The notes under the pieces were generated by a model. It searched no databases. It saw nothing but the letters and a program-made list of their open reading frames with translations, and was not told where the DNA came from. From contig NZ_JAMXWN010000007.1 in the NCBI RefSeq assembly GCF_024125425.1, positions 62,001 through 126,000 on the forward strand: a DNA stretch of 64,000 bases. Reading direction: 5' to 3'. Position numbers and translations under genes: made by a program. Positions within the stretch are counted from its first letter, which is position 1, and the number at the start of each line of letters is the position of its first letter. This stretch comes from Sporolactobacillus kofuensis (GTDB lineage Bacteria; Bacillota; Bacilli; Bacillales; Sporolactobacillaceae). Positions 1 through 64,000 of the stretch are shown here, piece by piece.

Positions 1-175
1 CGGAAACAGTACCGGCCGCAAAGCATAATCCGATAACGATTATACATATCGTGAGTAAGAGAGAATTCCAAATGAAACCGGTTATCGATTGTACCGTTTG
101 TATCACTGAACTTGAGGCCCATTTTTCCGCCAACCGGTCGAAAAAATCGGAAAAGCTTTTTAATGGGGCACGCAT
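1..175 (-). CDS. N-terminal fragment of a membrane protein, possibly a class A penicillin-binding protein
   Basis: Reading leftwards from an ATG at 175 gives 58 residues that run off the window edge. A good ribosome binding site (AGAGGAG) lies 8 nt upstream. The fragment has a charged N-terminal stretch, then a strongly hydrophobic segment at about residues 37-54, as expected of a single-pass membrane anchor. In related Bacillales a PBP/transglycosylase gene is often found near rpsD and tyrS, and the short cytoplasmic tail plus anchor would fit one. That identity rests on memory of gene order and is not shown by any catalytic motif here. Confidence 0.55.
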   Translation of the reverse strand, partial: MRAPLKSFSDFFDRLAEKWASSSVIQTVQSITGFIWNSLLLTICIIVIGLCFAAGTVS

Positions 176-318
176 GCGCAAAACTCCTCTGAAATTTAGT
201 CATGAATAGCTTATAACATTCTAAAAATTTAATTAAAGCTTCTTATATATTAGCGTAAATTTCAACTGTTGAAAAGAATAAACGCAATTCGGGTAGATGA
301 CATTAGTAATGTGTAGTT

Positions 319-341
319 AAAAAAGGGTTTTAACCTTTTTT
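319..341. terminator. possible bidirectional hairpin terminator
   Basis: A run of six A and GG pairs with CC and six T around a short loop, so it has a U-tract on either strand. It lies in the otherwise featureless AT-rich stretch 176-460, where I see no gene. The stem is weak. Confidence 0.3.
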
Positions 342-460
342 CTCTACTCCACTCGCATAATCCTTTGTTATCACAATAAAAGAAAGCTGATAAGGTTTGT
401 TTGTATAAGTATAACTGTGCAAAAATTTCTCAGGCGGTCTATTTTGCATTGATGAGGCAT

Positions 461-560
461 CGAATACGGCTTGCCGCGGGTAACCGCAAGCCTCCTCGAA
501 TCAGAGGATCTGCGAGGTCTCGCTGGCACCTGATCCCGAAGTCGTCTCGCGTCTCTGCTC
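461..560 (-). repeat. dispersed intergenic element, copy 1
   Basis: Read on the minus strand this shows the element core: GCGAGACG, then a CGGGATC block, GCGAGACC, CGCAGATC, GAGGAGGCT and CCCGCGGCAAGC. The same ordered blocks occur at 7766, 40614, 54400, 54996 and 60988. This copy lies just downstream of the rpsD terminator and is the only one on the minus strand. It appears to be non-coding. Confidence 0.8.
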
Positions 561-600
561 CACTTTAAGCAAAAAGTTTAATACTTCCTTACCTTGCAAA

Positions 601-635
601 AAAAAATCCTCACAGCTAAGCTGCAAGGATTTTTT
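601..635 (-). terminator. rpsD terminator
   Basis: On the minus strand a hairpin (AAATCC...GGATTT outer stem, CAGC...GCTG inner stem, loop TTA) is followed by a run of nine T. It lies 14 nt past the rpsD stop codon. Confidence 0.8.
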
Positions 636-648
636 ACAACGTGTTCTA

Positions 649-1251
649 TTATTTTGAATAGAATTCGACGATCATTGCTTCTGTGATCTCCGCAGGGAGT
701 TCCGAGCGTTCAGGAAGTCTGCTGTATGTGCCTTCGAGAGTTTTTTCGTCAAAAGTCAGGTATTCTGGAACAAATGTATTCGTTTCAACAGAATCCTTGA
801 TGATTACGAGGTTATGTGATTTTTCACGGACACCAATCGTTTCACCTGGTTTTACACGATAAGACGGAATATCTACACGTTTGCCGTTAACGGTAATGTG
901 ACCGTGGTTAACAAGCTGACGTGATTGTCTGCGTGTTCTAGCCAAACCAAGACGATAAACAAGGTTATCAAGACGAGATTCAAGCAGAATCATGAAGTTT
1001 TCACCGTGAACGCCTTTCATTTTCGCTGCATCATCAAATGTGCGACGGAATTGACGTTCATTTAAACCGTACATGAAACGCAGTTTTTGCTTTTCTTGTT
1101 GTTGACGTCCATATTCAGACAACTTAATACGTTGTGTCGGGCCGTGTTGACCAGGAACGTACGGACGCCTTTCAAGTTCTTTACCTGTACCGCTGAGTGA
1201 AATACCCAAACGGCGTGATTTCTTCCAAACCGGACCAGTATAGCGAGCCAT
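649..1251 (-). CDS. rpsD: 30S ribosomal protein S4
   Basis: A 200-residue protein matching bacterial S4 along its full length. The N-terminal part begins [16 protein letters not shown] and lacks the zinc-binding cysteines of the C+ form. An S4 RNA-binding domain lies at about residues 92-155, including [11 protein letters not shown] and the [13 protein letters not shown] region. S4 is a primary 16S rRNA binder in 30S assembly and usually represses its own translation. The start is set by GAAGGAGGA upstream of ATG at 1251. The gene is monocistronic, with its own promoter at 1486-1515, a leader of about 230 nt, and a terminator at 601-635. Confidence 0.98.
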
Positions 1252-1480
1252 AGAATGACTCCTCCTTCGTCATTTTATTCGAGAGTGTCCCTTAGACCTA
1301 TGATCTAAAGAAACAAACCCACGCGGTATAAAATGACACCTCTGCAAGCTCTTCCAAAGATATTTTGCCATCTTGTACCTTCGCCCAGGCAGTCTAGGTT
1401 ACACAGTACACCTCTTGTATATCAAGAGGAACAAAATAGAAATGCTTTGGACCCTTCCAGTGCTGCCTCATTTTACACGA
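1252..1480 (-). promoter_or_regulatory. rpsD 5' leader, probable S4 autoregulatory region
   Basis: About 230 nt of untranslated leader lie between the rpsD promoter and its start codon. Next to the gene, AATGAC and GTCATT at 1254-1274 form a 6-bp stem. The whole Shine-Dalgarno GAAGGAGGA fills its 9-nt loop. Firmicute rpsD leaders are known S4 binding sites that control translation. Assigning this leader to that family is inferred from position, length and the presented ribosome binding site; I did not verify the full pseudoknot. Confidence 0.6.
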
Positions 1481-1485
1481 AGGCA

Positions 1486-1515
1486 ATTATACCTTTATTT
1501 AAGGGATAATGTCAA
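1486..1515 (-). promoter_or_regulatory. sigma-A promoter of rpsD
   Basis: Consensus TTGACA (1510-1515), an 18-nt spacer and consensus TATAAT (1486-1491) on the minus strand. The -35 box begins only 2 nt past the msrC stop codon, so rpsD transcription starts directly behind msrC. Confidence 0.9.
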
Positions 1516-1517
1516 GC

Positions 1518-1967
1518 TTACAGATGAGCAACAAGTGTTTCAGCAAATGCTTCAAGAAATTGCTGATCATCTTCTGAAAATCGATCACAAATCGGACTAT
1601 CGATGTCGAGAACGCCAATCAATTCTTCGTTTTTGATGAGCGGTACCACGATTTCTGAGCGGGAAACTGCATCACACGCAATATGACCGGGAAATTCATG
1701 TACGTCTGGGACACGAATAATTTCTTTTTCCTGGGCTGCAGTTCCGCAGACGCCCTTCCCCAATGGAATCCGTATACAGGCAGTTTTTCCTTGGAAGGGA
1801 CCGAGAACAAGTTCGTTATTCTCGAGTAAATAAAAGCCAACCCAATTAATTTTATCCAGGCATTCGTTTAGCCAAGCGGATGCGTTTGCGAGATTAGCAA
1901 TACGGTTTGGTTCATCTTTTATTAAGGATTCAAGCACTTGAATTCGCGTTTTATTGACAGAGTTCAT
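1518..1967 (-). CDS. msrC: free methionine-(R)-sulfoxide reductase (fRMsr, GAF domain)
   Basis: A 149-residue single GAF-domain protein, the ytsP homologue beside rpsD. fRMsr enzymes reduce free methionine-R-sulfoxide in the cytoplasm using three cysteines. All three are present: Cys64 (KTAC), Cys74 (GKGVC) and Cys98 (HIACD), within the conserved NWVGFYLL ... GPFQGK ... GVCG ... VLDIDSP framework. The ATG at 1967 is preceded by GGGGTG. The gene is divergent from refZ. Its stop codon abuts the rpsD promoter. Confidence 0.93.
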   Translation of the reverse strand: MNSVNKTRIQVLESLIKDEPNRIANLANASAWLNECLDKINWVGFYLLENNELVLGPFQGKTACIRIPLGKGVCGTAAQEKEIIRVPDVHEFPGHIACDAVSRSEIVVPLIKNEELIGVLDIDSPICDRFSEDDQQFLEAFAETLVAHL

Positions 1968-2138
1968 TCGTTTTACACCCCGATTATCAGTGAAAGTACT
2001 CTCATTTTAACAGAAAGAGTCGGATATTTCAGCGTTGGTGTCGAAAGCTTTTTAAAGGGTAGACGTCATTTACGCCGAACGTATATAGTAAGAGCAGCAG
2101 ATTGGTGTCCGAATCAGTCAAGATAGGAGTGAAGATGA

Positions 2139-2789
2139 TTGACAATCAAAAGTGTACCTCAGGTCGGTAGGAAAAAATCAAAAGAAGCGGTTGTTCATTC
2201 AGCACTAAAATTGTTCAACATGGGCGGCTATGACGGTACATCTGTGCGTGCGATTGCTTCTGATGCTGGTGTGAATGTTGCACTCGTTTCCTATTATTTC
2301 GGGGGAAAACAAGGTTTATTAGAATACTTGATGTCAACATTCTTCGAAGGGTATTTGACGACACTTGAAGAGGCTCAGAAGGAGCACGAGGGTAAGGTAT
2401 CCGGAGCTGAGCAATTAACAATCATTGCAGAACAACTGATTCGTTATCAACAGCGGTATTTTTACCTTTCTCGCTTTGTTCAACGGGAAATGACGCTTGA
2501 CAATCAGCTTGTTCGCGAGTTGATGTCCAGCTATTTGATGAAGGAAAAGTTTTTACTTGGACGTTTATTTAAGGCGGTATTCGATAAAAATACGCGTAAT
2601 CCGATTCAACTTGAATTTGCAATTATTCAATATCGAGAGATGATCATTATGCCCTTCTTAGAGCCACAATACTTAAGAGAAGTATTTTTTATGCAGCCGA
2701 ATGAGTCATCCTTTTTGATACACTATGTGCGTTATATCCGTCATTGGGCGGCACAGTTAACACAAAGTCATGTATATGTTTCGAATTAA
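2139..2789 (+). CDS. refZ: TetR-family regulator RefZ (YttP)
   Basis: 216 residues with a TetR helix-turn-helix at about residues 15-60 (TSVRAIASDAGVNVALVSYYF) and an all-helical C-terminal domain. Its place between msrC/ytsP and ezrA is that of B. subtilis refZ, a Spo0A-induced DNA-binding protein that affects FtsZ ring positioning early in sporulation. The start is a TTG at 2139, with AGGAGT 8 nt upstream; a nearby ATG at 2135 is out of frame. Family membership is clear. The RefZ role is inferred from synteny and length. Confidence 0.88.
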   Translation: MTIKSVPQVGRKKSKEAVVHSALKLFNMGGYDGTSVRAIASDAGVNVALVSYYFGGKQGLLEYLMSTFFEGYLTTLEEAQKEHEGKVSGAEQLTIIAEQLIRYQQRYFYLSRFVQREMTLDNQLVRELMSSYLMKEKFLLGRLFKAVFDKNTRNPIQLEFAIIQYREMIIMPFLEPQYLREVFFMQPNESSFLIHYVRYIRHWAAQLTQSHVYVSN

Positions 2790-3172
2790 TGAAGAAGAAC
2801 AGGCGTTTTATTTTGTTCAGGAGCAATAACGTCTTTTCAACAAAAAGTAACTTTACATAGGAAGAACGATGGGTTAGAAAAACTTTGCAGAAGACCAAGG
2901 TCCGTGACGAATGATGATTAACTCTTACTCATCATCAATGACCCAGTACTGCAGGTGCGAGAAAATAGATAATGGAAAATTTGCTCGTCAGTGATCAGCG
3001 GATCTGGCGAGTTTCTTTGTGCCAAAATTTTCGGCGGAAAGCACATAGAAATTAAGTTGGGAGTCGGGTTCACACCTTCTTAACAACAGCATGATAAATA
3101 AAGAGCAGAAACCGTTGGAAATTGGACAAAATCCGAAATGTCTTATGAAAAATCGACAGATTATCTATTTTA
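2790..3172. other. 383-nt gap without a recognisable gene
   Basis: No ORF with a credible ribosome binding site. A GATGAT/ATCATC inverted repeat at about 2910-2935 and a CTCG/CGAG pair near 2984-3014 could form weak hairpins. No T-tract terminator is evident after refZ. Confidence 0.6.
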
Positions 3173-3203
3173 TTGACCTCAAACCACTTTATTTTGATAC
3201 AAT
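3173..3203 (+). promoter_or_regulatory. probable promoter of ezrA
   Basis: TTGACC (3173-3178) and TACAAT (3198-3203), separated by 19 nt, which is longer than ideal. It is the best sigma-A-like match upstream of ezrA. Confidence 0.6.
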
Positions 3204-3255
3204 ATAGACATTAAAAAGATATGTACGTTCCATGCGAGAATGGGGGAAATTCCGT

Positions 3256-4944
3256 ATGCTTTTTATTTTAGTCGGACTGATATTACTTATTATATTTATT
3301 GTTGCTTACGGTGCCTGGATGAGAAAAAGAACATTTGCAGGTATTGACCGTTCAGAAACAAGGCGAGAGGAACTGCTTAATCTACCGATTGCAAAGGAAT
3401 TGTCAAAAGTAAAGAATTTGAATATGGCAGGCGATACAGAATCCAAGTTCGACTTATGGCATAAAGATTGGGATACCATTGTTACCCAGTCCCTGCCGGA
3501 GATCGAAGAAACGCTCTTCAAAGCTGAAGAGTTTACTGAAAAGTATCGTTTTCATAAGGCGGATCTCTTGATCAAAGAAGCCGAAAACAAAATGACAACG
3601 ATCGATTCAAGGATCAAAGAAATCCTGAGCGAGTTGAACACGGTTTTGGAGAGTGAAACAAAAAACCGAGAAGAAGTTACACCGATAAAAGAAATTTTTC
3701 ACCAAATCAAAAAAGAACTCATCACAAAAAGAAGCCAATTCCATCGGACACTTCCCTCGCTTGAAAAATCTGTTCAAGAAATTGAAAATCAATTGAAAAG
3801 TTATGAGACGGAAACAGAAAATGGCAATTACTTGGAAGCACGGAAAGTACTGCTTGACGTGAAGCAGGCAGCAGAAAAGGTTCAGAATCAGATTAAAGCT
3901 GTACCTGGCCTTTATCAGGATCTCCATAAGGCGATTCCGGATCAAATAAAAGAACTTCGCCAAGGTCAGCAGGAAATGATCGAACAGGAATATAATCTTG
4001 ACCATTTACAAATCGATACACAGCTAGAAGAAATAGAAAAACACTGTACACTTATGGAAACAGCTGTGAATGAATTATCGCTGGAAGAGGCAAAAGATGG
4101 ATTGAGTGGCATCCATGATCAAATGGATTGGCTCTATGCACAGTTGGAAAAAGAAGTGATTAGTCGCAAAAAGCTTCAGGATTTAACACCGAAATTTGAG
4201 GAAAATCTTGTACGCGTTGAGGGAAAAATAAAAGAATTAAATAATGAAACAGAAATTATTCGCGATAGTTATCATATTGGCGAAGAAGATCTGAAGATGC
4301 AGCATGATTTAGGAAAGTCATTTCAAAAGTTGGAACGCGTATTTTCAGATACGCAAAGCGAAGAGCAACAAGAAGCATTTAGTTCAATTTATGAGCGGAT
4401 TGATTCTCTTCAGACAGATCTAGCCGAAATGGAGACCGTCGCTAATGAATTTAGCGCAAAAATAAAAACATTACGCAAAGATGAAATGAATGCTCGAGAA
4501 CAAATTCAGAAATTAAAAAAACAACTTTTTGAGACCAAGCGGATCATTCAAAAAAGTAATTTGCCGGGTGTACCGGGCTCATTTTCAGCTGCTGTACGGA
4601 AGGCAGGCGAGCAGCTTGAATCTGTGTATTTGAAGTTGGACGAAAAGCCATTAAATATGGTTAATGTACAATCACTTCTGACCCAAGCTTCTGAGGACAT
4701 TGAAAATGTCTTCCATCAAGCAGAGAAACTTGTGGATACCGCCAATTTTGCTGAGGAAATGATTCGATATGGAAACCGATATCGGACAGATTATCAGGAT
4801 ATTGATCAAGAACTCAAAGCTGCAGAACGTTATTTTAGAACATATGACTACCAGGCTGCTGTTGAAACGGCTGTTCGTGCTATTGAAAAAAAAGAACCGA
4901 AAATTTTAAAGCGTGCCGAATTATACGAAGGACACGAAGCTTAA
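3256..4944 (+). CDS. ezrA: septation ring formation regulator EzrA
   Basis: A 562-residue protein with one N-terminal transmembrane segment (about residues 2-20). The rest is almost entirely acidic, coiled-coil-rich cytoplasmic sequence made of spectrin-like repeats. EzrA is a membrane-anchored negative regulator of FtsZ polymerisation and part of the divisome in Firmicutes. I chose the ATG at 3256 because GGGGGAA lies 8 nt upstream and the length matches the B. subtilis protein; an in-frame ATG at 3232 has no ribosome binding site. The gene follows refZ, so two FtsZ-affecting genes are adjacent. Confidence 0.95.
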   Translation: MLFILVGLILLIIFIVAYGAWMRKRTFAGIDRSETRREELLNLPIAKELSKVKNLNMAGDTESKFDLWHKDWDTIVTQSLPEIEETLFKAEEFTEKYRFHKADLLIKEAENKMTTIDSRIKEILSELNTVLESETKNREEVTPIKEIFHQIKKELITKRSQFHRTLPSLEKSVQEIENQLKSYETETENGNYLEARKVLLDVKQAAEKVQNQIKAVPGLYQDLHKAIPDQIKELRQGQQEMIEQEYNLDHLQIDTQLEEIEKHCTLMETAVNELSLEEAKDGLSGIHDQMDWLYAQLEKEVISRKKLQDLTPKFEENLVRVEGKIKELNNETEIIRDSYHIGEEDLKMQHDLGKSFQKLERVFSDTQSEEQQEAFSSIYERIDSLQTDLAEMETVANEFSAKIKTLRKDEMNAREQIQKLKKQLFETKRIIQKSNLPGVPGSFSAAVRKAGEQLESVYLKLDEKPLNMVNVQSLLTQASEDIENVFHQAEKLVDTANFAEEMIRYGNRYRTDYQDIDQELKAAERYFRTYDYQAAVETAVRAIEKKEPKILKRAELYEGHEA

Positions 4945-5058
4945 GCAATGACATCAGGCAAGCCTCGTGTTAAGATTCAAACAAGATGGGTACAAATGAA
5001 ATTGTTTAACACTTATTTTGCTTTATCCGTTTGCTAAGAAGGGAGTTATTGTACGTTC

Positions 5059-6201
5059 ATGATTTATTTGGATAACAGTGCAACCACGAAACCCTACCCT
5101 GAAGTACTGGATACTCTCCGTACGGTTTCTGAACACTATTTTGCGAATCCTTCATCATTGCATAGTCTTGGAGGTAAGAGTGAAATGCTTTTGACGCGTT
5201 CGCGCGAACAGGCAGCTTCGCTTCTTCATATTGATCCGAGTGAAATTGTATTTACTTCTGGAGGGACAGAAGGAAATAATTTGGCGATAAAAGGCGCGGC
5301 ATTTGCCTATAGAAATAGGGGCAAACATTTAATTACAACTGCGATTGAACATGCTTCTGCGGGTCACGCATTTGAACAACTGGAAACACTTGGTTTTGAG
5401 GTCACTTATTTGCCTGTAAACAGCGAAGGTCGAATCTCGTTTGAACAATTCAAGAAAGCTTATCGTGAAGACACCATTCTTGTTTCGATAATGCATGTGA
5501 ACAATGAAGTGGGAACGATTCAACCGGTTGAGGAGATTGGTGCTTTTCTGAAAGATAAGCCTAAGACTGTGTTTCATGTCGATCAAGTTCAAGGGTTTGC
5601 CAAGGTTCCGTTACAGTTGCAAACGAGCGGCATAGATTTATGCACAATTTCCGGGCATAAATTTCATGGACCAAAAGGGACAGGCTTATTATACGTACGA
5701 AAAGGTACTCTACTGTCACCGCTTTTTGCTGGTGGCGGACAAGAACAGGAACGACGATCAGGTACTGAAAACTTGCCGGGAATATGCGGTATGGTCAAAG
5801 CCCTTCGACTGACACTTGAACATCAGCAAGAGGGAATTAATCATTTAAAAAGGCTCCAGAAAAAGTTGTTTGACGGGTTGAAAAACATTGACAATGCATC
5901 TGTTCATACGCCTGAACAGCTTTCAGCAGCACATATTGTTAATGTATCATTACTTGGAATAAAAGCAGAAGTATTGGTTCATGCACTTGAAAAAAATGAA
6001 ATCTATGTCTCCACAAAATCGGCATGCTCCTCGAAAGAAAATGGTGCGAGCGGCATTCTGGTTGCCATGGGAGTCTCACCGGACGAAGCTGAGCAAGCGA
6101 TACGGATTAGTATGGCTTATGAAACAACCGAACAAGAAATTGATGTTTTTCTTTCCACACTGGCTGAAACAGTCAACCAGTTAAAGATTGTAATGAGGTG
6201 A
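5059..6201 (+). CDS. cysteine desulfurase, NifS/IscS-like partner of ThiI
   Basis: A 380-residue fold-type I PLP enzyme. The PLP lysine sits in the SGHKFHGPKG motif and the persulfide cysteine in STKSACSS (Cys323). It moves sulfur from L-cysteine to an acceptor. The thiI start codon lies 6 nt after its stop. Such pairs (B. subtilis nifZ-thiI) supply sulfur for 4-thiouridine in tRNA. The only nearby Shine-Dalgarno (GGGAG) is about 14 nt from the ATG, so initiation may be weak; no other in-frame start is present upstream. Confidence 0.95.
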   Translation: MIYLDNSATTKPYPEVLDTLRTVSEHYFANPSSLHSLGGKSEMLLTRSREQAASLLHIDPSEIVFTSGGTEGNNLAIKGAAFAYRNRGKHLITTAIEHASAGHAFEQLETLGFEVTYLPVNSEGRISFEQFKKAYREDTILVSIMHVNNEVGTIQPVEEIGAFLKDKPKTVFHVDQVQGFAKVPLQLQTSGIDLCTISGHKFHGPKGTGLLYVRKGTLLSPLFAGGGQEQERRSGTENLPGICGMVKALRLTLEHQQEGINHLKRLQKKLFDGLKNIDNASVHTPEQLSAAHIVNVSLLGIKAEVLVHALEKNEIYVSTKSACSSKENGASGILVAMGVSPDEAEQAIRISMAYETTEQEIDVFLSTLAETVNQLKIVMR

Positions 6202-6206
6202 ATTGA

Positions 6207-7406
6207 GTGATTTATGATTATTTCGTGGTTCGTTTCGGCGAAATCACCCTGAAAGGTAAAAACAAAAAACAATTTGTCGTCAAGTTAGAGGACGATGTCC
6301 GAGAGAAGCTCCGTGAATTTCCTCAACTGGAAATCAAACGCCATTTTGATGATTTAGAAATTAAGTTAAACGGTGAAGATTCAGCGTCTGTACTTGCGAT
6401 TCTGCAACGAGTATTTGGTATTCAGAATATCTCTCCAGCCTTTAAAGTCGGCACAGAACTCGATCAAATACGTGAAGGTGTATTGCGTGTTGCCAACGAA
6501 GAAAAAGGAGCAAAGACGTTTAAAATAGCAGCTCGGCGAAAGGATAAACGTTATCCGATTCATGGCAGTGAATTGAATCAGGATCTTGGAGCGACAGTCC
6601 TAAGACAATGCGATTGGCTTAAAGTTGATGTCCATCGACCGGACTTACTCATTCGTGTTGAAGTCGGCTATCACGAAGCACGTATCTACGGAAAAGAAGT
6701 TAAAGGAGCTGGCGGACTTCCAGTTGGCACGAGCGGCAAAGTCATGCTTCTGTTGTCAGGAGGTATCGATAGCCCGGTTGCCTCATATCTCATTGCAAGG
6801 CGTGGTGCAACGATTGAGGCTATTCATTTCCAAAGCCCGCCATATACGAGTGATCGTGCAAAACAGAAAGTGATTGATTTGTCAAAGAAGCTCAGAGGTT
6901 TTACCGGAAAATTTATCCTCCATCTTGTGCCTTTTACAGAAGCTCAAGTTGCGATTCGTGACGCGGTACCTGAAGACTACCGGATCACGATTATGAGACG
7001 GTTAATGTTTCGCATTGCTGAAAAGGCTGCAATTCAACGTGGCGCGCTCGCACTTGCTACAGGAGAGAGCTTAGGACAAGTGGCGAGTCAGACACTAGAA
7101 AGCATGAATACCATTAATTCAGTCACAAATCTACCGGTGTTGCGTCCTCTGATCACTATGGATAAGATTGATATTGCACAAATTGCGAAAGATATCGACA
7201 CATACGATATTTCGATTCGTCCCTATGAAGATTGCTGTACAATTTTTCTTCCAAAAGCGCCTAGAACGCGCCCTGATCGAATTCATGCAGAGCGTTTTGA
7301 ACGCAAGCTCGCTGTTGATGAATTGGTCAATGCAGCAGTTCATGGCATTGAAACACTTGTCATTGATGCTGATACAAAAGAGGATGCAATTAGTGATCTG
7401 CTTTAA
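6207..7406 (+). CDS. thiI: tRNA 4-thiouridine synthetase ThiI
   Basis: 399 residues: an N-terminal ferredoxin-like/THUMP region (about 1-165), then a PP-loop ATPase domain with LLSGGIDSP at about residue 185. There is no C-terminal rhodanese domain, as in other Bacillales. ThiI adenylates U8 of tRNA and inserts sulfur from a persulfide donor. The GTG start at 6207 is set by GAGGTG, which overlaps the stop codon of the upstream desulfurase gene, indicating translational coupling. Confidence 0.96.
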   Translation: MIYDYFVVRFGEITLKGKNKKQFVVKLEDDVREKLREFPQLEIKRHFDDLEIKLNGEDSASVLAILQRVFGIQNISPAFKVGTELDQIREGVLRVANEEKGAKTFKIAARRKDKRYPIHGSELNQDLGATVLRQCDWLKVDVHRPDLLIRVEVGYHEARIYGKEVKGAGGLPVGTSGKVMLLLSGGIDSPVASYLIARRGATIEAIHFQSPPYTSDRAKQKVIDLSKKLRGFTGKFILHLVPFTEAQVAIRDAVPEDYRITIMRRLMFRIAEKAAIQRGALALATGESLGQVASQTLESMNTINSVTNLPVLRPLITMDKIDIAQIAKDIDTYDISIRPYEDCCTIFLPKAPRTRPDRIHAERFERKLAVDELVNAAVHGIETLVIDADTKEDAISDLL

Positions 7407-7453
7407 GGCTGTATTTCTTAAGAACTATTGAAATAATTACCATGACTCCTTGT

Positions 7454-7483
7454 GCATGTAGGAATTCGAGATTGCACATCATA
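7454..7483 (+). promoter_or_regulatory. sigma-G-type forespore promoter of the SASP gene
   Basis: GCATG (7454-7458), an 18-nt spacer and CATCATA (7477-7483) fit the sigma-G consensus (GHATR, CATNNTA). The expected start site is about 7490, directly before the ribosome binding site at 7491-7499, so the leader would be very short. Confidence 0.7.
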
Positions 7484-7505
7484 ATGGCACAAGGAGGTGA
7501 GAAAC

Positions 7506-7706
7506 ATGGCTGATAATAATAACTCAAATCAGATTCTTGTTCCAGGTGCTGAAAAAGCTCTCGAACAAATGAAAACTGAAATTGCTTCCGAATTTGGTGT
7601 ACAACTTGGTCCTGATACGACTTCGCGTGCCAACGGTTCTGTTGGTGGTGAAATTACGAAGCGTCTCGTAGCGACTGCACAGCAACAACTTGGTGGAAAA
7701 TTCTAA
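7506..7706 (+). CDS. sspA: alpha/beta-type small acid-soluble spore protein
   Basis: 66 residues containing the alpha/beta SASP signatures: the germination-protease site region TEIASEFGV, then [22 protein letters not shown]. These proteins coat spore DNA and are degraded on germination. The ATG at 7506 is preceded by AAGGAGGTG at a 6-nt distance; a GTG inside that Shine-Dalgarno is not the start. The gene lies directly after thiI, the position of B. subtilis sspA, with a sigma-G-like promoter and its own terminator. Family is certain; the exact paralogue letter is by synteny. Confidence 0.96.
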
Positions 7707-7722
7707 ATAGAAACGATCGTTT

Positions 7723-7747
7723 AAGGACGGCTTCGGCCGTCCTTTTT
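7723..7747 (+). terminator. terminator of the SASP gene
   Basis: A perfect 9-bp stem (AAGGACGGC/GCCGTCCTT) with a TTCG tetraloop and a T-tract. Confidence 0.93.
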
Positions 7748-7765
7748 ACTTATTGCTTGAAAAAA

Positions 7766-7865
7766 CAGCGAAGAGGCGAGACGCCTGCGGGATCAGATCG
7801 CAGAGAGACCCCGCAGACTTTTTGCCTTGTATGTGGAGGCTTGCCCGCGGCAAGCAATCGAAGAA
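7766..7865 (+). repeat. dispersed intergenic element, copy 2
   Basis: A clear copy: GGCGAGACGCCTGCGGGATC, GAGACCCCGCAGA, GGAGGCTTGCCCGCGGCAAGC, AATCGAAG. It lies between the SASP terminator and the his promoter. An AAGGACAG...TTTTT tail at 7881-7907 matches the 3' tail of copies 6 and 7 in position. Confidence 0.85.
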
Positions 7866-7932
7866 GAGTTAACGCAGAACAAGGACAGATGTTTTTGCTC
7901 GGTTTTTCTAGATACTAAGTCGTTCACTCCTA

Positions 7933-7961
7933 TTGACTAATTACCGGAATTCCATTAAAAT
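7933..7961 (+). promoter_or_regulatory. promoter of the his operon
   Basis: TTGACT (7933-7938), a 17-nt spacer and TAAAAT (7956-7961). The leader to hisZ is about 95 nt. I see no T-box or His-rich leader peptide, so regulation must be by other means. Confidence 0.75.
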
Positions 7962-8064
7962 ACAATTAATCGCTTTACTATGCTAATAAGATAAAGCATT
8001 CTGTTTTTGAAATTATTTTTATAAAGGTTAATTAAAGAGAGATACTGCGAGAAGGAGAACAACG

Positions 8065-9261
8065 ATGTCGCAACCCTATATGTTTGAAAAACCGCTTGGG
8101 CTTAGGGACACATTGCCTAAAGCACAACAAGAACTATCTCGATTAGAGATGATTTTCCAGCGTGAACTGATCTGCTGGGGTTATGATTTTATCAAAACAC
8201 CTGCTTTAGAATATGCGGAAACAGTTGGACGGGCCTCAGCAATCGCAGATCACCGTTTGTTTAAATTTTTGGATGCTGAAGGGCATCCCGTCGTTTTACG
8301 TCCGGATATGACGACACCGATCGCCAGAGTTGCCGCTTCAAGTCTTAGAAAAGAACCGCTCCCGCTTAGACTTGCTTATACAGCGGATCTTTACCGCAGT
8401 CAGCGCAAGGAAGGCGGTCATCCGAGTGAATTTGAACAAACAGGTGCGGAATTAATTGGTGATGCAACACCCTATGCTGATGTAGAAGTTATGTCGCTAA
8501 TGATGAGTTTACTTGAGAAGTCAGGATTGGAGTCCGTTCGTCTTGCTGTTGGTCACGTCGGATTCGTCAATGCGTTTTTTTATGATCTTGTTAAGGACAA
8601 TGCTCGTGTTGAAGAACTTAGAAACCTGCTTTATAACAAGAATGATGTTGGATTTCACGAATATGTTGACACATTGGGATTACCTGAGAAAGTGGCGAAT
8701 CAGCTCAATACTTTTGTCGACTCAAGAAGATTAACTAATGAGGAAACATTAGCATTTCTAAAATCTTTGGTAACAGGTGCATCAGCAACGGTGCAAGCTT
8801 ATTATAAAAATATTATCGAACTCATTCATCTACTCAAGCTTGAACGTCTTGATGAAAAGATTGATTTGGATATTACATTGGTTCCGCATCTCAACTATTA
8901 TACAGGATTTGTCTTTCAAGGGTTTGGCGGCAATCTCGGATTCCCAGTTGCCAGTGGTGGCCGTTATGATGATCTGCTGGCACAATTCAATCGACCCTGT
9001 CCGGCTACCGGGTTTGGTATTCGTCTCGATCGTTTAATGAGCGCAATTAAGGTGTCGACCGATCGGAGTACGCAAAAGAAAAGAGCGGTGATTTATGATC
9101 GTGAAAATGTTGGAAAAGCGATGCAGTTTGCTGCTGAAGAGAGAGAAAAGGGTCACGCAGTTGTACTCCAGCATGCGGACGGAATAGATAATCTTGAAAC
9201 CTTTAGAGAACAATTTGATGCGGTCAATTATTTTCTTGAGAGAACGGAGACAGAAGAATGA
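8065..9261 (+). CDS. hisZ: ATP phosphoribosyltransferase regulatory subunit HisZ
   Basis: A 398-residue histidyl-tRNA-synthetase-like protein with class II fold motifs ([24 protein letters not shown]). It is shorter than HisRS and lacks the anticodon-binding domain. HisZ pairs with short-form HisG to make the active, histidine-sensitive first enzyme of histidine synthesis. AGAAGGAG precedes the ATG. It is first in an eight-gene operon and overlaps hisG by 4 nt (ATGA). Confidence 0.96.
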
Positions 9262-9908
9262 ATAAATCGGTCATTACAATTGCTATGCCAAAAGGGCGCA
9301 TTTTCGGCGATGCATGTCGGTTATTAAGAAATGCGGGCTTTCGGCTTCCAGAAACGTTTGAAACAACGCGTAAATTAATTCTCGACTTGAAGACCGAACC
9401 GTTTCGTTTTATTTTGGCAAAACCTGTGGATGTTCCTACCTATGTGGAGTATGGTGCGGCGGATCTTGGAATCGCCGGTAAAGATGTATTACTTGAAAGC
9501 GGAAGAGATGTTTATGAGATGGTTGATCTAGGCATTAGCAAATGCCATATGGCTGTCGCAGGATTGCCTGAACACCAAAGTCGTAATCCTTTTCTCAAGA
9601 TTGCTACCAAATATCCAAACATTGCCTCCGACTTTTATCGTCGACGTGGAGAGCAAGTTGATTTAATTGCACTGAATGGGTCAATCGAATTGGCACCGAT
9701 TGTCGGACTCGCCGATGCAATTGTCGACATTGTTTCCTCAGGACAGACGTTGAGAGAAAATGGACTTGTGGAATATGACAGGCTACTTGATATCAGTTCA
9801 AGGCTGATTGTGAATCCGGTAAGTTACAGGCAGAAAAAAACACAGATAGACCAAATTGTTGAAAAGATGATCAAAGCGACGGAGGGGACCAAGGTTGGAA
9901 TGGATTAA
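9258..9908 (+). CDS. hisG: ATP phosphoribosyltransferase catalytic subunit, short form
   Basis: 216 residues: the short HisG form, without the C-terminal regulatory domain, which requires HisZ. Visible motifs are IAMPKGRIF at the N-terminus and the PRPP-binding stretch [14 protein letters not shown]. It condenses ATP with PRPP in the first committed step of histidine synthesis. It is coupled to hisZ by an ATGA overlap, and its end overlaps the hisD start. Confidence 0.97.
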
Positions 9909-11178
9909 AGATGGGAATCTGGACTTTCTAAAGAAAAGAAAAGTAGAAGCGAAAGAAGAAGCGCAAAAATCAGTCGCATCAATTATTTCCAATGTAAAAA
10001 CCAACGGAGATGCAGCGTTAAAAGCCTATACAAAACAATTTGATGGCATTGAGCTTGGATCTCTGCGTGTATCGAAAGAAGAAATGCGTGAGGCAGTTGA
10101 ACGTGTACCGGTTGCGGTTCGAAAAGCGATTCAACAAGCCGCGCAAAATATTCGTGACTTTCATGAGAAACAAATGCCGGCTTCGTGGACTGAGCAAGTG
10201 GAACATGGTGTCGTTCTCGGTCAAAAGGTTACAGCACTTGATTCTGTCGGTGTTTATGTGCCCGGTGGAACAGCCTGTTACCCTTCGTCGGTATTGATGG
10301 GAGCAATTCCGGCACTCGTCGCCGGTGTCAAGCGAGTCGTACTCGTGTCCCCACCTCAGAAAAATGGCTTAATTGCTGATGGTGTCTTAGCAGCCGCACA
10401 GGAAATTGGTATCCACGAGATTTATCAAGTTGGCGGTGCCCAAGCGATTGCCGCATTGGCCTATGGTACCGAGTCCATTCAGCCGGTCGACAAAATCGTT
10501 GGACCAGGAAACCTCTATGTTATGCTCGCAAAGAAACATGTCTTTGGTGATGTTGCCATAGACAGTCTTGCCGGACCAAGTGAAATCGCAATTGTGGCGG
10601 ATGAAACGGCAAATGCTGCATGGATCGCTGCAGATCTCTTGTCACAGGCAGAACATGATCGGCTCTCAATGCCGGTACTTGTGACGACTTCTCAGCAATT
10701 TGGAGAACTTGTCGAACAAGAAGTAAACAAACAGCTTCAAGAGTTACCTCGAGAAGAGATCGCGTCTGCATCTGTGAACGATCAGGGTAAACTTGTATTA
10801 GTGGCAGATCTTCAAGAGGCGGCAAATGTTATTAATCAAATTGCACCTGAACACTTGGAACTAGCCACAGTTGATCCACATGCTGTTCTTCCTATGATTC
10901 ATCACGCAGGTGCAATCTTTTTAGGAAAATACAGTTCAGAACCAGTGGGCGACTACTTTGCTGGCCCAAACCATATTATTCCGACAAATGGATCGGCACG
11001 TTATGCAAGTCCACTTGGTGTTGAAAGTTTTGTGAAACGCTCAAGCATTATTGAATATAGCAATGAAGCACTTCAGATCAATGGACAAGCGATCGCCGCG
11101 TTTGCTCGATTTGAAGGACTTGAGGGCCATGCCCGTGCGGTTGAAAAAAGATTGAAAGGTGCGGTTATTCATGGGTGA
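9895..11178 (+). CDS. hisD: histidinol dehydrogenase
   Basis: A 427-residue zinc- and NAD-dependent enzyme oxidising histidinol to histidine. It shows the family signatures [27 protein letters not shown] and IAGPSE-type substrate-site stretches, and HAGAIFLG...GPNHIIPT toward the C-terminus. The start is a TTG at 9895 with GGAGG 8 nt upstream; it lies inside the end of hisG. The end overlaps hisB by 8 nt. No frameshift or missing motif was seen. Confidence 0.97.
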
Positions 11179-11764
11179 GCGAATCGGATCTGTGGCACGT
11201 GATACTTTTGAGACGCAAATAAAATTAAAACTTGCGATTGATGGAGACGGTACATCAAATCTGGAAACAGGTGTACCATTCTTAACTCATATGCTGACTT
11301 TATTTGCCAAGCACGGTTTGTTCAACCTGGATGTTCATGCACAGGGTGATACGGATGTGGATGATCATCATACGACTGAAGATATTGGCATCTGTCTTGG
11401 CAAAGCAATTCGTCAGGCTGTCGGGGATAAGAAGGGGATTAATCGCTATGGCTATGCAGTCGTTCCAATGGATGAGGCACTTTCAGAAGTTGCCATTGAT
11501 CTGAGTGGGCGTCCTTACTTCGTATTTAATGGACAATTTCCTTCCCAAAAGGTGGGGACATTTGATACCGAACTCGTGAAAGAGTTTTTGGATAAATTAT
11601 GTATTGAAGCGCAAATGAATCTGCATGTAACGATTCGCTATGGAGAAAATACACACCACATGATTGAATCGATATTCAAAGCTCTCGGCCGTGCCCTTGA
11701 CGCGGCGACAGTTCAAAATCCAAGAATTCAAGGGGTTCTGTCAACGAAGGGAACATTAGGATGA
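11171..11764 (+). CDS. hisB: imidazoleglycerol-phosphate dehydratase
   Basis: 197 residues, the monofunctional form with no phosphatase domain. The metal-binding His clusters are visible ([12 protein letters not shown] and [18 protein letters not shown]). It dehydrates IGP to imidazole acetol-phosphate. I chose the ATG at 11171, 9 nt after GAAAGGTG; an in-frame upstream start at 11159 would lie in that ribosome binding site. It overlaps hisD (8 nt) and hisH (ATGA). Confidence 0.96.
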
Positions 11765-12414
11765 TCGGAATTGTGGACTATGGTATGGGCAACTTGTATA
11801 GTCTCAGCCAAGCGTTAAATAGGCTTGAACAATCCTATTTGATCAGCGATGAGCCAAGCGAGTTGGATAAAACCGACGGATTAATTCTTCCTGGCGTTGG
11901 TGCCTTTAAGGACGCTATGGCACTCCTTAATCAGAAGCAGCTGACCGCTTATATCAGAAATTATGCGCAAACAAAGCCACTGCTTGGTATTTGTCTTGGG
12001 ATGCAGTTATTATTTGATGAAAGTGAAGAAGGCATGCTGACCAAAGGGTTAGCACTGATCCCGGGTCGGATTGTCCGCTTTTCAGGTATTTCGGATCAAG
12101 ACGAGCGCTATAAGGTTCCGCATATGGGCTGGAATACACTAGAATTCAGTAAGCCAGATTCGGTCTTACTCAAGGGACTTAAGCCGGATTACGCATACTT
12201 TGTTCACTCTTACTATGCGGATCTCAAAGAACAAGACTCATTAATTGCTTCAGCCGATTATTATGGAAAAGTTCCGGCTGTTGTTGGCAAAAATCATGTG
12301 TTTGGTACGCAATTTCATCCGGAGAAGAGTGGGGCGTTTGGTCAATCTCTTTTAGAAAATTATTTGCACTATGTGAATACAACACTCAATTCATGCGAAA
12401 AGGAGGAAGGCTGA
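11761..12414 (+). CDS. hisH: imidazole glycerol phosphate synthase, glutaminase subunit
   Basis: A 217-residue class I glutamine amidotransferase. The nucleophile cysteine is in [12 protein letters not shown] and the His/Glu of the triad in QFHPEKSG. It releases ammonia from glutamine and channels it to HisF. It is coupled to hisB (ATGA) and to hisA (TGATG). Confidence 0.97.
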
Positions 12415-13136
12415 TGTTCACAGTCTATCCGGCGATTGATTTGATCGATGGCAAATGCGTTCGCCTATTTCAGGGAGATTATGATCAATCAACAGTGTAT
12501 GGGGATGCACCTATCGATATTGCCCGATCCTTTTATGATCAAGGTGCCGAATGGATTCATGTTGTTGACTTAGACGGGGCGAAGGCAGGATATCCGATCA
12601 ATCAACAGTTAATTGCCCAAATGGCTAAAGAGGTGCCGATTAATATTGAGGTGGGCGGAGGTATTCGCTCAATGGAAACGATTGAAAATTATTTAAGTCA
12701 AGGTGTGAAGCGCGTAATCCTTGGTAGTTCAGCCATCAGTGATCCGGAATTTTGCCGAAGTGCGCTTCAACGGTATTCGGATTCCATTGCCATTGGCCTT
12801 GATGTTAAAAATGGCAAAGTGGCCGTACGCGGATGGCTTGAAGTTTCCGATTTACGTGCAGCGGATCTTGCGAAACAATTAATTTTAGAAGGCGCCGAAC
12901 AGTTTATTTTTACGGATATATCCAGAGATGGTGCGCTTCAAGGAGCAAACGTCTCAGCAGCTGAACAATTAGCAAGAGAAATTGGTAAACCGGTTGTTGT
13001 ATCAGGAGGGGTTACGACATTAAATGAAGTGAAACAGTTGATTGATAATCAACTCTTGAGTGGCGCAATCATCGGAAAAGCACTGTATACAAAACAAATC
13101 TCATTACCGGATGTGATCAAGGCGGTGAAGAGCTGA
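12414..13136 (+). CDS. hisA: ProFAR isomerase (HisA)
   Basis: A 240-residue (beta/alpha)8 barrel with the N-terminal [19 protein letters not shown] catalytic Asp motif and phosphate-binding loops EVGGGIRS and VVSGGV. It isomerises ProFAR to PRFAR. The start is the ATG at 12414 overlapping the hisH stop (TGATG), with AAAGGAGG just upstream. An in-frame ATG at 12393 is upstream of the ribosome binding site and unlikely. Confidence 0.96.
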
Positions 13137-13894
13137 TGCTGGCGAAGAGAATTATTCCCTGTCTCGATGTGAAAGACGGACGTGTTGTAAAAGGAAAACA
13201 GTTTGTTCACTTGCGGGATGCCGGAGATCCGGTAGAACTTGCGATGTATTATAATGCCGAAGGTGCTGATGAATTGGTTTTTTTAGACATTTCAGCTTCT
13301 AACGAAGGCAGAAAAACGATGGTCGAAGTTGTTAAGCAAGTCGCAGCCAAACTCAACATTCCTTTTACCGTTGGCGGAGGAATCCGATCTTTAGAAGATA
13401 TCAAGACCTTACTCCGTGCGGGTGCCGACAAAATTTCACTGAATAGTTCTGCTGTGGCACGTCCTGAATTGATCAAAGAAGGTGCTGATTATTTCGGATG
13501 TCAATGCATTGTTTGTGCTATTGATGCGAAATGGAACCCAGAAACAGGTACATATAAAGTATTTACGCATGGCGGTCAGAAGGAAACGTCTTTAAATGCG
13601 ATTGAGTGGGCGAAGAAGGCAGTTGCACTTGGAGCGGGAGAGATTTTGCTCACCAGTATGGACCAAGATGGGGAGAAAAAGGGTTTTGAATTGAATCTGA
13701 CGAGTAAGATCAGCGAGGCAGTCGATGTTCCGGTTATTGCTTCAGGCGGTGCAGGAAGCGCAGCTGATTTTCTTGATGCATTCGAGCAAGGAAAAGCGGA
13801 TGCCGCACTTGCGGCCTCAATTTTTCATTATAAAGAAACATCTGTAGCAAATGTTAAGTCGTTTTTAAAACAAAAGGGAGTGGCAATACGATGA
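13136..13894 (+). CDS. hisF: imidazole glycerol phosphate synthase, cyclase subunit
   Basis: A 252-residue (beta/alpha)8 barrel with [16 protein letters not shown] (first catalytic Asp), FTVGGGIRS, and LLTSMDQDG (second catalytic Asp). It joins PRFAR and HisH-derived ammonia to give IGP and AICAR. TGATG coupling to hisA and ATGA coupling to hisI show a tightly translated operon. Confidence 0.97.
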
Positions 13895-14562
13895 ATATTG
13901 ATGCACTAAAATTTGATGAAAAAGGTCTTATCCCAGCAATCGTACAAGATGCACAAAGTAAAGAAATTCTGATGATGGCTTATATGAACAAAGAATCCAT
14001 CGAAAAATCATTAGAGAGCGGCGAAACATGGTTTTTCAGTCGATCACGTCAGGAACTTTGGCACAAAGGTGCTACATCAGGAAATGTACAAAAGATCGTA
14101 GATTGGGCTATTGATTGTGATTCGGATACATTATTGGTCAAAGTTGACCCGGCAGGACCGGCTTGTCATACTGGAAAATACAGCTGTTTTGTTCCCGAGA
14201 AAAGTGATAAACAAGAGGCTGTAGCTGCAGGAGCAGATCGCTATGAGATTCTTGCTGAATTGGAGCATGTGATCGCAAAGCGCGAAGCAGAGCGTCCGGA
14301 AGGTACTTATACCACTTATTTATTCAATGAAGGCATTGATAAAATTCTAAAGAAAATCGGCGAGGAGACTTCAGAAGTCATTATTGCCGCCAAGAATCGT
14401 TCTGTAGCTGAATTAGAATGGGAAGTGTCCGATGTAATCTACCATACACTGGTGATGTTGCGTGAACAGAAGGTTGGATTTGATCGGGTACTCAAGGTTC
14501 TAGAGAAGAGACACCGGGACAAAAGTGAATTTCAACGTGAAAAAGCTAAGGACGTTGAATGA
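13891..14562 (+). CDS. hisI: bifunctional phosphoribosyl-AMP cyclohydrolase / phosphoribosyl-ATP pyrophosphatase
   Basis: 223 residues with two domains. An N-terminal HisI cyclohydrolase (about 1-110) has the Zn/Mg ligand region DCDSDTLLV and [11 protein letters not shown]-terminal HisE pyrophosphohydrolase (about 120-205) has the Glu-rich helices [14 protein letters not shown] and [13 protein letters not shown]. It performs steps 2 and 3 of the pathway. It is last in the operon and is followed by a terminator. hisC and a histidinol-phosphatase are not in this operon. Confidence 0.97.
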
Positions 14563-14616
14563 TTTTTAACTTAAGAACGGACTTAAAAAATGTTTGAGTC
14601 ATGACTAACCAATAGC

Positions 14617-14650
14617 AAAACTCGGGAGCTTGATGCGCTCGAGTTTTTTG
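14617..14650 (+). terminator. his operon terminator
   Basis: AAAACTC and GAGC pair with GCTC and GAGTTTT across a short loop with a 2-nt bulge, followed by a T-tract. Confidence 0.85.
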
Positions 14651-14715
14651 TATGATTGCGAAGTGTTTACTCAATACTGACTAGAGAAGGGAAAATGTTC
14701 GAATAAGGAGCGTTC

Positions 14716-15309
14716 ATGGTGCGCCTAGTTCTCATTGTTTCAGGAGTGATCCTATGCCTCCTCGTTATAGTCATGATTGCGGTATTAAGAAGCGTACTCA
14801 CCTTACGTATCCATTGCCTTATTGGCATGCATCAGATCGAGATCAAAGCAGAACTATATCTGTGGCGAAAACGGATTTGGACGTTCCCACTTAAGCTACA
14901 CGAAAGGAAGAAAAAGAAAAGTCATTCACGACAACATGCCGATAAGAACCAATCTGATGATGTTAAGGAGCGTGTTGAGCATTGGTCGGAGAAAGCTAAG
15001 AGGATGGTGAACGCTCTTCAACAGCTTCCTATTCGCGAAAAGATTAAGGTAAGTCAAATGAGCTGGGTGACAACGTGCGGATCTGGTGATGCTGCGGAAA
15101 CCGCATTGCTCTGTGGTGTAATTTGGTCATTGAAAAGCTCCATCATTCCTTGGATTGCTCCGATTAGCTCTGATCACCCAAGAATAAATGTCATTCCACG
15201 GTTTCAAGGAAAATGTTTGTACTCCAGTTTGTCATGCATGTTTCAGATAAGGATCGGAGACGCTATAGTTATGATTAAGAAAATCAGGCACCAGTTGAAA
15301 GAAGGTTAA
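14716..15309 (+). CDS. ytfI: DUF2953 membrane-anchored protein YtfI
   Basis: 197 residues with an N-terminal hydrophobic segment (about 2-26) and a basic KKKK stretch near residue 65, a layout typical of DUF2953 proteins. Its partner, 4 nt downstream, is ytfJ, as in B. subtilis. AAGGAG precedes the ATG. The biochemical function is unknown. The pairing with a sporulation protein suggests a spore-related role (inference). Confidence 0.85.
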   Translation: MVRLVLIVSGVILCLLVIVMIAVLRSVLTLRIHCLIGMHQIEIKAELYLWRKRIWTFPLKLHERKKKKSHSRQHADKNQSDDVKERVEHWSEKAKRMVNALQQLPIREKIKVSQMSWVTTCGSGDAAETALLCGVIWSLKSSIIPWIAPISSDHPRINVIPRFQGKCLYSSLSCMFQIRIGDAIVMIKKIRHQLKEG

Positions 15310-15313
15310 GCAT

Positions 15314-15778
15314 ATGGCAGATCATCCGATTCAGGGATTGATGAAGACCGCTCTGGAAAGCCTTCAATCCATGGTGGATGTAGGGACGATTGTCGGAGAT
15401 CCTATTGAAACTGACGACGGACATACAATTATTACCTTATCAAAAGTGGGATTTGGTTTTGTTGCCGGCGGAAGTGAATTTAATACGAAAAATGAAAACT
15501 CAGATGAAGATCCTGCTGAAGAGGCGGAAGCCTATCTTCCCTTTGGCGGAGGAACAGGTGGAGGAGTATCCATCACACCCATTGCTTTTCTGATTATCGG
15601 ACGTGAAGGTGTCAAAACGATCCATCTGGATAACAACACGCACCTCTACGAACGACTCATTGATCTTGCACCGCAGACCATTGAAAAAATTAAAGAACTA
15701 TTAGAAAGTGGCGGGGGATCCAGTAGCAACCAAAAAAGGAAAAAACGTCGTGGTGATTGGCAGGAAGAAGAGTTTTGA
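15314..15778 (+). CDS. ytfJ: GerW family sporulation protein YtfJ
   Basis: 154 residues with the YtfJ/GerW signature: an N-terminal MKTALESLQSMVDVGTIVGDP stretch, a Gly-rich PFGGGTGGGVSITPIAFLII block at about residue 75-95, and a basic Lys/Arg tail (KKRRGDW). YtfJ is a forespore-expressed protein needed for normal L-alanine germination in Bacillus. GAAGG overlaps the end of ytfI, suggesting one transcription unit ended by the hairpin that follows. Confidence 0.93.
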   Translation: MADHPIQGLMKTALESLQSMVDVGTIVGDPIETDDGHTIITLSKVGFGFVAGGSEFNTKNENSDEDPAEEAEAYLPFGGGTGGGVSITPIAFLIIGREGVKTIHLDNNTHLYERLIDLAPQTIEKIKELLESGGGSSSNQKRKKRRGDWQEEEF

Positions 15779-15780
15779 GC

Positions 15781-15814
15781 AATCGGAAGGGCAATACGCC
15801 CCTCCGATTTTTTT
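15781..15814 (+). terminator. ytfIJ terminator
   Basis: AATCGGAAGGG pairs with CCCCTCCGATT with one mismatch, loop CAATACG, followed by a run of T. Confidence 0.88.
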
Positions 15815-15834
15815 ACGATAAAAGATAAGCGGAA

Positions 15835-15953
15835 GTGAGCATAAGCCCGCCTTCGCCGTTACTAGAGACTTGACGAGCAAGTGGGAACCATCAGATGATG
15901 GATTGACTGTTTTGGCCCACAGATCGCCAGCGGTAAGCGAACATTCGAAGCAT
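15835..15953 (+). repeat. degenerate copy of the dispersed intergenic element (copy 3)
   Basis: Similar block order to copy 7 but with much sequence change: GTGAGC, then GACGAGCAAGTGGGAACC, GGCCCACAGATCGCC, GCGGTAAGCGAAC and ATTCGAAG. A GGATTCGGCGGTTTT tail follows at the usual distance. It fills the gap between the ytfJ terminator and the next promoter. Confidence 0.5.
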
Positions 15954-16109
15954 GAATGAGAATGAGGATTCGGCGGTTTTAATCGAGTATTTTTCGTAAT
16001 TAATTTTTTATTTTTTTAACCCATTTAGAAATATATTTTGAAACATGTATCGGCTAAATCTCGTACTATCTTTTGGGACTTTCTCACAGTGTTCACTTTT
16101 TTGTGACAA

Positions 16110-16138
16110 TTGCCCTAAACATAGAATTAAGCTATAGT
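16110..16138 (+). promoter_or_regulatory. possible promoter upstream of a 62-codon ORF
   Basis: TTGCCC (16110-16115), a 17-nt spacer and TATAGT (16133-16138). The predicted start site falls at the Shine-Dalgarno of the small ORF at 16160, so the leader would be very short. It may instead read through to ytxK. Confidence 0.45.
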
Positions 16139-16159
16139 GAAGAAAGGAGTGAGTGAAGT

Positions 16160-16348
16160 ATGAGAAGATTTGAATGCACATCAAACAGCAGATTATTATA
16201 TCCTGCACAGGTATTCGTTTTTACGTATATGGGTATTCTGAACTTGTTTATGTCCAATCATCTACATGGCGATCCTATCAAAACATACATAAATTCACAT
16301 ACATTTCTCATAAATTATGAAAACGAGCAGGTAATCTTATCAGCTTAA
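16160..16348 (+). CDS. hypothetical 62-residue protein
   Basis: An ATG at 16160 with AAGGAGTG 9 nt upstream opens 62 codons. The product has no recognisable domain; residues 15-32 are moderately hydrophobic. It ends just before the promoter/cre region of ytxK-ackA. The ribosome binding site and the -10-like box argue for expression. The lack of any known family and the short length argue for caution. Confidence 0.35.
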   Translation: MRRFECTSNSRLLYPAQVFVFTYMGILNLFMSNHLHGDPIKTYINSHTFLINYENEQVILSA

Positions 16349-16351
16349 CTG

Positions 16352-16378
16352 TATAATAGACAATGTAAGCGCTTTACA
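16352..16378 (+). promoter_or_regulatory. -10 box and CcpA (cre-like) site of the ytxK-ackA unit
   Basis: TATAAT at 16352-16357 is followed by TGTAAGCGCTTTACA at 16364-16378. The latter is a near-palindrome one base off the catabolite-responsive element shape TGWNANCGNTNWCA. It would cover the transcription start. ackA is a classic CcpA target in Bacillus. No good -35 box is visible. Confidence 0.6.
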
Positions 16379-16393
16379 TTTGGAGGAATCGAT

Positions 16394-17368
16394 TTGCAGA
16401 CAACGACAGTCAGTGAGCTCTTTTCGATCATTGATCAAGCCACTCTATTTATCAGAAAACATCATGAAACAGACTATCTGAATGCGTTATGTAGCACTCT
16501 AGAAGGATTAGTACAAGATGAAATTAAGGATAAGGATTTAACGACGAAGCTAAGCCCTCTCCACGATCGCTATTATAGTCAGAAGATGACAGCTGAAGAT
16601 GTTCGAAGAGCCGTGCAGCTTGCCGCGTTAAAAGGAATGAAAGCATCTCCGCAGCCAAATCATGAAATGACTCCGGACACATTGGCGCTCCTGATGGGTC
16701 ATATGGTTGCAATGATGGCGGGAAATCACCCGTTTTCAGTTCTTGACCCGGCTGTTGGCATGGCGAACTTGTTAACGGCGATCATGAATCAAGCGAAAAC
16801 TGACGAGATTTTGGCTTATGGCATTGATGCAGACCCTTTATTACTCAGACTTGCTGCAGCAAACAGCAATTTACAGCAAAAGGAAATTCAGCTCTTTCAT
16901 CAAGATGGATTAAAACCGATCCTAACGGAATCTGTTGACTTTGTTGTTAGCGATATTCCTGTTGGTATTTATCCGGATCAAGCGGCAGCAGACACCTATA
17001 TACTAAAAGATGTTGTGGAAAAACCGCTGACACATTTTCTGTTTGTTGAACAAGGGTTACGTAAACTGAAGGATGGCGGCCATTTGCTCGCCTTGGTACC
17101 AAATCATCTGTTCTCAGATGATCAGAATCGCATTTTTCATCATTTCATTCAGAAGCACGCCACGATTCTTGCGTTGATCCAGCTTCCTGAAACACTTTTC
17201 AAAAATTCAGATCAAACGAAGAGCATTTTATTGATGCAGAAAAAATCCGGAACTACGACGCTTGCCAAGCAGGCACTTCTCGCGGAAATGCCTGATTTCT
17301 CAGATGAAGTAAAGATGCGTACGTTCATGCAGCAGTTAGATCATTGGTTTCTGCACCGATCGGTTTAA
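16394..17368 (+). CDS. ytxK: class I SAM-dependent methyltransferase-like protein YtxK
   Basis: 324 residues of an N6-adenine-methylase-like fold. A helical N-terminal part (about 1-95) precedes a SAM-binding motif LDPAVGMANLL at about 119. Where DNA methylases carry NPPY/F, it has SDIPVG, so classical DNA adenine methylation is doubtful. The start is a TTG at 16394 with GGAGGA 7 nt upstream. It lies immediately before ackA, as in B. subtilis, probably in one operon. The substrate is unknown. Confidence 0.88.
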   Translation: MQTTTVSELFSIIDQATLFIRKHHETDYLNALCSTLEGLVQDEIKDKDLTTKLSPLHDRYYSQKMTAEDVRRAVQLAALKGMKASPQPNHEMTPDTLALLMGHMVAMMAGNHPFSVLDPAVGMANLLTAIMNQAKTDEILAYGIDADPLLLRLAAANSNLQQKEIQLFHQDGLKPILTESVDFVVSDIPVGIYPDQAAADTYILKDVVEKPLTHFLFVEQGLRKLKDGGHLLALVPNHLFSDDQNRIFHHFIQKHATILALIQLPETLFKNSDQTKSILLMQKKSGTTTLAKQALLAEMPDFSDEVKMRTFMQQLDHWFLHRSV

Positions 17369-17390
17369 GAAGACGAGAGGGTGATCGACA

Positions 17391-18593
17391 ATGGCTTTAA
17401 TTCTTGCGATCAATGCCGGTAGTTCATCGCTGAAGTTTCAACTTCTAGATATGCCCGCCGAGCATTTGGTAACGAAGGGTTCATTTGAACGCATTGGTCT
17501 GTCGGATTCAATTTTTACAATTTCATTCAAAAGTGAAAAGCAACAGGAAATCGCATCGATTTCTGATCATGAAGTTGCTGTTCGTATTTTACTTGAAAAG
17601 CTTACAGAGTTAAAAATAGTTCACTCATTGACTGAAATAGAAGGTGTTGGCCATCGTGTTGTTCATGGCGGTGAGACATTTGATGATTCAGCATTGGTGA
17701 ACGATGAAGTGATCAAAAAAATCGAGGATCTTTCAGAACTGGCCCCCCTGCACAACCCAGCAAACCTTGTGGGTATCCGCGCATTTCGGGAAGTACTGCC
17801 AAATGTTCCTGAGGTCGTTGTTTTTGATACAGCCTTCCATCAGAGTATGGGCAGTGAGGCATACTTATATAGTCTTCCCTACGATTATTACAAACAGTAT
17901 GGTATTCGTAAGTATGGCTTTCATGGAACAAGTCATAAGTATGTCGCCTCTCGAGCAGCTGAACTGCTTGGACGTCCAAGTGATCAGTTGCGCTTAATCT
18001 CTTGTCATCTAGGAAATGGTGCCAGTATTACTGCTGTCAAAGGCGGTAAATCTATTGACACATCGATGGGATTTACGCCACTCGCAGGATTGACCATGGG
18101 CACACGTTCCGGAGACATTGATCCTGCACTCATTCCCTACATCATGGATAAAACGGGGATGAACGCAACAGAAGTCATCAATGTGTTGAATAAAAAAAGC
18201 GGTCTTCTCGGTTTATCCGGATTCTCAAGTGACCTGAGAGATATTGATAAGGAAGCAAAGCGTGGAAACAAGCGTGCAAAACGAGCGATTGATGTATTTG
18301 TTGAACGCATCCAAAAATATATTGGTGCATATGCAGCGAAAATGTCAGGAGTCGATGCAATTATTTTTACAGCTGGTATCGGTGAACATAGTTCTATGAT
18401 CCGTGCACGTGTACTTCAGGATTTGGAATTTATGGGCATTGATTGGGATCGTGAACTAAATAAAATAAATGGTAAAGAAATAATGATTAGTACTGAAAAG
18501 TCGCCAATCAAAGTTCTGGTGATCCCGACAAACGAAGAAGTGATGATTGCTAGAGATACGATGCGTTTGTCAAAGCGACACCAAGAAATTTAA
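17391..18593 (+). CDS. ackA: acetate kinase
   Basis: A 400-residue ASKHA-fold kinase with [15 protein letters not shown] at the N-terminus, [15 protein letters not shown], the [13 protein letters not shown] signature and the ATP-binding FTAGIGE. It makes ATP and acetate from acetyl phosphate, the overflow route downstream of the pyruvate kinase encoded in this window. It follows ytxK by 22 nt, and a cre-like site lies upstream of the pair. Confidence 0.98.
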
Positions 18594-18702
18594 ACGTTGA
18601 TTCAGTGTAACAATACTTGTATGGATCTTCTTTAAGCAAAATCAAATTTCTTTCTCAAAAACGGATTCTTCTATAAAATTTTAATCACAGATTTCTTTTC
18701 AG

Positions 18703-18748
18703 AAGTACAAACAGAGCGTCTCTTATTAGAGACGCTCAGTTTGTACTT
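18703..18748. terminator. long hairpin between convergent ackA and M24 peptidase genes
   Basis: 21-nt arms (AAGTACAAAC-A-GAGCGTCTCT and its complement) with a single central mismatch and a 4-nt loop. There is little T-tract on either side. It probably serves both converging transcripts. Confidence 0.7.
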
Positions 18749-18773
18749 ATAAGGAGTTATTCATTAGAAACGA

Positions 18774-19871
18774 TTAATCAATAATTTGAAGTTCTTTTGG
18801 ATAGTGAGTGAGTGTCAATGCGCCATTTTCACTCAAGTAAATATCATCTTCAATACGCACACCGCCAACTTCAGGGACATAAATACCAGGTTCAACAGTA
18901 AATACCATGCCTGGTTTCAATGTTTGGTTATTGTCCGCACTCATTGATGGTTGCTCATGTTCGCCGAGCCCTAGTCCGTGTCCAAGACGGTGGGTAAAGT
19001 ATTCACCATAACCTGCGTCTGTGATCACTTTTCTTGCGACTCCATCAAGATCGCCGATACGCAATCCTTCGTGAACGGCTTTGATTGCAGCTAAATTTGC
19101 TTGCAAAGTGGTCTCGTAGATTTTATGCTGTTCGTCAGATGCATGCTTGAAGCAGACCGTTCGTGTAATATCCGAGCAATAACCATCAATAACGACACCT
19201 AGATCAAAAAGGACAAAATCGCCTTCATGGATTTGTCTTGTTCCCGGGTAGCCATGTGGGTTAGCCGTATTATCACCAGCGAGGACCATCGTGTCAAAAG
19301 CCATTTGAGAATAGCCCTGTTTTGCGAGTTCATGTTCAATTTCAGCAACGATTGCAGCTTCTGTTCGTCCTTTTTTAATGGCTTCAACACCTAGCTTGAC
19401 GGCGTAATCAGCAATCTCTCCTGCCTTTTTCATAGCGGCAAGCTCAGTAGCATCCTTAATATTCCGCATTGATGCAAGATAATTCTCGATCGATTGGAAC
19501 GTAATGGTTTCTGCAATTTCTTTTAAAGCTAAAGCTTTGTTGTAAGGCAATGTGCTTGGTTCAATAAAGACATTATTAAAATCGGTACGGCGCGCTGCCA
19601 AGGCTTTCTTAACGAAATCCCAAGGGTTTTGATCATCTCTATAGCCAATGACTTCATGTCCGAAGTCAGAGCTACGTGCCTGTCCGACCTCAAGTTCTGG
19701 ACAAATGAGAAAAGGTTCATCCTCAGGAAAAAGGAATAGACCGAGAAAGCGTTCATGTGGATCGCATTTAAAATGAGTAAGGTAGAATACATTAGTGGGA
19801 TCAGCAATGTACGCGAATCGGCCTTCCTGTTTTTTTAGCCATTCTTCAATCTGCTTCATTTTCTCTGACAA
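18774..19871 (-). CDS. pepQ: M24 family Xaa-Pro peptidase
   Basis: 365 residues: a creatinase-like N-terminal domain (about 1-130) and a pita-bread catalytic domain. The five metal ligands are all present: Asp223 (LFDLG), Asp234 (CSDITR), His298 (LGHGLGLGEH), Glu327 (VEPGIY) and Glu341 (RIEDD). It should cleave bonds next to proline in peptides; dipeptidase or aminopeptidase P specificity cannot be told from sequence. The start is a TTG with GGAGTG upstream; an in-frame ATG four codons later is the alternative. Confidence 0.9.
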   Translation of the reverse strand: MSEKMKQIEEWLKKQEGRFAYIADPTNVFYLTHFKCDPHERFLGLFLFPEDEPFLICPELEVGQARSSDFGHEVIGYRDDQNPWDFVKKALAARRTDFNNVFIEPSTLPYNKALALKEIAETITFQSIENYLASMRNIKDATELAAMKKAGEIADYAVKLGVEAIKKGRTEAAIVAEIEHELAKQGYSQMAFDTMVLAGDNTANPHGYPGTRQIHEGDFVLFDLGVVIDGYCSDITRTVCFKHASDEQHKIYETTLQANLAAIKAVHEGLRIGDLDGVARKVITDAGYGEYFTHRLGHGLGLGEHEQPSMSADNNQTLKPGMVFTVEPGIYVPEVGGVRIEDDIYLSENGALTLTHYPKELQIID

Positions 19872-20148
19872 TTAAGGTCACTCCATATCAATAATGATAC
19901 TTCTAATGTAACACAATTTGATAGGGAAGGAACGATTTGTCATTGTTTTTCAATCGTTCTTTCACTTACTTTCTATTCGGAAAGAACAGGTGTTGGTGAT
20001 TACTGCGAAATGTGCACCGGGTAGTGTATAATAAGTCTAAACTTACCCTTTTCACTGTGACTCGGTATTGATTATTGCCAGATGGAGCCGACGATGTCGA
20101 TGATTGTTGTGATGTGAATGGACATTTTATAAAAGGAGCTAAGAAGAC

Positions 20149-20832
20149 ATGAGAATTACATACATTGGTCATTCGACTGTATTACTTGAAACGGAAAAAG
20201 CAAATTTATTGATTGACCCATTTATCAGTGAAAATCAACAGTCTCCAATCTCAATCAATGATCTTCCAAGAATTGATGCTATTCTTTTAACTCATGGACA
20301 TGGTGATCATATTGCCGATACACAAGAGATCGCGGAGCGGGATGGTTCCTTAGTGATCGCCGTTGCCGAACTTGCCACCTATTTCGGATGGAAAGGTTTA
20401 AATACGCATGGCATGTCCATTGGCGGAGCATACACGTTCCCATTTGGAAAAGTAAAACTCACTCAAGCATTCCATGGCTCAAGTATTTCAAACCCTGCAA
20501 AACATGAAATTATTTATACAGGAATGCCAGCCGGACTTTTACTCACAATTGATGGTAAAACCATTTACCATGCAGGTGATACAGCGCTTTTTTCAGATAT
20601 GAAAATAATTGGTGAACAGAATACGATTGATCTCGCATTTTTGCCAATTGGCGACAACTTTGCAATGGGACCTGAAGATGCGCTAATTGCTGCACAATGG
20701 ATTAGAGCAAAGACAGTTGTTCCTATTCACTACAATACGTTCCCAGTGATCAAGCAGGATCCTAGTAAATTCGTCAATCAGCTTGACGGACATGGGCTTG
20801 TTTTATCATCAGGCCAGTCAATAGACTTATAA
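20149..20832 (+). CDS. ytkL: UPF0173 metal-dependent hydrolase YtkL
   Basis: A 227-residue metallo-beta-lactamase fold protein with the THGHGDH metal motif (His49, His51, Asp53, His54) and later ligands in HAGDTALF and VPIHYNTFP. The physiological substrate of this family is not established. AAAGGAG precedes the ATG. It lies 21 nt before ytoI, the same neighbour as in B. subtilis, so the two are probably cotranscribed. Confidence 0.9.
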
Positions 20833-20853
20833 CAGCTGTTTGGAGAGATTGAG

Positions 20854-22170
20854 ATGGAAACAAAGCATGAACAAATTTTACATTATATCGCTGATTTGGA
20901 AATAGGCAGTAAGATATCTGTTCGTCAAACGGCCAAGGTACTTCAAGTAAGCGAAGGCACAGCATATCGTGCGATCAAAGATGCTGAGATTCAAGGGTTG
21001 GTTAGTACCGTTGAACGTGTGGGGACGATTCGGATAGAGAAGAAAAGTCAGGAGAGCATCGAAAAGCTGACTTTTGATACAGTGGTGAACATTGTTGAAG
21101 GACAAGTTCTTGGTGGTAAGGCAGGCCTTTCACGAACGCTGAATCATTTTGTCATTGGTGCGATGGAGATGGACGCGATGAAGCGGTATATCGGAGCGAA
21201 TGATCTGATGATTGTCGGAAACCGTGAGTCTGTTCATGCCTATGCACTGAATGAAGGAGCCGCTGTACTGATTACTGGGGGGTTCAGCACAAGTGAACGG
21301 ATTAAGCGACTTGCTGATCAAACTCAGCTACCGGTGATCTCGACAACCTATGACACGTTTACAGTAGCAGCAAAAATTAATCGTGCAATCTTTGATCAGC
21401 TGATAAAAAAAGAAATCGTTCATGTTTCTGATATTCTCATCCCATTCTCTGAGACGCAGTTTGTATTTAATTATGATTCCCCAAAAAGATGGTATGAGCT
21501 TAATCGGCAAACCGCGCATAGCAGATTTCCGGTCGTTGACCAGCAAATGAAAGTCGTCGGTATTGTTGCCATGAAGGATGTTATGAAAGAGAAGGAGGCA
21601 CATACAATCGAAGAGATTATGACTAGGCAACCGCTTGTTGTCAAACCGTCAACGTCGGTTGCGTCCGCCGCACATCGGATGATCTGGGAAGGTATAGAAG
21701 GACTTCCGGTCGTCGATGATCAGCAGCACTTACTAGGAATGATCACACGTCGTGATGTGCTCAAGGCACTACAGATGATTCAGCAACAGCCACAAATGGG
21801 CGAGACAATTGAAGACATTGTTTCTTCACAGCTGAAAGACTATTCGGAAACCAATCATTACATTTTTCAATTTAGCGTGACACCGCAAATGAGTGATTAT
21901 CTCGGGTCAGTCTCTCACGGTGTGATGACGTCGATGATTACAACCACTTGTCGTCGGGTGTTAAATCACTTGCGAAGAGGGGATTTGGTTGTTGATAATT
22001 TGTCCTTTTATTTCTTTAAGCCCGTTCAACTTGAGCAAACGGTAACTGTTCGGCCAAAAATATTGGAAATGACAAGGCGGAATGCAAAAATGGATATCGA
22101 GCTCTTTGTGGATGACCAGCTTTGTGGAAAAGCATTATTAAATGCCCAATTTATAGTAGAGCCCAGTTGA
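20854..22170 (+). CDS. ytoI: CBS-domain protein YtoI (wHTH-DRTGG-CBS-HotDog)
   Basis: 438 residues with several domains in order. First comes an N-terminal winged-helix-like region (about 1-65; SVRQTAKVLQVSEGTAYRAI). A DRTGG-type domain follows (about 70-185), then a pair of CBS domains (about 190-310; FPVVDQQMKVVGIVAMKD, GLPVVDDQQHLLGMITRRDV). A HotDog thioesterase-like C-terminal domain closes the protein. CBS pairs usually bind adenosyl ligands, so a nucleotide-sensing role is likely. No specific target is known to me. Confidence 0.88.
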   Translation: METKHEQILHYIADLEIGSKISVRQTAKVLQVSEGTAYRAIKDAEIQGLVSTVERVGTIRIEKKSQESIEKLTFDTVVNIVEGQVLGGKAGLSRTLNHFVIGAMEMDAMKRYIGANDLMIVGNRESVHAYALNEGAAVLITGGFSTSERIKRLADQTQLPVISTTYDTFTVAAKINRAIFDQLIKKEIVHVSDILIPFSETQFVFNYDSPKRWYELNRQTAHSRFPVVDQQMKVVGIVAMKDVMKEKEAHTIEEIMTRQPLVVKPSTSVASAAHRMIWEGIEGLPVVDDQQHLLGMITRRDVLKALQMIQQQPQMGETIEDIVSSQLKDYSETNHYIFQFSVTPQMSDYLGSVSHGVMTSMITTTCRRVLNHLRRGDLVVDNLSFYFFKPVQLEQTVTVRPKILEMTRRNAKMDIELFVDDQLCGKALLNAQFIVEPS

Positions 22171-22217
22171 TTCAACTTGGTCACGTGACCGATTTGAATC
22201 AACGTCTGGGGCTCCTT
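22159..22217 (+). terminator. ytoI terminator with nested palindrome
   Basis: GAGCCCAG and TTGATTCAA pair with TTGAATCAA and CTGGGGCTC, starting inside the last ytoI codons. A perfect 12-bp palindrome (GGTCACGTGACC, 22179-22190) sits at the apex. A pyrimidine/T-rich tail follows. Confidence 0.85.
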
Positions 22218-22481
22218 TCTTTGCTTGAAACCATTTTCAATGACTAAAAATCGAACATATGTGCTACAATGAAACTAAGTAAAAAGTGATTATCATGCCC
22301 TTAAAAGAATGCCGGACATAACCACTGCTCCGTGTTATAGAAAGCAAGGTAAGTAATGTTCTCAAATTTCGGTGCTTTAGTGCCGATGTCGTTCACTGAT
22401 CGTTATTAAGTAAGTATAAAAGGTTCTGTTCTCTCAAATGACTATCTATATCCATCTAATTTTTAAGGGGAGGTTTTTCGC

Positions 22482-23414
22482 TTGATCAATAAGCTATTAG
22501 AATTAGTGAAGCAATATCAAACGATTATCATTCACAGGCATGTTCGCCCGGATCCTGACGCCATTGGCTCCCAAGGCGGGTTAGCCTATCTAATCCGAGA
22601 TAATTTTCCAAATAAAAACGTATATGTCGTAGGCGAAGAATCAGAGTCTCTGCAATTCCTCATGCCTATGGATAACATCGAAGATCAAATCTATTCTGGA
22701 GCGCTTGTCATTGTCTGTGATACGGCGAACCGCGAACGTATTTCAGATACACGGTATTCAAATGGTGCGGAATTAGTGAAAATTGATCATCACCCCGTTG
22801 TTGATGCCTATGGTGATCCTCAATGGGTGAATACACAATCAAGTTCAACGAGTGAGATGATTACCTCGATCTATCAGACACATCCTGAACTTAAGCTGTC
22901 ACCGGAAGCGGCACGTCTACTTTTTGCGGGTATTGTTGGTGATACTGGCAGATTTCAATTCAGTAATGTAACTTCTGATACTTATCTTGCTGCAGCTAGG
23001 CTTGTCAAACAATCTTTTGATCGCCAATCCTTCTTTAATCAGTTATATCAACGCAGTTTAGCTCAGACACGTTTGAATGGTTATGTCCTTGAACATTTCA
23101 CGTTAACCGAAGAAGGTGTCGGTTTTGTGAAACTTTCTCAAGAGCTTATTCGTTCATATAAGTTGAATCCTTCAGATGCATCTGCACTTGTGAATAGTTT
23201 TGCCAATGTTGAGCATTTGAAAGCTTGGGTTTTGTTTTCAGAGGAAGACACAGTGATACGTGCAAGACTTCGTTCAAAAGGGCCGGAAATTAATCAATTA
23301 GCGGCTAAGTATAACGGCGGAGGACATCCAATGGCCTCTGGGGCATCGGTTAGGAGCTGGGACGAAGCAGATCAATTGATTCAAGATTTGTGTATGCTTT
23401 GTAAAAAAGACTAA
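22482..23414 (+). CDS. nrnA: DHH/DHHA1 family oligoribonuclease NrnA
   Basis: 310 residues. The DHH phosphoesterase motifs are HRHVRPDPDAIGS (His20, Asp24, Asp26), VCDTAN and KIDHHPV; the DHHA1 substrate-binding part carries GGGHPMASGA. NrnA degrades nano-RNA and pAp in Firmicutes that lack Orn. The start is TTG at 22482, with AGGGGAGG 7 nt upstream. It precedes dnaE by 51 nt, the B. subtilis order. Confidence 0.95.
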   Translation: MINKLLELVKQYQTIIIHRHVRPDPDAIGSQGGLAYLIRDNFPNKNVYVVGEESESLQFLMPMDNIEDQIYSGALVIVCDTANRERISDTRYSNGAELVKIDHHPVVDAYGDPQWVNTQSSSTSEMITSIYQTHPELKLSPEAARLLFAGIVGDTGRFQFSNVTSDTYLAAARLVKQSFDRQSFFNQLYQRSLAQTRLNGYVLEHFTLTEEGVGFVKLSQELIRSYKLNPSDASALVNSFANVEHLKAWVLFSEEDTVIRARLRSKGPEINQLAAKYNGGGHPMASGASVRSWDEADQLIQDLCMLCKKD

Positions 23415-23465
23415 TGAGGGTTTGTCCCAAACTGCTCATTTATACTTTGAGAGGAGAACAACGCC

Positions 23466-26400
23466 ATGCCATATGTCCATCTTCATGTGCATAGTGAATA
23501 TAGTTTGTTGGACAGTACCTGCCGAATCAATGACTTAGTTGATCGTGCCAAGCGTACCGGTCAGACAGCGCTTGCATTGACAGATCGCGACGTGATGTAT
23601 GGCGTCATTCCATTCTACAATGCATGTAAGCAAGCAGGTATTCATCCGATTATCGGAATGGAACTCAGTGTTGAGGACATCGATCAGCCTGCACAAAATG
23701 TGAAAAACAAGGCGCTGCAGAACCATCCGATATTAACCTTGCTGGCACAGAATAACGAAGGCTATAAGAATCTGATTAAACTTTCCTCACTCGTTCAAAT
23801 GGAGGAAAGTGGCTGTATTTCTTATTCTCAACTTGAGCGCTATGCTTCAGGATTATGTGCGTTGTCCGGGGGTCCGGAAGGTCCGATTGATCGAAAGCTT
23901 ATGATTCATAAAGATCAGTATGCTGAAAAACTGGCGATTCGATTGCGGTCAATTTTAGGCAACCGCTTCTTTCTGGAAATTCAACGGACCGGCAGATCTT
24001 TAGATGATTCACTTGAACACCAACTCCTTTCACTCAGTCGAAAACTGTCCATTCCAGAGGTGGCTGCCTGCACCATTCATTATCTTGATCCGGAAGAAGC
24101 TACGGCACACGCGTGTCTGAGATGTATTCGTGATGGAAATAAGATAGGTGAACAACCGCAAAGCCATCAAGATTGGAGTTTTAAATCGACGAGAGAAATG
24201 GAGGAACGGTTCTCCACGCTTCCCGAGGCGCTGAAGCGAACGGCGAAAATCGCCGAGGCTTGTCAAGTGACGTTCTCGGTTGACAAGGTGAAATTACCTG
24301 TATTCCCACATTCTGCAAATGAAACATCGGAACAATTACTTAGACGCATCTGTGAGCGAGGAATTGAAAAACGATATGTCACAATCACGGATTCAATGCG
24401 TGCTCGGCTGAATCATGAACTCTCAATAATTAACAAGATGGGGTTCAATGATTATTTTTTAATTGTTGCTGATTTAGTGGCACATGCGAGGAAATGCGGT
24501 TTCTTGCCTGGCCCTGGACGAGGATCTGCTGCAGGCTCACTTGTTGCTTATGTTTTGAAGATCACCGAAGTTGATCCGATCAAATACAATTTGCTCTTTG
24601 AACGATTTCTTAATCCAGAGCGTGTGACGATGCCGGATATTGATCTGGATTTCCCAGATGTTGATCGTGACAAGATGATCGATTACGTTTTTGAAAAATA
24701 TGGTCGTGAACATGTAGCACAAATCATCACCTTTGGAACTTTGGCAGCAAAAGCAGCAATACGTGACATCGGTCGTGTACTAGGGGTGGACCCACGTCTC
24801 GTTGATCGAATGGCACGATTGGTGCCAGGATTGCCGAAAGTGACATTAAAGAAAGCGTATGAAGGATCCGAAAAATTGCGCAGTATCGTCAATTCATCGA
24901 AAGAAGCCAAAACGCTTTTCTCACTTGCGCACAAAGTAGAAGGATTGCCTCGGCACTCTTCCATCCATGCAGCAGGTGTAGTGTTGAGCGAGGAAACTTT
25001 AACGGAATCCGTACCTGTACAGAAAGGACACGATGGGATTCCAGTCACACAATACTCCATGACAATTCTCGAATCATTAGGGCATTTAAAAATTGACTTT
25101 CTTGGGTTACGCAACCTGACCTTCATGCAGGAGATTATGCGAAGAACCACGACATCGGTCAAAACCCCGGTAGCCTTGGAATCTATCCCACTAGATGATT
25201 CGGAAACATTTCAACTGTTGAGCCGTGGTGATACGATGGGGATTTTCCAACTCGAATCAGATGGGATGCGCCAGGTGTTACGGAAGTTAAAGCCAACGGA
25301 ATTTGAGGATATTGTTGCGGTTATAGCACTCTATCGCCCAGGCCCTGTTCAGTTTATTGATCGATATGTTCTTCGAAAACATGGTGAGGAGAAAATCGTT
25401 TATCCTCATCCTGATTTGGAACCGATACTCAAACCTACATACGGAGTCCTCGTGTATCAAGAGCAAATCATGCAAATTGCGGTTCAGATGGCTGGTTACT
25501 CACTAGGACATGCGGATATTTTACGACGTGCCGTATCAAAGAAAAAACTTGATTTACTTGAAGATCAGAAGAAAAGCTTTATCGCGGGGTGTATGACCAA
25601 TCATTATTCGCTTGAAACAGCGAACCAAATTTTTGAACTAATCGTTCGATTTGCAAACTATGGATTCAATCGTTCTCACGCGGTGGCCTACAGTTTTATC
25701 ACTTATCGGCTTTCTTATTTAAAAGCACATGATCCTCAAGCATTCATGGCGGCTCATTTTTCCGGAATCATTGGTAATTTTGAAAAGTTTAAGGCGTCGC
25801 TGATTGAACTAAATAATAATGGGATTAAGCTTCTGCCGCCTTCGATAAATGAGAGCATGGGGACTTTTGAACCATCAGGTAATGCGATACGATTTGGGTT
25901 ATCAGGAATCAAAAATGTTGGCAATGGTGCAGTCGATGAACTAATACGAGAACGGCAGCAACAAGGCATATTCAAGGATCTTTATGACTTCTGTCGTAGA
26001 GTTTCAAGTAAGAAGGTTAATCGCAAGGCGATAGAATCGATGATCTTTGCAGGAGCATTCGATGGTTTCGATGTCGATCGTGCGGTCTTGCTCGCCACGT
26101 TGGATCGGGCAATACAATTTGGAGAAGAAGAACAGAGTAAGAATAACGGCCAAACATCATTACTGATTCCTGGTCGTGAGGATAGGGATTATACCGATGT
26201 TCCTCCACTTAGTGCCGATGAAAAAATGCATTATGAGCGTGAAGTTCTTGGCTTCTATTTATCCGAACACCCGTTAAGTGACTATCGAGATCGATTGCCA
26301 GACACATTCTCAACAGTGGGTGAGATCGGGAATCATCCGATTGGGAAACCGGTCACTGTGGCAGTAATGGTTGAGCAATTAAAACGAATAAAAACAAAGT

Positions 26401-26858
26401 CCGGACAGTTCATGGCTTTCTTTGTGGCCGGGGATGAAACAGGTATGATTGATGCGGTTTGCTTTCCTGCACAATTTGGCAGCTTGCACGAAATCATTCG
26501 TGACGGACAGATGCTTGTCATACAGGCAAAGCGTTCTGAGGGACGACAAGACGATAAGGCACAGCTAACTGTGCTCAGTGCAATCGATTTGGATAAATAC
26601 TTATCGGAACGTCAGACGGTTCTTTTTCTGAAAATTGATCGTGCACATTATCAACCGCAACTCCTCGAAGAAGTGAAATCACTCATTGGTAAAGAATCGG
26701 GAACACATCGCGTGGTTATGTACTATGAGAATCAGAAAAAAACAATTGCGCTTGCGCCAAACTATGCAGTCAGCCTGCATCAGCCATTCATCGAGGAGAT
26801 CAGGAGAATTCTTGGAGAAAAAAATGTTATGATCAAATACAGTGAGATTTTTGCATAA
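23466..26858 (+). CDS. dnaE: DNA polymerase III alpha subunit DnaE
   Basis: 1130 residues. An N-terminal PHP domain (VHLHVHSEYSLLD) is followed by the polymerase core with catalytic MPDIDLDFPD near residue 395, PGRGSAAGSLV just before it, and a C-terminal OB-fold region (about 950-1050). This is the PolC-less DnaE type, used in Bacillales for initial extension of lagging-strand primers beside the main polymerase PolC. GAGGAG precedes the ATG. Confidence 0.97.
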   Translation: MPYVHLHVHSEYSLLDSTCRINDLVDRAKRTGQTALALTDRDVMYGVIPFYNACKQAGIHPIIGMELSVEDIDQPAQNVKNKALQNHPILTLLAQNNEGYKNLIKLSSLVQMEESGCISYSQLERYASGLCALSGGPEGPIDRKLMIHKDQYAEKLAIRLRSILGNRFFLEIQRTGRSLDDSLEHQLLSLSRKLSIPEVAACTIHYLDPEEATAHACLRCIRDGNKIGEQPQSHQDWSFKSTREMEERFSTLPEALKRTAKIAEACQVTFSVDKVKLPVFPHSANETSEQLLRRICERGIEKRYVTITDSMRARLNHELSIINKMGFNDYFLIVADLVAHARKCGFLPGPGRGSAAGSLVAYVLKITEVDPIKYNLLFERFLNPERVTMPDIDLDFPDVDRDKMIDYVFEKYGREHVAQIITFGTLAAKAAIRDIGRVLGVDPRLVDRMARLVPGLPKVTLKKAYEGSEKLRSIVNSSKEAKTLFSLAHKVEGLPRHSSIHAAGVVLSEETLTESVPVQKGHDGIPVTQYSMTILESLGHLKIDFLGLRNLTFMQEIMRRTTTSVKTPVALESIPLDDSETFQLLSRGDTMGIFQLESDGMRQVLRKLKPTEFEDIVAVIALYRPGPVQFIDRYVLRKHGEEKIVYPHPDLEPILKPTYGVLVYQEQIMQIAVQMAGYSLGHADILRRAVSKKKLDLLEDQKKSFIAGCMTNHYSLETANQIFELIVRFANYGFNRSHAVAYSFITYRLSYLKAHDPQAFMAAHFSGIIGNFEKFKASLIELNNNGIKLLPPSINESMGTFEPSGNAIRFGLSGIKNVGNGAVDELIRERQQQGIFKDLYDFCRRVSSKKVNRKAIESMIFAGAFDGFDVDRAVLLATLDRAIQFGEEEQSKNNGQTSLLIPGREDRDYTDVPPLSADEKMHYEREVLGFYLSEHPLSDYRDRLPDTFSTVGEIGNHPIGKPVTVAVMVEQLKRIKTKSGQFMAFFVAGDETGMIDAVCFPAQFGSLHEIIRDGQMLVIQAKRSEGRQDDKAQLTVLSAIDLDKYLSERQTVLFLKIDRAHYQPQLLEEVKSLIGKESGTHRVVMYYENQKKTIALAPNYAVSLHQPFIEEIRRILGEKNVMIKYSEIFA

Positions 26859-26951
26859 TGATACGATTGATATGAATAGAAGAGAAAATGATGTTTGATT
26901 CCACTTGTTCTATGGGTTTAGGGCGTGTGTCTTATGTTTTCGAACAACCTT

Positions 26952-27209
26952 TGCTATAATAATGAAGTTTGGAATTTTTGTGGAACCAGAAGAAACAGGC
27001 CCAGTAGACGAAAGCACATGTTTAAAGTGAACCTGTAGTTACTGAGAAATAGGAGAAAGCATTCATTTTTAAAATAAGAAATATATTTCTGAGTTATTCG
27101 AGCGTTCGCGTGAACAATCGACAATTACATGAATTATAAGTGAAGAATTAATGACATGTTGTGATACGGGTGAAAAATCTGGCTTTGACAAAGTAAGAGG
27201 GTGATATAC
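26952..27209 (+). promoter_or_regulatory. extended -10 promoter and about 245-nt leader of accDA
   Basis: TGCTATAAT at 26952-26960 is an extended -10 box; the -35 region (TTATGT at 26932) is poor. The leader that follows to accD contains no ORF with a ribosome binding site. An ACAGG/CCTGT pair near 26994-27034 could form a hairpin. No riboswitch class was recognised. Confidence 0.55.
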
Positions 27210-27212
27210 TTG

Positions 27213-28082
27213 ATGAAGGACTTTTTTATTAAGAAAAAAAAGTATGCTACGGTTCCATCCGTAAAAGCAAGACAAGATGTTCCCGAAGGCATCGTTCGTA
27301 AATGTCCAAAGTGTAAGAAGATCATGTATGTCAAAGAGTTGCAGAAGCATTTGTTTGTTTGCCAGTCATGTGGGTATCATTACCCTATAGGTGCTCATGA
27401 ACGCGCAGAAATGCTTTTTGACGAAGGATCATATATGGAATTCGACAAGGACATGATTTCTTTAAATCCACTTCAGTTTCCGAATTATATGAATAAGCTG
27501 GAGTCTGATCGAAAGAAAACGAATCTAAATGAAGCGGTTTGGACAGGTAAAGGTCAAATCGAAGGCTATGATTGCGCTGTTGCCGTAATGGATAAAGGAT
27601 TTCGAATGGGCAGCATGGGTTCGGTCGTCGGTGAAAAAATTACTCGATTGATTGACTATGCGGATAAGAACAGCATACCTGTTATCATTTTTTCCGCTTC
27701 TGGCGGTGCACGCATGCAGGAAGGTGTGCTTAGCCTGATGCAAATGGCAAAGACAAGTGCTGCGTTAAAAGGCTTCAGTGAACATGGCGGTCTTTATATA
27801 TCAATTATGACCCATCCGACAACAGGAGGGGTATCGGCAAGCTTTGCCTCACTTGGTGATTACAATTTTGCAGAACCCGGTGCTTTAATTGGGTTCGCAG
27901 GACGAAGAATTATTGAGCAGACCATTGGCGAGGAATTACCGGATGATTTTCAAACCGCTGAATTTCTATTGAAGCATGGACAGATCGATCAAGTCGTCCC
28001 TCGGTCTGAATTAAGAACTGTCCTTGGACAGGTACTGTCGATTCATGCTGAAGGAGGTGTCTCTGGATGGGACCGGAACTAG
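27213..28082 (+). CDS. accD: acetyl-CoA carboxylase carboxyltransferase subunit beta
   Basis: About 289 residues with the N-terminal zinc ribbon (Cys31, Cys34, Cys50, Cys53) and the crotonase-like carboxyltransferase core ([23 protein letters not shown]). With AccA it transfers the carboxyl group from biotin to acetyl-CoA, making malonyl-CoA for fatty-acid synthesis. The ATG at 27213 or TTG at 27210 both suit the GAGGGTG upstream; the GTG at 27201 lies inside it. It overlaps accA by 16 nt. Confidence 0.96.
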
Positions 28083-29071
28083 ATTTTGAAAAGCCAATCT
28101 TGGAACTTAAAGGGAAAATTGCTGAACTGAAACAGTTCATGGATGAGAAAAATATTGATCTTTCCGATGAGTTGAACCGTCTCCAAGAGCGGCTGATCAC
28201 TCTTGAAAAAGAGACCTATGGGAACATGACACCTTGGGAGCGTGTTCGAATCGCAAGAAAACTGACAAGGCCGACAACATTGGATTATATTCCTATGCTG
28301 TTCTCTGATTTTGTTGAATGTCATGGAGATCGGTTATACGGGGATGACCCAGCTATTGTCGGAGGAATTGCAAAGTTTCATGGTCATCCGGTGACGATCA
28401 TCGGCGAGCAACGTGGACGTGATACTAAAGAAAATATTATGCGAAACTTTGGTAGTCCTCATCCGGAAGGATATCGAAAAGCACTTCGACTGATGAAACA
28501 AGCGGACAAGTTTCATCGCCCAATTATTACCTTTATTGACACAAAGGGTGCGTTTCCTGGTAAAGCAGCAGAAGAACGTGGCCAGAGTGAAGCAATTGCA
28601 AGAAATCTTTTTGAAATGTCATGGTTGTCTGTACCTGTGATTTGTGTGGTGATCGGTGAAGGTGCAAGTGGCGGTGCTTTAGCAATTGGCGTAGGTAATC
28701 AAATACTTATGCTGGAAAATTCGTGGTATTCGGTTATATCCCCTGAAGGCGCAGCAGCTTTATTGTGGAAAGATGCAGGAAAAGCGGAAGAAGCAGCTCG
28801 GACGATGAAAATAACCGGATCCGATTTGAAAAATCTTGGCATAATTGATAAACTGATTCCGGAGGTTTTGGGCGGCGCTCATCACAATCCGAAAGAACAG
28901 GCGAACATCATTGATCATGCACTTGTTGAATCGTTGACTGAATTAAGTCAATTAACCACTGAACAAGTTCGTGAGCAGCGACTCGCTAAGTATCGTGCAA
29001 TCGGCAATTATGACAGGATTCAAGAGAAAACCAATCAATCAGCGTTTTCGTATTCATCAGAAAGGCAATAA
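28067..29071 (+). CDS. accA: acetyl-CoA carboxylase carboxyltransferase subunit alpha
   Basis: 334 residues: an N-terminal helical part (about 1-50) and a crotonase-fold core with [30 protein letters not shown] and [14 protein letters not shown]. It is the partner of AccD. GAAGGAGGTG 7 nt upstream sets the ATG inside the end of accD, so the two subunits are translationally coupled. No terminator is evident before pfkA. Confidence 0.97.
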
Positions 29072-29142
29072 GAATTCCTGTTCGAAAAAGAGAAAAAAAC
29101 CAACAAGATCAAGGGTAGCATGGGCATAAGTTTTTCTTCCGC

Positions 29143-29174
29143 AGTATGTAGTGAGCAACTGCGAGATACATACT
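29143..29174. promoter_or_regulatory. inverted repeat upstream of pfkA
   Basis: Perfect 8-nt arms AGTATGTA and TACATACT are separated by 16 nt, about 100 nt before the pfkA start. It could be a dimeric operator or a weak hairpin. No regulator with this site is known to me. Confidence 0.35.
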
Positions 29175-29254
29175 AAGGTCGAATCTAGTGGGCACTGTGA
29201 TTTATAGGTGATTTTTCAAATTCTTTTCGAATTCCCTTTAAGTAGGGGCTCTAA

Positions 29255-30232
<978 letters not shown>

Positions 30233-30252
30233 AAGCTGGAGGGAACAACTCG

Positions 30253-31695
30253 ATGAAAAAGACAAAAATTGTTTGTACACTGGGACCTGCAAGTGATACG
30301 GTTGAAACGCTCGTAAAAATGATCAACGCAGGAATGAATGTTGCACGTTTCAACTTCTCACACGGTGATCATGAAGAGCATCATAATAAAGTTCTCAATC
30401 TAAGAAAAGCTATGGAAATCACTGGAAAAACAATCGGTATTTTGCTTGATACAAAAGGTCCGGAAATCCGTACCCATGACATGGCAACTCCGGAAGTATT
30501 ACTGGAAGAAGGCAAATCAGTAGATATCTCTACAAATGAAGTTGCTGGGACGGCTGAAAAGTTCTCTATCACTTATTCTGAATTAATTAATGATGTAAAG
30601 GTTGGTTCTAAAATCCTCATTGACGATGGTTTAGTCGAGCTTGAAGTAACAGGCATCGACAAAGAAGCAGGACTCATCCATAACAAGATTTTGAATACAG
30701 GCGTATTGAAAAGCAAGAAGGGAATTATTGTACCTAATGTCAGCATCAAATTACCGGGTATGACAGAAAAAGATGCAGATGACATTGTTTTCGGTATTGG
30801 CGAAGGCATTGATTTCATTGCTGCTTCTTTTGTTCGTCATGCATCTGACGTCATTGATATCCGTAACCTGTGTAAAGAACACGGTGCAGAAGACGTTCAT
30901 ATCTTCCCTAAGATCGAAAGCCAAGAAGCTGTAGATAACATTGAAGAAATTCTTGAAGTTTCCGATGGAATTATGATTGCACGTGGTGATCTTGGCGTGG
31001 AAATCCCACCGGAAGATGTTCCGCTCGTTCAGAAGCGCTTGATTAAAATGTGCAATAAGGTTGGCAAGACGGTTATTACAGCAACACAGATGCTTGACTC
31101 TATGATTCGCAACCCTCGTTGTACACGCGCTGAAGCTAGCGACGTTGCAAATGCGATCTTTGACGGTACGGACGCTATCATGCTTTCTGGTGAGTCTGCT
31201 TCCGGAAAATGGCCGGTTGAAGCGGTGACAACAATGAGTAACATCGCGCTTAAAGCTGAATCCGCACTGGATTACAAGGGCATTCTAAAGAAATTGAGCG
31301 ACTCCAGCGAACCAACCGTAACTGCTGCCATTGGTGAAGCTGTTGCTCATACTGCATTGAACCTTGAAGTTGGCGCGATCATTACTGCTACGGTGAGTGG
31401 TTATACCGCACGTGTCGTATCTCACTACCGTCCGAAAGCACCGATCGTTGCCGTAACAAACTCTGAACGCGTAGCTCACAAATTGTGCCTTGCTTGGGGT
31501 GTTACTCCAGTGATGAGTGAACTTGCAAAAACGACTGACGAAATGTTCGAAATTGCTGTTAATAGCGGTAAGAAAACGGGACTTGTTAAAGATGGAGATC
31601 TTGTTGTGATTACTGCCGGACTTCCAGTTGCAGCATCTGGTAAGACAAATATTATGAGAATACATGCTGTTGGTGAAAACTTGACACAAGCATAA
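30253..31695 (+). CDS. pyk: pyruvate kinase, form without the extra C-terminal domain
   Basis: A 480-residue enzyme with [22 protein letters not shown], the catalytic Lys region [17 protein letters not shown] and [12 protein letters not shown], and [12 protein letters not shown]. It converts PEP and ADP to pyruvate and ATP. Bacillus and Geobacillus enzymes carry an extra C-terminal PEP-utilizer-like domain of about 110 residues. It is absent here: the ORF ends cleanly after the canonical C-terminal domain, followed by a terminator. CTGGAGGG precedes the ATG. Confidence 0.97.
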
Positions 31696-31762
31696 TCAAG
31701 ATAAATAGAATTTGTCTCATCTTTAGCGTTTCATTTTAATTCTATAGTTTCATCATTTATGA

Positions 31763-31798
31763 TAAGAGAAGGCGTATCAACGCCTTCTCTTAAATTTT
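31763..31798 (+). terminator. pfkA-pyk terminator
   Basis: A perfect 13-bp stem (TAAGAGAAGGCGT/ACGCCTTCTCTTA) with an ATCA loop and AAATTTTT after it. Confidence 0.88.
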
Positions 31799-31820
31799 TA
31801 ATACCGGAGTGATTCTAGAG

Positions 31821-32243
31821 ATGAAAATAGCTAAGACGAAAATTGTTGCAAGATATAATGAAACGGACAAAATGGGAATTGTTCACCATAGCCAGTATAT
31901 TAACTGGTTTGAAGTTGCCAGAACAGATTGGGTTCGGCAAATCGGACTCTCTTATCGAAAAATTGAAGAAGAGGGTTTGATGATGCCCGTGCTTGGCGTC
32001 GAGGTTCATTATCACTCGCCGGCCTATTATGATGATACTGTTGTTGTCGAAACTTCGCTCGCTTCCTATGACAGCATAAAAATGAGTTTTACATATAAAA
32101 TTTTCAGGGAATCAGATCGAAAATTGTTAGTAGATGGAAAAAGCACGCACTGCTGGACGGATTTGTCCATTCGCCCGGTGTCGATTCGAAGAACATACCC
32201 TAAGCTTCATGCCATTATTGTTGAAGCAGCAGGATTAGATTGA
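31821..32243 (+). CDS. YbgC/FadM-like acyl-CoA thioesterase (HotDog fold)
   Basis: A 140-residue 4HBT-type protein with the catalytic-Asp motif YNETDKMGIVHHSQYINWFE near the N-terminus and a HotDog pattern through VEVHYHSPAYYDDTVVVET. Such enzymes hydrolyse acyl-CoA thioesters; the chain length preferred is not predictable here. GGAGTG 9 nt upstream of the ATG at 31821 sets the start, ahead of an in-frame GTG at 31809. It lies between pyk and fxsA. Confidence 0.85.
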   Translation: MKIAKTKIVARYNETDKMGIVHHSQYINWFEVARTDWVRQIGLSYRKIEEEGLMMPVLGVEVHYHSPAYYDDTVVVETSLASYDSIKMSFTYKIFRESDRKLLVDGKSTHCWTDLSIRPVSIRRTYPKLHAIIVEAAGLD

Positions 32244-32265
32244 TTTCTGAGAGGAGTGTAATTTC

Positions 32266-32664
32266 TTGTTAAGGAAGATGCTGATCTTTTTGATGCTCTA
32301 TGCATTATTGGAAGTTTGCCTGTTCATTTATGTTGGACATTTAATTGGTGGGTTAAATCTGATCATTATTGTCCTGCTGTCTGCTCTTTTTGGCATATGG
32401 ATGGTAAAACGGCAAGGGTTTGTGATTGTGCAAAGGATTCGCGATGCATTTATGCAAAGACAAATCCCAAGTGACTCAGTACTTGATGGTGCATGTCTTT
32501 TACTGGGCGGGTTGCTTTTATGTCTGCCTGGACTCATTAGTGATTGCATCGGCATTTTATTGTTGATCCCTGTGTTGAGGGTTGCATTTGTGATTCGGAT
32601 AAGGCGCTTTCTGCGTAAATGGTTTAGTCAGAGTCAATTTTTCTTTCGCTCTTTCAAAAAGTGA
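32266..32664 (+). CDS. fxsA: FxsA family membrane protein
   Basis: 132 residues with hydrophobic segments at about 4-22, 26-45 and 72-105 and a basic C-terminus, typical of FxsA/YtzA proteins. In E. coli FxsA prevents phage exclusion; no function is known in Firmicutes. The start is TTG at 32266, with GAGGAGTG 7 nt upstream. It is convergent with ytvI (7-nt gap), as in B. subtilis. Confidence 0.88.
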   Translation: MLRKMLIFLMLYALLEVCLFIYVGHLIGGLNLIIIVLLSALFGIWMVKRQGFVIVQRIRDAFMQRQIPSDSVLDGACLLLGGLLLCLPGLISDCIGILLLIPVLRVAFVIRIRRFLRKWFSQSQFFFRSFKK

Positions 32665-32671
32665 CTTCAGA

Positions 32672-33811
32672 TTAAGTCTTTTTGCCAAGAATATAGAACC
32701 AGATAATATGCCATGTGCCAGCAGTATAGAGCGTCTTAATAATGACGAGTGTGATTGGACCGATGACAAGACCAGCAATGCCAAGCCAGCGGAAACCGAA
32801 ATAAATAGAGACAAGTGAAGCGAATGGATCGAGTCCAATATTGGAAGACATGATTTTTGGTTCCATTAATTGCCGTTGAATAATTGTGGCGATATATAGG
32901 CTCGACAAACTAATAGTCAAGAAATAATGGTGCATAAAAAATTGATAAATAATCCATGGAATGAAAATAGCTCCGGTACCTAAATAAGGGATGAGATCGA
33001 CAATGCCAGTGATTAAGGCAATGGTGAATGGGTGTGGGACTTTCATGACGAGCAGTCCGATGTAAACAAGACCCATAGTCATCATAATCAGGATGAATTG
33101 AGCTCGTACAAAACCGAAGCATGTTTTTTTCAATTGGATAAATACTGAATTCATTGTCTTCCCAACTACTGAGCGAGTTGAGAAGGTAAGGAATCGTGAT
33201 TTGATCTGCTCGGAATCTTTTGAGAGAAAAAAAGCGGCAAGAAAGATGAAAGCTGCTGAGATTAGGGTGTCGGGAATGGTCGTCACGAATTGCGTGAGGT
33301 TTGTTAGAAGCTGTGTTGCAAGGTCATTAATCATATCTACGAGCGTACCTGCGATGCTTTCAATATTTAATTGAATCGCTTTCTGCTGGCTGTCCGGCAT
33401 ACCGGAAAAAATATGCATGGCTTGTTCCCAAGAAGGAACGAGATGGGAAAAGAAAAAAGTTTGCAAATCGCCAAGGAGTACTTGAATTTCACTCGGTATG
33501 GATCGTGAGTATGAAGATACACCCTTAATAAGGGCAATTGCGGTAAAGAGTAGTATCCCAATCGATAACGAGAAAAAGGAAAACAGAACGACAAATGAGG
33601 CTGCCCCACGAGGAAGCCCTATTTTTTTTTCGATAAAAATAACGATCGGATTGATTAAAAATGCAAGGACACAGGCGATGAGAAATGGGAGGGCGTATCG
33701 GACGGAAAGAAATACTATAAGTAAAATACAGGCAGTGATTGCCAGAACGATAAGGATACGCATGATGATTAATAATACGACGATAATTGGTTGTAATTCT
33801 CTTGAATTCAT
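32672..33811 (-). CDS. ytvI: AI-2E family transporter / permease YtvI
   Basis: 379 residues, highly hydrophobic, with about seven to eight membrane segments in the PerM/AI-2E exporter pattern; the GIVDLIPYLGTGAIFIPW and GLDPFASLVSIYFGFRWLG stretches are conserved in the family. The substrate is unknown. The ATG at 33811 follows AAGGTGGG. An in-frame start at 33886 lacks a ribosome binding site and adds a stretch unlike the family N-terminus. Confidence 0.87.
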   Translation of the reverse strand: MNSRELQPIIVVLLIIMRILIVLAITACILLIVFLSVRYALPFLIACVLAFLINPIVIFIEKKIGLPRGAASFVVLFSFFSLSIGILLFTAIALIKGVSSYSRSIPSEIQVLLGDLQTFFFSHLVPSWEQAMHIFSGMPDSQQKAIQLNIESIAGTLVDMINDLATQLLTNLTQFVTTIPDTLISAAFIFLAAFFLSKDSEQIKSRFLTFSTRSVVGKTMNSVFIQLKKTCFGFVRAQFILIMMTMGLVYIGLLVMKVPHPFTIALITGIVDLIPYLGTGAIFIPWIIYQFFMHHYFLTISLSSLYIATIIQRQLMEPKIMSSNIGLDPFASLVSIYFGFRWLGIAGLVIGPITLVIIKTLYTAGTWHIIWFYILGKKT

Positions 33812-34009
33812 AGCGTCATCCCACCTTATCACTAAACCTATGCGAAGAATTCTAATATATGAGTAGATGATCGCTTCAAAGAACAATGGTGTAAAATTTC
33901 ACAAAGTACGAACTTGCGGATATAATCAAATTAATGGTTGCTTCTTTCAGGTGTCACTATAAAGAAGATAGGGCCGGATTGAAATTTGCGACATTGATTT
34001 AAGCCATAG

Positions 34010-34039
34010 TTGAAAACGTTTCTAAAATCAGTGGATAAT
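34010..34039 (+). promoter_or_regulatory. citZ promoter with cre-like site
   Basis: TTGAAA (34010-34015), an 18-nt spacer and GATAAT (34034-34039). TTGAAAACGTTTCTAA (34010-34025) overlaps the -35 box and resembles a CcpA cre with about one mismatch. citZ is a CcpA target in B. subtilis. Site identity is inferred. Confidence 0.55.
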
Positions 34040-34088
34040 AAACCTGACGTTTATAAGCAATAGGTAGCGTTTCTGGGAGGGAATCGAT

Positions 34089-35204
34089 TTGACAGCGACG
34101 AGGGGATTAGAAGGCGTTGTTGCAACAACCTCAGCGATCAGTTCAATCAAAGATGATGTACTGACTTATCGAGGATACAGTATTCAAGATTTAACCGAAC
34201 AGTCGACATTTGAAGAAACGGTTTATTTGTTATGGAACGGCGAGTTGCCTACTGCCGATCAACTTGCATCATTAAAAAAAGATCTTGCTGAAAATGCGAA
34301 TGTTCCTGAACAACTTTTTGATTCTATGCGTAATAGTCCATTAGAACATGTACACCCTATGGCAGTTTTACGGTCGGCCATATCAACGTTAGGCATTTAT
34401 GATCCTGATGCGGAACAGATGGATAAGGCATCAAATCGCGCGAAAGCCATCCGTATACAGGCAAGCATAGCGACAATAGTTGCAGGCTTTGCACGTATTC
34501 GGAAAGGGCTAGATCCGATAGCACCAAATCCGAAATTAACTTTTGCCGCGAACTTTTTGTATATGTTGAATGGTCGGATACCCAACAACTTAGAATCAGG
34601 AATGTTTGACAAAGCGCTCATTTTGCATGCAGATCATGAGTTGAATGCTTCAACATTTACCGCTCGTGTCTGTGTGGCCACACTTTCGGATATGTACTCA
34701 GGAATTACATCTGCGATTGGTGCGCTAAAGGGACCTCTGCATGGCGGTGCGAACGAACAAGTCATGCGTATGCTTGAAGAAATCGGGTCCATTGAGTGGG
34801 TGGATGATTACATTTTAAATGCGCTTGAGAATAAAAAGAAAATAATGGGATTTGGACATCGGGTGTATAAAAATGGTGATCCGCGTGCACGAATTCTGAA
34901 ATCTATGGCAAGAGCGATTAGCGAAATGAACGGAGATATGCATCTATTTGAACTATCACAAAAGATTGAGAAACTAATGAAAGAGAAAAAAGGCTTGTTG
35001 CCAAATACTGATTTTTACTCTGCAACACTTTATGATAGTTTAGGCATTGATCATGACCTGTTCACACCAGTGTTCGCCATAAGCAGAACATCAGGATGGG
35101 CAGCGCATATTCTCGAACAGTACAATGATAATCGACTGATCCGACCACGTGCGGAATATAATGGTCCTCGCTTACGACGACTTCTTCCCGTGCAACAGCG
35201 ATGA
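34089..35204 (+). CDS. citZ: citrate synthase
   Basis: A 371-residue type I citrate synthase beginning MTATRGLEGVVATTSAISSI. The catalytic His and Asp are in LHGGANEQ, GFGHRVYKNGDPRA and the C-terminal FTPVFAISRTSGW. It condenses oxaloacetate with acetyl-CoA. The start is TTG at 34089 after GGGAGGG, giving the same N-terminus as the B. subtilis enzyme. icd follows by 102 nt without a terminator. Confidence 0.97.
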   Translation: MTATRGLEGVVATTSAISSIKDDVLTYRGYSIQDLTEQSTFEETVYLLWNGELPTADQLASLKKDLAENANVPEQLFDSMRNSPLEHVHPMAVLRSAISTLGIYDPDAEQMDKASNRAKAIRIQASIATIVAGFARIRKGLDPIAPNPKLTFAANFLYMLNGRIPNNLESGMFDKALILHADHELNASTFTARVCVATLSDMYSGITSAIGALKGPLHGGANEQVMRMLEEIGSIEWVDDYILNALENKKKIMGFGHRVYKNGDPRARILKSMARAISEMNGDMHLFELSQKIEKLMKEKKGLLPNTDFYSATLYDSLGIDHDLFTPVFAISRTSGWAAHILEQYNDNRLIRPRAEYNGPRLRRLLPVQQR

Positions 35205-35306
35205 TCCCTGAGAAGAAGATTGACAGTACACGAGCAAAAATCAAGTTGAGAGCTTCAAAACGTTTTTCAAATCATTAGTCCTAATAAAGGTCTGGAGGTA
35301 CACATC

Positions 35307-36575
35307 GTGGCACAAGGTGAACAAATTACAGTAGAACATGGCGTACTTAACGTACCCAATTATCCGATTATCCCTTATATCGAAGGCGACGGGATTGGAC
35401 CTGACATTTGGCATGCCGCCTCACGTGTTTTTGATGCTGCAGTCGAAAAGGCATATCGTGGTGAAAAGAAAATCGTTTGGAAAGAGGTATTAACAGGCCA
35501 GAAAGCTTTTGATCTTACCGGGGAGTGGCTTCCTTCTGAGACAATCGATGCAATTAAAAAATATGTGATCGCTATAAAAGGACCACTGACAACACCGGTT
35601 GGTGGAGGAATTCGATCATTAAATGTTGCGCTGCGTCAACAGTTAGACTTATTTACCTGCTTACGTCCGGTTCGTTATTTCGAAGGCGTCCCTTCTCCAG
35701 TGAAACATCCGGAATTAGTGGATATGGTCATTTTCCGAGAAAATACCGAAGATATCTACGCCGGCATCGAATTTGAATCCGGATCAGCAGAAGCAAAGAA
35801 AGTCATCGATTTTCTACAGAATGAAATGAAAGTCAGAAAGATTCGCTTCCCAGAGACATCGGGAATCGGCGTCAAGCCTGTTTCAAAGGAAGGCACAGAA
35901 CGTTTGGTTCGTGCGGCTATCCAGTATGCGATTAATGAAGGTCGACAAAGTGTGACGCTTGTTCATAAAGGAAATATTATGAAGTTTACAGAAGGCGCTT
36001 TTAAAAATTGGGGCTACGCATTGGCTGAAAGGGAATTTCCTGAACAAACCTTTTCATGGAAACAATATGATCAGATTACTGCAGAACAGGGAAAGGATGC
36101 TGCAGACAAGGCCCAACAGCAAGCGATCGCTGATGGTAAAGTATTAATTAAAGATGCGATTGCAGACAATTTCTTGCAACAGATTCTCACAAGGCCAAAT
36201 GAATATGATGTTGTGGCAACAATGAATCTTGATGGGGATTATATTTCAGATGCGCTCGCAGCGCAGGTCGGCGGGATCGGTATTGCTCCTGGTGCAAATA
36301 TTAACTATGAAACAGGTATTGCGTTATTTGAAGCAACACACGGAACTGCCCCGAAATATGCAGGGCTAGATAAGGTTAACCCTTCATCAGTTATTCTATC
36401 CGGCGTGTTAATGTTCGAACACCTAAAGTGGTATGAACCGGCAAAACTAATCATTAATGCCATCGAAAAAACCATTTCAAGTAAAGTCGTTACCTATGAC
36501 TTCGCCAGACTTATGGAAGGCGCAACTGAAGTGAACTGTTCAGTTTTCGCTGATACATTGATCGAGAATATGTAA
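35307..36575 (+). CDS. icd: NADP-dependent isocitrate dehydrogenase
   Basis: 422 residues with [16 protein letters not shown], the isocitrate-binding SLNVALRQ serine loop, [27 protein letters not shown] and the coenzyme site [11 protein letters not shown]. It oxidises isocitrate to 2-oxoglutarate. The GTG start at 35307 follows GGAGGT. In B. subtilis mdh follows icd. Here a strong terminator follows instead and mdh is not in the window. Confidence 0.97.
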
Positions 36576-36620
36576 ATGTGATCAATTGTTCAAAATAAAG
36601 AGCACTTAATAAGACAGGAA

Positions 36621-36658
36621 AAAGGAGAGAAGGCTCAACGCCTTCTCTCCTTTTTTTT
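36621..36658 (+). terminator. citZ-icd terminator
   Basis: AAAGGAGAGAAGGC pairs perfectly with GCCTTCTCTCCTTT over a TCAAC loop, followed by a T run. Confidence 0.93.
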
Positions 36659-36744
36659 GCTACAAAGTTTGTTGATTTGATGCATGAACAGAGTGGGGCA
36701 TGCAAACCCTATGTAGTAAATAAATCTTCTCGACAAAATCCGTC

Positions 36745-36783
36745 TTTACAAAACCTTTACAATTCGTTTATATCCATTTAAAA
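36745..36783 (+). promoter_or_regulatory. Pho box upstream of pstS
   Basis: Four TTTACA-like hexamers with exact 11-nt periodicity: TTTACA (36745), TTTACA (36756), TTTATA (36767), TTAAAA (36778). This is the PhoP~P binding pattern of Bacillus Pho promoters. A TATTATTATAA-type -10 region follows at about 36793-36803. Confidence 0.88.
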
Positions 36784-36845
36784 AACGAGCCTTATTATTA
36801 TAAGTGTAATAAGGTGACTCAACATTCTGAGGGGGAAATTTTCTT

Positions 36846-37772
36846 ATGAAAAAGAAAAACTTGCTTGCGATTGGTCTGGCTTTCGTACTTTCATTAACAC
36901 TCATTCTTAGTGGCTGTGGAAACGGAAACGGCTCAGCGGGCAGCAGTTCTTCTAAGTCAGATTCAAGTTCATCCGAAGCTTTATCCGGAAAAATCACCAT
37001 CGGTGGTTCAACTGCTTTGCAACCACTTGCAGCTCAAGCAGCAAAAGAATTCATGGAAAAGAATCCTAATGTTCAAATTGAGGTTCAAGGCGGCGGTAGT
37101 GGTACTGGATTAAGCGAAGCTCAAGCAGGAAATTTTGATATTGGTATGTCGGATGTCTTCGCTGAAAGCAAAACGAACATTGATGCAAAAGCACTGAAAG
37201 ATTATCAAGTAGCAGTTGTCGGTATGACTGCAGCTGTCAATCCTAAGGCTGGCGTTAAGAACCTGTCGAAGAAAGACTTACAAGCAGTGTTCACGGGCAA
37301 AGTGAAGAACTGGAAAGAAGTTGGCGGTAAAAATCAGAAGATCACGCTTGTAAATCGTCCGGATGGTTCTGGTACACGCGCAACATTCGATCAATTTGCT
37401 CTTGACAATAAAACCCCGGCAGAAGGAATCACACAGGATTCAACCAATACAGTTAAGAAGATCATCGCGGAAACTCCGGGAGCTGTAGGGTATATGGCAC
37501 TTTCCTACTTTACTGCTAACGACAAATCCGTTGTGAAACTCTCACTTGATGGCGTTGAAGCAACTGAGAAAACTGTTGCTACCGGTGAATTCCCTGTATG
37601 GGCTTATGAACACATGTACACGAAGAGTAAACCTTCTAAGCTGGTTAAAGCATTCATCGACTTCATGATGAGTGATGCTGTACAAGGCAAAGATGTACCG
37701 GCTCAAGGTTACCTTTCCGTGAAAGACATGAAAGTTCAACGCGATGCAACTGGAAAACAAACAGATAAATAA
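36846..37772 (+). CDS. pstS: phosphate ABC transporter substrate-binding lipoprotein
   Basis: 308 residues with a lipoprotein signal peptide, lipobox LSGC (Cys24), then a Gly/Ser-rich linker. The phosphate-binding fold follows, with ITIGGSTALQPLA, GGGSGTGLSEA and the RPDGSGTRATF phosphate-contact loops. It captures phosphate outside the membrane for PstCAB. GAGGGGGA precedes the ATG. It is first in the pst operon behind the Pho box. Confidence 0.96.
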   Translation: MKKKNLLAIGLAFVLSLTLILSGCGNGNGSAGSSSSKSDSSSSEALSGKITIGGSTALQPLAAQAAKEFMEKNPNVQIEVQGGGSGTGLSEAQAGNFDIGMSDVFAESKTNIDAKALKDYQVAVVGMTAAVNPKAGVKNLSKKDLQAVFTGKVKNWKEVGGKNQKITLVNRPDGSGTRATFDQFALDNKTPAEGITQDSTNTVKKIIAETPGAVGYMALSYFTANDKSVVKLSLDGVEATEKTVATGEFPVWAYEHMYTKSKPSKLVKAFIDFMMSDAVQGKDVPAQGYLSVKDMKVQRDATGKQTDK

Positions 37773-37885
37773 GTTGCCTATCAAATAGGCATTAAATAAA
37801 TAATGACAAAAGCCTAATGACGGTTTAGCGGGAAAAGTGTGAACGCCCGCTCACCGTCATATAGGCATGTAAATGAGGTGTGAGG

Positions 37886-38851
37886 ATGAAAATCAGCAAA
37901 ATAGCCACCGCTGATCCGGCATCACGGTTAGACAACAATGCAAAGCTGATAAACGAGAAAGGTTTGCTTTGGCGATTGACGGATCGAGCAAGCGAGACAC
38001 GGGGAAAAATGTTCATTTACAGCAGCGCTTTGCTTATGATTGTGGCAGTCATTGCGATTACATTATTTTTGATGATCCAGGGTCTTCGTGCATTTGTTGT
38101 TGATCACCTAAACTTTTGGACGTTTATTACAGGAACACAATGGTATCCGGATCGCACAGTAAACCCCTCATACGGTGCGTTCCCATTTATCTTTGGTTCA
38201 ATGGCAGTAACATTTTTAGCGGCTCTGATTGCGACTCCGATTGCAATCGGCACGGCAATCTTTATGGCCGAGTTGGCAAAAAAATGGGGAACGAAAGTCA
38301 TGCAACCAGTGATTGAAATCCTTGTCGGCATACCCTCAGTGGTATATGGGCTAATTGGTTTGTCTATTATTGTTCCCTTTATGCGTCAACATTTTGGCGG
38401 TTCCGGGTTTAACTTACTTGCAGGTGCGATCGTTGTCGGCATTATGATTCTGCCAACAGTTGCAAGTATAGCCGCAGATAGTATTCGCGCAGTCCCAGAC
38501 TCGTTACGACAAGCATCGTATGCCATTGGAGCAACCAAATGGCAAACAATATGGCGGGTGGTTATTCCAGCAGCCGGATCAAGTTTGGTCACAGCTATTG
38601 TCCTTGGTATGTCTCGTGCTTTTGGTGAAGCACTTGCTGTACAGATGGTCATTGGTAATGTCACCAAATTACCAGGATCGATTTTTGATCCATCGGCGAC
38701 GTTGACTACCATTATCACTTTGAGCATGGGCCACTCGACCATGGGCAGTGTGTTGAATGATGCACTATGGTCACTTGGATTTCTACTCTTATTGATTTCT
38801 TATGTGTTTATCGTTATTATTCGTTTCTTGTCAAGAAGGAGGAATGCATGA
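37886..38851 (+). CDS. pstC: phosphate ABC transporter permease PstC
   Basis: 321 residues with about six transmembrane segments and the binding-protein-dependent permease EAA-type loop (ASYAIGATKWQTIWRVVIPAAGSSLVTA). The ATG at 37886 follows GAGGTG by 5 nt; an in-frame GTG at 37880 lies in that ribosome binding site. It overlaps pstA (ATGA). Confidence 0.95.
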   Translation: MKISKIATADPASRLDNNAKLINEKGLLWRLTDRASETRGKMFIYSSALLMIVAVIAITLFLMIQGLRAFVVDHLNFWTFITGTQWYPDRTVNPSYGAFPFIFGSMAVTFLAALIATPIAIGTAIFMAELAKKWGTKVMQPVIEILVGIPSVVYGLIGLSIIVPFMRQHFGGSGFNLLAGAIVVGIMILPTVASIAADSIRAVPDSLRQASYAIGATKWQTIWRVVIPAAGSSLVTAIVLGMSRAFGEALAVQMVIGNVTKLPGSIFDPSATLTTIITLSMGHSTMGSVLNDALWSLGFLLLLISYVFIVIIRFLSRRRNA

Positions 38852-39735
38852 TGAGCAGCAAAGTCACCAATCGGATTGCATTGTCGGTCATCATTTTATG
38901 TGCTGCGGTCATGGCAGGTATACTCGTTTCGCTGTTAAGTTACATTCTATTTAAAGGTGTGACCAACATTTCATGGCAATTTCTGACGACATCAGCGAGT
39001 CCTTTTCTTGCAGGAGGCGGAATCAAAGACCAACTCTGGAACTCATTCTATGTTCTCATCATTACCATGATTCTTACCATTCCAATTGGTGTGAGTGGAG
39101 GCATTTATCTAGCTGAATATGCAAAGCCTGGACGATTAACATCTTTTATAAGAACCTGTGTCGAAGTCTTAGCTTCTCTCCCCTCAATTGTTGTCGGGAT
39201 GTTCGGTATGCTTATTTTTGTTAATTATTTCGGCTTTAGATTTTCTGTAATCTCCGGAGCACTTGCCCTAACCGTATTCAACTTACCAGTCATTGTTCGT
39301 GTGACCGAGGATGGATTCCGAGCTTTATCGCTTCATCAGAAAGAAGGCGGTTTGGCTCTCGGTTTGACACACTGGCATACGATTAAGACGATTTTGCTTC
39401 CCGCTGCTTTTCCAAGCATATTAACGGGTATTATCTTATCAGCAGGCCGTGTCTTTGGTGAATCAGCCGCATTATTATTCACAGCAGGTCTTTCTACACC
39501 GGATCTGAATTTTAGTAATTGGAATCCGATTTCACCAAATTCTCCGCTTAACTTGTTTCGGTCTGCTGAAACACTTTCCGTTCATATTTGGGCGGTCAAT
39601 ACAGGGGGAATCATGCCGGATGTGTCAAGAATTGCCAATGGATCAGCCGCTGTTCTTGTCGTCTGCGTCTTGCTTTTCAACCTGTTTGCGCGTGCATTAG
39701 GTAAGATGATTAACCAAAAGTTTTCTGGCAAGTAA
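38848..39735 (+). CDS. pstA: phosphate ABC transporter permease PstA
   Basis: About 295 residues with six predicted membrane segments and the permease loop GLALGLTHWHTIKTILLPAAFPSILTG. AAGGAGG just upstream and the ATGA overlap with pstC fix the start at 38848 or the adjacent ATG at 38851. The open frame extending upstream to 38767 is inside pstC and is not used. It forms the membrane channel with PstC. Confidence 0.95.
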   Translation: MMSSKVTNRIALSVIILCAAVMAGILVSLLSYILFKGVTNISWQFLTTSASPFLAGGGIKDQLWNSFYVLIITMILTIPIGVSGGIYLAEYAKPGRLTSFIRTCVEVLASLPSIVVGMFGMLIFVNYFGFRFSVISGALALTVFNLPVIVRVTEDGFRALSLHQKEGGLALGLTHWHTIKTILLPAAFPSILTGIILSAGRVFGESAALLFTAGLSTPDLNFSNWNPISPNSPLNLFRSAETLSVHIWAVNTGGIMPDVSRIANGSAAVLVVCVLLFNLFARALGKMINQKFSGK

Positions 39736-39751
39736 ATGAGGAGGAATTAAA

Positions 39752-40564
39752 ATGATACAGATGGAAAAAAATATAGTTTCATTTAATAATACTGTTGATG
39801 TTGAAGAAATGCCGGTTCAAATTAGCGTGGAAAATGTAAATATCTATTATGGAGAGAATCATGCGGTTAAAGATGTGAACCTTCCTATTCATGAAAAATC
39901 GATTACAGCACTTATCGGTCCATCAGGCTGTGGAAAATCAACTTTTATTCGCACGATCAATCGGATGAATGACCTTATTCCGGGAGCGAGATGTGAAGGA
40001 AGTCTTCTCTATAAAGATGTTAATATTTTAAATCCTAAAGTGGATGTTGTTCAACTGCGCAAAGAAATCGGTATGGTTTTTCAACAACCGAACCCATTTC
40101 CAAAATCGATCAGTGAAAATATTCAATTGCCTTTACGATTTGCAGGGGTGAGAAATAAAAAGACATTGAATCAAGTCACTGAAGACTGCTTAAAACAAGT
40201 TGGACTTTGGGATGAAGTAAAAGACCGACTGGATCGATCAGCACTGGGTTTATCCGGTGGACAACAACAGCGTCTTTGCATTGCTCGGGCGCTTGCTTTG
40301 AAACCAGATGTAATCTTGCTTGATGAACCAACTTCTGCACTCGATCCCGTATCGAGTGCAAAGATTGAAGAATTACTGCTTGAACTCAAGAACAGTTATA
40401 CGATTGTTATTGTCACGCACAATATGCAACAAGCTGCGCGTATTGCTGATTACACAGCATTTTTTTATCAAGGTGAACTAATTGAATTTGGTAAGACGAA
40501 AACGTTGTTTACGAATCCGGAGAAGAAAAGTACAGCGGATTACATTTCCGGTCGGTTTGGATGA
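39752..40564 (+). CDS. pstB: phosphate ABC transporter ATP-binding protein PstB
   Basis: A 270-residue ABC ATPase: Walker [10 protein letters not shown], signature LSGGQQQR, Walker B VILLDEP followed by TSALDPVSS, and the H-loop VTHNMQQA. It powers phosphate uptake. GAGGAGG precedes the ATG. There is no second pstB and no phoU after it; the next 260 nt hold a dispersed repeat and the phoP promoter. Confidence 0.96.
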
Positions 40565-40613
40565 TCAAGAACGTCTGTGTAAAAAGTTTCTCGGAGGGAT
40601 TAGGTGCATCGTA

Positions 40614-40720
40614 AGGCGTAGTGCGAGACGCCTGCGGAAATTGCGAGCCAAGTGAGACCCCGAAGATCACACGTATGTATGAGGAGGCTCACGGATCGCC
40701 TGCGGCAAGCGAGCACTGAA
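40614..40720 (+). repeat. dispersed intergenic element, copy 4
   Basis: GTGCGAGACGCCTGCGGA, AAGTGAGACCCCGAAGATC, GAGGAGGCTCACGGATCGCC and TGCGGCAAGCGAGC in the family order. It lies between pstB and phoP. Confidence 0.85.
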
Positions 40721-40788
40721 AGCCTCACAATCAAGAAAAGCTTATCACATACTCAAAAACACGTATTGCTGTATCTTCAACCAAAAAT

Positions 40789-40797
40789 TGTTATGAT
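40789..40797 (+). promoter_or_regulatory. extended -10 promoter of phoPR
   Basis: TGTTATGAT matches the extended -10 form. TTGCTG at 40766 is 20 nt upstream, too far to be a normal -35 box. Confidence 0.5.
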
Positions 40798-40828
40798 AAG
40801 ATATAGAGAAAAGCAGGGGGTGTGAGCC

Positions 40829-41524
40829 ATGGCAAAAAAAATACTGGTTGTGGATGATGAGCCATCTATTGTTACATTGCTCTCATTCAATTTAAAAAAA
40901 GCCGGTTATGATGTGCTCACGGCGACTAAGGGGACGGATGCTCTTCGGCTCGCCAAAGAATCGCGACCTGATTTGATGGTTCTTGATTTGATGTTGCCGG
41001 AAATGGATGGCATGGATGTTTGTAAACAACTGCGACAAGAACAATCCTTTATTCCCATTCTCATGTTGACTGCCAAAGATGATGAACTCGATAAAATACT
41101 CGGTCTCGAACTAGGCGCTGATGATTACATGACAAAGCCATTTAGTCCGCGAGAGGTAGTTGCTCGGGTGAAGGCGATCTTGCGAAGAACGGATTTGGGT
41201 AAACAAGAACAGCATGAGGTTTTGACGATTGGTGACCTGAAAGTCTATCCAAACAACTTCGAAGCGACTTTTAAAAATGAAGAAATGGTTTTGACGCCGA
41301 AAGAATTTGAACTCTTGGTTTATTTAATGAAGCACAAAGGCAGAGTCTTAACCAGAGAACAACTGTTAAATGCAGTATGGAATTATGATTTTGCCGGAGA
41401 CACTCGAATTGTTGATGTTCATGTGAGCCATCTTCGTGACAAAATTGAAGATGTGACACGAAAACCTTTATACATTAAAACCGTCAGAGGGTTGGGCTAT
41501 AAACTTGAAGAACCAAAGGCTTGA
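40829..41524 (+). CDS. phoP: phosphate regulon response regulator PhoP
   Basis: A 231-residue OmpR-family regulator: receiver domain with phosphoacceptor Asp53 and Lys103, and a C-terminal winged-helix domain (about 135-228; TPKEFELLVYLMKHKGRVLTREQLL). It is activated by PhoR under phosphate limitation and should bind the Pho box upstream of pstS in this window. It overlaps phoR by 20 nt. It could be confused with the WalR paralogue, but the neighbours support PhoP. Confidence 0.95.
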   Translation: MAKKILVVDDEPSIVTLLSFNLKKAGYDVLTATKGTDALRLAKESRPDLMVLDLMLPEMDGMDVCKQLRQEQSFIPILMLTAKDDELDKILGLELGADDYMTKPFSPREVVARVKAILRRTDLGKQEQHEVLTIGDLKVYPNNFEATFKNEEMVLTPKEFELLVYLMKHKGRVLTREQLLNAVWNYDFAGDTRIVDVHVSHLRDKIEDVTRKPLYIKTVRGLGYKLEEPKA

Positions 41525-43217
41525 CAGAAAAATATGGATGCGCTGGGGATTTGTGATCGCCGGCTTATTCTTCGTGGTTTTTGTTTCAAACGAAGTAATA
41601 CAAATAGCCCTGCTTCATCAAGATCAGCAAATGATGGATGAACGTAAGAATTGGATTGAATCTTTTGTTGTTCGAGACGGACGATTACAGATTGATCGTG
41701 AAAATGCGGGACTGATTCATTTTTCAAAAAAAGGTGACGTAAAAGTCACGATCTATAATCGTGAACGACAACTTCTCTATGATTCAACGGGGATGCAAAA
41801 TACGAAACTTCACCAATCCATTGGCATCCATCAGGTCAATGATCATCTGAGATACATAGCTCCACTACAAGCAGATCAAAAAACAGTCGGTTATGTGCAA
41901 ATTGAGGGCAAAAAAACGGTCATTATCGGTCTAAGTCTTATCTATTTCTTTATTATCATTGGGGGGATCGCTCTCCTTCTTTATAGAGATTACTTGGTAC
42001 GTTCCTATGCCAAACCGATTCGCTTTGCTTCACGCATGGCAGAAAATCTTCTTGAAGGTTCATATAACATGATTGCATCGGATCATGTCAAACGCGAAAG
42101 CGTGTTACGATTAAACTTAGCGATGAATCGCGTTTCAGATGCAATGCATGAACTCAGCCGTTCGTATCGGCGTCAACAGGATAGTATGTCCACACTTATT
42201 GAAAATATTGGTAATGGCTTGATCTTTGTCGATGGCAGCGGGCGCATTAACTACGTAAACCAAACATTCAAAGATGATTTTCATACTCCTGCAGCGCATT
42301 GGGAGTTGGCTGATTACCATGAGGTGATCCCGTACGAAAATGTGCGTCAAATGATCGATGAAGTCTTTGATTCGAAGAAAAAACTAGCTCAGCAGTTGCA
42401 TCTCACGGTAGGTATTGAACGGAAACACTTTGATGTCTCTTGTGCGCCGATTATTAATAAGCATCATAGAGTCAGGGGCATTGTGGTTGTCTTTCATGAC
42501 ATTACTGAAATAAAGAAGCTAGAGAACACGCGCAGAGACTTTGTCGCCAATGTATCTCATGAGCTGAAGACCCCAGTCACATCATTAATCGGTTTTACAG
42601 AAACACTTCTTGATGGTGCTCGCGATGATAAAGATCTAGAAGAGCAGTTTCTCCAAATTATGCTTCATGAGGGCCAACGACTTCAGAGCTTGATCACGGA
42701 TTTACTCGAACTCTCAAAAATTGAGCGGGAACATTTTGAACTCCATTGGGTGCAAGTTTCATTGAGAGAGCTTCTCGACAATGTGTTGTTGATTTTCAAA
42801 GAAAAGGTCACGACGAAGAATATTAAAATCGTACGCAAAAATGGCAGTGATGGCATTGTATTGGGTGATGCATTTCGTATTCGACAGATTATGATTAACT
42901 TGATTACGAATGCCATTGCCTATACACCTGAGAATGGAACAGTCACGCTTTCCATTCAAGAACATGAACAGGATGTTCAGCTCATCATTTCCGATACGGG
43001 CATCGGTATTGAGGCCGAACAAATTCCACGGATTTTTGAACGCTTTTACCGTGTCGATAAAGCAAGAAGCCGAGATTCCGGTGGAACAGGGCTAGGACTT
43101 GCCATTGTCAAGCATCTCGTAGAGGCACATGGAGGAACAATCCATGTGACCAGTACGCCAGGTAAGGGTTCTACCTTTACGATTACCTTTTTAAAATCAC
43201 CACCCATGATTGGATAA
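41505..43217 (+). CDS. phoR: phosphate regulon sensor histidine kinase PhoR
   Basis: 570 residues: TM1 at about 14-37, an extracytoplasmic domain (about 38-138), TM2 at about 139-160, a HAMP region, a PAS domain (about 225-335), a HisKA domain with His352 (VSHELKTP), and a HATPase domain with [16 protein letters not shown] and GGTGLGLAI. It phosphorylates PhoP. The TTG at 41505 lies inside phoP and has no close Shine-Dalgarno; the ATG at 41538 is an alternative start. Confidence 0.94.
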
Positions 43218-43220
43218 ATG

Positions 43221-43265
43221 ACCTGTGTTGCTTTAGAATATAATCATAAGCAGCACAGGTTTTCG
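43221..43265 (+). terminator. phoPR terminator
   Basis: ACCTGTGTTGCT pairs with AGCAGCACAGGT with one mismatch over a 16-nt loop; TTTTCGTTT follows. It lies 3 nt past the phoR stop codon. Confidence 0.75.
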
Positions 43266-43287
43266 TTTGCATTTCAGGAGGAAAATG

Positions 43288-45918
43288 ATGAATAAACTTG
43301 TATTAATTGATGGAAATAATGTTGTATATCGCGCCTTTTTTGCTCTACCACTACTTAGTAATAATCAGGGCATGTATACGAATGCGGTTTATGGTTTTGC
43401 GATGATGCTCATGAAAGTAATTGAGGAAGAGCAACCAACGCATCTTCTTGTTGCCTTTGATGCTGGCAAAACAACTTTTCGCCATGCAACATATAAGGAC
43501 TATAAAGGCGGTCGTCAGAAAACACCGCCAGAACTTTCACAACAATTTCCGCTCGTTCATGAATTGCTTGATGCAATGGCGATACGAAGGTACGAATTAG
43601 AGAATTATGAGGCGGACGATATTGTCGGCACCTTGGCACGGACGGCACATGAAGAAGGATTTGACGTCCGGATTGTCACAGGGGATAAGGATTATCTTCA
43701 ACTTGTGGATGATGGAATCAAAGTATCGCTGATCAGAAAAGGGATCACCGACACTGTGAATTATGATGTGGACATGGTTCATGAACGCTACGGGATTAAA
43801 CCCGAAGCCGTTATTGATCTAAAGGGCCTGATGGGTGACACTTCAGACAATATCCCTGGTGTTCCCGGTGTTGGCGAAAAGACAGCAACCAAACTTTTGA
43901 AGCAATTTGGAACGGTGGAAGGCGTCTATGAACATCTTGACGACGTCTCAGGAAAAAAATTGAAGGAAAAGTTGGAAGACAATAAAGCTCAAGCATTATT
44001 AAGTAAACAAATTGCAACGATTGATAAGCATTCCCCACTCACATTGACCGTGGATGCATGTGCTTATGAAAACAAGGTGACGGATCGATTGCGGGCATTG
44101 TTCCAAGAGCTTGGGTTTCAATCCTTGCTTGATAAGCTCGGTGATTCAGACGTGGAAGAACCTGCATCGGACCATACTGCCGTTTCGGTGGATGTCATCA
44201 GTCATTTTGAAGCGGAACAGCTCGTATCCCCTAGTGCATTAATTGTTCAGATGCTCGATGAGAATTACCATTATGGAGATATTTTGGGGTTTGCCGTATC
44301 CAATGCAGTCGGCACTTATTTTATTGAGACCGATCAAGCACTCCATGATAAAACTTTTTGTAACTGGCTAGAAGACCCGACAATGAAAAAAGTGCTCTTG
44401 GACAGTAAACAAGCTGAAGTAGCATTGAACTGGCGGGGGATCAAGTTACAAGGTGCCGCATTTGATGTTCGACTTGCTACCTATTTGATTGATACGGCGG
44501 AAGCAGGGCAAGATCTGGCATTTCTGGCAAGAAAGCGTGGGATCGCGACCATTGAAACGGATGATGCTTTTTATGGCAAAGGGGCAAAAAGGAAAATCCC
44601 AGAAGGCGACGGTCAGGCGCAACATCTGGGCAACAAGGCTGCAGCCTTACTTCAATTAGAGCCTAAACTCATCGAAGAACTGATGAATAATGAACAAAAA
44701 GCGTTGCTGTTTGATTTAGAACTTCCGCTTGCCCGCGTGCTTGCTAAGATGGAATTCACCGGGATTAAGGCAAGCAGTGAGACGTTAAAGGCGATGGGCG
44801 ATGAACTTGATCGCACACTGAACGTCATTGAACAGTCTATTTACGAAATGGCAGGCGTGACGTTCAATATTAATTCGCCAAAGCAATTGGGAGAGATTCT
44901 TTTTGAAAAATTACAGCTTCCCCCAGTGAAAAAAACGAAGACAGGCTATTCAACAGCTGCCGATGTGCTTGAAAAATTGCGTGGACGGCATGAAATTATT
45001 GGGAAAATTTTAGATTATCGCCAATTAGGAAAACTCAAGTCTACCTATGTAGAAGGCTTACTTAAAGTCATTCATCCGAAGACAGGCAGGGTACATACCT
45101 GCTATAATCAGGCACTTACACAAACAGGTAGGCTGAGTTCAACCGATCCGAATCTGCAAAATATACCCATTCGTCTCGAAGAAGGACGAAAAATACGTAA
45201 AGCGTTCCTCCCGACTCATGAAGGTTGGCAAATATTTTCAGCCGACTATTCACAGATCGAGCTCCGTGTACTCGCGCATATTGCCGATGATGAAAATTTG
45301 AAGGAAGCTTTTATTGAAGGTATGGATATTCATACCAAAACGGCGATGGATGTGTTTGGTGTGGACAAGGATGAAGTGACCGCACTCATGAGACGTCATG
45401 CGAAAGCCGTTAACTTTGGGATTATTTATGGGATCAGTGATTATGGCCTCTCGCAGAATCTCGGAATCACGCGGAAGGAAGCCGCTCGATTCATTGAAAA
45501 ATATTTGCAAACCTATCCGGGCGTTCAACGTTATATGGACGAAATTGTCAAAAAGGCGAGAACCGAAGGCTATGTGACCACACTCTTAAACCGCCGCCGT
45601 TACTTGCCGGATATTAATAGTCGAAATTTTAATAGCCGCAGTTTTGCAGAACGGACAGCAATGAATACCCCAATTCAGGGGAGCGCAGCAGATGTGATCA
45701 AACAGGCAATGATTAATATGGATATGCGGCTAAAAGAAGAACAGTTGACCACAAGAATGTTGCTTCAAGTTCATGATGAATTGATCTTTGAAGTTCCGGA
45801 ACAGGAGATTGAACGGATGCAACAGATTGTCCCGGATGTGATGGAACACGCGATTCAATTAAATGTTCCATTAAAAGTCGAATGTTCCTATGGCCCCACT
45901 TGGTATGATGCAAAATGA
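43288..45918 (+). CDS. polA: DNA polymerase I
   Basis: 876 residues. The 5'-3' exonuclease/FEN domain is at about 1-290 (LIDGNNVVYRAFFALP, GLMGDTSDNIPGVPGVG). A 3'-5' exonuclease-like domain follows (about 300-465) without the catalytic DxE pair, as in the Geobacillus enzyme. The polymerase domain is at about 470-876 (DYSQIELRVLAH, RRHAKAVNFGIIYG, VHDELIFEV). It handles repair and Okazaki-fragment processing. The ATG at 43288 suits the GGAGG 6 nt upstream. Confidence 0.97.
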   Translation: MNKLVLIDGNNVVYRAFFALPLLSNNQGMYTNAVYGFAMMLMKVIEEEQPTHLLVAFDAGKTTFRHATYKDYKGGRQKTPPELSQQFPLVHELLDAMAIRRYELENYEADDIVGTLARTAHEEGFDVRIVTGDKDYLQLVDDGIKVSLIRKGITDTVNYDVDMVHERYGIKPEAVIDLKGLMGDTSDNIPGVPGVGEKTATKLLKQFGTVEGVYEHLDDVSGKKLKEKLEDNKAQALLSKQIATIDKHSPLTLTVDACAYENKVTDRLRALFQELGFQSLLDKLGDSDVEEPASDHTAVSVDVISHFEAEQLVSPSALIVQMLDENYHYGDILGFAVSNAVGTYFIETDQALHDKTFCNWLEDPTMKKVLLDSKQAEVALNWRGIKLQGAAFDVRLATYLIDTAEAGQDLAFLARKRGIATIETDDAFYGKGAKRKIPEGDGQAQHLGNKAAALLQLEPKLIEELMNNEQKALLFDLELPLARVLAKMEFTGIKASSETLKAMGDELDRTLNVIEQSIYEMAGVTFNINSPKQLGEILFEKLQLPPVKKTKTGYSTAADVLEKLRGRHEIIGKILDYRQLGKLKSTYVEGLLKVIHPKTGRVHTCYNQALTQTGRLSSTDPNLQNIPIRLEEGRKIRKAFLPTHEGWQIFSADYSQIELRVLAHIADDENLKEAFIEGMDIHTKTAMDVFGVDKDEVTALMRRHAKAVNFGIIYGISDYGLSQNLGITRKEAARFIEKYLQTYPGVQRYMDEIVKKARTEGYVTTLLNRRRYLPDINSRNFNSRSFAERTAMNTPIQGSAADVIKQAMINMDMRLKEEQLTTRMLLQVHDELIFEVPEQEIERMQQIVPDVMEHAIQLNVPLKVECSYGPTWYDAK

Positions 45919-45984
45919 TCCGAAAGAACTAAGGGATTGCCGGGCGATTAGGTCGTGTATAGAGAGACATAAGGAGGGGACATC

Positions 45985-46824
45985 ATGCCGGAATTACCTG
46001 AAGTGGAAACAGTGAAACGGACATTAAATGACCTGGTGATTGGAAAGACCGTGAAAGATGTTGAAGTGCGCTGGCCCAATATCATTCGAAGACCTGCAGA
46101 TATTCATCAATTTCAAAAACAATTAATTGGTGAAACGTTGGAGGACGTTCGGCGCAGAGGAAAGTTCCTGCTTTTTCAATTTCATGATTTTGTGCTCGTT
46201 TCACATCTGAGAATGGAAGGCCGTTACCGCTTGGATCCTGAGAATGAGCTGGTTGATAAATATACCCATATTATTTTTCATTTTACTGACAATACAGCAC
46301 TCCGTTATCGCGATGTACGAAAGTTTGGGACCATGCATCTTTTTCGAAAAGGAGAGGAATGGAATCATCTCCCCTTATCAAAACTTGGCCCTGAGCCACT
46401 TTCATCGGAGTTGACCACCCAACACCTTGTGGCTGCTTGTCAAAACACACGACGCACGATCAAACAAGTATTGCTCGATCAGACCGTTGTCGTTGGCCTT
46501 GGAAACATTTATGTCGATGAATCGCTCTTTAAAGCAGGCATTCATCCTTTAACCACGGCGTGTGATCTATCGACAAGCAAATTGGAAGATTTGAGGGAGG
46601 CTATTGTTGCTACGTTGCGTGCTGCAGTTTCGCTCGGTGGTAGCACGATTCGTACGTTTGTCAACAGTCAAGGACATATGGGGCTTTTTCAACAACAATT
46701 GAATGTCTATGGGCGAAAGGGCGAACCATGCGAGCGTTGCGGTACCCCAATTGAGAAAATAAAAGCAAATGGGCGAGGGACACACTATTGCCCACATTGC
46801 CAACCACGAGGGAAAGCTAAATGA
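45985..46824 (+). CDS. mutM: formamidopyrimidine-DNA glycosylase
   Basis: 279 residues starting MPELPEVETVKR, whose N-terminal Pro and Glu are catalytic after Met removal. It has the H2TH region (GLGNIYVDESLF) and a C-terminal zinc finger (CERCGT...YCPHCQ). It excises 8-oxoguanine and has AP-lyase activity. AAGGAGGGG precedes the ATG. It follows polA and overlaps coaE by 4 nt; ytaF, between them in B. subtilis, is absent. Confidence 0.97.
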   Translation: MPELPEVETVKRTLNDLVIGKTVKDVEVRWPNIIRRPADIHQFQKQLIGETLEDVRRRGKFLLFQFHDFVLVSHLRMEGRYRLDPENELVDKYTHIIFHFTDNTALRYRDVRKFGTMHLFRKGEEWNHLPLSKLGPEPLSSELTTQHLVAACQNTRRTIKQVLLDQTVVVGLGNIYVDESLFKAGIHPLTTACDLSTSKLEDLREAIVATLRAAVSLGGSTIRTFVNSQGHMGLFQQQLNVYGRKGEPCERCGTPIEKIKANGRGTHYCPHCQPRGKAK

Positions 46825-47417
46825 TGAAAATTGGTTTGACCGGGGGCATTGCAAGTGGAAAAAGTACCGTTTCAAAGTGGTTCATTAAGCAGGGGTACCC
46901 TGTCATTGATGCAGATGTCATTTCCAGACAAGTGGTTGAACCTGGCGAGGCGGCATTGACAGAAATAGCGAAACAATTCGGTGGTCAGATGATTCTCCCA
47001 TCGGGCAATCTGGATCGACGCAAGCTTGGAAAACTCGTTTTTCAAAATGCCGAGAAACGCAAACAATTGGATGACTTAATGCACCCTGTCATTCGTCAAA
47101 GAATGATGAAAGAATTGGACCAACTTGAGCGAGTAGGCATACAAACCGTGGTTCTTGACATTCCACTTCTTTTTGAAAACGGACTGGAGACTTTAGTGGA
47201 TAAGATCATTGTTGTCACTGTTACAGAACAGAACCAAAGGACACGATTAATGGCTAGAAATCGATTCAGTTCGGATGAAGCTCGTGCACGGATTCATGCA
47301 CAATTACCGCTTACTGAAAAGGTACGAAAGGCAGATGCGGTCATTGACAATAATGGTTCTATTGAACAAACTGAGGCACAATTAGCCAAACTAATTAAGA
47401 AGTGGTCTCTAGTATAA
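46821..47417 (+). CDS. coaE: dephospho-CoA kinase
   Basis: A 198-residue P-loop kinase with KIGLTGGIASGKSTVS and VIDADVISRQV near the N-terminus and LDIPLLFENG in the middle. It phosphorylates dephospho-CoA in the last step of CoA synthesis. The ATG at 46821 overlaps the mutM stop (ATGATG); either of the two adjacent ATGs may serve. The B. subtilis neighbours gapB and speD do not follow. Confidence 0.96.
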   Translation: MMKIGLTGGIASGKSTVSKWFIKQGYPVIDADVISRQVVEPGEAALTEIAKQFGGQMILPSGNLDRRKLGKLVFQNAEKRKQLDDLMHPVIRQRMMKELDQLERVGIQTVVLDIPLLFENGLETLVDKIIVVTVTEQNQRTRLMARNRFSSDEARARIHAQLPLTEKVRKADAVIDNNGSIEQTEAQLAKLIKKWSLV

Positions 47418-47434
47418 AAGATCCATAACAACAT

Positions 47435-47476
47435 GTACCGGCTCGGCTTTTCAACCGGTGTCCGGTACGTTACAAT
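47435..47476 (+). promoter_or_regulatory. nrdR promoter with embedded CCGG-rich inverted repeat
   Basis: TTTTCA (47448-47453), a 17-nt spacer and TACAAT (47471-47476) form the likely promoter. GTACCGG (47435-47441) and CCGGTAC (47462-47468) are perfect inverted arms; the right arm sits inside the spacer. The repeat could be a coaE terminator stem or an operator. Confidence 0.5.
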
Positions 47477-47509
47477 AAGTTTATCGAAACAGCGAATGAG
47501 GTGAAAATA

Positions 47510-47989
47510 ATGCGCTGTCCAAGCTGTAAACAAATGGGGACGAAAGTACTGGACTCCCGTCCGGTTGACAATGGACGGGCGATCCGAAGACGCAGAGAAT
47601 GCGAGTTGTGTCATCATCGGTTTACGACATTTGAGAAGGTCGAGCAAACGCCGCTTGTCGTCGTGAAAAAGGGTGACAACCGTGAAGCGTTTAGTCATGA
47701 AAAAATATTGCGCGGGTTGATTAAAGCGTGTGAGAAACGTCCGGTACCGCTTGAACGGCTCGAACGGCTTGCAAATGATGTTGAAAAAACACTTCGTGAT
47801 GAAGGACGCTCAGAAGTAAACAGTCATGAAATCGGAGAAATTGTGATGAATGAACTTGCGAAAGTGGATGAAGTGGCCTATGTCCGTTTCGCTTCTGTAT
47901 ATAGGCAATTTACAGACATTAATGTATTTGCCAAGAAGATTCAGGAATTGAAAGATCAGCTGGAAAAAGAAAAAAATAGCAAGAAGTGA
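47510..47989 (+). CDS. nrdR: ribonucleotide reductase repressor NrdR
   Basis: 159 residues with an N-terminal zinc ribbon (Cys3, Cys6, Cys31, Cys34; [12 protein letters not shown]) and an ATP-cone domain (about 48-138) that senses ATP/dATP. It represses nrd genes by binding paired NrdR boxes. GAGGTG lies 7 nt before the ATG at 47510; the GTG at 47501 is in that ribosome binding site. It precedes dnaB-dnaI as in B. subtilis. Confidence 0.96.
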
Positions 47990-48059
47990 CCGATTGAGGG
48001 AAACCGGTTGAAATCGGATCACTGAATTCTGCGCAGGTACGCAGAATGGAGGAAAGGGC

Positions 48060-49439
48060 ATGCTGCAATCATGGAAAGAAGTACTTCCGGGTGATCATTA
48101 CCGCGTGCAATCGGCAGGACTGCTCCATTCGACTGATCAACGTGTGATTACTTGTCTCTACCAGCCAATCATTGGTATTGAAGCGGTAAGTCTCTACTTC
48201 ACGTTCTGGCAAGAGACGGATGATTCAGAAGAATTTCTTACCCATCATCATCTTATGGGTGCGATGAATGTATCTCTGGACCGAATACTCACCGCTAGGA
48301 AGAAACTTGAAGCAATCGGATTATTGCAGACGTTGAAAAAGAAAGATGTGAATCCAAGTCAATTCTTATATCGTCTTGAACCGCCGCTGACACCAGATCT
48401 TTTTTTCAAAGACGGATTTTTGAATTTGTTCCTCTACCGTCAGGTTGGCCCGAGAGAATATAAGAAATTGAGCCGGGAATTTGCATCTTCTTCTTTTGAA
48501 CTCAATCAATATGAGGACATTTCTGTATCTTTTGATGACGTGTTTGAATCGATGCCTACTGAAGAATCTCCGGATGAGATGAGGGCTATACAAACCAAAG
48601 GTTCATGGCAAGCACGGGAAGAAGCACGGGCAATTCATTTTAACAATACCTTCGATTTCAAGAAAATGAATGCCTTTCTTTCAGATGCGATTCTTTCTGA
48701 AGATGCGCTTACCGACGAAGTGAAAACGTCGATTGAAAAACTGGCTTTTATCTATCAGGTTGATCCCTATGATATGAGTCGCGCCCTTCAATCCGCTGCC
48801 TTACATACCGGGACAGTGGATATTGAAGTGCTCCGAAAAGAGGTGCGGGATTTCTACCTGCTTGAACATGGGGCTGATGAACTTCCTGCCCTTTATGAAC
48901 GCGCACAACCGGAGCAGGAACGAGAGATCACGAATGCCCCTCAAAATGAGGAAGAACAATTAATTGCCTGGTATGAACAGCATTCGCCTTATCAATTATT
49001 ACAGGCGCTCGGACAAGGAAGTAAACCGGCTGCACCGGATCTCCGACTCATCGAAAATTTGATGTTTGATACGAAACTTAATCCCGGTGTGATCAATGTC
49101 CTTATCGATTATATTACCAAAGTTAATGATCATAATCTCAATAAATCATTTGTCGAGAAAGTGGCGGCACAATGGGCAAGAGCGAATGTGCGCACTGTAC
49201 GGCAAGCGATGTCTTACGCGAGAGAAGAGCAGAGAAAACGTGCCCAGATAAAGACTGCACCTGCTTCAGGTTCGGTGAAAAAGAACTACAACAACCGCAA
49301 GCCAAATCGGAATGAGCATCATGAGGTTATTCCTGAATGGATGAAAAATCAAAAGAAGCAAAAGAATTCACCGGTTGCTAACGATGAAGAAGTGAAACAG
49401 CGGGCTAAGTGGCTTGAGGATTATTTGAATAATATTTGA
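48060..49439 (+). CDS. dnaB: replication initiation and membrane attachment protein DnaB
   Basis: 459 residues, the Bacillales helicase-loading cofactor DnaB (not the DnaC helicase). Two DnaD-like (DDBH2) regions can be made out: an N-terminal winged-helix part (about 20-110) and a C-terminal DDBH2 domain (about 315-400; LIAWYEQHSPYQLLQALG ... YARE). The tail is Lys/Asn-rich. It acts with DnaD and DnaI at oriC and at PriA restart sites. TGGAGGAAAG precedes the ATG. Confidence 0.94.
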   Translation: MLQSWKEVLPGDHYRVQSAGLLHSTDQRVITCLYQPIIGIEAVSLYFTFWQETDDSEEFLTHHHLMGAMNVSLDRILTARKKLEAIGLLQTLKKKDVNPSQFLYRLEPPLTPDLFFKDGFLNLFLYRQVGPREYKKLSREFASSSFELNQYEDISVSFDDVFESMPTEESPDEMRAIQTKGSWQAREEARAIHFNNTFDFKKMNAFLSDAILSEDALTDEVKTSIEKLAFIYQVDPYDMSRALQSAALHTGTVDIEVLRKEVRDFYLLEHGADELPALYERAQPEQEREITNAPQNEEEQLIAWYEQHSPYQLLQALGQGSKPAAPDLRLIENLMFDTKLNPGVINVLIDYITKVNDHNLNKSFVEKVAAQWARANVRTVRQAMSYAREEQRKRAQIKTAPASGSVKKNYNNRKPNRNEHHEVIPEWMKNQKKQKNSPVANDEEVKQRAKWLEDYLNNI

Positions 49440-49458
49440 TAGGAAAGGAGGAGACTCT

Positions 49459-50391
49459 ATGGAACCAATTCAATCATTATTTAAGGGGATCACTGGTGGA
49501 AAATCAATTTCGGGAAATTGGCAGCAGATCGCTGAAAAGCTTAGAAACAATCCGGCTATTCATCAATTTGCTGAGCAGAATCCTAACATTGATTCAGCAG
49601 CCTGGTCCAGAAGTCTATCGCGATTGTTTCAGTTTGTTGAAGAACGAAAACATTGTTCAAATTGTCCTGGGCTTGAGAATTGTCCAAATATGATGAAGGG
49701 CTACAGACCTGAGCTGATTAATGATAAGGGTACACCTTCACTGTCTTTCTCACCATGTCCATTACTTAGAGAACGTGAATCGAAGCGCCAACAAAGTGAG
49801 CTGATCCGCAGTTACTATGTTCCTAAGGATATTCTTCAAGCGACATTCGAATCCATTGACAAAGTTGACGGAGGGCGTCAGCAAGCCATTCTAGCAGCAG
49901 GCGAGTTTGTGAAAGCTTATTTAGATAATCCAGAAGAAGCAAAAGGACTTTACTTATGCGGTGAATTTGGCGTTGGTAAGACTTATCTAATGGGCGCCAT
50001 TATGAATCGACTGGCTGAACGCAGACATATTGCGTCACTCATTGTCTATGTCCCTGACTTTTTCAGAGAAATTAAAGGGGCTATTCAAGATAATACGGTT
50101 GATAATAAATTGGATGTATTGAAAAAGACACCGCTGCTCATTCTTGATGATATCGGAGCAGAAACGATTACGCCATGGGTTCGTGATGAAGTACTTGGCA
50201 GTATACTCCAGTATCGGATGATGGACCATCTCCCAACGCTCTATACCTCAAACTTTAATTATGATGAACTTGAGGATCATTTCTCCTATTCACAGAAAAG
50301 CGGCGTTGAGAACGTCAAGGCCAAACGATTAATGGAACGCATCCGCCATTTTACAAATCTCGTTACTATGAAAGGCGCCAATCGTCGATAA
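49459..50391 (+). CDS. dnaI: primosomal protein DnaI, helicase loader
   Basis: A 310-residue AAA+ ATPase. The N-terminal zinc-binding helicase-interaction domain has Cys66, Cys69, Cys75 and Cys100. The ATPase core has Walker A GEFGVGKT (about 168-175), Walker B LLILDDIG and a C-terminal arginine-finger region (ERIRHFTN). It loads the replicative helicase. AAAGGAGGAG precedes the ATG. It follows dnaB by 19 nt. Confidence 0.96.
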   Translation: MEPIQSLFKGITGGKSISGNWQQIAEKLRNNPAIHQFAEQNPNIDSAAWSRSLSRLFQFVEERKHCSNCPGLENCPNMMKGYRPELINDKGTPSLSFSPCPLLRERESKRQQSELIRSYYVPKDILQATFESIDKVDGGRQQAILAAGEFVKAYLDNPEEAKGLYLCGEFGVGKTYLMGAIMNRLAERRHIASLIVYVPDFFREIKGAIQDNTVDNKLDVLKKTPLLILDDIGAETITPWVRDEVLGSILQYRMMDHLPTLYTSNFNYDELEDHFSYSQKSGVENVKAKRLMERIRHFTNLVTMKGANRR

Positions 50392-50489
50392 TACGTCATG
50401 AGGCTCTAAAATAATTTAAACTGTAAAGCATGAATATGGAATTCCTCCCATATAGTCTTTATATAAGTTGGGACGGGGAGGATGAACCA

Positions 50490-51317
50490 TTGGACATTGT
50501 TTTTGATACCCAGCAAGAGGCTGCTGATTTCTACCGAAGAATGCCTTCTTCCTTCAGACAAGTTACCGGTGTCATGCTGATAAACAGCCGACTTGCTGTT
50601 TTTCCGCAGAAAACGGCAGACTATAGAGAATTTGCACAATTGATTACCCGATATATTATTGAGAAATATGAAAAAAAATGGATTATGTTTATTATTGAAA
50701 AGTATTATTATTTTACAGATGCTGAAGAGAAAGTAACAATCTTAAATATCGTAGCTGCAATTTTTTCTGGAGAAAAAGATGATTTGCCCCATACCGGCAC
50801 ACTCCAAGATCGTCATGAAACAATCATGGCGTCTCTGGAGGGTGTATTGAAAGAGCATAACACCTTCTCTTTTCAGTCCATTATTCGTTTTCGTTTAACG
50901 GCTTATCGAGAAGTTCTGCGTCAGTATGTGGAGATTGCCATTGATGAATATAAGCTGGAACAAGAATATCAGGTGTTTGTAGACAAGCTGAGACGAATTG
51001 TTCATGCATACAAGCCGCTTTGTGAAAAAATTGAAGTCTATGATGAACATCCGTTTAAGCTCTTCGATGAACATCATCGTTTGATTCGTAATGTGCAGTC
51101 GGTGCGTTCCTTTTATCCGCTGTTAAAACAATGGGGTATCGAAGCCGAACCGTCTATTATTTTGTCATTGATTGCACTCGCTCCGAAACAAGTGATTGTC
51201 TATACGGATCGGCCGGAGCATGGCATGATGAAGACACTACATCGCGTATTCGAGGAGCGTGTCTGTTTCGCACGGCGCACGTTACATCTTGGCAATGGTA
51301 GTGATTACTCCGGCTGA
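50490..51317 (+). CDS. ytxC: putative sporulation protein YtxC
   Basis: 275 residues from a TTG at 50490, preceded by GGGGAGG at an 8-nt distance. The open frame reaches back to an ATG at 50430, but that has no Shine-Dalgarno and would add 20 residues. The protein is mostly helical, with LKEHNTFSFQSIIRFRLTAYREVL typical of the YtxC-like family. It lies after dnaI as in B. subtilis. The function is unknown. Confidence 0.85.
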   Translation: MDIVFDTQQEAADFYRRMPSSFRQVTGVMLINSRLAVFPQKTADYREFAQLITRYIIEKYEKKWIMFIIEKYYYFTDAEEKVTILNIVAAIFSGEKDDLPHTGTLQDRHETIMASLEGVLKEHNTFSFQSIIRFRLTAYREVLRQYVEIAIDEYKLEQEYQVFVDKLRRIVHAYKPLCEKIEVYDEHPFKLFDEHHRLIRNVQSVRSFYPLLKQWGIEAEPSIILSLIALAPKQVIVYTDRPEHGMMKTLHRVFEERVCFARRTLHLGNGSDYSG

Positions 51318-51361
51318 ATCATGATTGCGGATGGAAAAATGCCTATTTTGTTTATTTAGGG

Positions 51362-51390
51362 TTTACTTTGAATAATTTACCAACTATAAT
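51362..51390 (+). promoter_or_regulatory. sigma-A promoter of an orphan short transcription unit
   Basis: TTTACT (51362-51367), a 17-nt spacer and consensus TATAAT (51385-51390). It drives the 28-codon ORF at 51426 and ends at tandem terminators, giving a transcript of about 185-230 nt. Confidence 0.8.
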
Positions 51391-51425
51391 ATGAATGTAA
51401 ATCACTGAAAGGAGGTCATCAGAAC

Positions 51426-51512
51426 ATGATGACATTAGGATTGAAAGCCAACGTCTTATCAATTGCATATTGTGTCCGGATGACCTCAACGGGCGATTCA
51501 TTAGTATACTGA
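51426..51512 (+). CDS. 28-residue peptide with sequesterable ribosome binding site
   Basis: ATG at 51426 (a second ATG follows at once) opens 28 codons ending TGA. AAAGGAGG lies at 51408-51415. GAGGTCATC (51412-51420), which includes the Shine-Dalgarno core, is perfectly complementary to GATGACCTC (51479-51487) within the ORF, so the mRNA can hide its own ribosome binding site. The peptide resembles no family I know and is only mildly hydrophobic. It may be a real peptide, a leader peptide, or incidental to a regulatory RNA. Confidence 0.5.
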   Translation: MMTLGLKANVLSIAYCVRMTSTGDSLVY

Positions 51513-51551
51513 TTCCATTGATTCTTGAATTGGGATGAACGAAGAATAAAT

Positions 51552-51580
51552 CCGCAGGTCTCCACTGACTGCGGTCTTTT
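51552..51580 (+). terminator. first of two tandem terminators
   Basis: CCGCAG (51552-51557) pairs with CTGCGG (51569-51574), followed by TCTTTTT. Its CGGTCT can also pair with AGACCG of the second hairpin. Confidence 0.7.
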
Positions 51581-51593
51581 TGTGCTCTTTTTT

Positions 51594-51629
51594 AGACCGT
51601 AGCGACGTGTTGTCGTGCGGTCTTTTTTT
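51594..51629 (+). terminator. second of two tandem terminators
   Basis: AGACCG and CGAC pair with GTCG and CGGTCT with a small internal loop, followed by a run of seven T. A strong intrinsic terminator. Confidence 0.85.
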
Positions 51630-51900
51630 GAAGAAAAATACAGCGAAGATATAAACGATCAACCATTTACCAGTTGGTGCGTGAGCTCAATTTTTCAAAT
51701 GACCAAAGGTATGAAGTGTTGCGATTTTCGTTGCACTTTTATATACACAACTATTCGTGGAATATTTTCACGCGAACAGGAAACAAGAATATGAAAAGAA
51801 AGGGTGGAAGATCATGCAGGACGCTTCGGTGACTTTTAACATGCCTATTGACCAGGCAGGATTTCTAAAAAAGAAAATTCCAAAGGAGAAAGGGGGGGAT

Positions 51901-52056
51901 ATGATGTTCACATTTCATGTATTTGCCTTGACCTTTACTTTATCAATTAATCATTCACAATCTGCGCAGCAACAGTATGAGGATCGCAAACGAATTGATG
52001 CATTGAGAAATAAGATCATTGACAAGCGATTTGAACATAGACGCTACATTCGGTAA
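51901..52056 (+). CDS. YrzI-like small protein
   Basis: 51 residues from an ATG at 51901 (or the next ATG), preceded by GGAGAAAGGGGGGG. The form is a short hydrophobic start (MMFTFHVFALTFTLSI) followed by a highly charged helical tail (QQYEDRKRIDALRNKIIDKR). This matches the YrzI family of small Bacillus proteins of unknown function. The frame is open upstream to 51757, but the ribosome binding site favours the short form. Confidence 0.6.
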   Translation: MMFTFHVFALTFTLSINHSQSAQQQYEDRKRIDALRNKIIDKRFEHRRYIR

Positions 52057-52093
52057 TTATTATCAGGTGAATAAAACGAAGGAGGAGAGCTGG

Positions 52094-52159
52094 ATGAATA
52101 GAACTAAACGAATGAGAAGAGCTGCCGCACGCTTAGAAAAGGGTACACAATTTTTATGA
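52094..52159 (+). CDS. 21-residue strongly basic peptide
   Basis: AAGGAGGAG at 52079-52087 lies 6 nt before the ATG at 52094. The 21 codons encode MNRTKRMRRAAARLEKGTQF plus one residue, with seven Lys/Arg. It follows the YrzI-like gene by 37 nt and may share its transcript. No homologue is known to me. The near-perfect ribosome binding site is the main support. Confidence 0.45.
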   Translation: MNRTKRMRRAAARLEKGTQFL

Positions 52160-52231
52160 CTGAGTACGTCACTTTGATTGCTAGCTCCAATATGTTACGA
52201 TTAAAGAAGATGGAGCAGGGAGTGAAGAAAG

Positions 52232-52810
52232 ATGAAAAGATTTCTTGTGCTATTGGCTGAGGGATTCGAGGAAACAGAAGCAGTGACGGTGATTGACGTA
52301 CTTCGCCGAGGAGGCGTTGACGTTGTTCTGTGTTCATTGGCTGATCTATTAGTCGAAGGATCAAGGCATATCTTTGTGAAAGCAGATAGAAGCATAGACA
52401 GTGAAGGCTTACAAGACTTTGACGGCATCTATCTTCCTGGAGGAGCTAAGGGAGCAGCTCATTTGAGAGACGATGCTCGTGCTCAGAAGCTAATTCGCTC
52501 TTACAAGGAAAGTGGGAAGCTGGTCACCGCAATTTGCGCAGCACCGATTGCACTTGAACGCGCCGGCGTTCTAAAAGGCGAAACAGCAACCAGCAATCCG
52601 GATTTCCGTGATCATATTAAAGAAGCGACATATAGTGAAGATCCGGTCGTTGTTTCTGGAAAAGTGATCACATCTAGAGCAGCGGGTACAGCGCTTCCGA
52701 TCGGACTGGAAATTCTTCGTCAACTCGGCCTGGAAAACGAAGCGAAGCAGGTCAGCCATGATATGTTGTTTGATTTTCTGCTTGATAATCGAGAGAAAAT
52801 TAACGCATAA
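52232..52810 (+). CDS. DJ-1/PfpI superfamily protein
   Basis: A 192-residue flavodoxin-like domain with the DJ-1/YajL signatures: LLAEGFEETEAV (conserved Glu near residue 14), a YLPGGAKGAAHL oxyanion loop, and the nucleophile elbow AICAAP (Cys102). Family members act as glyoxalase III, chaperone or deglycase-like enzymes; which applies here is not predictable. AGGGAGTG precedes the ATG. It occupies the interval before infC where B. subtilis has thrS. Confidence 0.88.
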   Translation: MKRFLVLLAEGFEETEAVTVIDVLRRGGVDVVLCSLADLLVEGSRHIFVKADRSIDSEGLQDFDGIYLPGGAKGAAHLRDDARAQKLIRSYKESGKLVTAICAAPIALERAGVLKGETATSNPDFRDHIKEATYSEDPVVVSGKVITSRAAGTALPIGLEILRQLGLENEAKQVSHDMLFDFLLDNREKINA

Positions 52811-52824
52811 ACTGGATTCAGTAC

Positions 52825-52853
52825 TTGCATTCCATTTCTTAACATGCTATAGT
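52825..52853 (+). promoter_or_regulatory. promoter of infC-rpmI-rplT
   Basis: TTGCAT (52825-52830), a 17-nt spacer and TATAGT (52848-52853), with TG two bases before the -10 box (TGCTATAGT). Confidence 0.85.
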
Positions 52854-52859
52854 AATTAA

Positions 52860-53032
52860 GGAATTGACAACGAATTAAGTAGAGGCGCCCGGCTTCTCAC
52901 CTGTTCGACGCAGAAATGCTGTTGCCAGGTATGGATGATGAATTGATAATTTATGCGGGCGCATTTGCGCCCGCATTTTTGCTTGCTCAATTAGCCAACG
53001 ATTTGCTCAAATTTATTTGGAGGTGGCTCAAT
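52860..53032 (+). ncRNA. L20-type autoregulatory leader of infC-rpmI-rplT
   Basis: The transcript leader of about 170 nt before infC contains a perfect 10-bp terminator hairpin at 52953-52980 and upstream GC-rich segments (GAGGCGCCCGGC, GTTGCCAGG). In Bacillus and relatives, ribosomal protein L20 binds this leader and promotes premature termination. The assignment rests on position, terminator and downstream genes; the L20 pseudoknot was not folded. Confidence 0.75.
52953..52980 (+). terminator. attenuator hairpin in the infC leader
   Basis: ATGCGGGCGC pairs perfectly with GCGCCCGCAT over an ATTT loop, followed by T5. It lies upstream of, not after, a gene, which marks it as an attenuator. 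Confidence 0.9.
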
Positions 53033-53548
53033 ATTAGCAAAGATATGATTGTTAACGAAGGGATTCGTGCTCAGCAAGTTCGTTTGATTGGTCAAAATGG
53101 GGAACAGATTGGCATTAAGTCAAAGGCGGAAGCCCTGACTATGGCACATAATGCAAACTTGGATTTGGTTATGGTTGCGCCTGGTGCTAAACCGCCTGTT
53201 TGCCGGATTATGGACTACGGCAAATTCCGTTTTGAACAACAGAAGAAAGAACGCGAAGCACGAAAGAACCAGAAAGTCATCAATCTTAAAGAAATTCGAC
53301 TGAGTCCGAGTATTGAAGAGCATGATTTCAATACGAAAATGCGCAATGCCAAGAAATTTCTTGAAAAAGGTGACAAGGTCAAGGCTTCTGTTCGATTCAG
53401 AGGGCGTGCCATTACGCACTCTAATCTCGGAAAGCAAGTACTTGAGAAACTCGCTGAAGAATGCGCAGATGTCAGTGTTGTTGAGGCGAAGCCGAAAATG
53501 GAAGGACGTAGCATGTTTCTTGTGCTCGCTCCGAAAGCCGAAAAGTAA
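53033..53548 (+). CDS. infC: translation initiation factor IF-3, ATT start codon
   Basis: 171 residues beginning (M)[22 protein letters not shown], the standard Firmicute IF-3 N-terminus. The C-terminal domain carries [19 protein letters not shown]. It prevents 30S-50S joining and checks initiation codons. The start is ATT at 53033 with GGAGGTG 7 nt upstream; infC commonly uses a rare start codon read under IF-3 autocontrol. The frame is open back to 52916, but that runs through the attenuator. rpmI and rplT follow. Confidence 0.95.
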
Positions 53549-53626
53549 GACAGCGATTATAGGAGCGGTTTTTATCAGCAATTTCGGCTGCTTTTAGATA
53601 CCGACTCCACCAGGAGGAATCTTTTT

Positions 53627-53821
53627 ATGCCAAAAATGAAAACACACAAAGGTGCCGCAAAACGTTTCAAAAAAACGGGTACCGGTAAGTTCAAACGTGA
53701 ACACGCATTCACGAGCCACATGTTCAGCCACAAGTCGAATAAGCAAAAGCGTAATCTGGATAAGAGCGCAATTACAACTTCAACTCTAGCTAACAAGCTC
53801 AAGAAACTGATTAATAACTGA
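53627..53821 (+). CDS. rpmI: 50S ribosomal protein L35
   Basis: A 64-residue basic protein beginning [21 protein letters not shown], the L35 signature, at the normal length (64-66). CAGGAGGAA precedes the ATG. It lies between infC and rplT in the conserved operon. Confidence 0.98.
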
Positions 53822-53912
53822 TCTCAACGACAAAATTAGATTTATTTTTCAATGTCGATTCGAAGCCATGTACACGACTGTTTCGAACGACTCATTCTAG
53901 GAGGTTTTTACA

Positions 53913-54269
53913 ATGGCAAGAGTTAAAGGCGGATATGTGACTCGTCGCAGACGCAAAAGAGTATTAAAATTAGCAAAAGGTTATTTTGGTGCAAAACACA
54001 AACTGTTTAAGGTCGCTCAGCAACAGGTCTTCAAATCCCTGACTTATGCTTACCGTGACCGTCGCCAAACAAAACGTAACTTCCGCAGACTGTGGATTGC
54101 GCGTATCAATGCAGCCGCTCGTCTCAATGGCTTATCATACAGCAAATTGATTAACGGCTTGAAAGTAGCTGGCATTGAAGTGAACCGTAAGATGCTCGCT
54201 GACCTCGCCGTTAACGACGCAGCAGCGTTCACAACACTCGCTGAAAAAGCAAAAGCAGCTGCTAAATAA
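53913..54269 (+). CDS. rplT: 50S ribosomal protein L20
   Basis: 118 residues beginning [24 protein letters not shown], with [26 protein letters not shown] in the globular C-terminal domain. L20 is an early 23S rRNA binder and the expected repressor of its own operon through the leader at 52860-53032. TAGGAGG precedes the ATG. Confidence 0.98.
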
Positions 54270-54281
54270 GTACGGCTGTTC

Positions 54282-54318
54282 AACCCCCCTCCGTTATTTT
54301 AACGTGTGGGGGTTTTGT
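54282..54318 (+). terminator. infC-rpmI-rplT terminator
   Basis: AACCCCC/GGGGGTT outer stem and CGTTA/TAACG inner stem with small internal loops, followed by TTGTTTT. Confidence 0.88.
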
Positions 54319-54399
54319 TTTAACTAAAGAAAGTATAAAATTTTGGACTTAGATACTCGGATGAACGACATTTATTTCGTCAAAATTTAGGCTCAAACA

Positions 54400-54516
54400 T
54401 GAAAATGCGAGACGCCTGTGGAGCGTTCCTGTTGATTGCAGGCCAAAGGAGGCCCAGCAGATCGTGGCTTGACCGAGGAGGCTCTTGGACTGCCCGCGGC
54501 AAGCGAGCAACTGAAG
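54400..54516 (+). repeat. dispersed intergenic element, copy 5
   Basis: TGCGAGACGCCTGTGGAGC, CCCAGCAGATC, CCGAGGAGGCTCTTGGACTG and CCCGCGGCAAGCGAGCAACTGAAG. It lies in the 475-nt gap after rplT. A small hairpin terminator-like structure (ACCAGG/CCTGGT, 54572-54592, with T tail) follows at the place of the tail hairpin in other copies. I see no gene in the rest of the gap. Confidence 0.8.
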
Positions 54517-54744
54517 TGTTATTTATGCACAAAGTTTGATGAATTAACCGGATAAAGAGTGATAGCCAAGGACCAGGCTTAACCTGGTTTTTCTAATACA
54601 TATAATATGGAAGGCGATGAAAATGCAAAGTTAATGATTGATCATTTTAATTGATGTACATGAGAGAATAAAAGAGAGCACCCGGGTGACAGGTGCTCTC
54701 GAATCACGAGAGGTGATGGAACTTGTGGCTATACAGTTCCATTA

Positions 54745-54843
54745 TTAGTAGCAGAATGCTGTGCCAACAATGATCAAAAGAATGAACAGAACGACGATCA
54801 ACGCAAAGCCACTACCGTGGCTGTATCCACCATCATAGCCCAT
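54745..54843 (-). CDS. YjcZ family small sporulation protein (first of two)
   Basis: 32 codons from an ATG at 54843, with AAGGAGG 10 nt upstream on the minus strand. The product has a Gly/Tyr-rich start (MGYDGGYSHGSG) and a single membrane-spanning segment (FALIVVLFILLIIVG), ending in Cys-Tyr. This is the YjcZ/YhaL-like peptide pattern found in spore membranes and coats of Bacillales. The membrane segment is identical to that of its paralogue at 55234-55389. Confidence 0.88.
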   Translation of the reverse strand: MGYDGGYSHGSGFALIVVLFILLIIVGTAFCY

Positions 54844-54995
54844 GAGTGAATAACCTCCTTATCACATGATAGTTCATCTTATGTTAGAAGTTCAGAAATG
54901 TAAGGGACAAATGCATAAGTCCAATGCCCAATTTTTGGGTGTTACTTGTTGAAAGATAGGAATGAATAAAACGTTGAGGTGCGATGTTCATTCAA

Positions 54996-55139
54996 AAGTG
55001 GCGATGCGAGACGCTTGCGAGATCACGTGCCGGCAAGATACCGCAGACTTTTGCGTGTTCGGGGAGGCTCACGGTGCCCCAGGCAAGGAGCAATCGAAGC
55101 AAAATCAATGCAAGATCAAGGACTGGGCGGTTTTTACCC
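54996..55139 (+). repeat. dispersed intergenic element, copy 6, with 3' tail
   Basis: GATGCGAGACGCTTGCGAGATC, ACCGCAGACTTTTGCG, GGGGAGGCTCACGGTGCCCC and CAATCGAAG. Then, 19 nt on, comes an AAGGACTGGGCGGTTTTT tail that could fold with the ACCCCA after it. It sits between the two yjcZ genes. A 75-codon open frame across it (54962-55189) is a by-product of its GC-rich sequence. Confidence 0.85.
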
Positions 55140-55233
55140 CATTCTTCTTAGCATATATGGAAAAGGGTACCTGGTGCAAGGTACCCTAATCATTGGAGTG
55201 ACATGATGATTATTAATGAAGGTTAGGTAATGA

Positions 55234-55389
55234 TTAATAAACAAAGGTTGCCCCAACGATGATAAGTAAAATGAACAGAACAACGATTAAAGCAAAATTA
55301 CTGCAGCAGTTGTTGCCATACCCGCCATATCCGCCGTATCCACCTTTGCAATCAGAAGCTCCGCCGTAATAAGGTTGATTATTATACAA
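55234..55389 (-). CDS. YjcZ family small sporulation protein (second of two)
   Basis: 51 codons from a TTG at 55389, with GGGGAGG 8 nt upstream. The N-terminal part is rich in Gly, Tyr, Asn and Cys (GGYGGYGGYGNNCCSN), followed by FALIVVLFILLIIVG, identical to the membrane segment of its neighbour at 54745. It is a YjcZ family spore peptide. No ATG is available in frame, so it is easily missed. Each copy appears to have its own ribosome binding site and promoter region. Confidence 0.87.
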   Translation of the reverse strand: MYNNQPYYGGASDCKGGYGGYGGYGNNCCSNFALIVVLFILLIIVGATFVY

Positions 55390-55524
55390 AGTCTACACCT
55401 CCCCATCACGTGATAATCCAGTATATGAGTTGGTGGCTCAATGCGGAATAATGAAAAAGCCCAGATTATGAAACAATAATAATGAAAGAACTATTCAGCT
55501 CTGAACGGGTACAGGTGGTTATGA

Positions 55525-55860
55525 TCATCTATGGATGACCACTTGAGTACCGACCGGAGCTTTAGAGGATAATTCAAGAACATCTGAATTAAAGAGTCGA
55601 ATACAGCCATGTGAGACATCTTTTCCAATCGAAGACGGATCGTTTGTTCCGTGGATCCCATAGTGTGGCCGTGAAAGTCCCATCCAAAGTCCGCCGTAGG
55701 GTCCGCCTGGATTCACTTGTTTATTAATAATTGTGTATGTTCCGGCTGGTGTTGGTGTCACCATCTTGCCGACGCCAATGGGGTACGTATTAAGTAATCG
55801 ATGATCATCGAATAGGTTTAGTTCATGTAGTGATGTTTTAATGTCGATCCATACCGCCAT
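55525..55860 (-). CDS. YkuD-type L,D-transpeptidase, domain only
   Basis: 111 residues covering just the YkuD catalytic domain. The catalytic motif is complete: His70 (YGIHGTN), then SHGCIR with Cys86 and Arg88. These enzymes form 3-3 cross-links or related bonds in peptidoglycan. There is no LysM or signal peptide, so it is either cytoplasmic in the mother cell or forespore, or exported some other way. The place among spore genes suggests cortex or spore-wall work (inference). GGAG lies 8 nt before the ATG. Confidence 0.88.
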   Translation of the reverse strand: MAVWIDIKTSLHELNLFDDHRLLNTYPIGVGKMVTPTPAGTYTIINKQVNPGGPYGGLWMGLSRPHYGIHGTNDPSSIGKDVSHGCIRLFNSDVLELSSKAPVGTQVVIHR

Positions 55861-55934
55861 GTAATCAGCTCCACGTTTTTATTAACTAGTTTATGATGCT
55901 GACATAGGTTCGTTAATATAAGATCCTATTCAAC

Positions 55935-55967
55935 AAAAAAAATCGAGAGAAGGATCTCTCTCGATTT
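55935..55967 (-). terminator. sspI terminator
   Basis: AATCGAGAGA pairs perfectly with TCTCTCGATT; on the minus strand a run of eight T follows. It lies 27 nt past the sspI stop. Confidence 0.9.
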
Positions 55968-55993
55968 CTTCGGTATTCTTTTGAATGAATCAT

Positions 55994-56197
55994 TTATACC
56001 CCTTGTTCCAAACGGGTCAACATCTGATCCCGAAAGGTATTGTCCGATTTGTTCCACAGAACTTCAAAGAGCACACCAAGGCCGGGAAGCATCTTCTCCT
56101 GACCGTCTTGAATTGCATCAACAACTGTATCCTGAAGCTGTTGTTTGTTGTTGCCCGATAAGTTATGCAGCACTGCACGGCGAATGTCTAAATCCAT
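55994..56197 (-). CDS. sspI: small acid-soluble spore protein SspI
   Basis: 67 residues highly like B. subtilis SspI: NNKQQLQDTVVDAIQDGQEK followed by MLPGLGVLFEVLW. It is a minor forespore SASP. AAGGAG lies upstream of the ATG at 56197. It is divergent from ysgA, the same arrangement as in B. subtilis. Confidence 0.95.
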   Translation of the reverse strand: MDLDIRRAVLHNLSGNNKQQLQDTVVDAIQDGQEKMLPGLGVLFEVLWNKSDNTFRDQMLTRLEQGV

Positions 56198-56299
56198 TAG
56201 GTCACGAACTCCTTTCTTTGAGCATTTAATGCTGGTGATATGGTATAGTATGGATAGTAGGCGGGCAATTATGTACCGTTTTTAAAGGGGTTCTTTTGT

Positions 56300-57067
56300 G
56301 TGCGACGAATGGTTTCTTTACAAAACGAAAAAGTGAAATTATGGAAAAAACTAAAAATAAGAAAATGGCGTGACCGCGAGCAACAGTATTTACTTGAAGG
56401 CCCGCATCTTGTCCAAGAAGCTGTGTTCTCTGCAAAAGAACAAATCAATACGATTTTGATCGATGTAGCTTTTCATCTTCCTCAGGATTGGCCGCTAGAC
56501 ACGATTGAAGTTTTTCAGGTCACGCATAAGATCTTTACTGAGCTGTCTCAAACAGAAACGCCGCAAGGCATAATTGCCATTTGTGAGATGAGTCAGTCAG
56601 CCATTCAATTACAGCAAGGCCGTTATTTGTTGGTGGATGGGGTTCAAGATCCGGGCAACTTAGGTACACTGATTCGAACGGCCGATGCATTTGGTTTGGA
56701 TGCTGTTTTTCTCGGTGATGGCTGTGTCGATGGCTATAATGCGAAAACGTTACGCTCCGCGCAAGGTTCCCATTTTCATCTCCCGGTGATCCACCGCAAC
56801 TTATTTAGTCTGGCAGATGAAATGAAAAACCAGAAAATTCCACTGTACGGCTCTTCGCTCCAAGGAGATGAACTGCATAAGGTAACGGTTGAACGTCCTT
56901 ATTTTGGTTTAGTGGTTGGTAATGAAGGAAATGGCGCATCTCCGGAGCTGTTGGCAGAAATGGATCAGCAGGTCAAGATTCCAATGGCGGGAAGAGCAGA
57001 GTCACTGAATGTTGCAGTTGCCTCTGGGATTTTGTTATATTGGCTTCAATCTGGTGGGCTTGCATAA
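56300..57067 (+). CDS. ysgA: TrmH/SpoU family RNA 2'-O-methyltransferase YsgA
   Basis: 255 residues: an N-terminal RNA-binding L30e-like domain (about 1-95; LLEGPHLVQEAV) and a SPOUT methyltransferase domain with the three knot motifs NLGTLIRTADAFG, VVGNEGNGASPEL and IPMAGRAESLNVAVASGILL. The likely substrate is 23S rRNA guanosine ribose. The start is a GTG at 56300 after AAAGGGG; the ATG three codons later is too far from the ribosome binding site. It precedes pheS. Confidence 0.92.
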   Translation: MRRMVSLQNEKVKLWKKLKIRKWRDREQQYLLEGPHLVQEAVFSAKEQINTILIDVAFHLPQDWPLDTIEVFQVTHKIFTELSQTETPQGIIAICEMSQSAIQLQQGRYLLVDGVQDPGNLGTLIRTADAFGLDAVFLGDGCVDGYNAKTLRSAQGSHFHLPVIHRNLFSLADEMKNQKIPLYGSSLQGDELHKVTVERPYFGLVVGNEGNGASPELLAEMDQQVKIPMAGRAESLNVAVASGILLYWLQSGGLA

Positions 57068-57088
57068 GTGTATGAAAATGCCTATACT
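57060..57088 (+). promoter_or_regulatory. promoter of the pheS T-box transcript
   Basis: TTGCAT (57060-57065), a 17-nt spacer and TATACT (57083-57088). The -35 box overlaps the ysgA stop codon. Confidence 0.8.
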
Positions 57089-57189
57089 AGGAAAAGAATG
57101 TCACAAGATTTGTTGTTCATTGAGCACGTTCCAATGAACGTATAGGAATAAAATAACTGTGATGGAGATTAGTAATTCAACGACGCCAT

Positions 57190-57396
57190 TCAGGGAGAGT
57201 ATGTCATTGACTGCAAGCATGCTCATGATACGAGTTGAACGAATTCACTCTTGAGTTGCCGTTTGAACCCGGTGAAATGCCGGTCTAGAATAGGCCGGCT
57301 TTCGCCGTTAAACGTTTTATAAGTGGGCAGCATTCATGCTGTCAACAAGGGTGGTACCGCGACGCTTCGTCCCTTTTTGGGGACGGGGCTTTTTTG
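57190..57396 (+). promoter_or_regulatory. phenylalanine T-box leader of pheST
   Basis: Stem I begins near the GGGAGAG at 57193. The specifier loop has GAATTCACTC, in which TTC (57244-57246, Phe) precedes the conserved ACTC/GAGT pair. The T-box core AAGGGTGGTACCGCG is at 57348-57361. A terminator stem (GCTTCGTCCC/GGGGACGGGGC) with a T6 tract ends at 57396. Uncharged tRNA-Phe should favour antitermination and pheST expression. Confidence 0.93.
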
Positions 57397-57434
57397 GTTT
57401 TAAGGATGTTCAAAAAGTGAAGGGATGAAGTGAG

Positions 57435-58472
57435 ATGTTAAAAGAGAAATTGCTTGAACTGCGTGAGCAGGCGTTCGAACACATCAGTTCGGCAGATGGA
57501 TTAAAGGCGCTTCAAGAGGTTCATGTCCGTTTTCTTGGCAAAAAAGGGCCAATCACAGAAGTCTTGAAGGGAATGGGCAAGCTTTCAGCTGAGGAACGAC
57601 CGGTTATCGGACAACTTGCCAATGATGTTCGAAAAATGATCGCGACGAAAATTGAAGAGAAGCGAACATACCTAGAAAATAAATTGCTTGAAACAAAGCT
57701 GGAATCAGAAAAAGTTGATGTCACATTGCCGGGAAGAAAATCAGAAACCGGGAATCATCATCTGCTTGGTTCGATTATTCGTGAGGTAGAAGACCTTTTT
57801 ATTGGTCTCGGGTTCTCCATTGAAGAAGGACCTGAAGTTGAGCAAGACTATTATAATTTCGAAGCACTGAACTTACCGAAAGATCATCCGGCACGTGATA
57901 TGCAGGATTCTTTCTATATTACGGATGATCTGTTGATGCGTACGCACACTTCACCGGTTCAGGCACATACCTTGGAAAAGCATAAGGGTGTTGGCCCTGT
58001 TAAAGTCATTTGTCCAGGAAAGGTCTATCGACGGGATAATGATGATGCCACGCACTCTCATCAGTTTATGCAGATTGAAGGTCTTTATGTTGACCACAAT
58101 GTACGTCTAAGTGATTTGAAAGGCATTTTGACTGTATTCGCGAAGCATATGTTTGGAGCAGATCGTGAGATTCGCCTGCGTCCAAGTTTCTTCCCTTTTA
58201 CTGAACCCTCTGTGGAGATGGATATTTCCTGCTTCAGGTGCGGCGGACATGGATGCTCAGTCTGCAAAGGTACTGGTTGGATTGAAATTCTTGGCGCCGG
58301 TATGGTTCATCCGAATGTGCTGCGGATGTCCGGGTTTGATCCAAGCGAGTACACCGGTTTTGCATTTGGGATGGGACCCGAACGCATTGCCATGCTGAAA
58401 TACGGGATTGAAGATATTCGAAATTTCTATACGGACGATATTCGTTTTCTGAAACAATTTAATCGGGCGTAA
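57435..58472 (+). CDS. pheS: phenylalanyl-tRNA synthetase alpha subunit
   Basis: 345 residues: an N-terminal coiled coil (about 1-90) and a class II catalytic core with [47 protein letters not shown] and the motif 3 [15 protein letters not shown]. It charges tRNA-Phe as an alpha2beta2 tetramer with PheT. A Cys-rich insert ([17 protein letters not shown]) is visible near residue 265. The T-box leader lies upstream. Confidence 0.98.
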
Positions 58473-58487
58473 AAGGGAGAGATTAAC

Positions 58488-60899
58488 ATGCTGGTTTCCT
58501 ATAAGTGGTTGAAAGAATATGTAGATTTAAGCGGAGTGACGCCGGAACAATTAGCAGATAAAATTACGAATGCCGGTATTGAGGTCGAACATATTAACTA
58601 TCCGGGGGAAGGCTTGAAGGGCATTGTCATCGGTGAAGTGTTAACATGTGAGCCGCATCCTGATTCGGATCATCTGCACGTGTGCCAAGTTAATTTAGGA
58701 TCGGAAACGGTGCAGATCGTCTGCGGTGCACCGAATGTTGCGGCGGGACAGAAGGTTCCGGTTGCCACGAACGGTGCAAGGATTGCGGGTAATGTCAAGA
58801 TCAGGCGGTCAAAATTTCGAGGTGTGGAATCGAACGGTATGTTATGCGCACTGAGTGAACTGGGCGTCGATAAGGCTTTGGCACCTTACGAAGACGGCAT
58901 TTATGTTTTTGACGATGAAGTACCGGTGGGTGAAGATGCACTGCCTTACTTGAATCTCGATGATGCCATTCTCGACTTGGATATTCTTGTGAACAGTGCC
59001 CACTGTATGAACATGATCGGTGTTGCCTATGAAGTGAGCGCCATTCTCGATCGACCGGTTCAAATTAAAGAGCCGGTAGTTGAGGAAACGGATCAAGAAA
59101 CTGCTGAAAAGGTTCGTATCACGGTTGATGCCGAGGATAAAGTTCCTTATTACAGTGCACGAATGATGACAGGTATTAAAATCTTACCCTCACCGCGCTG
59201 GATGCAATTGCGCTTGATCGCAGCCGGTGTCCGTCCAATTAGTAATGTCGTGGACATTTCTAATTATGTGATGTTGGAATATGGTCAACCGTTGCATACT
59301 TTTGATTATGACAAGTTCGGGTCCAATCATGTGTCTGTTCGCTTTGCAGGGGACAATGAAGAATTAACGACTTTAGATGGGAAAAAAAGAGCGCTGAATG
59401 CTCATGACTTGCTCATTACGAATGGGCATAAAGGTGTTGCACTTGCCGGTGTTATGGGTGGCCAAAATACAGAAGTTTCCGCGTCTACTGAATCTGTTCT
59501 GCTCGAAGCTGCAGTGTTTGATCCAATGACCATCCGCAAAACGGCCGCTCGACTATCCTTGCGTTCTGATGCCAGCAGCCGTTATGAAAAAGGGATAGAT
59601 CGGAACCGCGTTGCACGTGCTGCAGACCGTGCCGCAGAATTGCTTACAAAGTTTGCTCATGCGCGTGTGCTCAAAGGGATCGTAGAAAAAGGAAAACGTA
59701 CAGTGCCGGAACATAAGATCACAATGCCATGGCAGAAGATTAATCAAGTGCTTGGTTCGGATCTGACTTGTGAACAAATTACCGGTACCTTAAAAAGGTT
59801 GAATTTCTCTGTTACAGGAGAAGGCGAAATCATGCATGTATCCGTACCTGCAAGACGGTTTGATGTCACGATTCCAGAAGATCTAGTTGAAGAAGTCGGT
59901 AGGATTTTCGGGTATAATCACATTCTTGCAACGCTTCCTGAGGGTACATCATCGCACGCAGCACTGACACCGTATCAGAAGATGCGCCGAAGAGTGGAGC
60001 TATTGATGGAAAGTATCGGGTTGAGCCAGGTCTACACCTATTCTTTGACAACAAAGGAAAATGCTTCCTCCTATGCGGTTGAGACGAGAGATACGGCACC
60101 AACTCAAGTCATTTGGCCGATGAGCGAGGAACATGGGGCGCTTCGGCAAAGTATTGTTCCTCAACTGCTTAACGTTGTCCAATATCATCTGAATCGACAG
60201 ATGCCGAATGTGAAGTTCTATGAAATCGGAAAAGTATTCCTTCCGGTTAGCGGTGATCCAAGGCCTGCTGAAGAAGAGCATTTGGCCGGAATCATCACAG
60301 GTAAACGGACTGAACGAAATTGGGAAGGTGAATCAACGGACGTAGATTTCTTCTCAGCAAAAGGAATGGTTGAAACTCTGTTTGATGCGTTAGCGGTTAG
60401 TGATCAAATCGACTATCAGCCTTCTAAAAGAGAAGGGATGCACCCTGGCCAAACCGCAGATATTTTATTCAATGGGCGAGTGATTGGTTATGTTGGTGCC
60501 CTGCATCCTAAGGTACAAGCTAACCACGGACTCAATGAAACCTATGTGTTTGAAATTGCTATTGAATCACTGCTGCGTCATGGGGAACCTGCGATTGATT
60601 ATCATATTTTGCCACGTTTCCCTTCGACAACACGTGACATCGCATTAGTCGTTAAACGAACAGTTGCTGCTTCAGACCTTAACCGTGTCATTAAGGAAAA
60701 TGGTTCACCGCTCCTCAAATCTGTGCGCCTCTTTGATGTTTATGAGGGCGATCACGTTGCGGATGATGAAAAATCTATGGCTTTCTCACTTGTGTATTTT
60801 GATCCGGAACGGACCTTAACGGATGATGAAGTGAATGCCATTCATGAGAAGATTGTCAGTGCCTGTGCAGAACAATTTGGAGCAGAACTGAGAGGTTAA
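58488..60899 (+). CDS. pheT: phenylalanyl-tRNA synthetase beta subunit
   Basis: 803 residues: an N-terminal EMAP-like tRNA-binding domain (about 40-150; DHLHVCQVNLG), B3/4 editing domain (about 210-385), B5 domain (about 405-475), the catalytic-like core and a C-terminal ferredoxin-fold anticodon-binding domain (about 708-800; FPSTTRDIALVVKR). AAAGGGAG precedes the ATG. rnhC and zapA, which follow pheT in B. subtilis, are absent here. Confidence 0.98.
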   Translation: MLVSYKWLKEYVDLSGVTPEQLADKITNAGIEVEHINYPGEGLKGIVIGEVLTCEPHPDSDHLHVCQVNLGSETVQIVCGAPNVAAGQKVPVATNGARIAGNVKIRRSKFRGVESNGMLCALSELGVDKALAPYEDGIYVFDDEVPVGEDALPYLNLDDAILDLDILVNSAHCMNMIGVAYEVSAILDRPVQIKEPVVEETDQETAEKVRITVDAEDKVPYYSARMMTGIKILPSPRWMQLRLIAAGVRPISNVVDISNYVMLEYGQPLHTFDYDKFGSNHVSVRFAGDNEELTTLDGKKRALNAHDLLITNGHKGVALAGVMGGQNTEVSASTESVLLEAAVFDPMTIRKTAARLSLRSDASSRYEKGIDRNRVARAADRAAELLTKFAHARVLKGIVEKGKRTVPEHKITMPWQKINQVLGSDLTCEQITGTLKRLNFSVTGEGEIMHVSVPARRFDVTIPEDLVEEVGRIFGYNHILATLPEGTSSHAALTPYQKMRRRVELLMESIGLSQVYTYSLTTKENASSYAVETRDTAPTQVIWPMSEEHGALRQSIVPQLLNVVQYHLNRQMPNVKFYEIGKVFLPVSGDPRPAEEEHLAGIITGKRTERNWEGESTDVDFFSAKGMVETLFDALAVSDQIDYQPSKREGMHPGQTADILFNGRVIGYVGALHPKVQANHGLNETYVFEIAIESLLRHGEPAIDYHILPRFPSTTRDIALVVKRTVAASDLNRVIKENGSPLLKSVRLFDVYEGDHVADDEKSMAFSLVYFDPERTLTDDEVNAIHEKIVSACAEQFGAELRG

Positions 60900-60911
60900 T
60901 ATAATGAAATG

Positions 60912-60948
60912 AAACCGGTGTGGGCATGAGCCTCCTCCGGTTTTATTT
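60912..60948 (+). terminator. probable pheST terminator
   Basis: AAACCGG (60912-60918) pairs with CCGGTTT (60937-60943) around an 18-nt loop, then TATTT. The loop is large and the T-tract modest. Confidence 0.55.
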
Positions 60949-60987
60949 AAAATAAGACAGTATTAAAGTTTTTGGCTTAAAAATGAA

Positions 60988-61145
60988 GTGAGCTGCGCGG
61001 CGCCTAGGAGCGTCCTGGTGATCGCGAGACAAGTGAGACCCGGAGATCGCAGGTTGTGACCGAGGAAGCTCACGATCACCGAGGCAAGCAATCAAGCAAA
61101 GCGGAATTGAATCAAAATAAGAACTGGGCGTTTTGCCCAGTTCTT
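60988..61145 (+). repeat. dispersed intergenic element, copy 7, with hairpin tail
   Basis: GCGGCGCCTAGGAGC, GCGAGACAAGTGAGACCCGGAGATC, GACCGAGGAAGCTCACGATC and GAGGCAAGCAATCAAGC. Then, 19 nt on, comes a perfect 11-bp hairpin (AAGAACTGGGC/GCCCAGTTCTT, 61119-61145). It occupies the gap between pheT and cvpA; no gene is visible in this 400-nt stretch. Confidence 0.85.
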
Positions 61146-61166
61146 CTGATAAATTGATAACTTTAT

Positions 61167-61195
61167 TTTTCATACTCTCAAGTTTCTGATATGAT
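61167..61195 (+). promoter_or_regulatory. promoter of cvpA-polX
   Basis: TTTTCA (61167-61172), a 17-nt spacer and TATGAT (61190-61195), with an extended TGATATGAT. Confidence 0.7.
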
Positions 61196-61301
61196 AAAAG
61201 CAAAAAGCGGCACCATTTGCCGAATCTTACTAAAGGTACCTTTTCTTCTGTGATCGGTAGTACTTCTTATGATGCTAATTACGAAAGTTGGGATAGATCT
61301 T

Positions 61302-61853
61302 ATGCTCTTGAACTTGATACTCCTTGTCATTCTTGTCTCCGGTTTTTTTATGGGATTCAGGCGCGGTTTAATCTTACAACTTGTGCATCTGGCAGGGTTT
61401 GTTGTGGCTTATATTATCGCAATGATGTATGTCAAACCTCTTGCAGGAACTTTGAAATTTTGGATTCCGTTCCCGACTTCTGCGCAACAAAGTGATATGT
61501 TCCAATTTCTAGGGAACATGGATCTCCAGACTGCGTATTATCGGGCAATTGCATTTGTGATCCTGTTTCTAGCCGTTAAGATCATTTTGAATATCTTTGG
61601 ATCGATGCTTAATTTTCTTGCAGAGTTACCAATCGTGAGATCTGTGAACCATTTAAGTGGTGGATTGTTTGGTTTTATTGAAGTGTATCTCATCGTGTTC
61701 TTCTTGCTGTTTGCCGGTTCGTTAACGCCGGTAGGTGAAATTCAATCAGCCATTCACCAATCATCGCTTGCCCAATCAATGATTGCACATACCCCGGTAT
61801 TTTCGAAGATGTTCAAGGACATGTGGGTCGCATTTGCTGGTTGGTTTATTTAA
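61302..61853 (+). CDS. CvpA family membrane protein
   Basis: 183 residues with four hydrophobic segments (about 2-20, 25-45, 75-95, 115-140) and the CvpA pattern LLVILVSGFFMGFRRGLILQLVHLAGF. CvpA proteins are linked to colicin V production and envelope homeostasis in enterobacteria; the role in Bacillales is unknown. The ATG at 61302 gives the family N-terminus. The ribosome binding site (TTGGGAT) is weak, and an in-frame start at 61269 cannot be excluded. It equals B. subtilis yshB before polX. Confidence 0.87.
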   Translation: MLLNLILLVILVSGFFMGFRRGLILQLVHLAGFVVAYIIAMMYVKPLAGTLKFWIPFPTSAQQSDMFQFLGNMDLQTAYYRAIAFVILFLAVKIILNIFGSMLNFLAELPIVRSVNHLSGGLFGFIEVYLIVFFLLFAGSLTPVGEIQSAIHQSSLAQSMIAHTPVFSKMFKDMWVAFAGWFI

Positions 61854-61902
61854 ACGAAAATATATTTATCTGATGTTATGCGTTCTGAAAAGGTGACTTT
61901 GA

Positions 61903-63621
61903 ATGAATAAGAAACAAATTATTGAACATCTTGATTTGATTGCCTTATATTTGGAAATAAAAGGTGAAAACCCGTTTAAAATAGCAGCTTACCATCGTGC
62001 AGGCCTCGCTCTGGAGAATGATCCGAGATCAATGGACGAAATTGAAAATTTAAGTGAACTAAAAGGAATTGGTCGTTCAACCGCCCAAGTGATTACGGAT
62101 TTAGTGACAAGTGGGAAATCAACAGTATTGCAGGACCTTGTTAAGGAGATCCCTTCCGGACTCTTACCGTTGCGCAACCTTCCAGGTCTTGGTGGAAAAA
62201 AGATTGGAAAACTGTATAGAGAACTGGGCATTACTGATCAGTCTTCACTGCAGGAAGCATGCGAACAAGGCAAGGTCAGCCAACTCTCAGGATTTGGTGC
62301 GAAAACGGAGGGAAATCTCCTTGAGGCATTGAAAGAGCAACAGCATCGTCCGAGTGTCCTGCCAATTCCCTACATGCTTGATCTTGCGGAACAAATAGAA
62401 CGGGCACTTCAATCTTGTGACCATGTGCATCGATTCTCGCGTGCCGGTAGTTTACGCCGAGCAAAAGAAACAATGAAAGACCTTGATTTTGTTGTTGAGA
62501 CATCAGACCCGAAACAAGCAGCTGAGGATTTGCTCCAGAAGTTACCGATTCATGAGATCATTGGGCAAGGCGAGGCGAAAATGACCGTCCTGCTGGATGA
62601 TCACAATCAAGTGTCGGTTGATTTTCGTTTTGCAACAGCGGAAACTTTTGCATCGATGCTGCTCCATTTCACCGGTTCGAAGGAACATAACGTCCTTCTT
62701 CGACGTCTTGCAAAGGAGCGCAATGAAAAGATCAGTGAATATGGGATCGAGAAGGAAGACGGGACAACCAAAGTATTTCAGAACGAGGCAGAAGTTTATC
62801 GTTATTTTGGCTTAAATTTTATTCCTCCTCAGGCACGTGCAGGTCGAGATGAATTAGATCGTGCGAAAATAGGCCCCTTGCCTCTAATTTCCCTTTCCAA
62901 TATTAAAGGCGACCTACATATGCACTCCACTTGGAGTGACGGGGCACATACGATCGAAGAGATGGTAGAGGCGATGCGCGCGCGTGGGTATAGATATGCC
63001 TGCCTGACCGATCATTCTCGCTCGTTACGGGTCGCAAACGGCTTATCGATTGAGCGTTTGGAGAAACAAATTAATGAAGTATCAAGCATAAATGAAAGTA
63101 ATAAGGACTTTACGCTTTTTTCCGGAGTAGAAATGGATATTCTACCGGATGGACGATTGGATTATCCGGATGACATACTTAGACAATTGGACTTCGTGAT
63201 TGCATCCATCCATTCCTCTTTTTCCCAAGACAAGAAGCAAATCATGAAACGTTTGGAAAATGCTTGTCGAAATCCTTATGTGCGACTAATTGCTCATCCC
63301 ACGGGTCGGATGTTAGGAAAACGTCGAGGCTATGCCGTGGATGTTGAAGCATTGATTGCGCTTGCCGCTGAGACCGGCACGGCTCTTGAATTGAATGCAA
63401 GCCGCTTCCGTCTTGATCTATCGTCGAAGTGGCTAGGAAAAGTGCAAGAGGCCGGGGTGAAGATTGCCATTGATACAGACAGTCATTCTTTGAAGATGAT
63501 GGAGGATATGAAGCTCGGTGTAGAGACAGCGATCCGTGCCGGAATCAAGCCGGAGAACGTCCTCAATACATGGCCCATTGATCAACTGAAACACTTTTTA
63601 CAGCAAAAAAAACCAGTTTAA
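61903..63621 (+). CDS. polX: PHP-containing X-family DNA polymerase
   Basis: 572 residues: helix-hairpin-helix and polymerase-beta-like domains (about 1-315; LKGIGRSTAQVI, AGSLRRAKETMKDLDFVV with catalytic Asp residues) and a C-terminal PHP exonuclease domain (about 333-570) with DLHMHSTWSDG, LTDHSRSL, GVEMDI, AHPTGR and DTDSHS. It is a gap-filling repair polymerase with 3'-5' exonuclease and AP-endonuclease activity in B. subtilis. AAAAGGTG precedes the ATG. Confidence 0.97.
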   Translation: MNKKQIIEHLDLIALYLEIKGENPFKIAAYHRAGLALENDPRSMDEIENLSELKGIGRSTAQVITDLVTSGKSTVLQDLVKEIPSGLLPLRNLPGLGGKKIGKLYRELGITDQSSLQEACEQGKVSQLSGFGAKTEGNLLEALKEQQHRPSVLPIPYMLDLAEQIERALQSCDHVHRFSRAGSLRRAKETMKDLDFVVETSDPKQAAEDLLQKLPIHEIIGQGEAKMTVLLDDHNQVSVDFRFATAETFASMLLHFTGSKEHNVLLRRLAKERNEKISEYGIEKEDGTTKVFQNEAEVYRYFGLNFIPPQARAGRDELDRAKIGPLPLISLSNIKGDLHMHSTWSDGAHTIEEMVEAMRARGYRYACLTDHSRSLRVANGLSIERLEKQINEVSSINESNKDFTLFSGVEMDILPDGRLDYPDDILRQLDFVIASIHSSFSQDKKQIMKRLENACRNPYVRLIAHPTGRMLGKRRGYAVDVEALIALAAETGTALELNASRFRLDLSSKWLGKVQEAGVKIAIDTDSHSLKMMEDMKLGVETAIRAGIKPENVLNTWPIDQLKHFLQQKKPV

Positions 63622-63663
63622 CCGAATAAAGAAGGCATCCTCAAATAGAGGGAGATGTGATGA

Positions 63664-64000
63664 TTGAACGAACACGCTTTAAGAATACTCGAATATGGAA
63701 AAATAAAACAACAGGTCATGCATTATACAGCATCCTCGTTAGGGAAAAGTAGGATTGAAACGCTTGTCCCATCTGGAGATCTTGATGAGGTGAAACGTTG
63801 GCAGGAGGAAACTGATGAAGGCGCTACGGTGCTTCGACTCAAGGGTTCGGTTCCCTTCGGAGGGATTACCGATATCCGTCCACCGTTGAAACGCTCTAAG
63901 ATCGGCGGGATGCTTCAGGCGAAGGAACTGATTGATATTGCAGATACAATCCGTGGTTCCCGATTAATGAAAAATTTTATTCTCGATCTCGTTCATGATC
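63664..64000 (+). CDS. mutS2: MutS2 endonuclease, N-terminal part
   Basis: 112 codons run off the right window edge from a TTG at 63664, preceded by GAGGGA about 10 nt upstream. The start (MNEHALRILEYGKIKQQVM), the LETLVPSGD-like stretch and FGGITDIRPPLKRSKIGGML match the MutS2 N-terminus. It follows polX, as in B. subtilis mutSB. In Firmicutes MutS2 senses collided ribosomes and affects recombination. Confidence 0.93.
   Translation, partial: MNEHALRILEYGKIKQQVMHYTASSLGKSRIETLVPSGDLDEVKRWQEETDEGATVLRLKGSVPFGGITDIRPPLKRSKIGGMLQAKELIDIADTIRGSRLMKNFILDLVHD

Follow-up and report, generated by a model that had tools for sequence, protein, structure and literature searches.

A dispersed stem-loop element of Sporolactobacillus and its probable membership of a family of non-autonomous mobile elements of Bacilli

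In a 64,000-nucleotide stretch of the Sporolactobacillus kofuensis genome (assembly GCF_024125425.1, contig NZ_JAMXWN010000007.1, positions 62,001 to 126,000; hereafter the window), the same ordered blocks recur between genes, which raises the question of what the repeated unit is and how it reached its sites. A sequence-only reading had taken it for a dispersed, foldable intergenic element located at transcription-unit boundaries. This was supported, and the evidence adds mobile-element status, a preference for terminators, and vehicles in the form of IS1182-family insertion sequences and MITEs. The explanation that we favour, with a probability of roughly 0.7, is that the copies belong to a Bacilli family of non-autonomous, MITE-like mobile elements, which share a conserved rod-shaped stem-loop core of approximately 112 nt and are moved in trans by transposases.

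Seven copies of a folded core in the window

The seven sites originally noticed were found to be copies of one core of approximately 112 nt using two models. Model R1 was built from 26 copies (6 from the window, with the site at 15835 left out) and gave exactly seven matches in the window at E<=1, the weakest being 15823-15952 (3.5e-9). Model R2 was built from 88 cores, six of which came from other genomes of the genus (L072, L073, L075, L078, L280 and L320) and none from the genome to which the window belongs. It recovered these seven sites with no additional match, five of them at E<=1e-5, with 54990-55101 at 0.012 and 15868-15952 at 0.29.

Copy 1 (456-564; R1 70.8 bits, R2 3.8e-12) lies on the minus strand, as had been proposed, behind the terminator of a minus-strand gene (649-1251), with a terminator-like hairpin and T-run upstream at 598-630 (minus strand); all other copies are on the plus strand. 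The element of copy 2 (7762-7865; R1 65.1 bits, R2 2.4e-13), in which the central part is shortened, adjoins the intrinsic terminator of the upstream gene (7723-7747, plus strand). Copy 3 (15823-15952; R1 3.5e-9, R2 0.29) is degenerate, and copy 4 (40610-40724; R1 101.4 bits, R2 6.9e-23) has class B arms (TGTGTAAAAAGTTTCTCGG ... AAGAAAAGCTTATCACATAC). The element of copy 5 (54393-54518; R1 97.5 bits, R2 1.1e-13) starts at 54322, directly after the rplT terminator (54282-54321, plus strand), and has a terminator-like 3' end at 54568-54594 (plus strand; AAGGACCAGGC TTAA CCTGGTTTTTCT); it is followed by copy 6 (54992-55101; R1 68.2 bits, R2 0.012). Copy 7 (60982-61103; R1 57.6 bits, R2 1e-5) is located between pheT and the next gene; its element adjoins the pheT terminator (60913-60948, plus strand) and has a terminator-like 3' end at 61120-61147 (plus strand; AGAACTGGGCG TTTT GCCCAGTTCTTCT). 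All window copies lie between long ORFs, in agreement with their description as intergenic. An 86-aa antisense ORF (60943-61203) which overlaps copy 7 was disregarded. The full unit, at approximately 200-290 nt including arms, is longer than the blocks first described and often carries its own terminator-like hairpin at its end; as in MITEs, it is short, lacks coding capacity and is present in many copies.

Stacked helices give the core the form of a rod, and its covariation is strong, as was evident in three separate counts: 42 double-change cells compared to 11 +/- 2.7 after shuffling, 185 double changes compared to a maximum of 96 in 200 shuffles, and one column pair occupied across the alignment by TA 38, GC 30 and CG 16 times. 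The partial complementarity suggested for the GC-rich blocks corresponds to helix P2, in which CGCCTGCGGG pairs with CCCGCGG. In some copies the fold of lowest energy instead pairs CTGCGGG with the middle CCCGCAG block; the rod was retained because changes in helix P2 track the 3' block (rows L083 and L085, read by eye). RNAalifold recovered only part of the structure from the first alignments.

Strong covariation would also suit a regulatory RNA kept by the host (a 3'-UTR stabiliser or small RNA), whose copies would have arisen by duplication and been selected for position, an explanation which we consider improbable. G-U and A-C cells were about equal in number, so that wobble pairs give no support for an RNA role. 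A search of the window against Rfam 15 at gathering score returned only the pheS T-box, with no family matching the core; a 0.9-kb stretch searched at relaxed E-value gave no relevant family and eight further loci gave only a TPP riboswitch.

Copy number, terminators and empty sites

The genome of the window (G000; 2.96 Mb) contains at least 138 matches at E<=0.1 (137 at E<=0.0012), a lower bound as 150 of 527 candidates were scored. Further copies are therefore present outside the window, and the earlier estimate of hundreds per genome holds in its order of magnitude; the genome has approximately one per 21 kb and the window is denser. A 16-nt block (<=2 mismatches) occurs at 99 places in the genome compared to 0 for the reversed pattern, which indicates that the similarity is not an effect of GC composition. 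Genome-wide, ORFs of at least 150 aa are overlapped by 3 of the 138 copies, two of these involving a single antisense ORF that runs across tandem copies, while shorter ORFs overlap many copies and were treated as spurious. Near-identical copies were found at unrelated sites. Class B copies have complementary arms of approximately 20 bp; the label was assigned automatically to 18 copies, chance matches included, of which about a dozen are convincing by eye. For 105 of the 118 own-genome copies not labelled class B the upstream gene is on the same strand, a placement which speaks for the mobile-element reading and also for a host-kept RNA.

In the genus, an intrinsic terminator often precedes the copy, which then begins directly after its T-run, and head-to-tail arrays are formed. 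A terminator-like signal was detected by rule upstream of 56 of 100 G000 copies in sense compared to 17 in antisense, and a downstream terminator, also by rule, in only 29 of 100. In G011, 23 of 25 distinct left-end sites were immediately preceded by a hairpin and T-run, compared to 104 of 2000 random places (5%), and near-identical units were found behind unrelated terminators. The G011 units have a terminator at their end, which also speaks for a regulatory RNA. A common left end (TTACAAGKAAAGAAAGTATA) and a terminator right end (GGACCGGGC..GCCCGG) recur among Sporolactobacillus elements.

Comparison of relatives revealed the empty-site orthologues that had been sought: the pheT loci of G002, G006, G008, G009 and G010 are without the core. 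G007 carries a different copy (R1 1e-11) and G004 a 49-nt remnant (0.004), both at the identical position after the T-run; in G003 a core lies behind rplT in the opposite orientation (L182). Such sites, empty or occupied by other copies, count against the host-kept regulatory RNA, as does the range from 4 to at least 64 matches per genome inside one genus.

The suggestion that similar text recurs in other Bacillales proved correct, as the core was present in many named genera. In the samples searched, a record labelled Arthrobacter was the only one from outside Bacilli. More than 100 copies were found in 8 of 20 named genomes, the 20 having been selected for a match. There was no match to plasmids for a window copy; the G002 copy in L075 matched 15 plasmid records, none covering >80% of the query, and no phages. 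A search of viral contigs with one pattern gave no match.

Transposons carrying the core and candidate mobilisers

Insertion sequences of the IS1182 family were also found to contain the core, located between one of their ends and the start of the transposase gene. In P. simplex, which has full-size carriers, it adjoins the start of the IS1182 transposase in 8 of 8 loci translated; the carrier transposase matches PF05598 (7.6e-24) and NF033551 (2e-59; 201.8 bits, below the 270-bit cut-off, with an incomplete frame and a few masked letters). The end of the insertion sequence abuts a hairpin and T-run at 15 of 16 sites by rule, and at the sixteenth by eye, compared to 84 of 1500 random places, and the whole hairpin is duplicated in three of the six loci with both ends and not in the other three. 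Terminator hairpins are the insertion sites of these carriers, with duplication of the entire hairpin in some cases. The same layout is complete in G035 (485-aa ORF), partial in G017 and decayed in G047; a core was nearby in only 6 of 30 IS1182 loci.

Hairpins, including terminators, are the targets of the IS1182-family elements IS1272 and TnSha1, for which stem-loop replacement or deletion is also described in the portions of the two papers available to us (PMC5678879, PMC4923244); in the model of the former, duplication of the whole stem-loop is one pathway, and the words MITE and non-autonomous are not used in the portion considered. Judged against those portions, the present carriers are alike in encoding an IS1182-family transposase and in targeting hairpins, whereas the window elements encode nothing and leave the target terminator in place, with no sign of duplication.

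The same core also occurs within MITEs with GGCT-type terminal inverted repeats (TIRs) and 8-bp target duplications. Among the 28 rows (27 copies) that have both TIR motifs, 15 rows (14 copies) showed flanks identical at seven or more of eight positions, compared to 1.6% in the null, and core motifs were present in 20 of 21 units with TIRs and target duplications among the loci sampled. T1/T3 elements with TIRs occur in other genera and, within Sporolactobacillus, in G002 and G010; none of the five rows with TIR motif set T2 had a target duplication. Both the target duplications and the presence of the core inside insertion sequences are at odds with a host-kept regulatory RNA. The occurrence of the core in IS1182 elements, GGCT MITEs and terminator-type elements indicates one structured module common to several kinds of transposon.

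Short length, foldability and high copy number, with TIRs and target duplications in one form, are shared with bacterial MITEs of the bcr1, RUP and NEMIS type (named in the part of PMC3733652 available to us); the present family differs from these in a core common to elements with different ends, a terminator preference and a range of many families of the order, with bcr1 set apart by its description only. Bhal-1 of Bacillus halodurans, a stem-loop family of 74 bp and 36 copies (type 'I') with a predicted conserved structure (PMC2267715, considered in part), likewise comes from a Bacillales genome and, as compared by description alone, could be a fragment of the present family.

Window-type elements showed no clear TIRs and no target duplication, and their orientation to the terminator is fixed. 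Lack of duplication and fixed orientation would fit REP-like elements, which have a hairpin close to their right end and depend on a Y1/RAYT single-strand transposase for movement; REP sequences are also intergenic hairpins of high copy number, although the structured core here is much longer and no Y1 gene accompanies it consistently. Of 58 genomes, 51 encode Y1 proteins, and many of these proteins are long and, on inspection, RAYT-like. However, G001, with at least 64 element matches, had no match to any of four families searched (Y1, RVT_1, ISL3 and PF13751), G056 has 13 Y1 matches and no element, and a single core was found by R1 in 24 Y1 loci (approximately 3-5.5 kb), none of which showed a RAYT gene flanked by repeats. 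Movement by Y1/RAYT is therefore unlikely.

Group IIC introns target terminators, inserting behind them in sense. A retro-element, in which a terminator-seeking reverse transcriptase of group-IIC type inserts an RNA copy that extends as far as its own terminator, would account for sense insertion behind terminators, the element's own 3' terminator and the arrays. It is nevertheless very improbable: besides G001, RVT_1 is absent from G007 (55 element matches), G011 (43) and G013 (62), the window gave no Rfam group II intron match at gathering score, and an intron RNA match together with a reverse transcriptase was not found.

In G000 no match was obtained to ISL3 or to PF13751 (IS1182), of which G011 has two copies; the one Y1 and two RVT_1 genes of G000 are unlinked to the element. 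RAYT/Y1, reverse transcriptase and ISL3 were rejected as mobilisers, as their presence does not track element number.

Origin of the window copies and significance

Under the favoured reading of non-autonomous mobile elements, the window copies would have been inserted by a transposase, with terminator hairpins as guides to the site. Because each new copy has a terminator at its end, it may in turn become a target, which would produce the head-to-tail arrays. The core may be kept since its fold aids transposition or protects the element against transcription reading through from upstream, and arms and ends may have been swapped between elements through recombination across the core. Counting against the favoured reading are the lack of clear TIRs and target duplications in window-type elements, the few own-genome copies with a downstream terminator, the small share of IS1182 loci with a nearby core, the T2 rows without duplication, the reversed core behind rplT in G003, the three P. 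simplex loci without hairpin duplication, the similar numbers of G-U and A-C cells, and the families searched without a match in G000 and G001. We tentatively suggest, as an idea with somewhat less than even odds, that a single rod is traded among IS1182-type insertion sequences, GGCT-TIR MITEs with 8-bp duplications and terminator-capped elements as a portable transposon part (serving either to dock a host factor or transposase, or as a read-through shield); in Sporolactobacillus it would be one of several interchangeable interiors between the common left end and the common terminator right end, moved by a putative terminator-seeking machinery.

Literature searches, with most subscription papers outside their coverage, returned no description of the element; a family exceeding 100 copies per genome has had neither an Rfam match nor a description in the literature searched. 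It offers a natural experiment in how transposases recognise terminator hairpins and how transposon parts are exchanged, and also in the effect of many extra terminator-adjacent hairpins on transcription ends. RNA-seq data and terminator maps of these genera should be interpreted with the element in view.

The core in the window and its fold

The seven sites singled out by the sequence-only reading are copies of one element whose blocks can be read directly in the sequence, and the ORF list of the window places them between long ORFs; an 86-aa antisense ORF that overlaps copy 7 was disregarded. A model (R1) built on 26 copies, six of them from the window and with the degenerate site 15823-15952 left out, gave exactly seven matches in the window, including the degenerate site (E = 3.5e-9). 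A second model (R2), built on 88 cores that exclude the window and its own genome (82 came from other genera and 6 from further genomes of the genus), identified the same seven places and no others, five of them at E ≤ 1e-5; the weaker matches were 54990-55101 (E = 0.012) and 15868-15952 (E = 0.29), and the latter score, taken alone, would not count as a match.

Structures drawn by hand from individual rows and folds show the core as a rod consisting of an outer helix (P1), an internal loop, P2, a variable P3, P4 and a terminal loop. P2 pairs TCC-U-GCGG with CCGC-GGA and P4 pairs NNNGAG with CTCNNN, while the internal loop following P1 is GAGAC/AAAGCGAG, where a tandem G.A step is possible as read by eye. 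The suggested hairpin was supported by covariation, the counts for which come from related sequences and not from independent events: 88.7% of the cells in the 26 copies are paired, and 42 cells show a double change, compared to 11 ± 2.7 in shuffled and 2-13 in slid versions. Two coarser measures on these copies were less marked: a double change in 10 pairs against 6.7, a level that 16 of 500 shuffles attained, and 31 additional pair types against 26.9, attained by 17 of 500. In a sequence-only alignment of the 88 cores, pairing holds in 1537 of 1669 cells, compared to 610-764 of 1532-1585 in slid versions; one column pair is TA in 38, GC in 30 and CG in 16. For 131 distinct copies from the window's own genome, 82.6% of cells pair compared to 29-37% in slid versions. 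Double changes numbered 185; 200 shuffles averaged 74 and never exceeded 96, and slid versions, measured against different commonest pairs, gave 101-139 such cells. G-U wobbles and A-C mismatches were nearly equal in number (242 versus 218; 41 versus 37), so the data are silent on whether RNA or DNA folds and give no support to an RNA role of the core.

Two small minus-strand ORFs (54745-54843 and 55234-55392), which we take to be YjcZ-like sporulation proteins, flank copy 6; both end in FALIVVLFILLIIVGxxxxY, and they probably explain the extra DNA matches at multiple places around this copy. A T-box leader precedes pheS at 57150-57377.

Abundance and placement

The expectation of further copies elsewhere in the genome was borne out by 138 model matches at E ≤ 0.1 (150 of 527 candidates scored); the 16-nt 5' block, with up to 2 mismatches, occurred at 99 places and the reversed pattern at 0. 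The suggested presence in other Bacillales was also confirmed: the element was detected in 47 of 58 genomes (own included) and 31 of 42 genera, with up to 64 candidates scored per genome. One query matched at the same coordinates in G001, of the window's genus, and in G058, from which the Sporolactobacillus spathodeae locus L280 comes; given the kinship assigned to G001, this agrees with Sporolactobacillus as the genus of the window. Among named genomes, the pattern-scan matches listed include Peribacillus, Priestia, Cytobacillus, Neobacillus, Metabacillus, Oceanobacillus, Sporosarcina, Planococcus, Salibacterium, Psychrobacillus and others; a core was also seen in one record labelled Arthrobacter beigongshangensis (locus L292). 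Twenty named genomes, selected for having a match, carry from 24 to at least 150 copies each. In a phylum sample, 3 of 299 genomes matched (up to 12 candidates scored, strict filters), these being, among the rows listed, the own genome, one of three others of the same order and one of seven of the same class. No match was found in viral contigs to the one pattern searched or in phages to one query; one query gave partial matches in 15 plasmid records.

By simple ORF calls, the upstream gene was on the same strand for 105 of the 118 copies with an upstream gene called, drawn from 120 own-genome copies not labelled class B (the type with long complementary arms). Orientation (+/-) was uniform on some contigs (C39 10/0, C9 8/0, C23 2/16, C43 0/6) and mixed on others (C41 11/5, C5 2/4); gene strand may explain this bias, since 50 of the 55 ORFs called in the window are on the plus strand. 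In a set of 100 copies that were single or first in an array, 56 had a terminator-like hairpin with a T-run upstream on the sense strand and 17 on the antisense strand; downstream, the counts were 29 and 7, respectively. Class B copies, of which the window has one (40600-40730) and the genome about a dozen, have the long complementary arms TGTGTAAAAAGTTTCTCGG / CCGAGAAAAGCTTGACACA, lack a terminator-type end and are found mainly upstream of a same-strand gene. At C40:28825 in the same genome a terminator-type 5' arm is joined to a class B 3' arm.

Among relatives, no core was present at the pheT site in the loci of G002, G006, G008, G009 or G010, with other inserts in G002 and G010. At this site G007 has another core copy behind the T-run (R1, 1e-11) and G004 a 49-nt core remnant behind the T-run (0.004). 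In the G010 locus (L176), ATATCGCTGTTCAGCCGAAAATATCGCCGTTCG-like units are repeated in tandem over a long stretch from pheT to the gene after it. At the rplT site of G003 (L182) the core is in the opposite orientation and further off, beyond other repeats, which counts against a strict placement rule.

Common ends and differing interiors

Near-identical units in G011, also of the window's genus, begin directly after the T-run of unrelated terminators and have the right end GGACCGGGC..GCCCGG TTTTTCTTA. A search with their left end gave 37 places (control 0), from which 30 loci were fetched and 25 distinct sites picked by script. A hairpin and T-run lay immediately upstream at 23 of the 25, compared to 104 of 2000 random places in the same loci and 129 of 300 where a T-run was already present. 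In about eight of these 25 cases, the adjoining terminator belongs to another such unit; head-to-tail arrays would be the outcome expected from insertion behind a unit's own terminator. Several G011 units have both ends in common and different interiors; among them, those at L427, L429, L440 and L452 (334-380 nt) contain AAATAGACGGARAAATTCCGCTTA repeat hairpins and no core. The ends therefore define one class of mobile unit, of which the core is one of several interiors. These core-less AAATAGACGGARAAATTCCGCTTA units are likewise placed behind terminators, sharing the left end and the terminator right end. At L243 in G011 the 5' arm of one subtype is fused to the 3' arm of another.

The arms commonly form inverted repeats in loci from other genera and from some members of the genus (29 of 105 above the 95% null level). 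Flanks agreed at no fewer than 7 of 8 bases in 15 of 28 rows with a terminal inverted repeat (TIR) motif on both sides, compared to 1.6% of swapped flanks; the 28 rows represent 27 copies, L310 being counted under two motifs, and none of the five rows of motif set T2 showed such identity. Two of the 15 are within the window's genus (L075 in G002, L072 in G010), so this form with TIRs and duplication is not foreign to Sporolactobacillus. When the fetched loci were scanned for paired TIRs accompanied by such duplications, 20 of the 21 units obtained had core motifs, a figure which shows what the TIRs contain and not how often the core is so enclosed, as most loci were chosen for the core. A transposase matching these TIRs was not found. 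Locus L074 (G017) has an element at ~1332-1619 between ~57-nt direct repeats that include a promoter-like stretch, with a further copy, shortened, on its 5' side.

IS1182-family carriers and the proposed mechanism

In Peribacillus simplex VanAntwerpen02, 16 places of equal top score were fetched. In all eight loci translated, the core is antisense to an ORF that begins MLSKHDSIQR and occupies the stretch from one end of a long repeat to the ORF start. The ORF frames, 393-440 aa where continuous (masked letters included), matched Pfam DUF772 (7.6e-24) and NCBIfam transpos_IS1182 (2e-59; 201.8 bits from an incomplete frame, below the 270 cut-off). The core-side end adjoins a terminator hairpin at 15 of the 16 places by rule and at the sixteenth by eye (control, 84 of 1500 random places), and of the six loci with both ends, three carry the entire hairpin (26-34 nt) in duplicate and three have flanks that differ. 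G035 (L417, 135-2009) has a complete 1875-bp IS1182-family element whose ends are GAGGCCACTGAAAAAGT / AGTTTTTCAGTGGCCTC, with a transposase frame of 485 aa and a core placed as in P. simplex; the element is flanked on both sides by GGCTACGCC, the terminal mini-hairpin of another core, which was entered by insertion. In G047 an IS1182, now decayed, retains the core at that position, and its two flanks bear near-identical terminator hairpins; G017 has a partial IS1182 with core. Overall, a core was within the fetched stretch at 6 of 30 IS1182 loci, and the core thus recurs in these elements without being common to all of them; the layout is that of P. simplex in G035, G047 and G017, only a transposase remnant lies behind the core in G053 and G029, and in G022 the core is elsewhere.

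Inverted repeats and terminator hairpins are the reported targets of IS1272 (IS1182 family), and the model in PMC5678879 includes duplication of the whole stem-loop; the flanks in P. simplex, G047 and G035 agree with that model. No description of the present element was found in the literature searched. By description, Bhal-1 (PMC2267715) could be identical to it, as could one of the 250 mobile or repeat sequence candidates counted in PMC11109978.

By analogy, and on the simplest reading, the window units would be non-autonomous elements set beside terminators by a transposase; this step is an inference, as G001, of the same genus, gave no match to any of the four transposase/RT families tried. 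The core is kept in elements lacking a transposase and in several vehicles, which suggests that it may serve transposition or help to protect the element.
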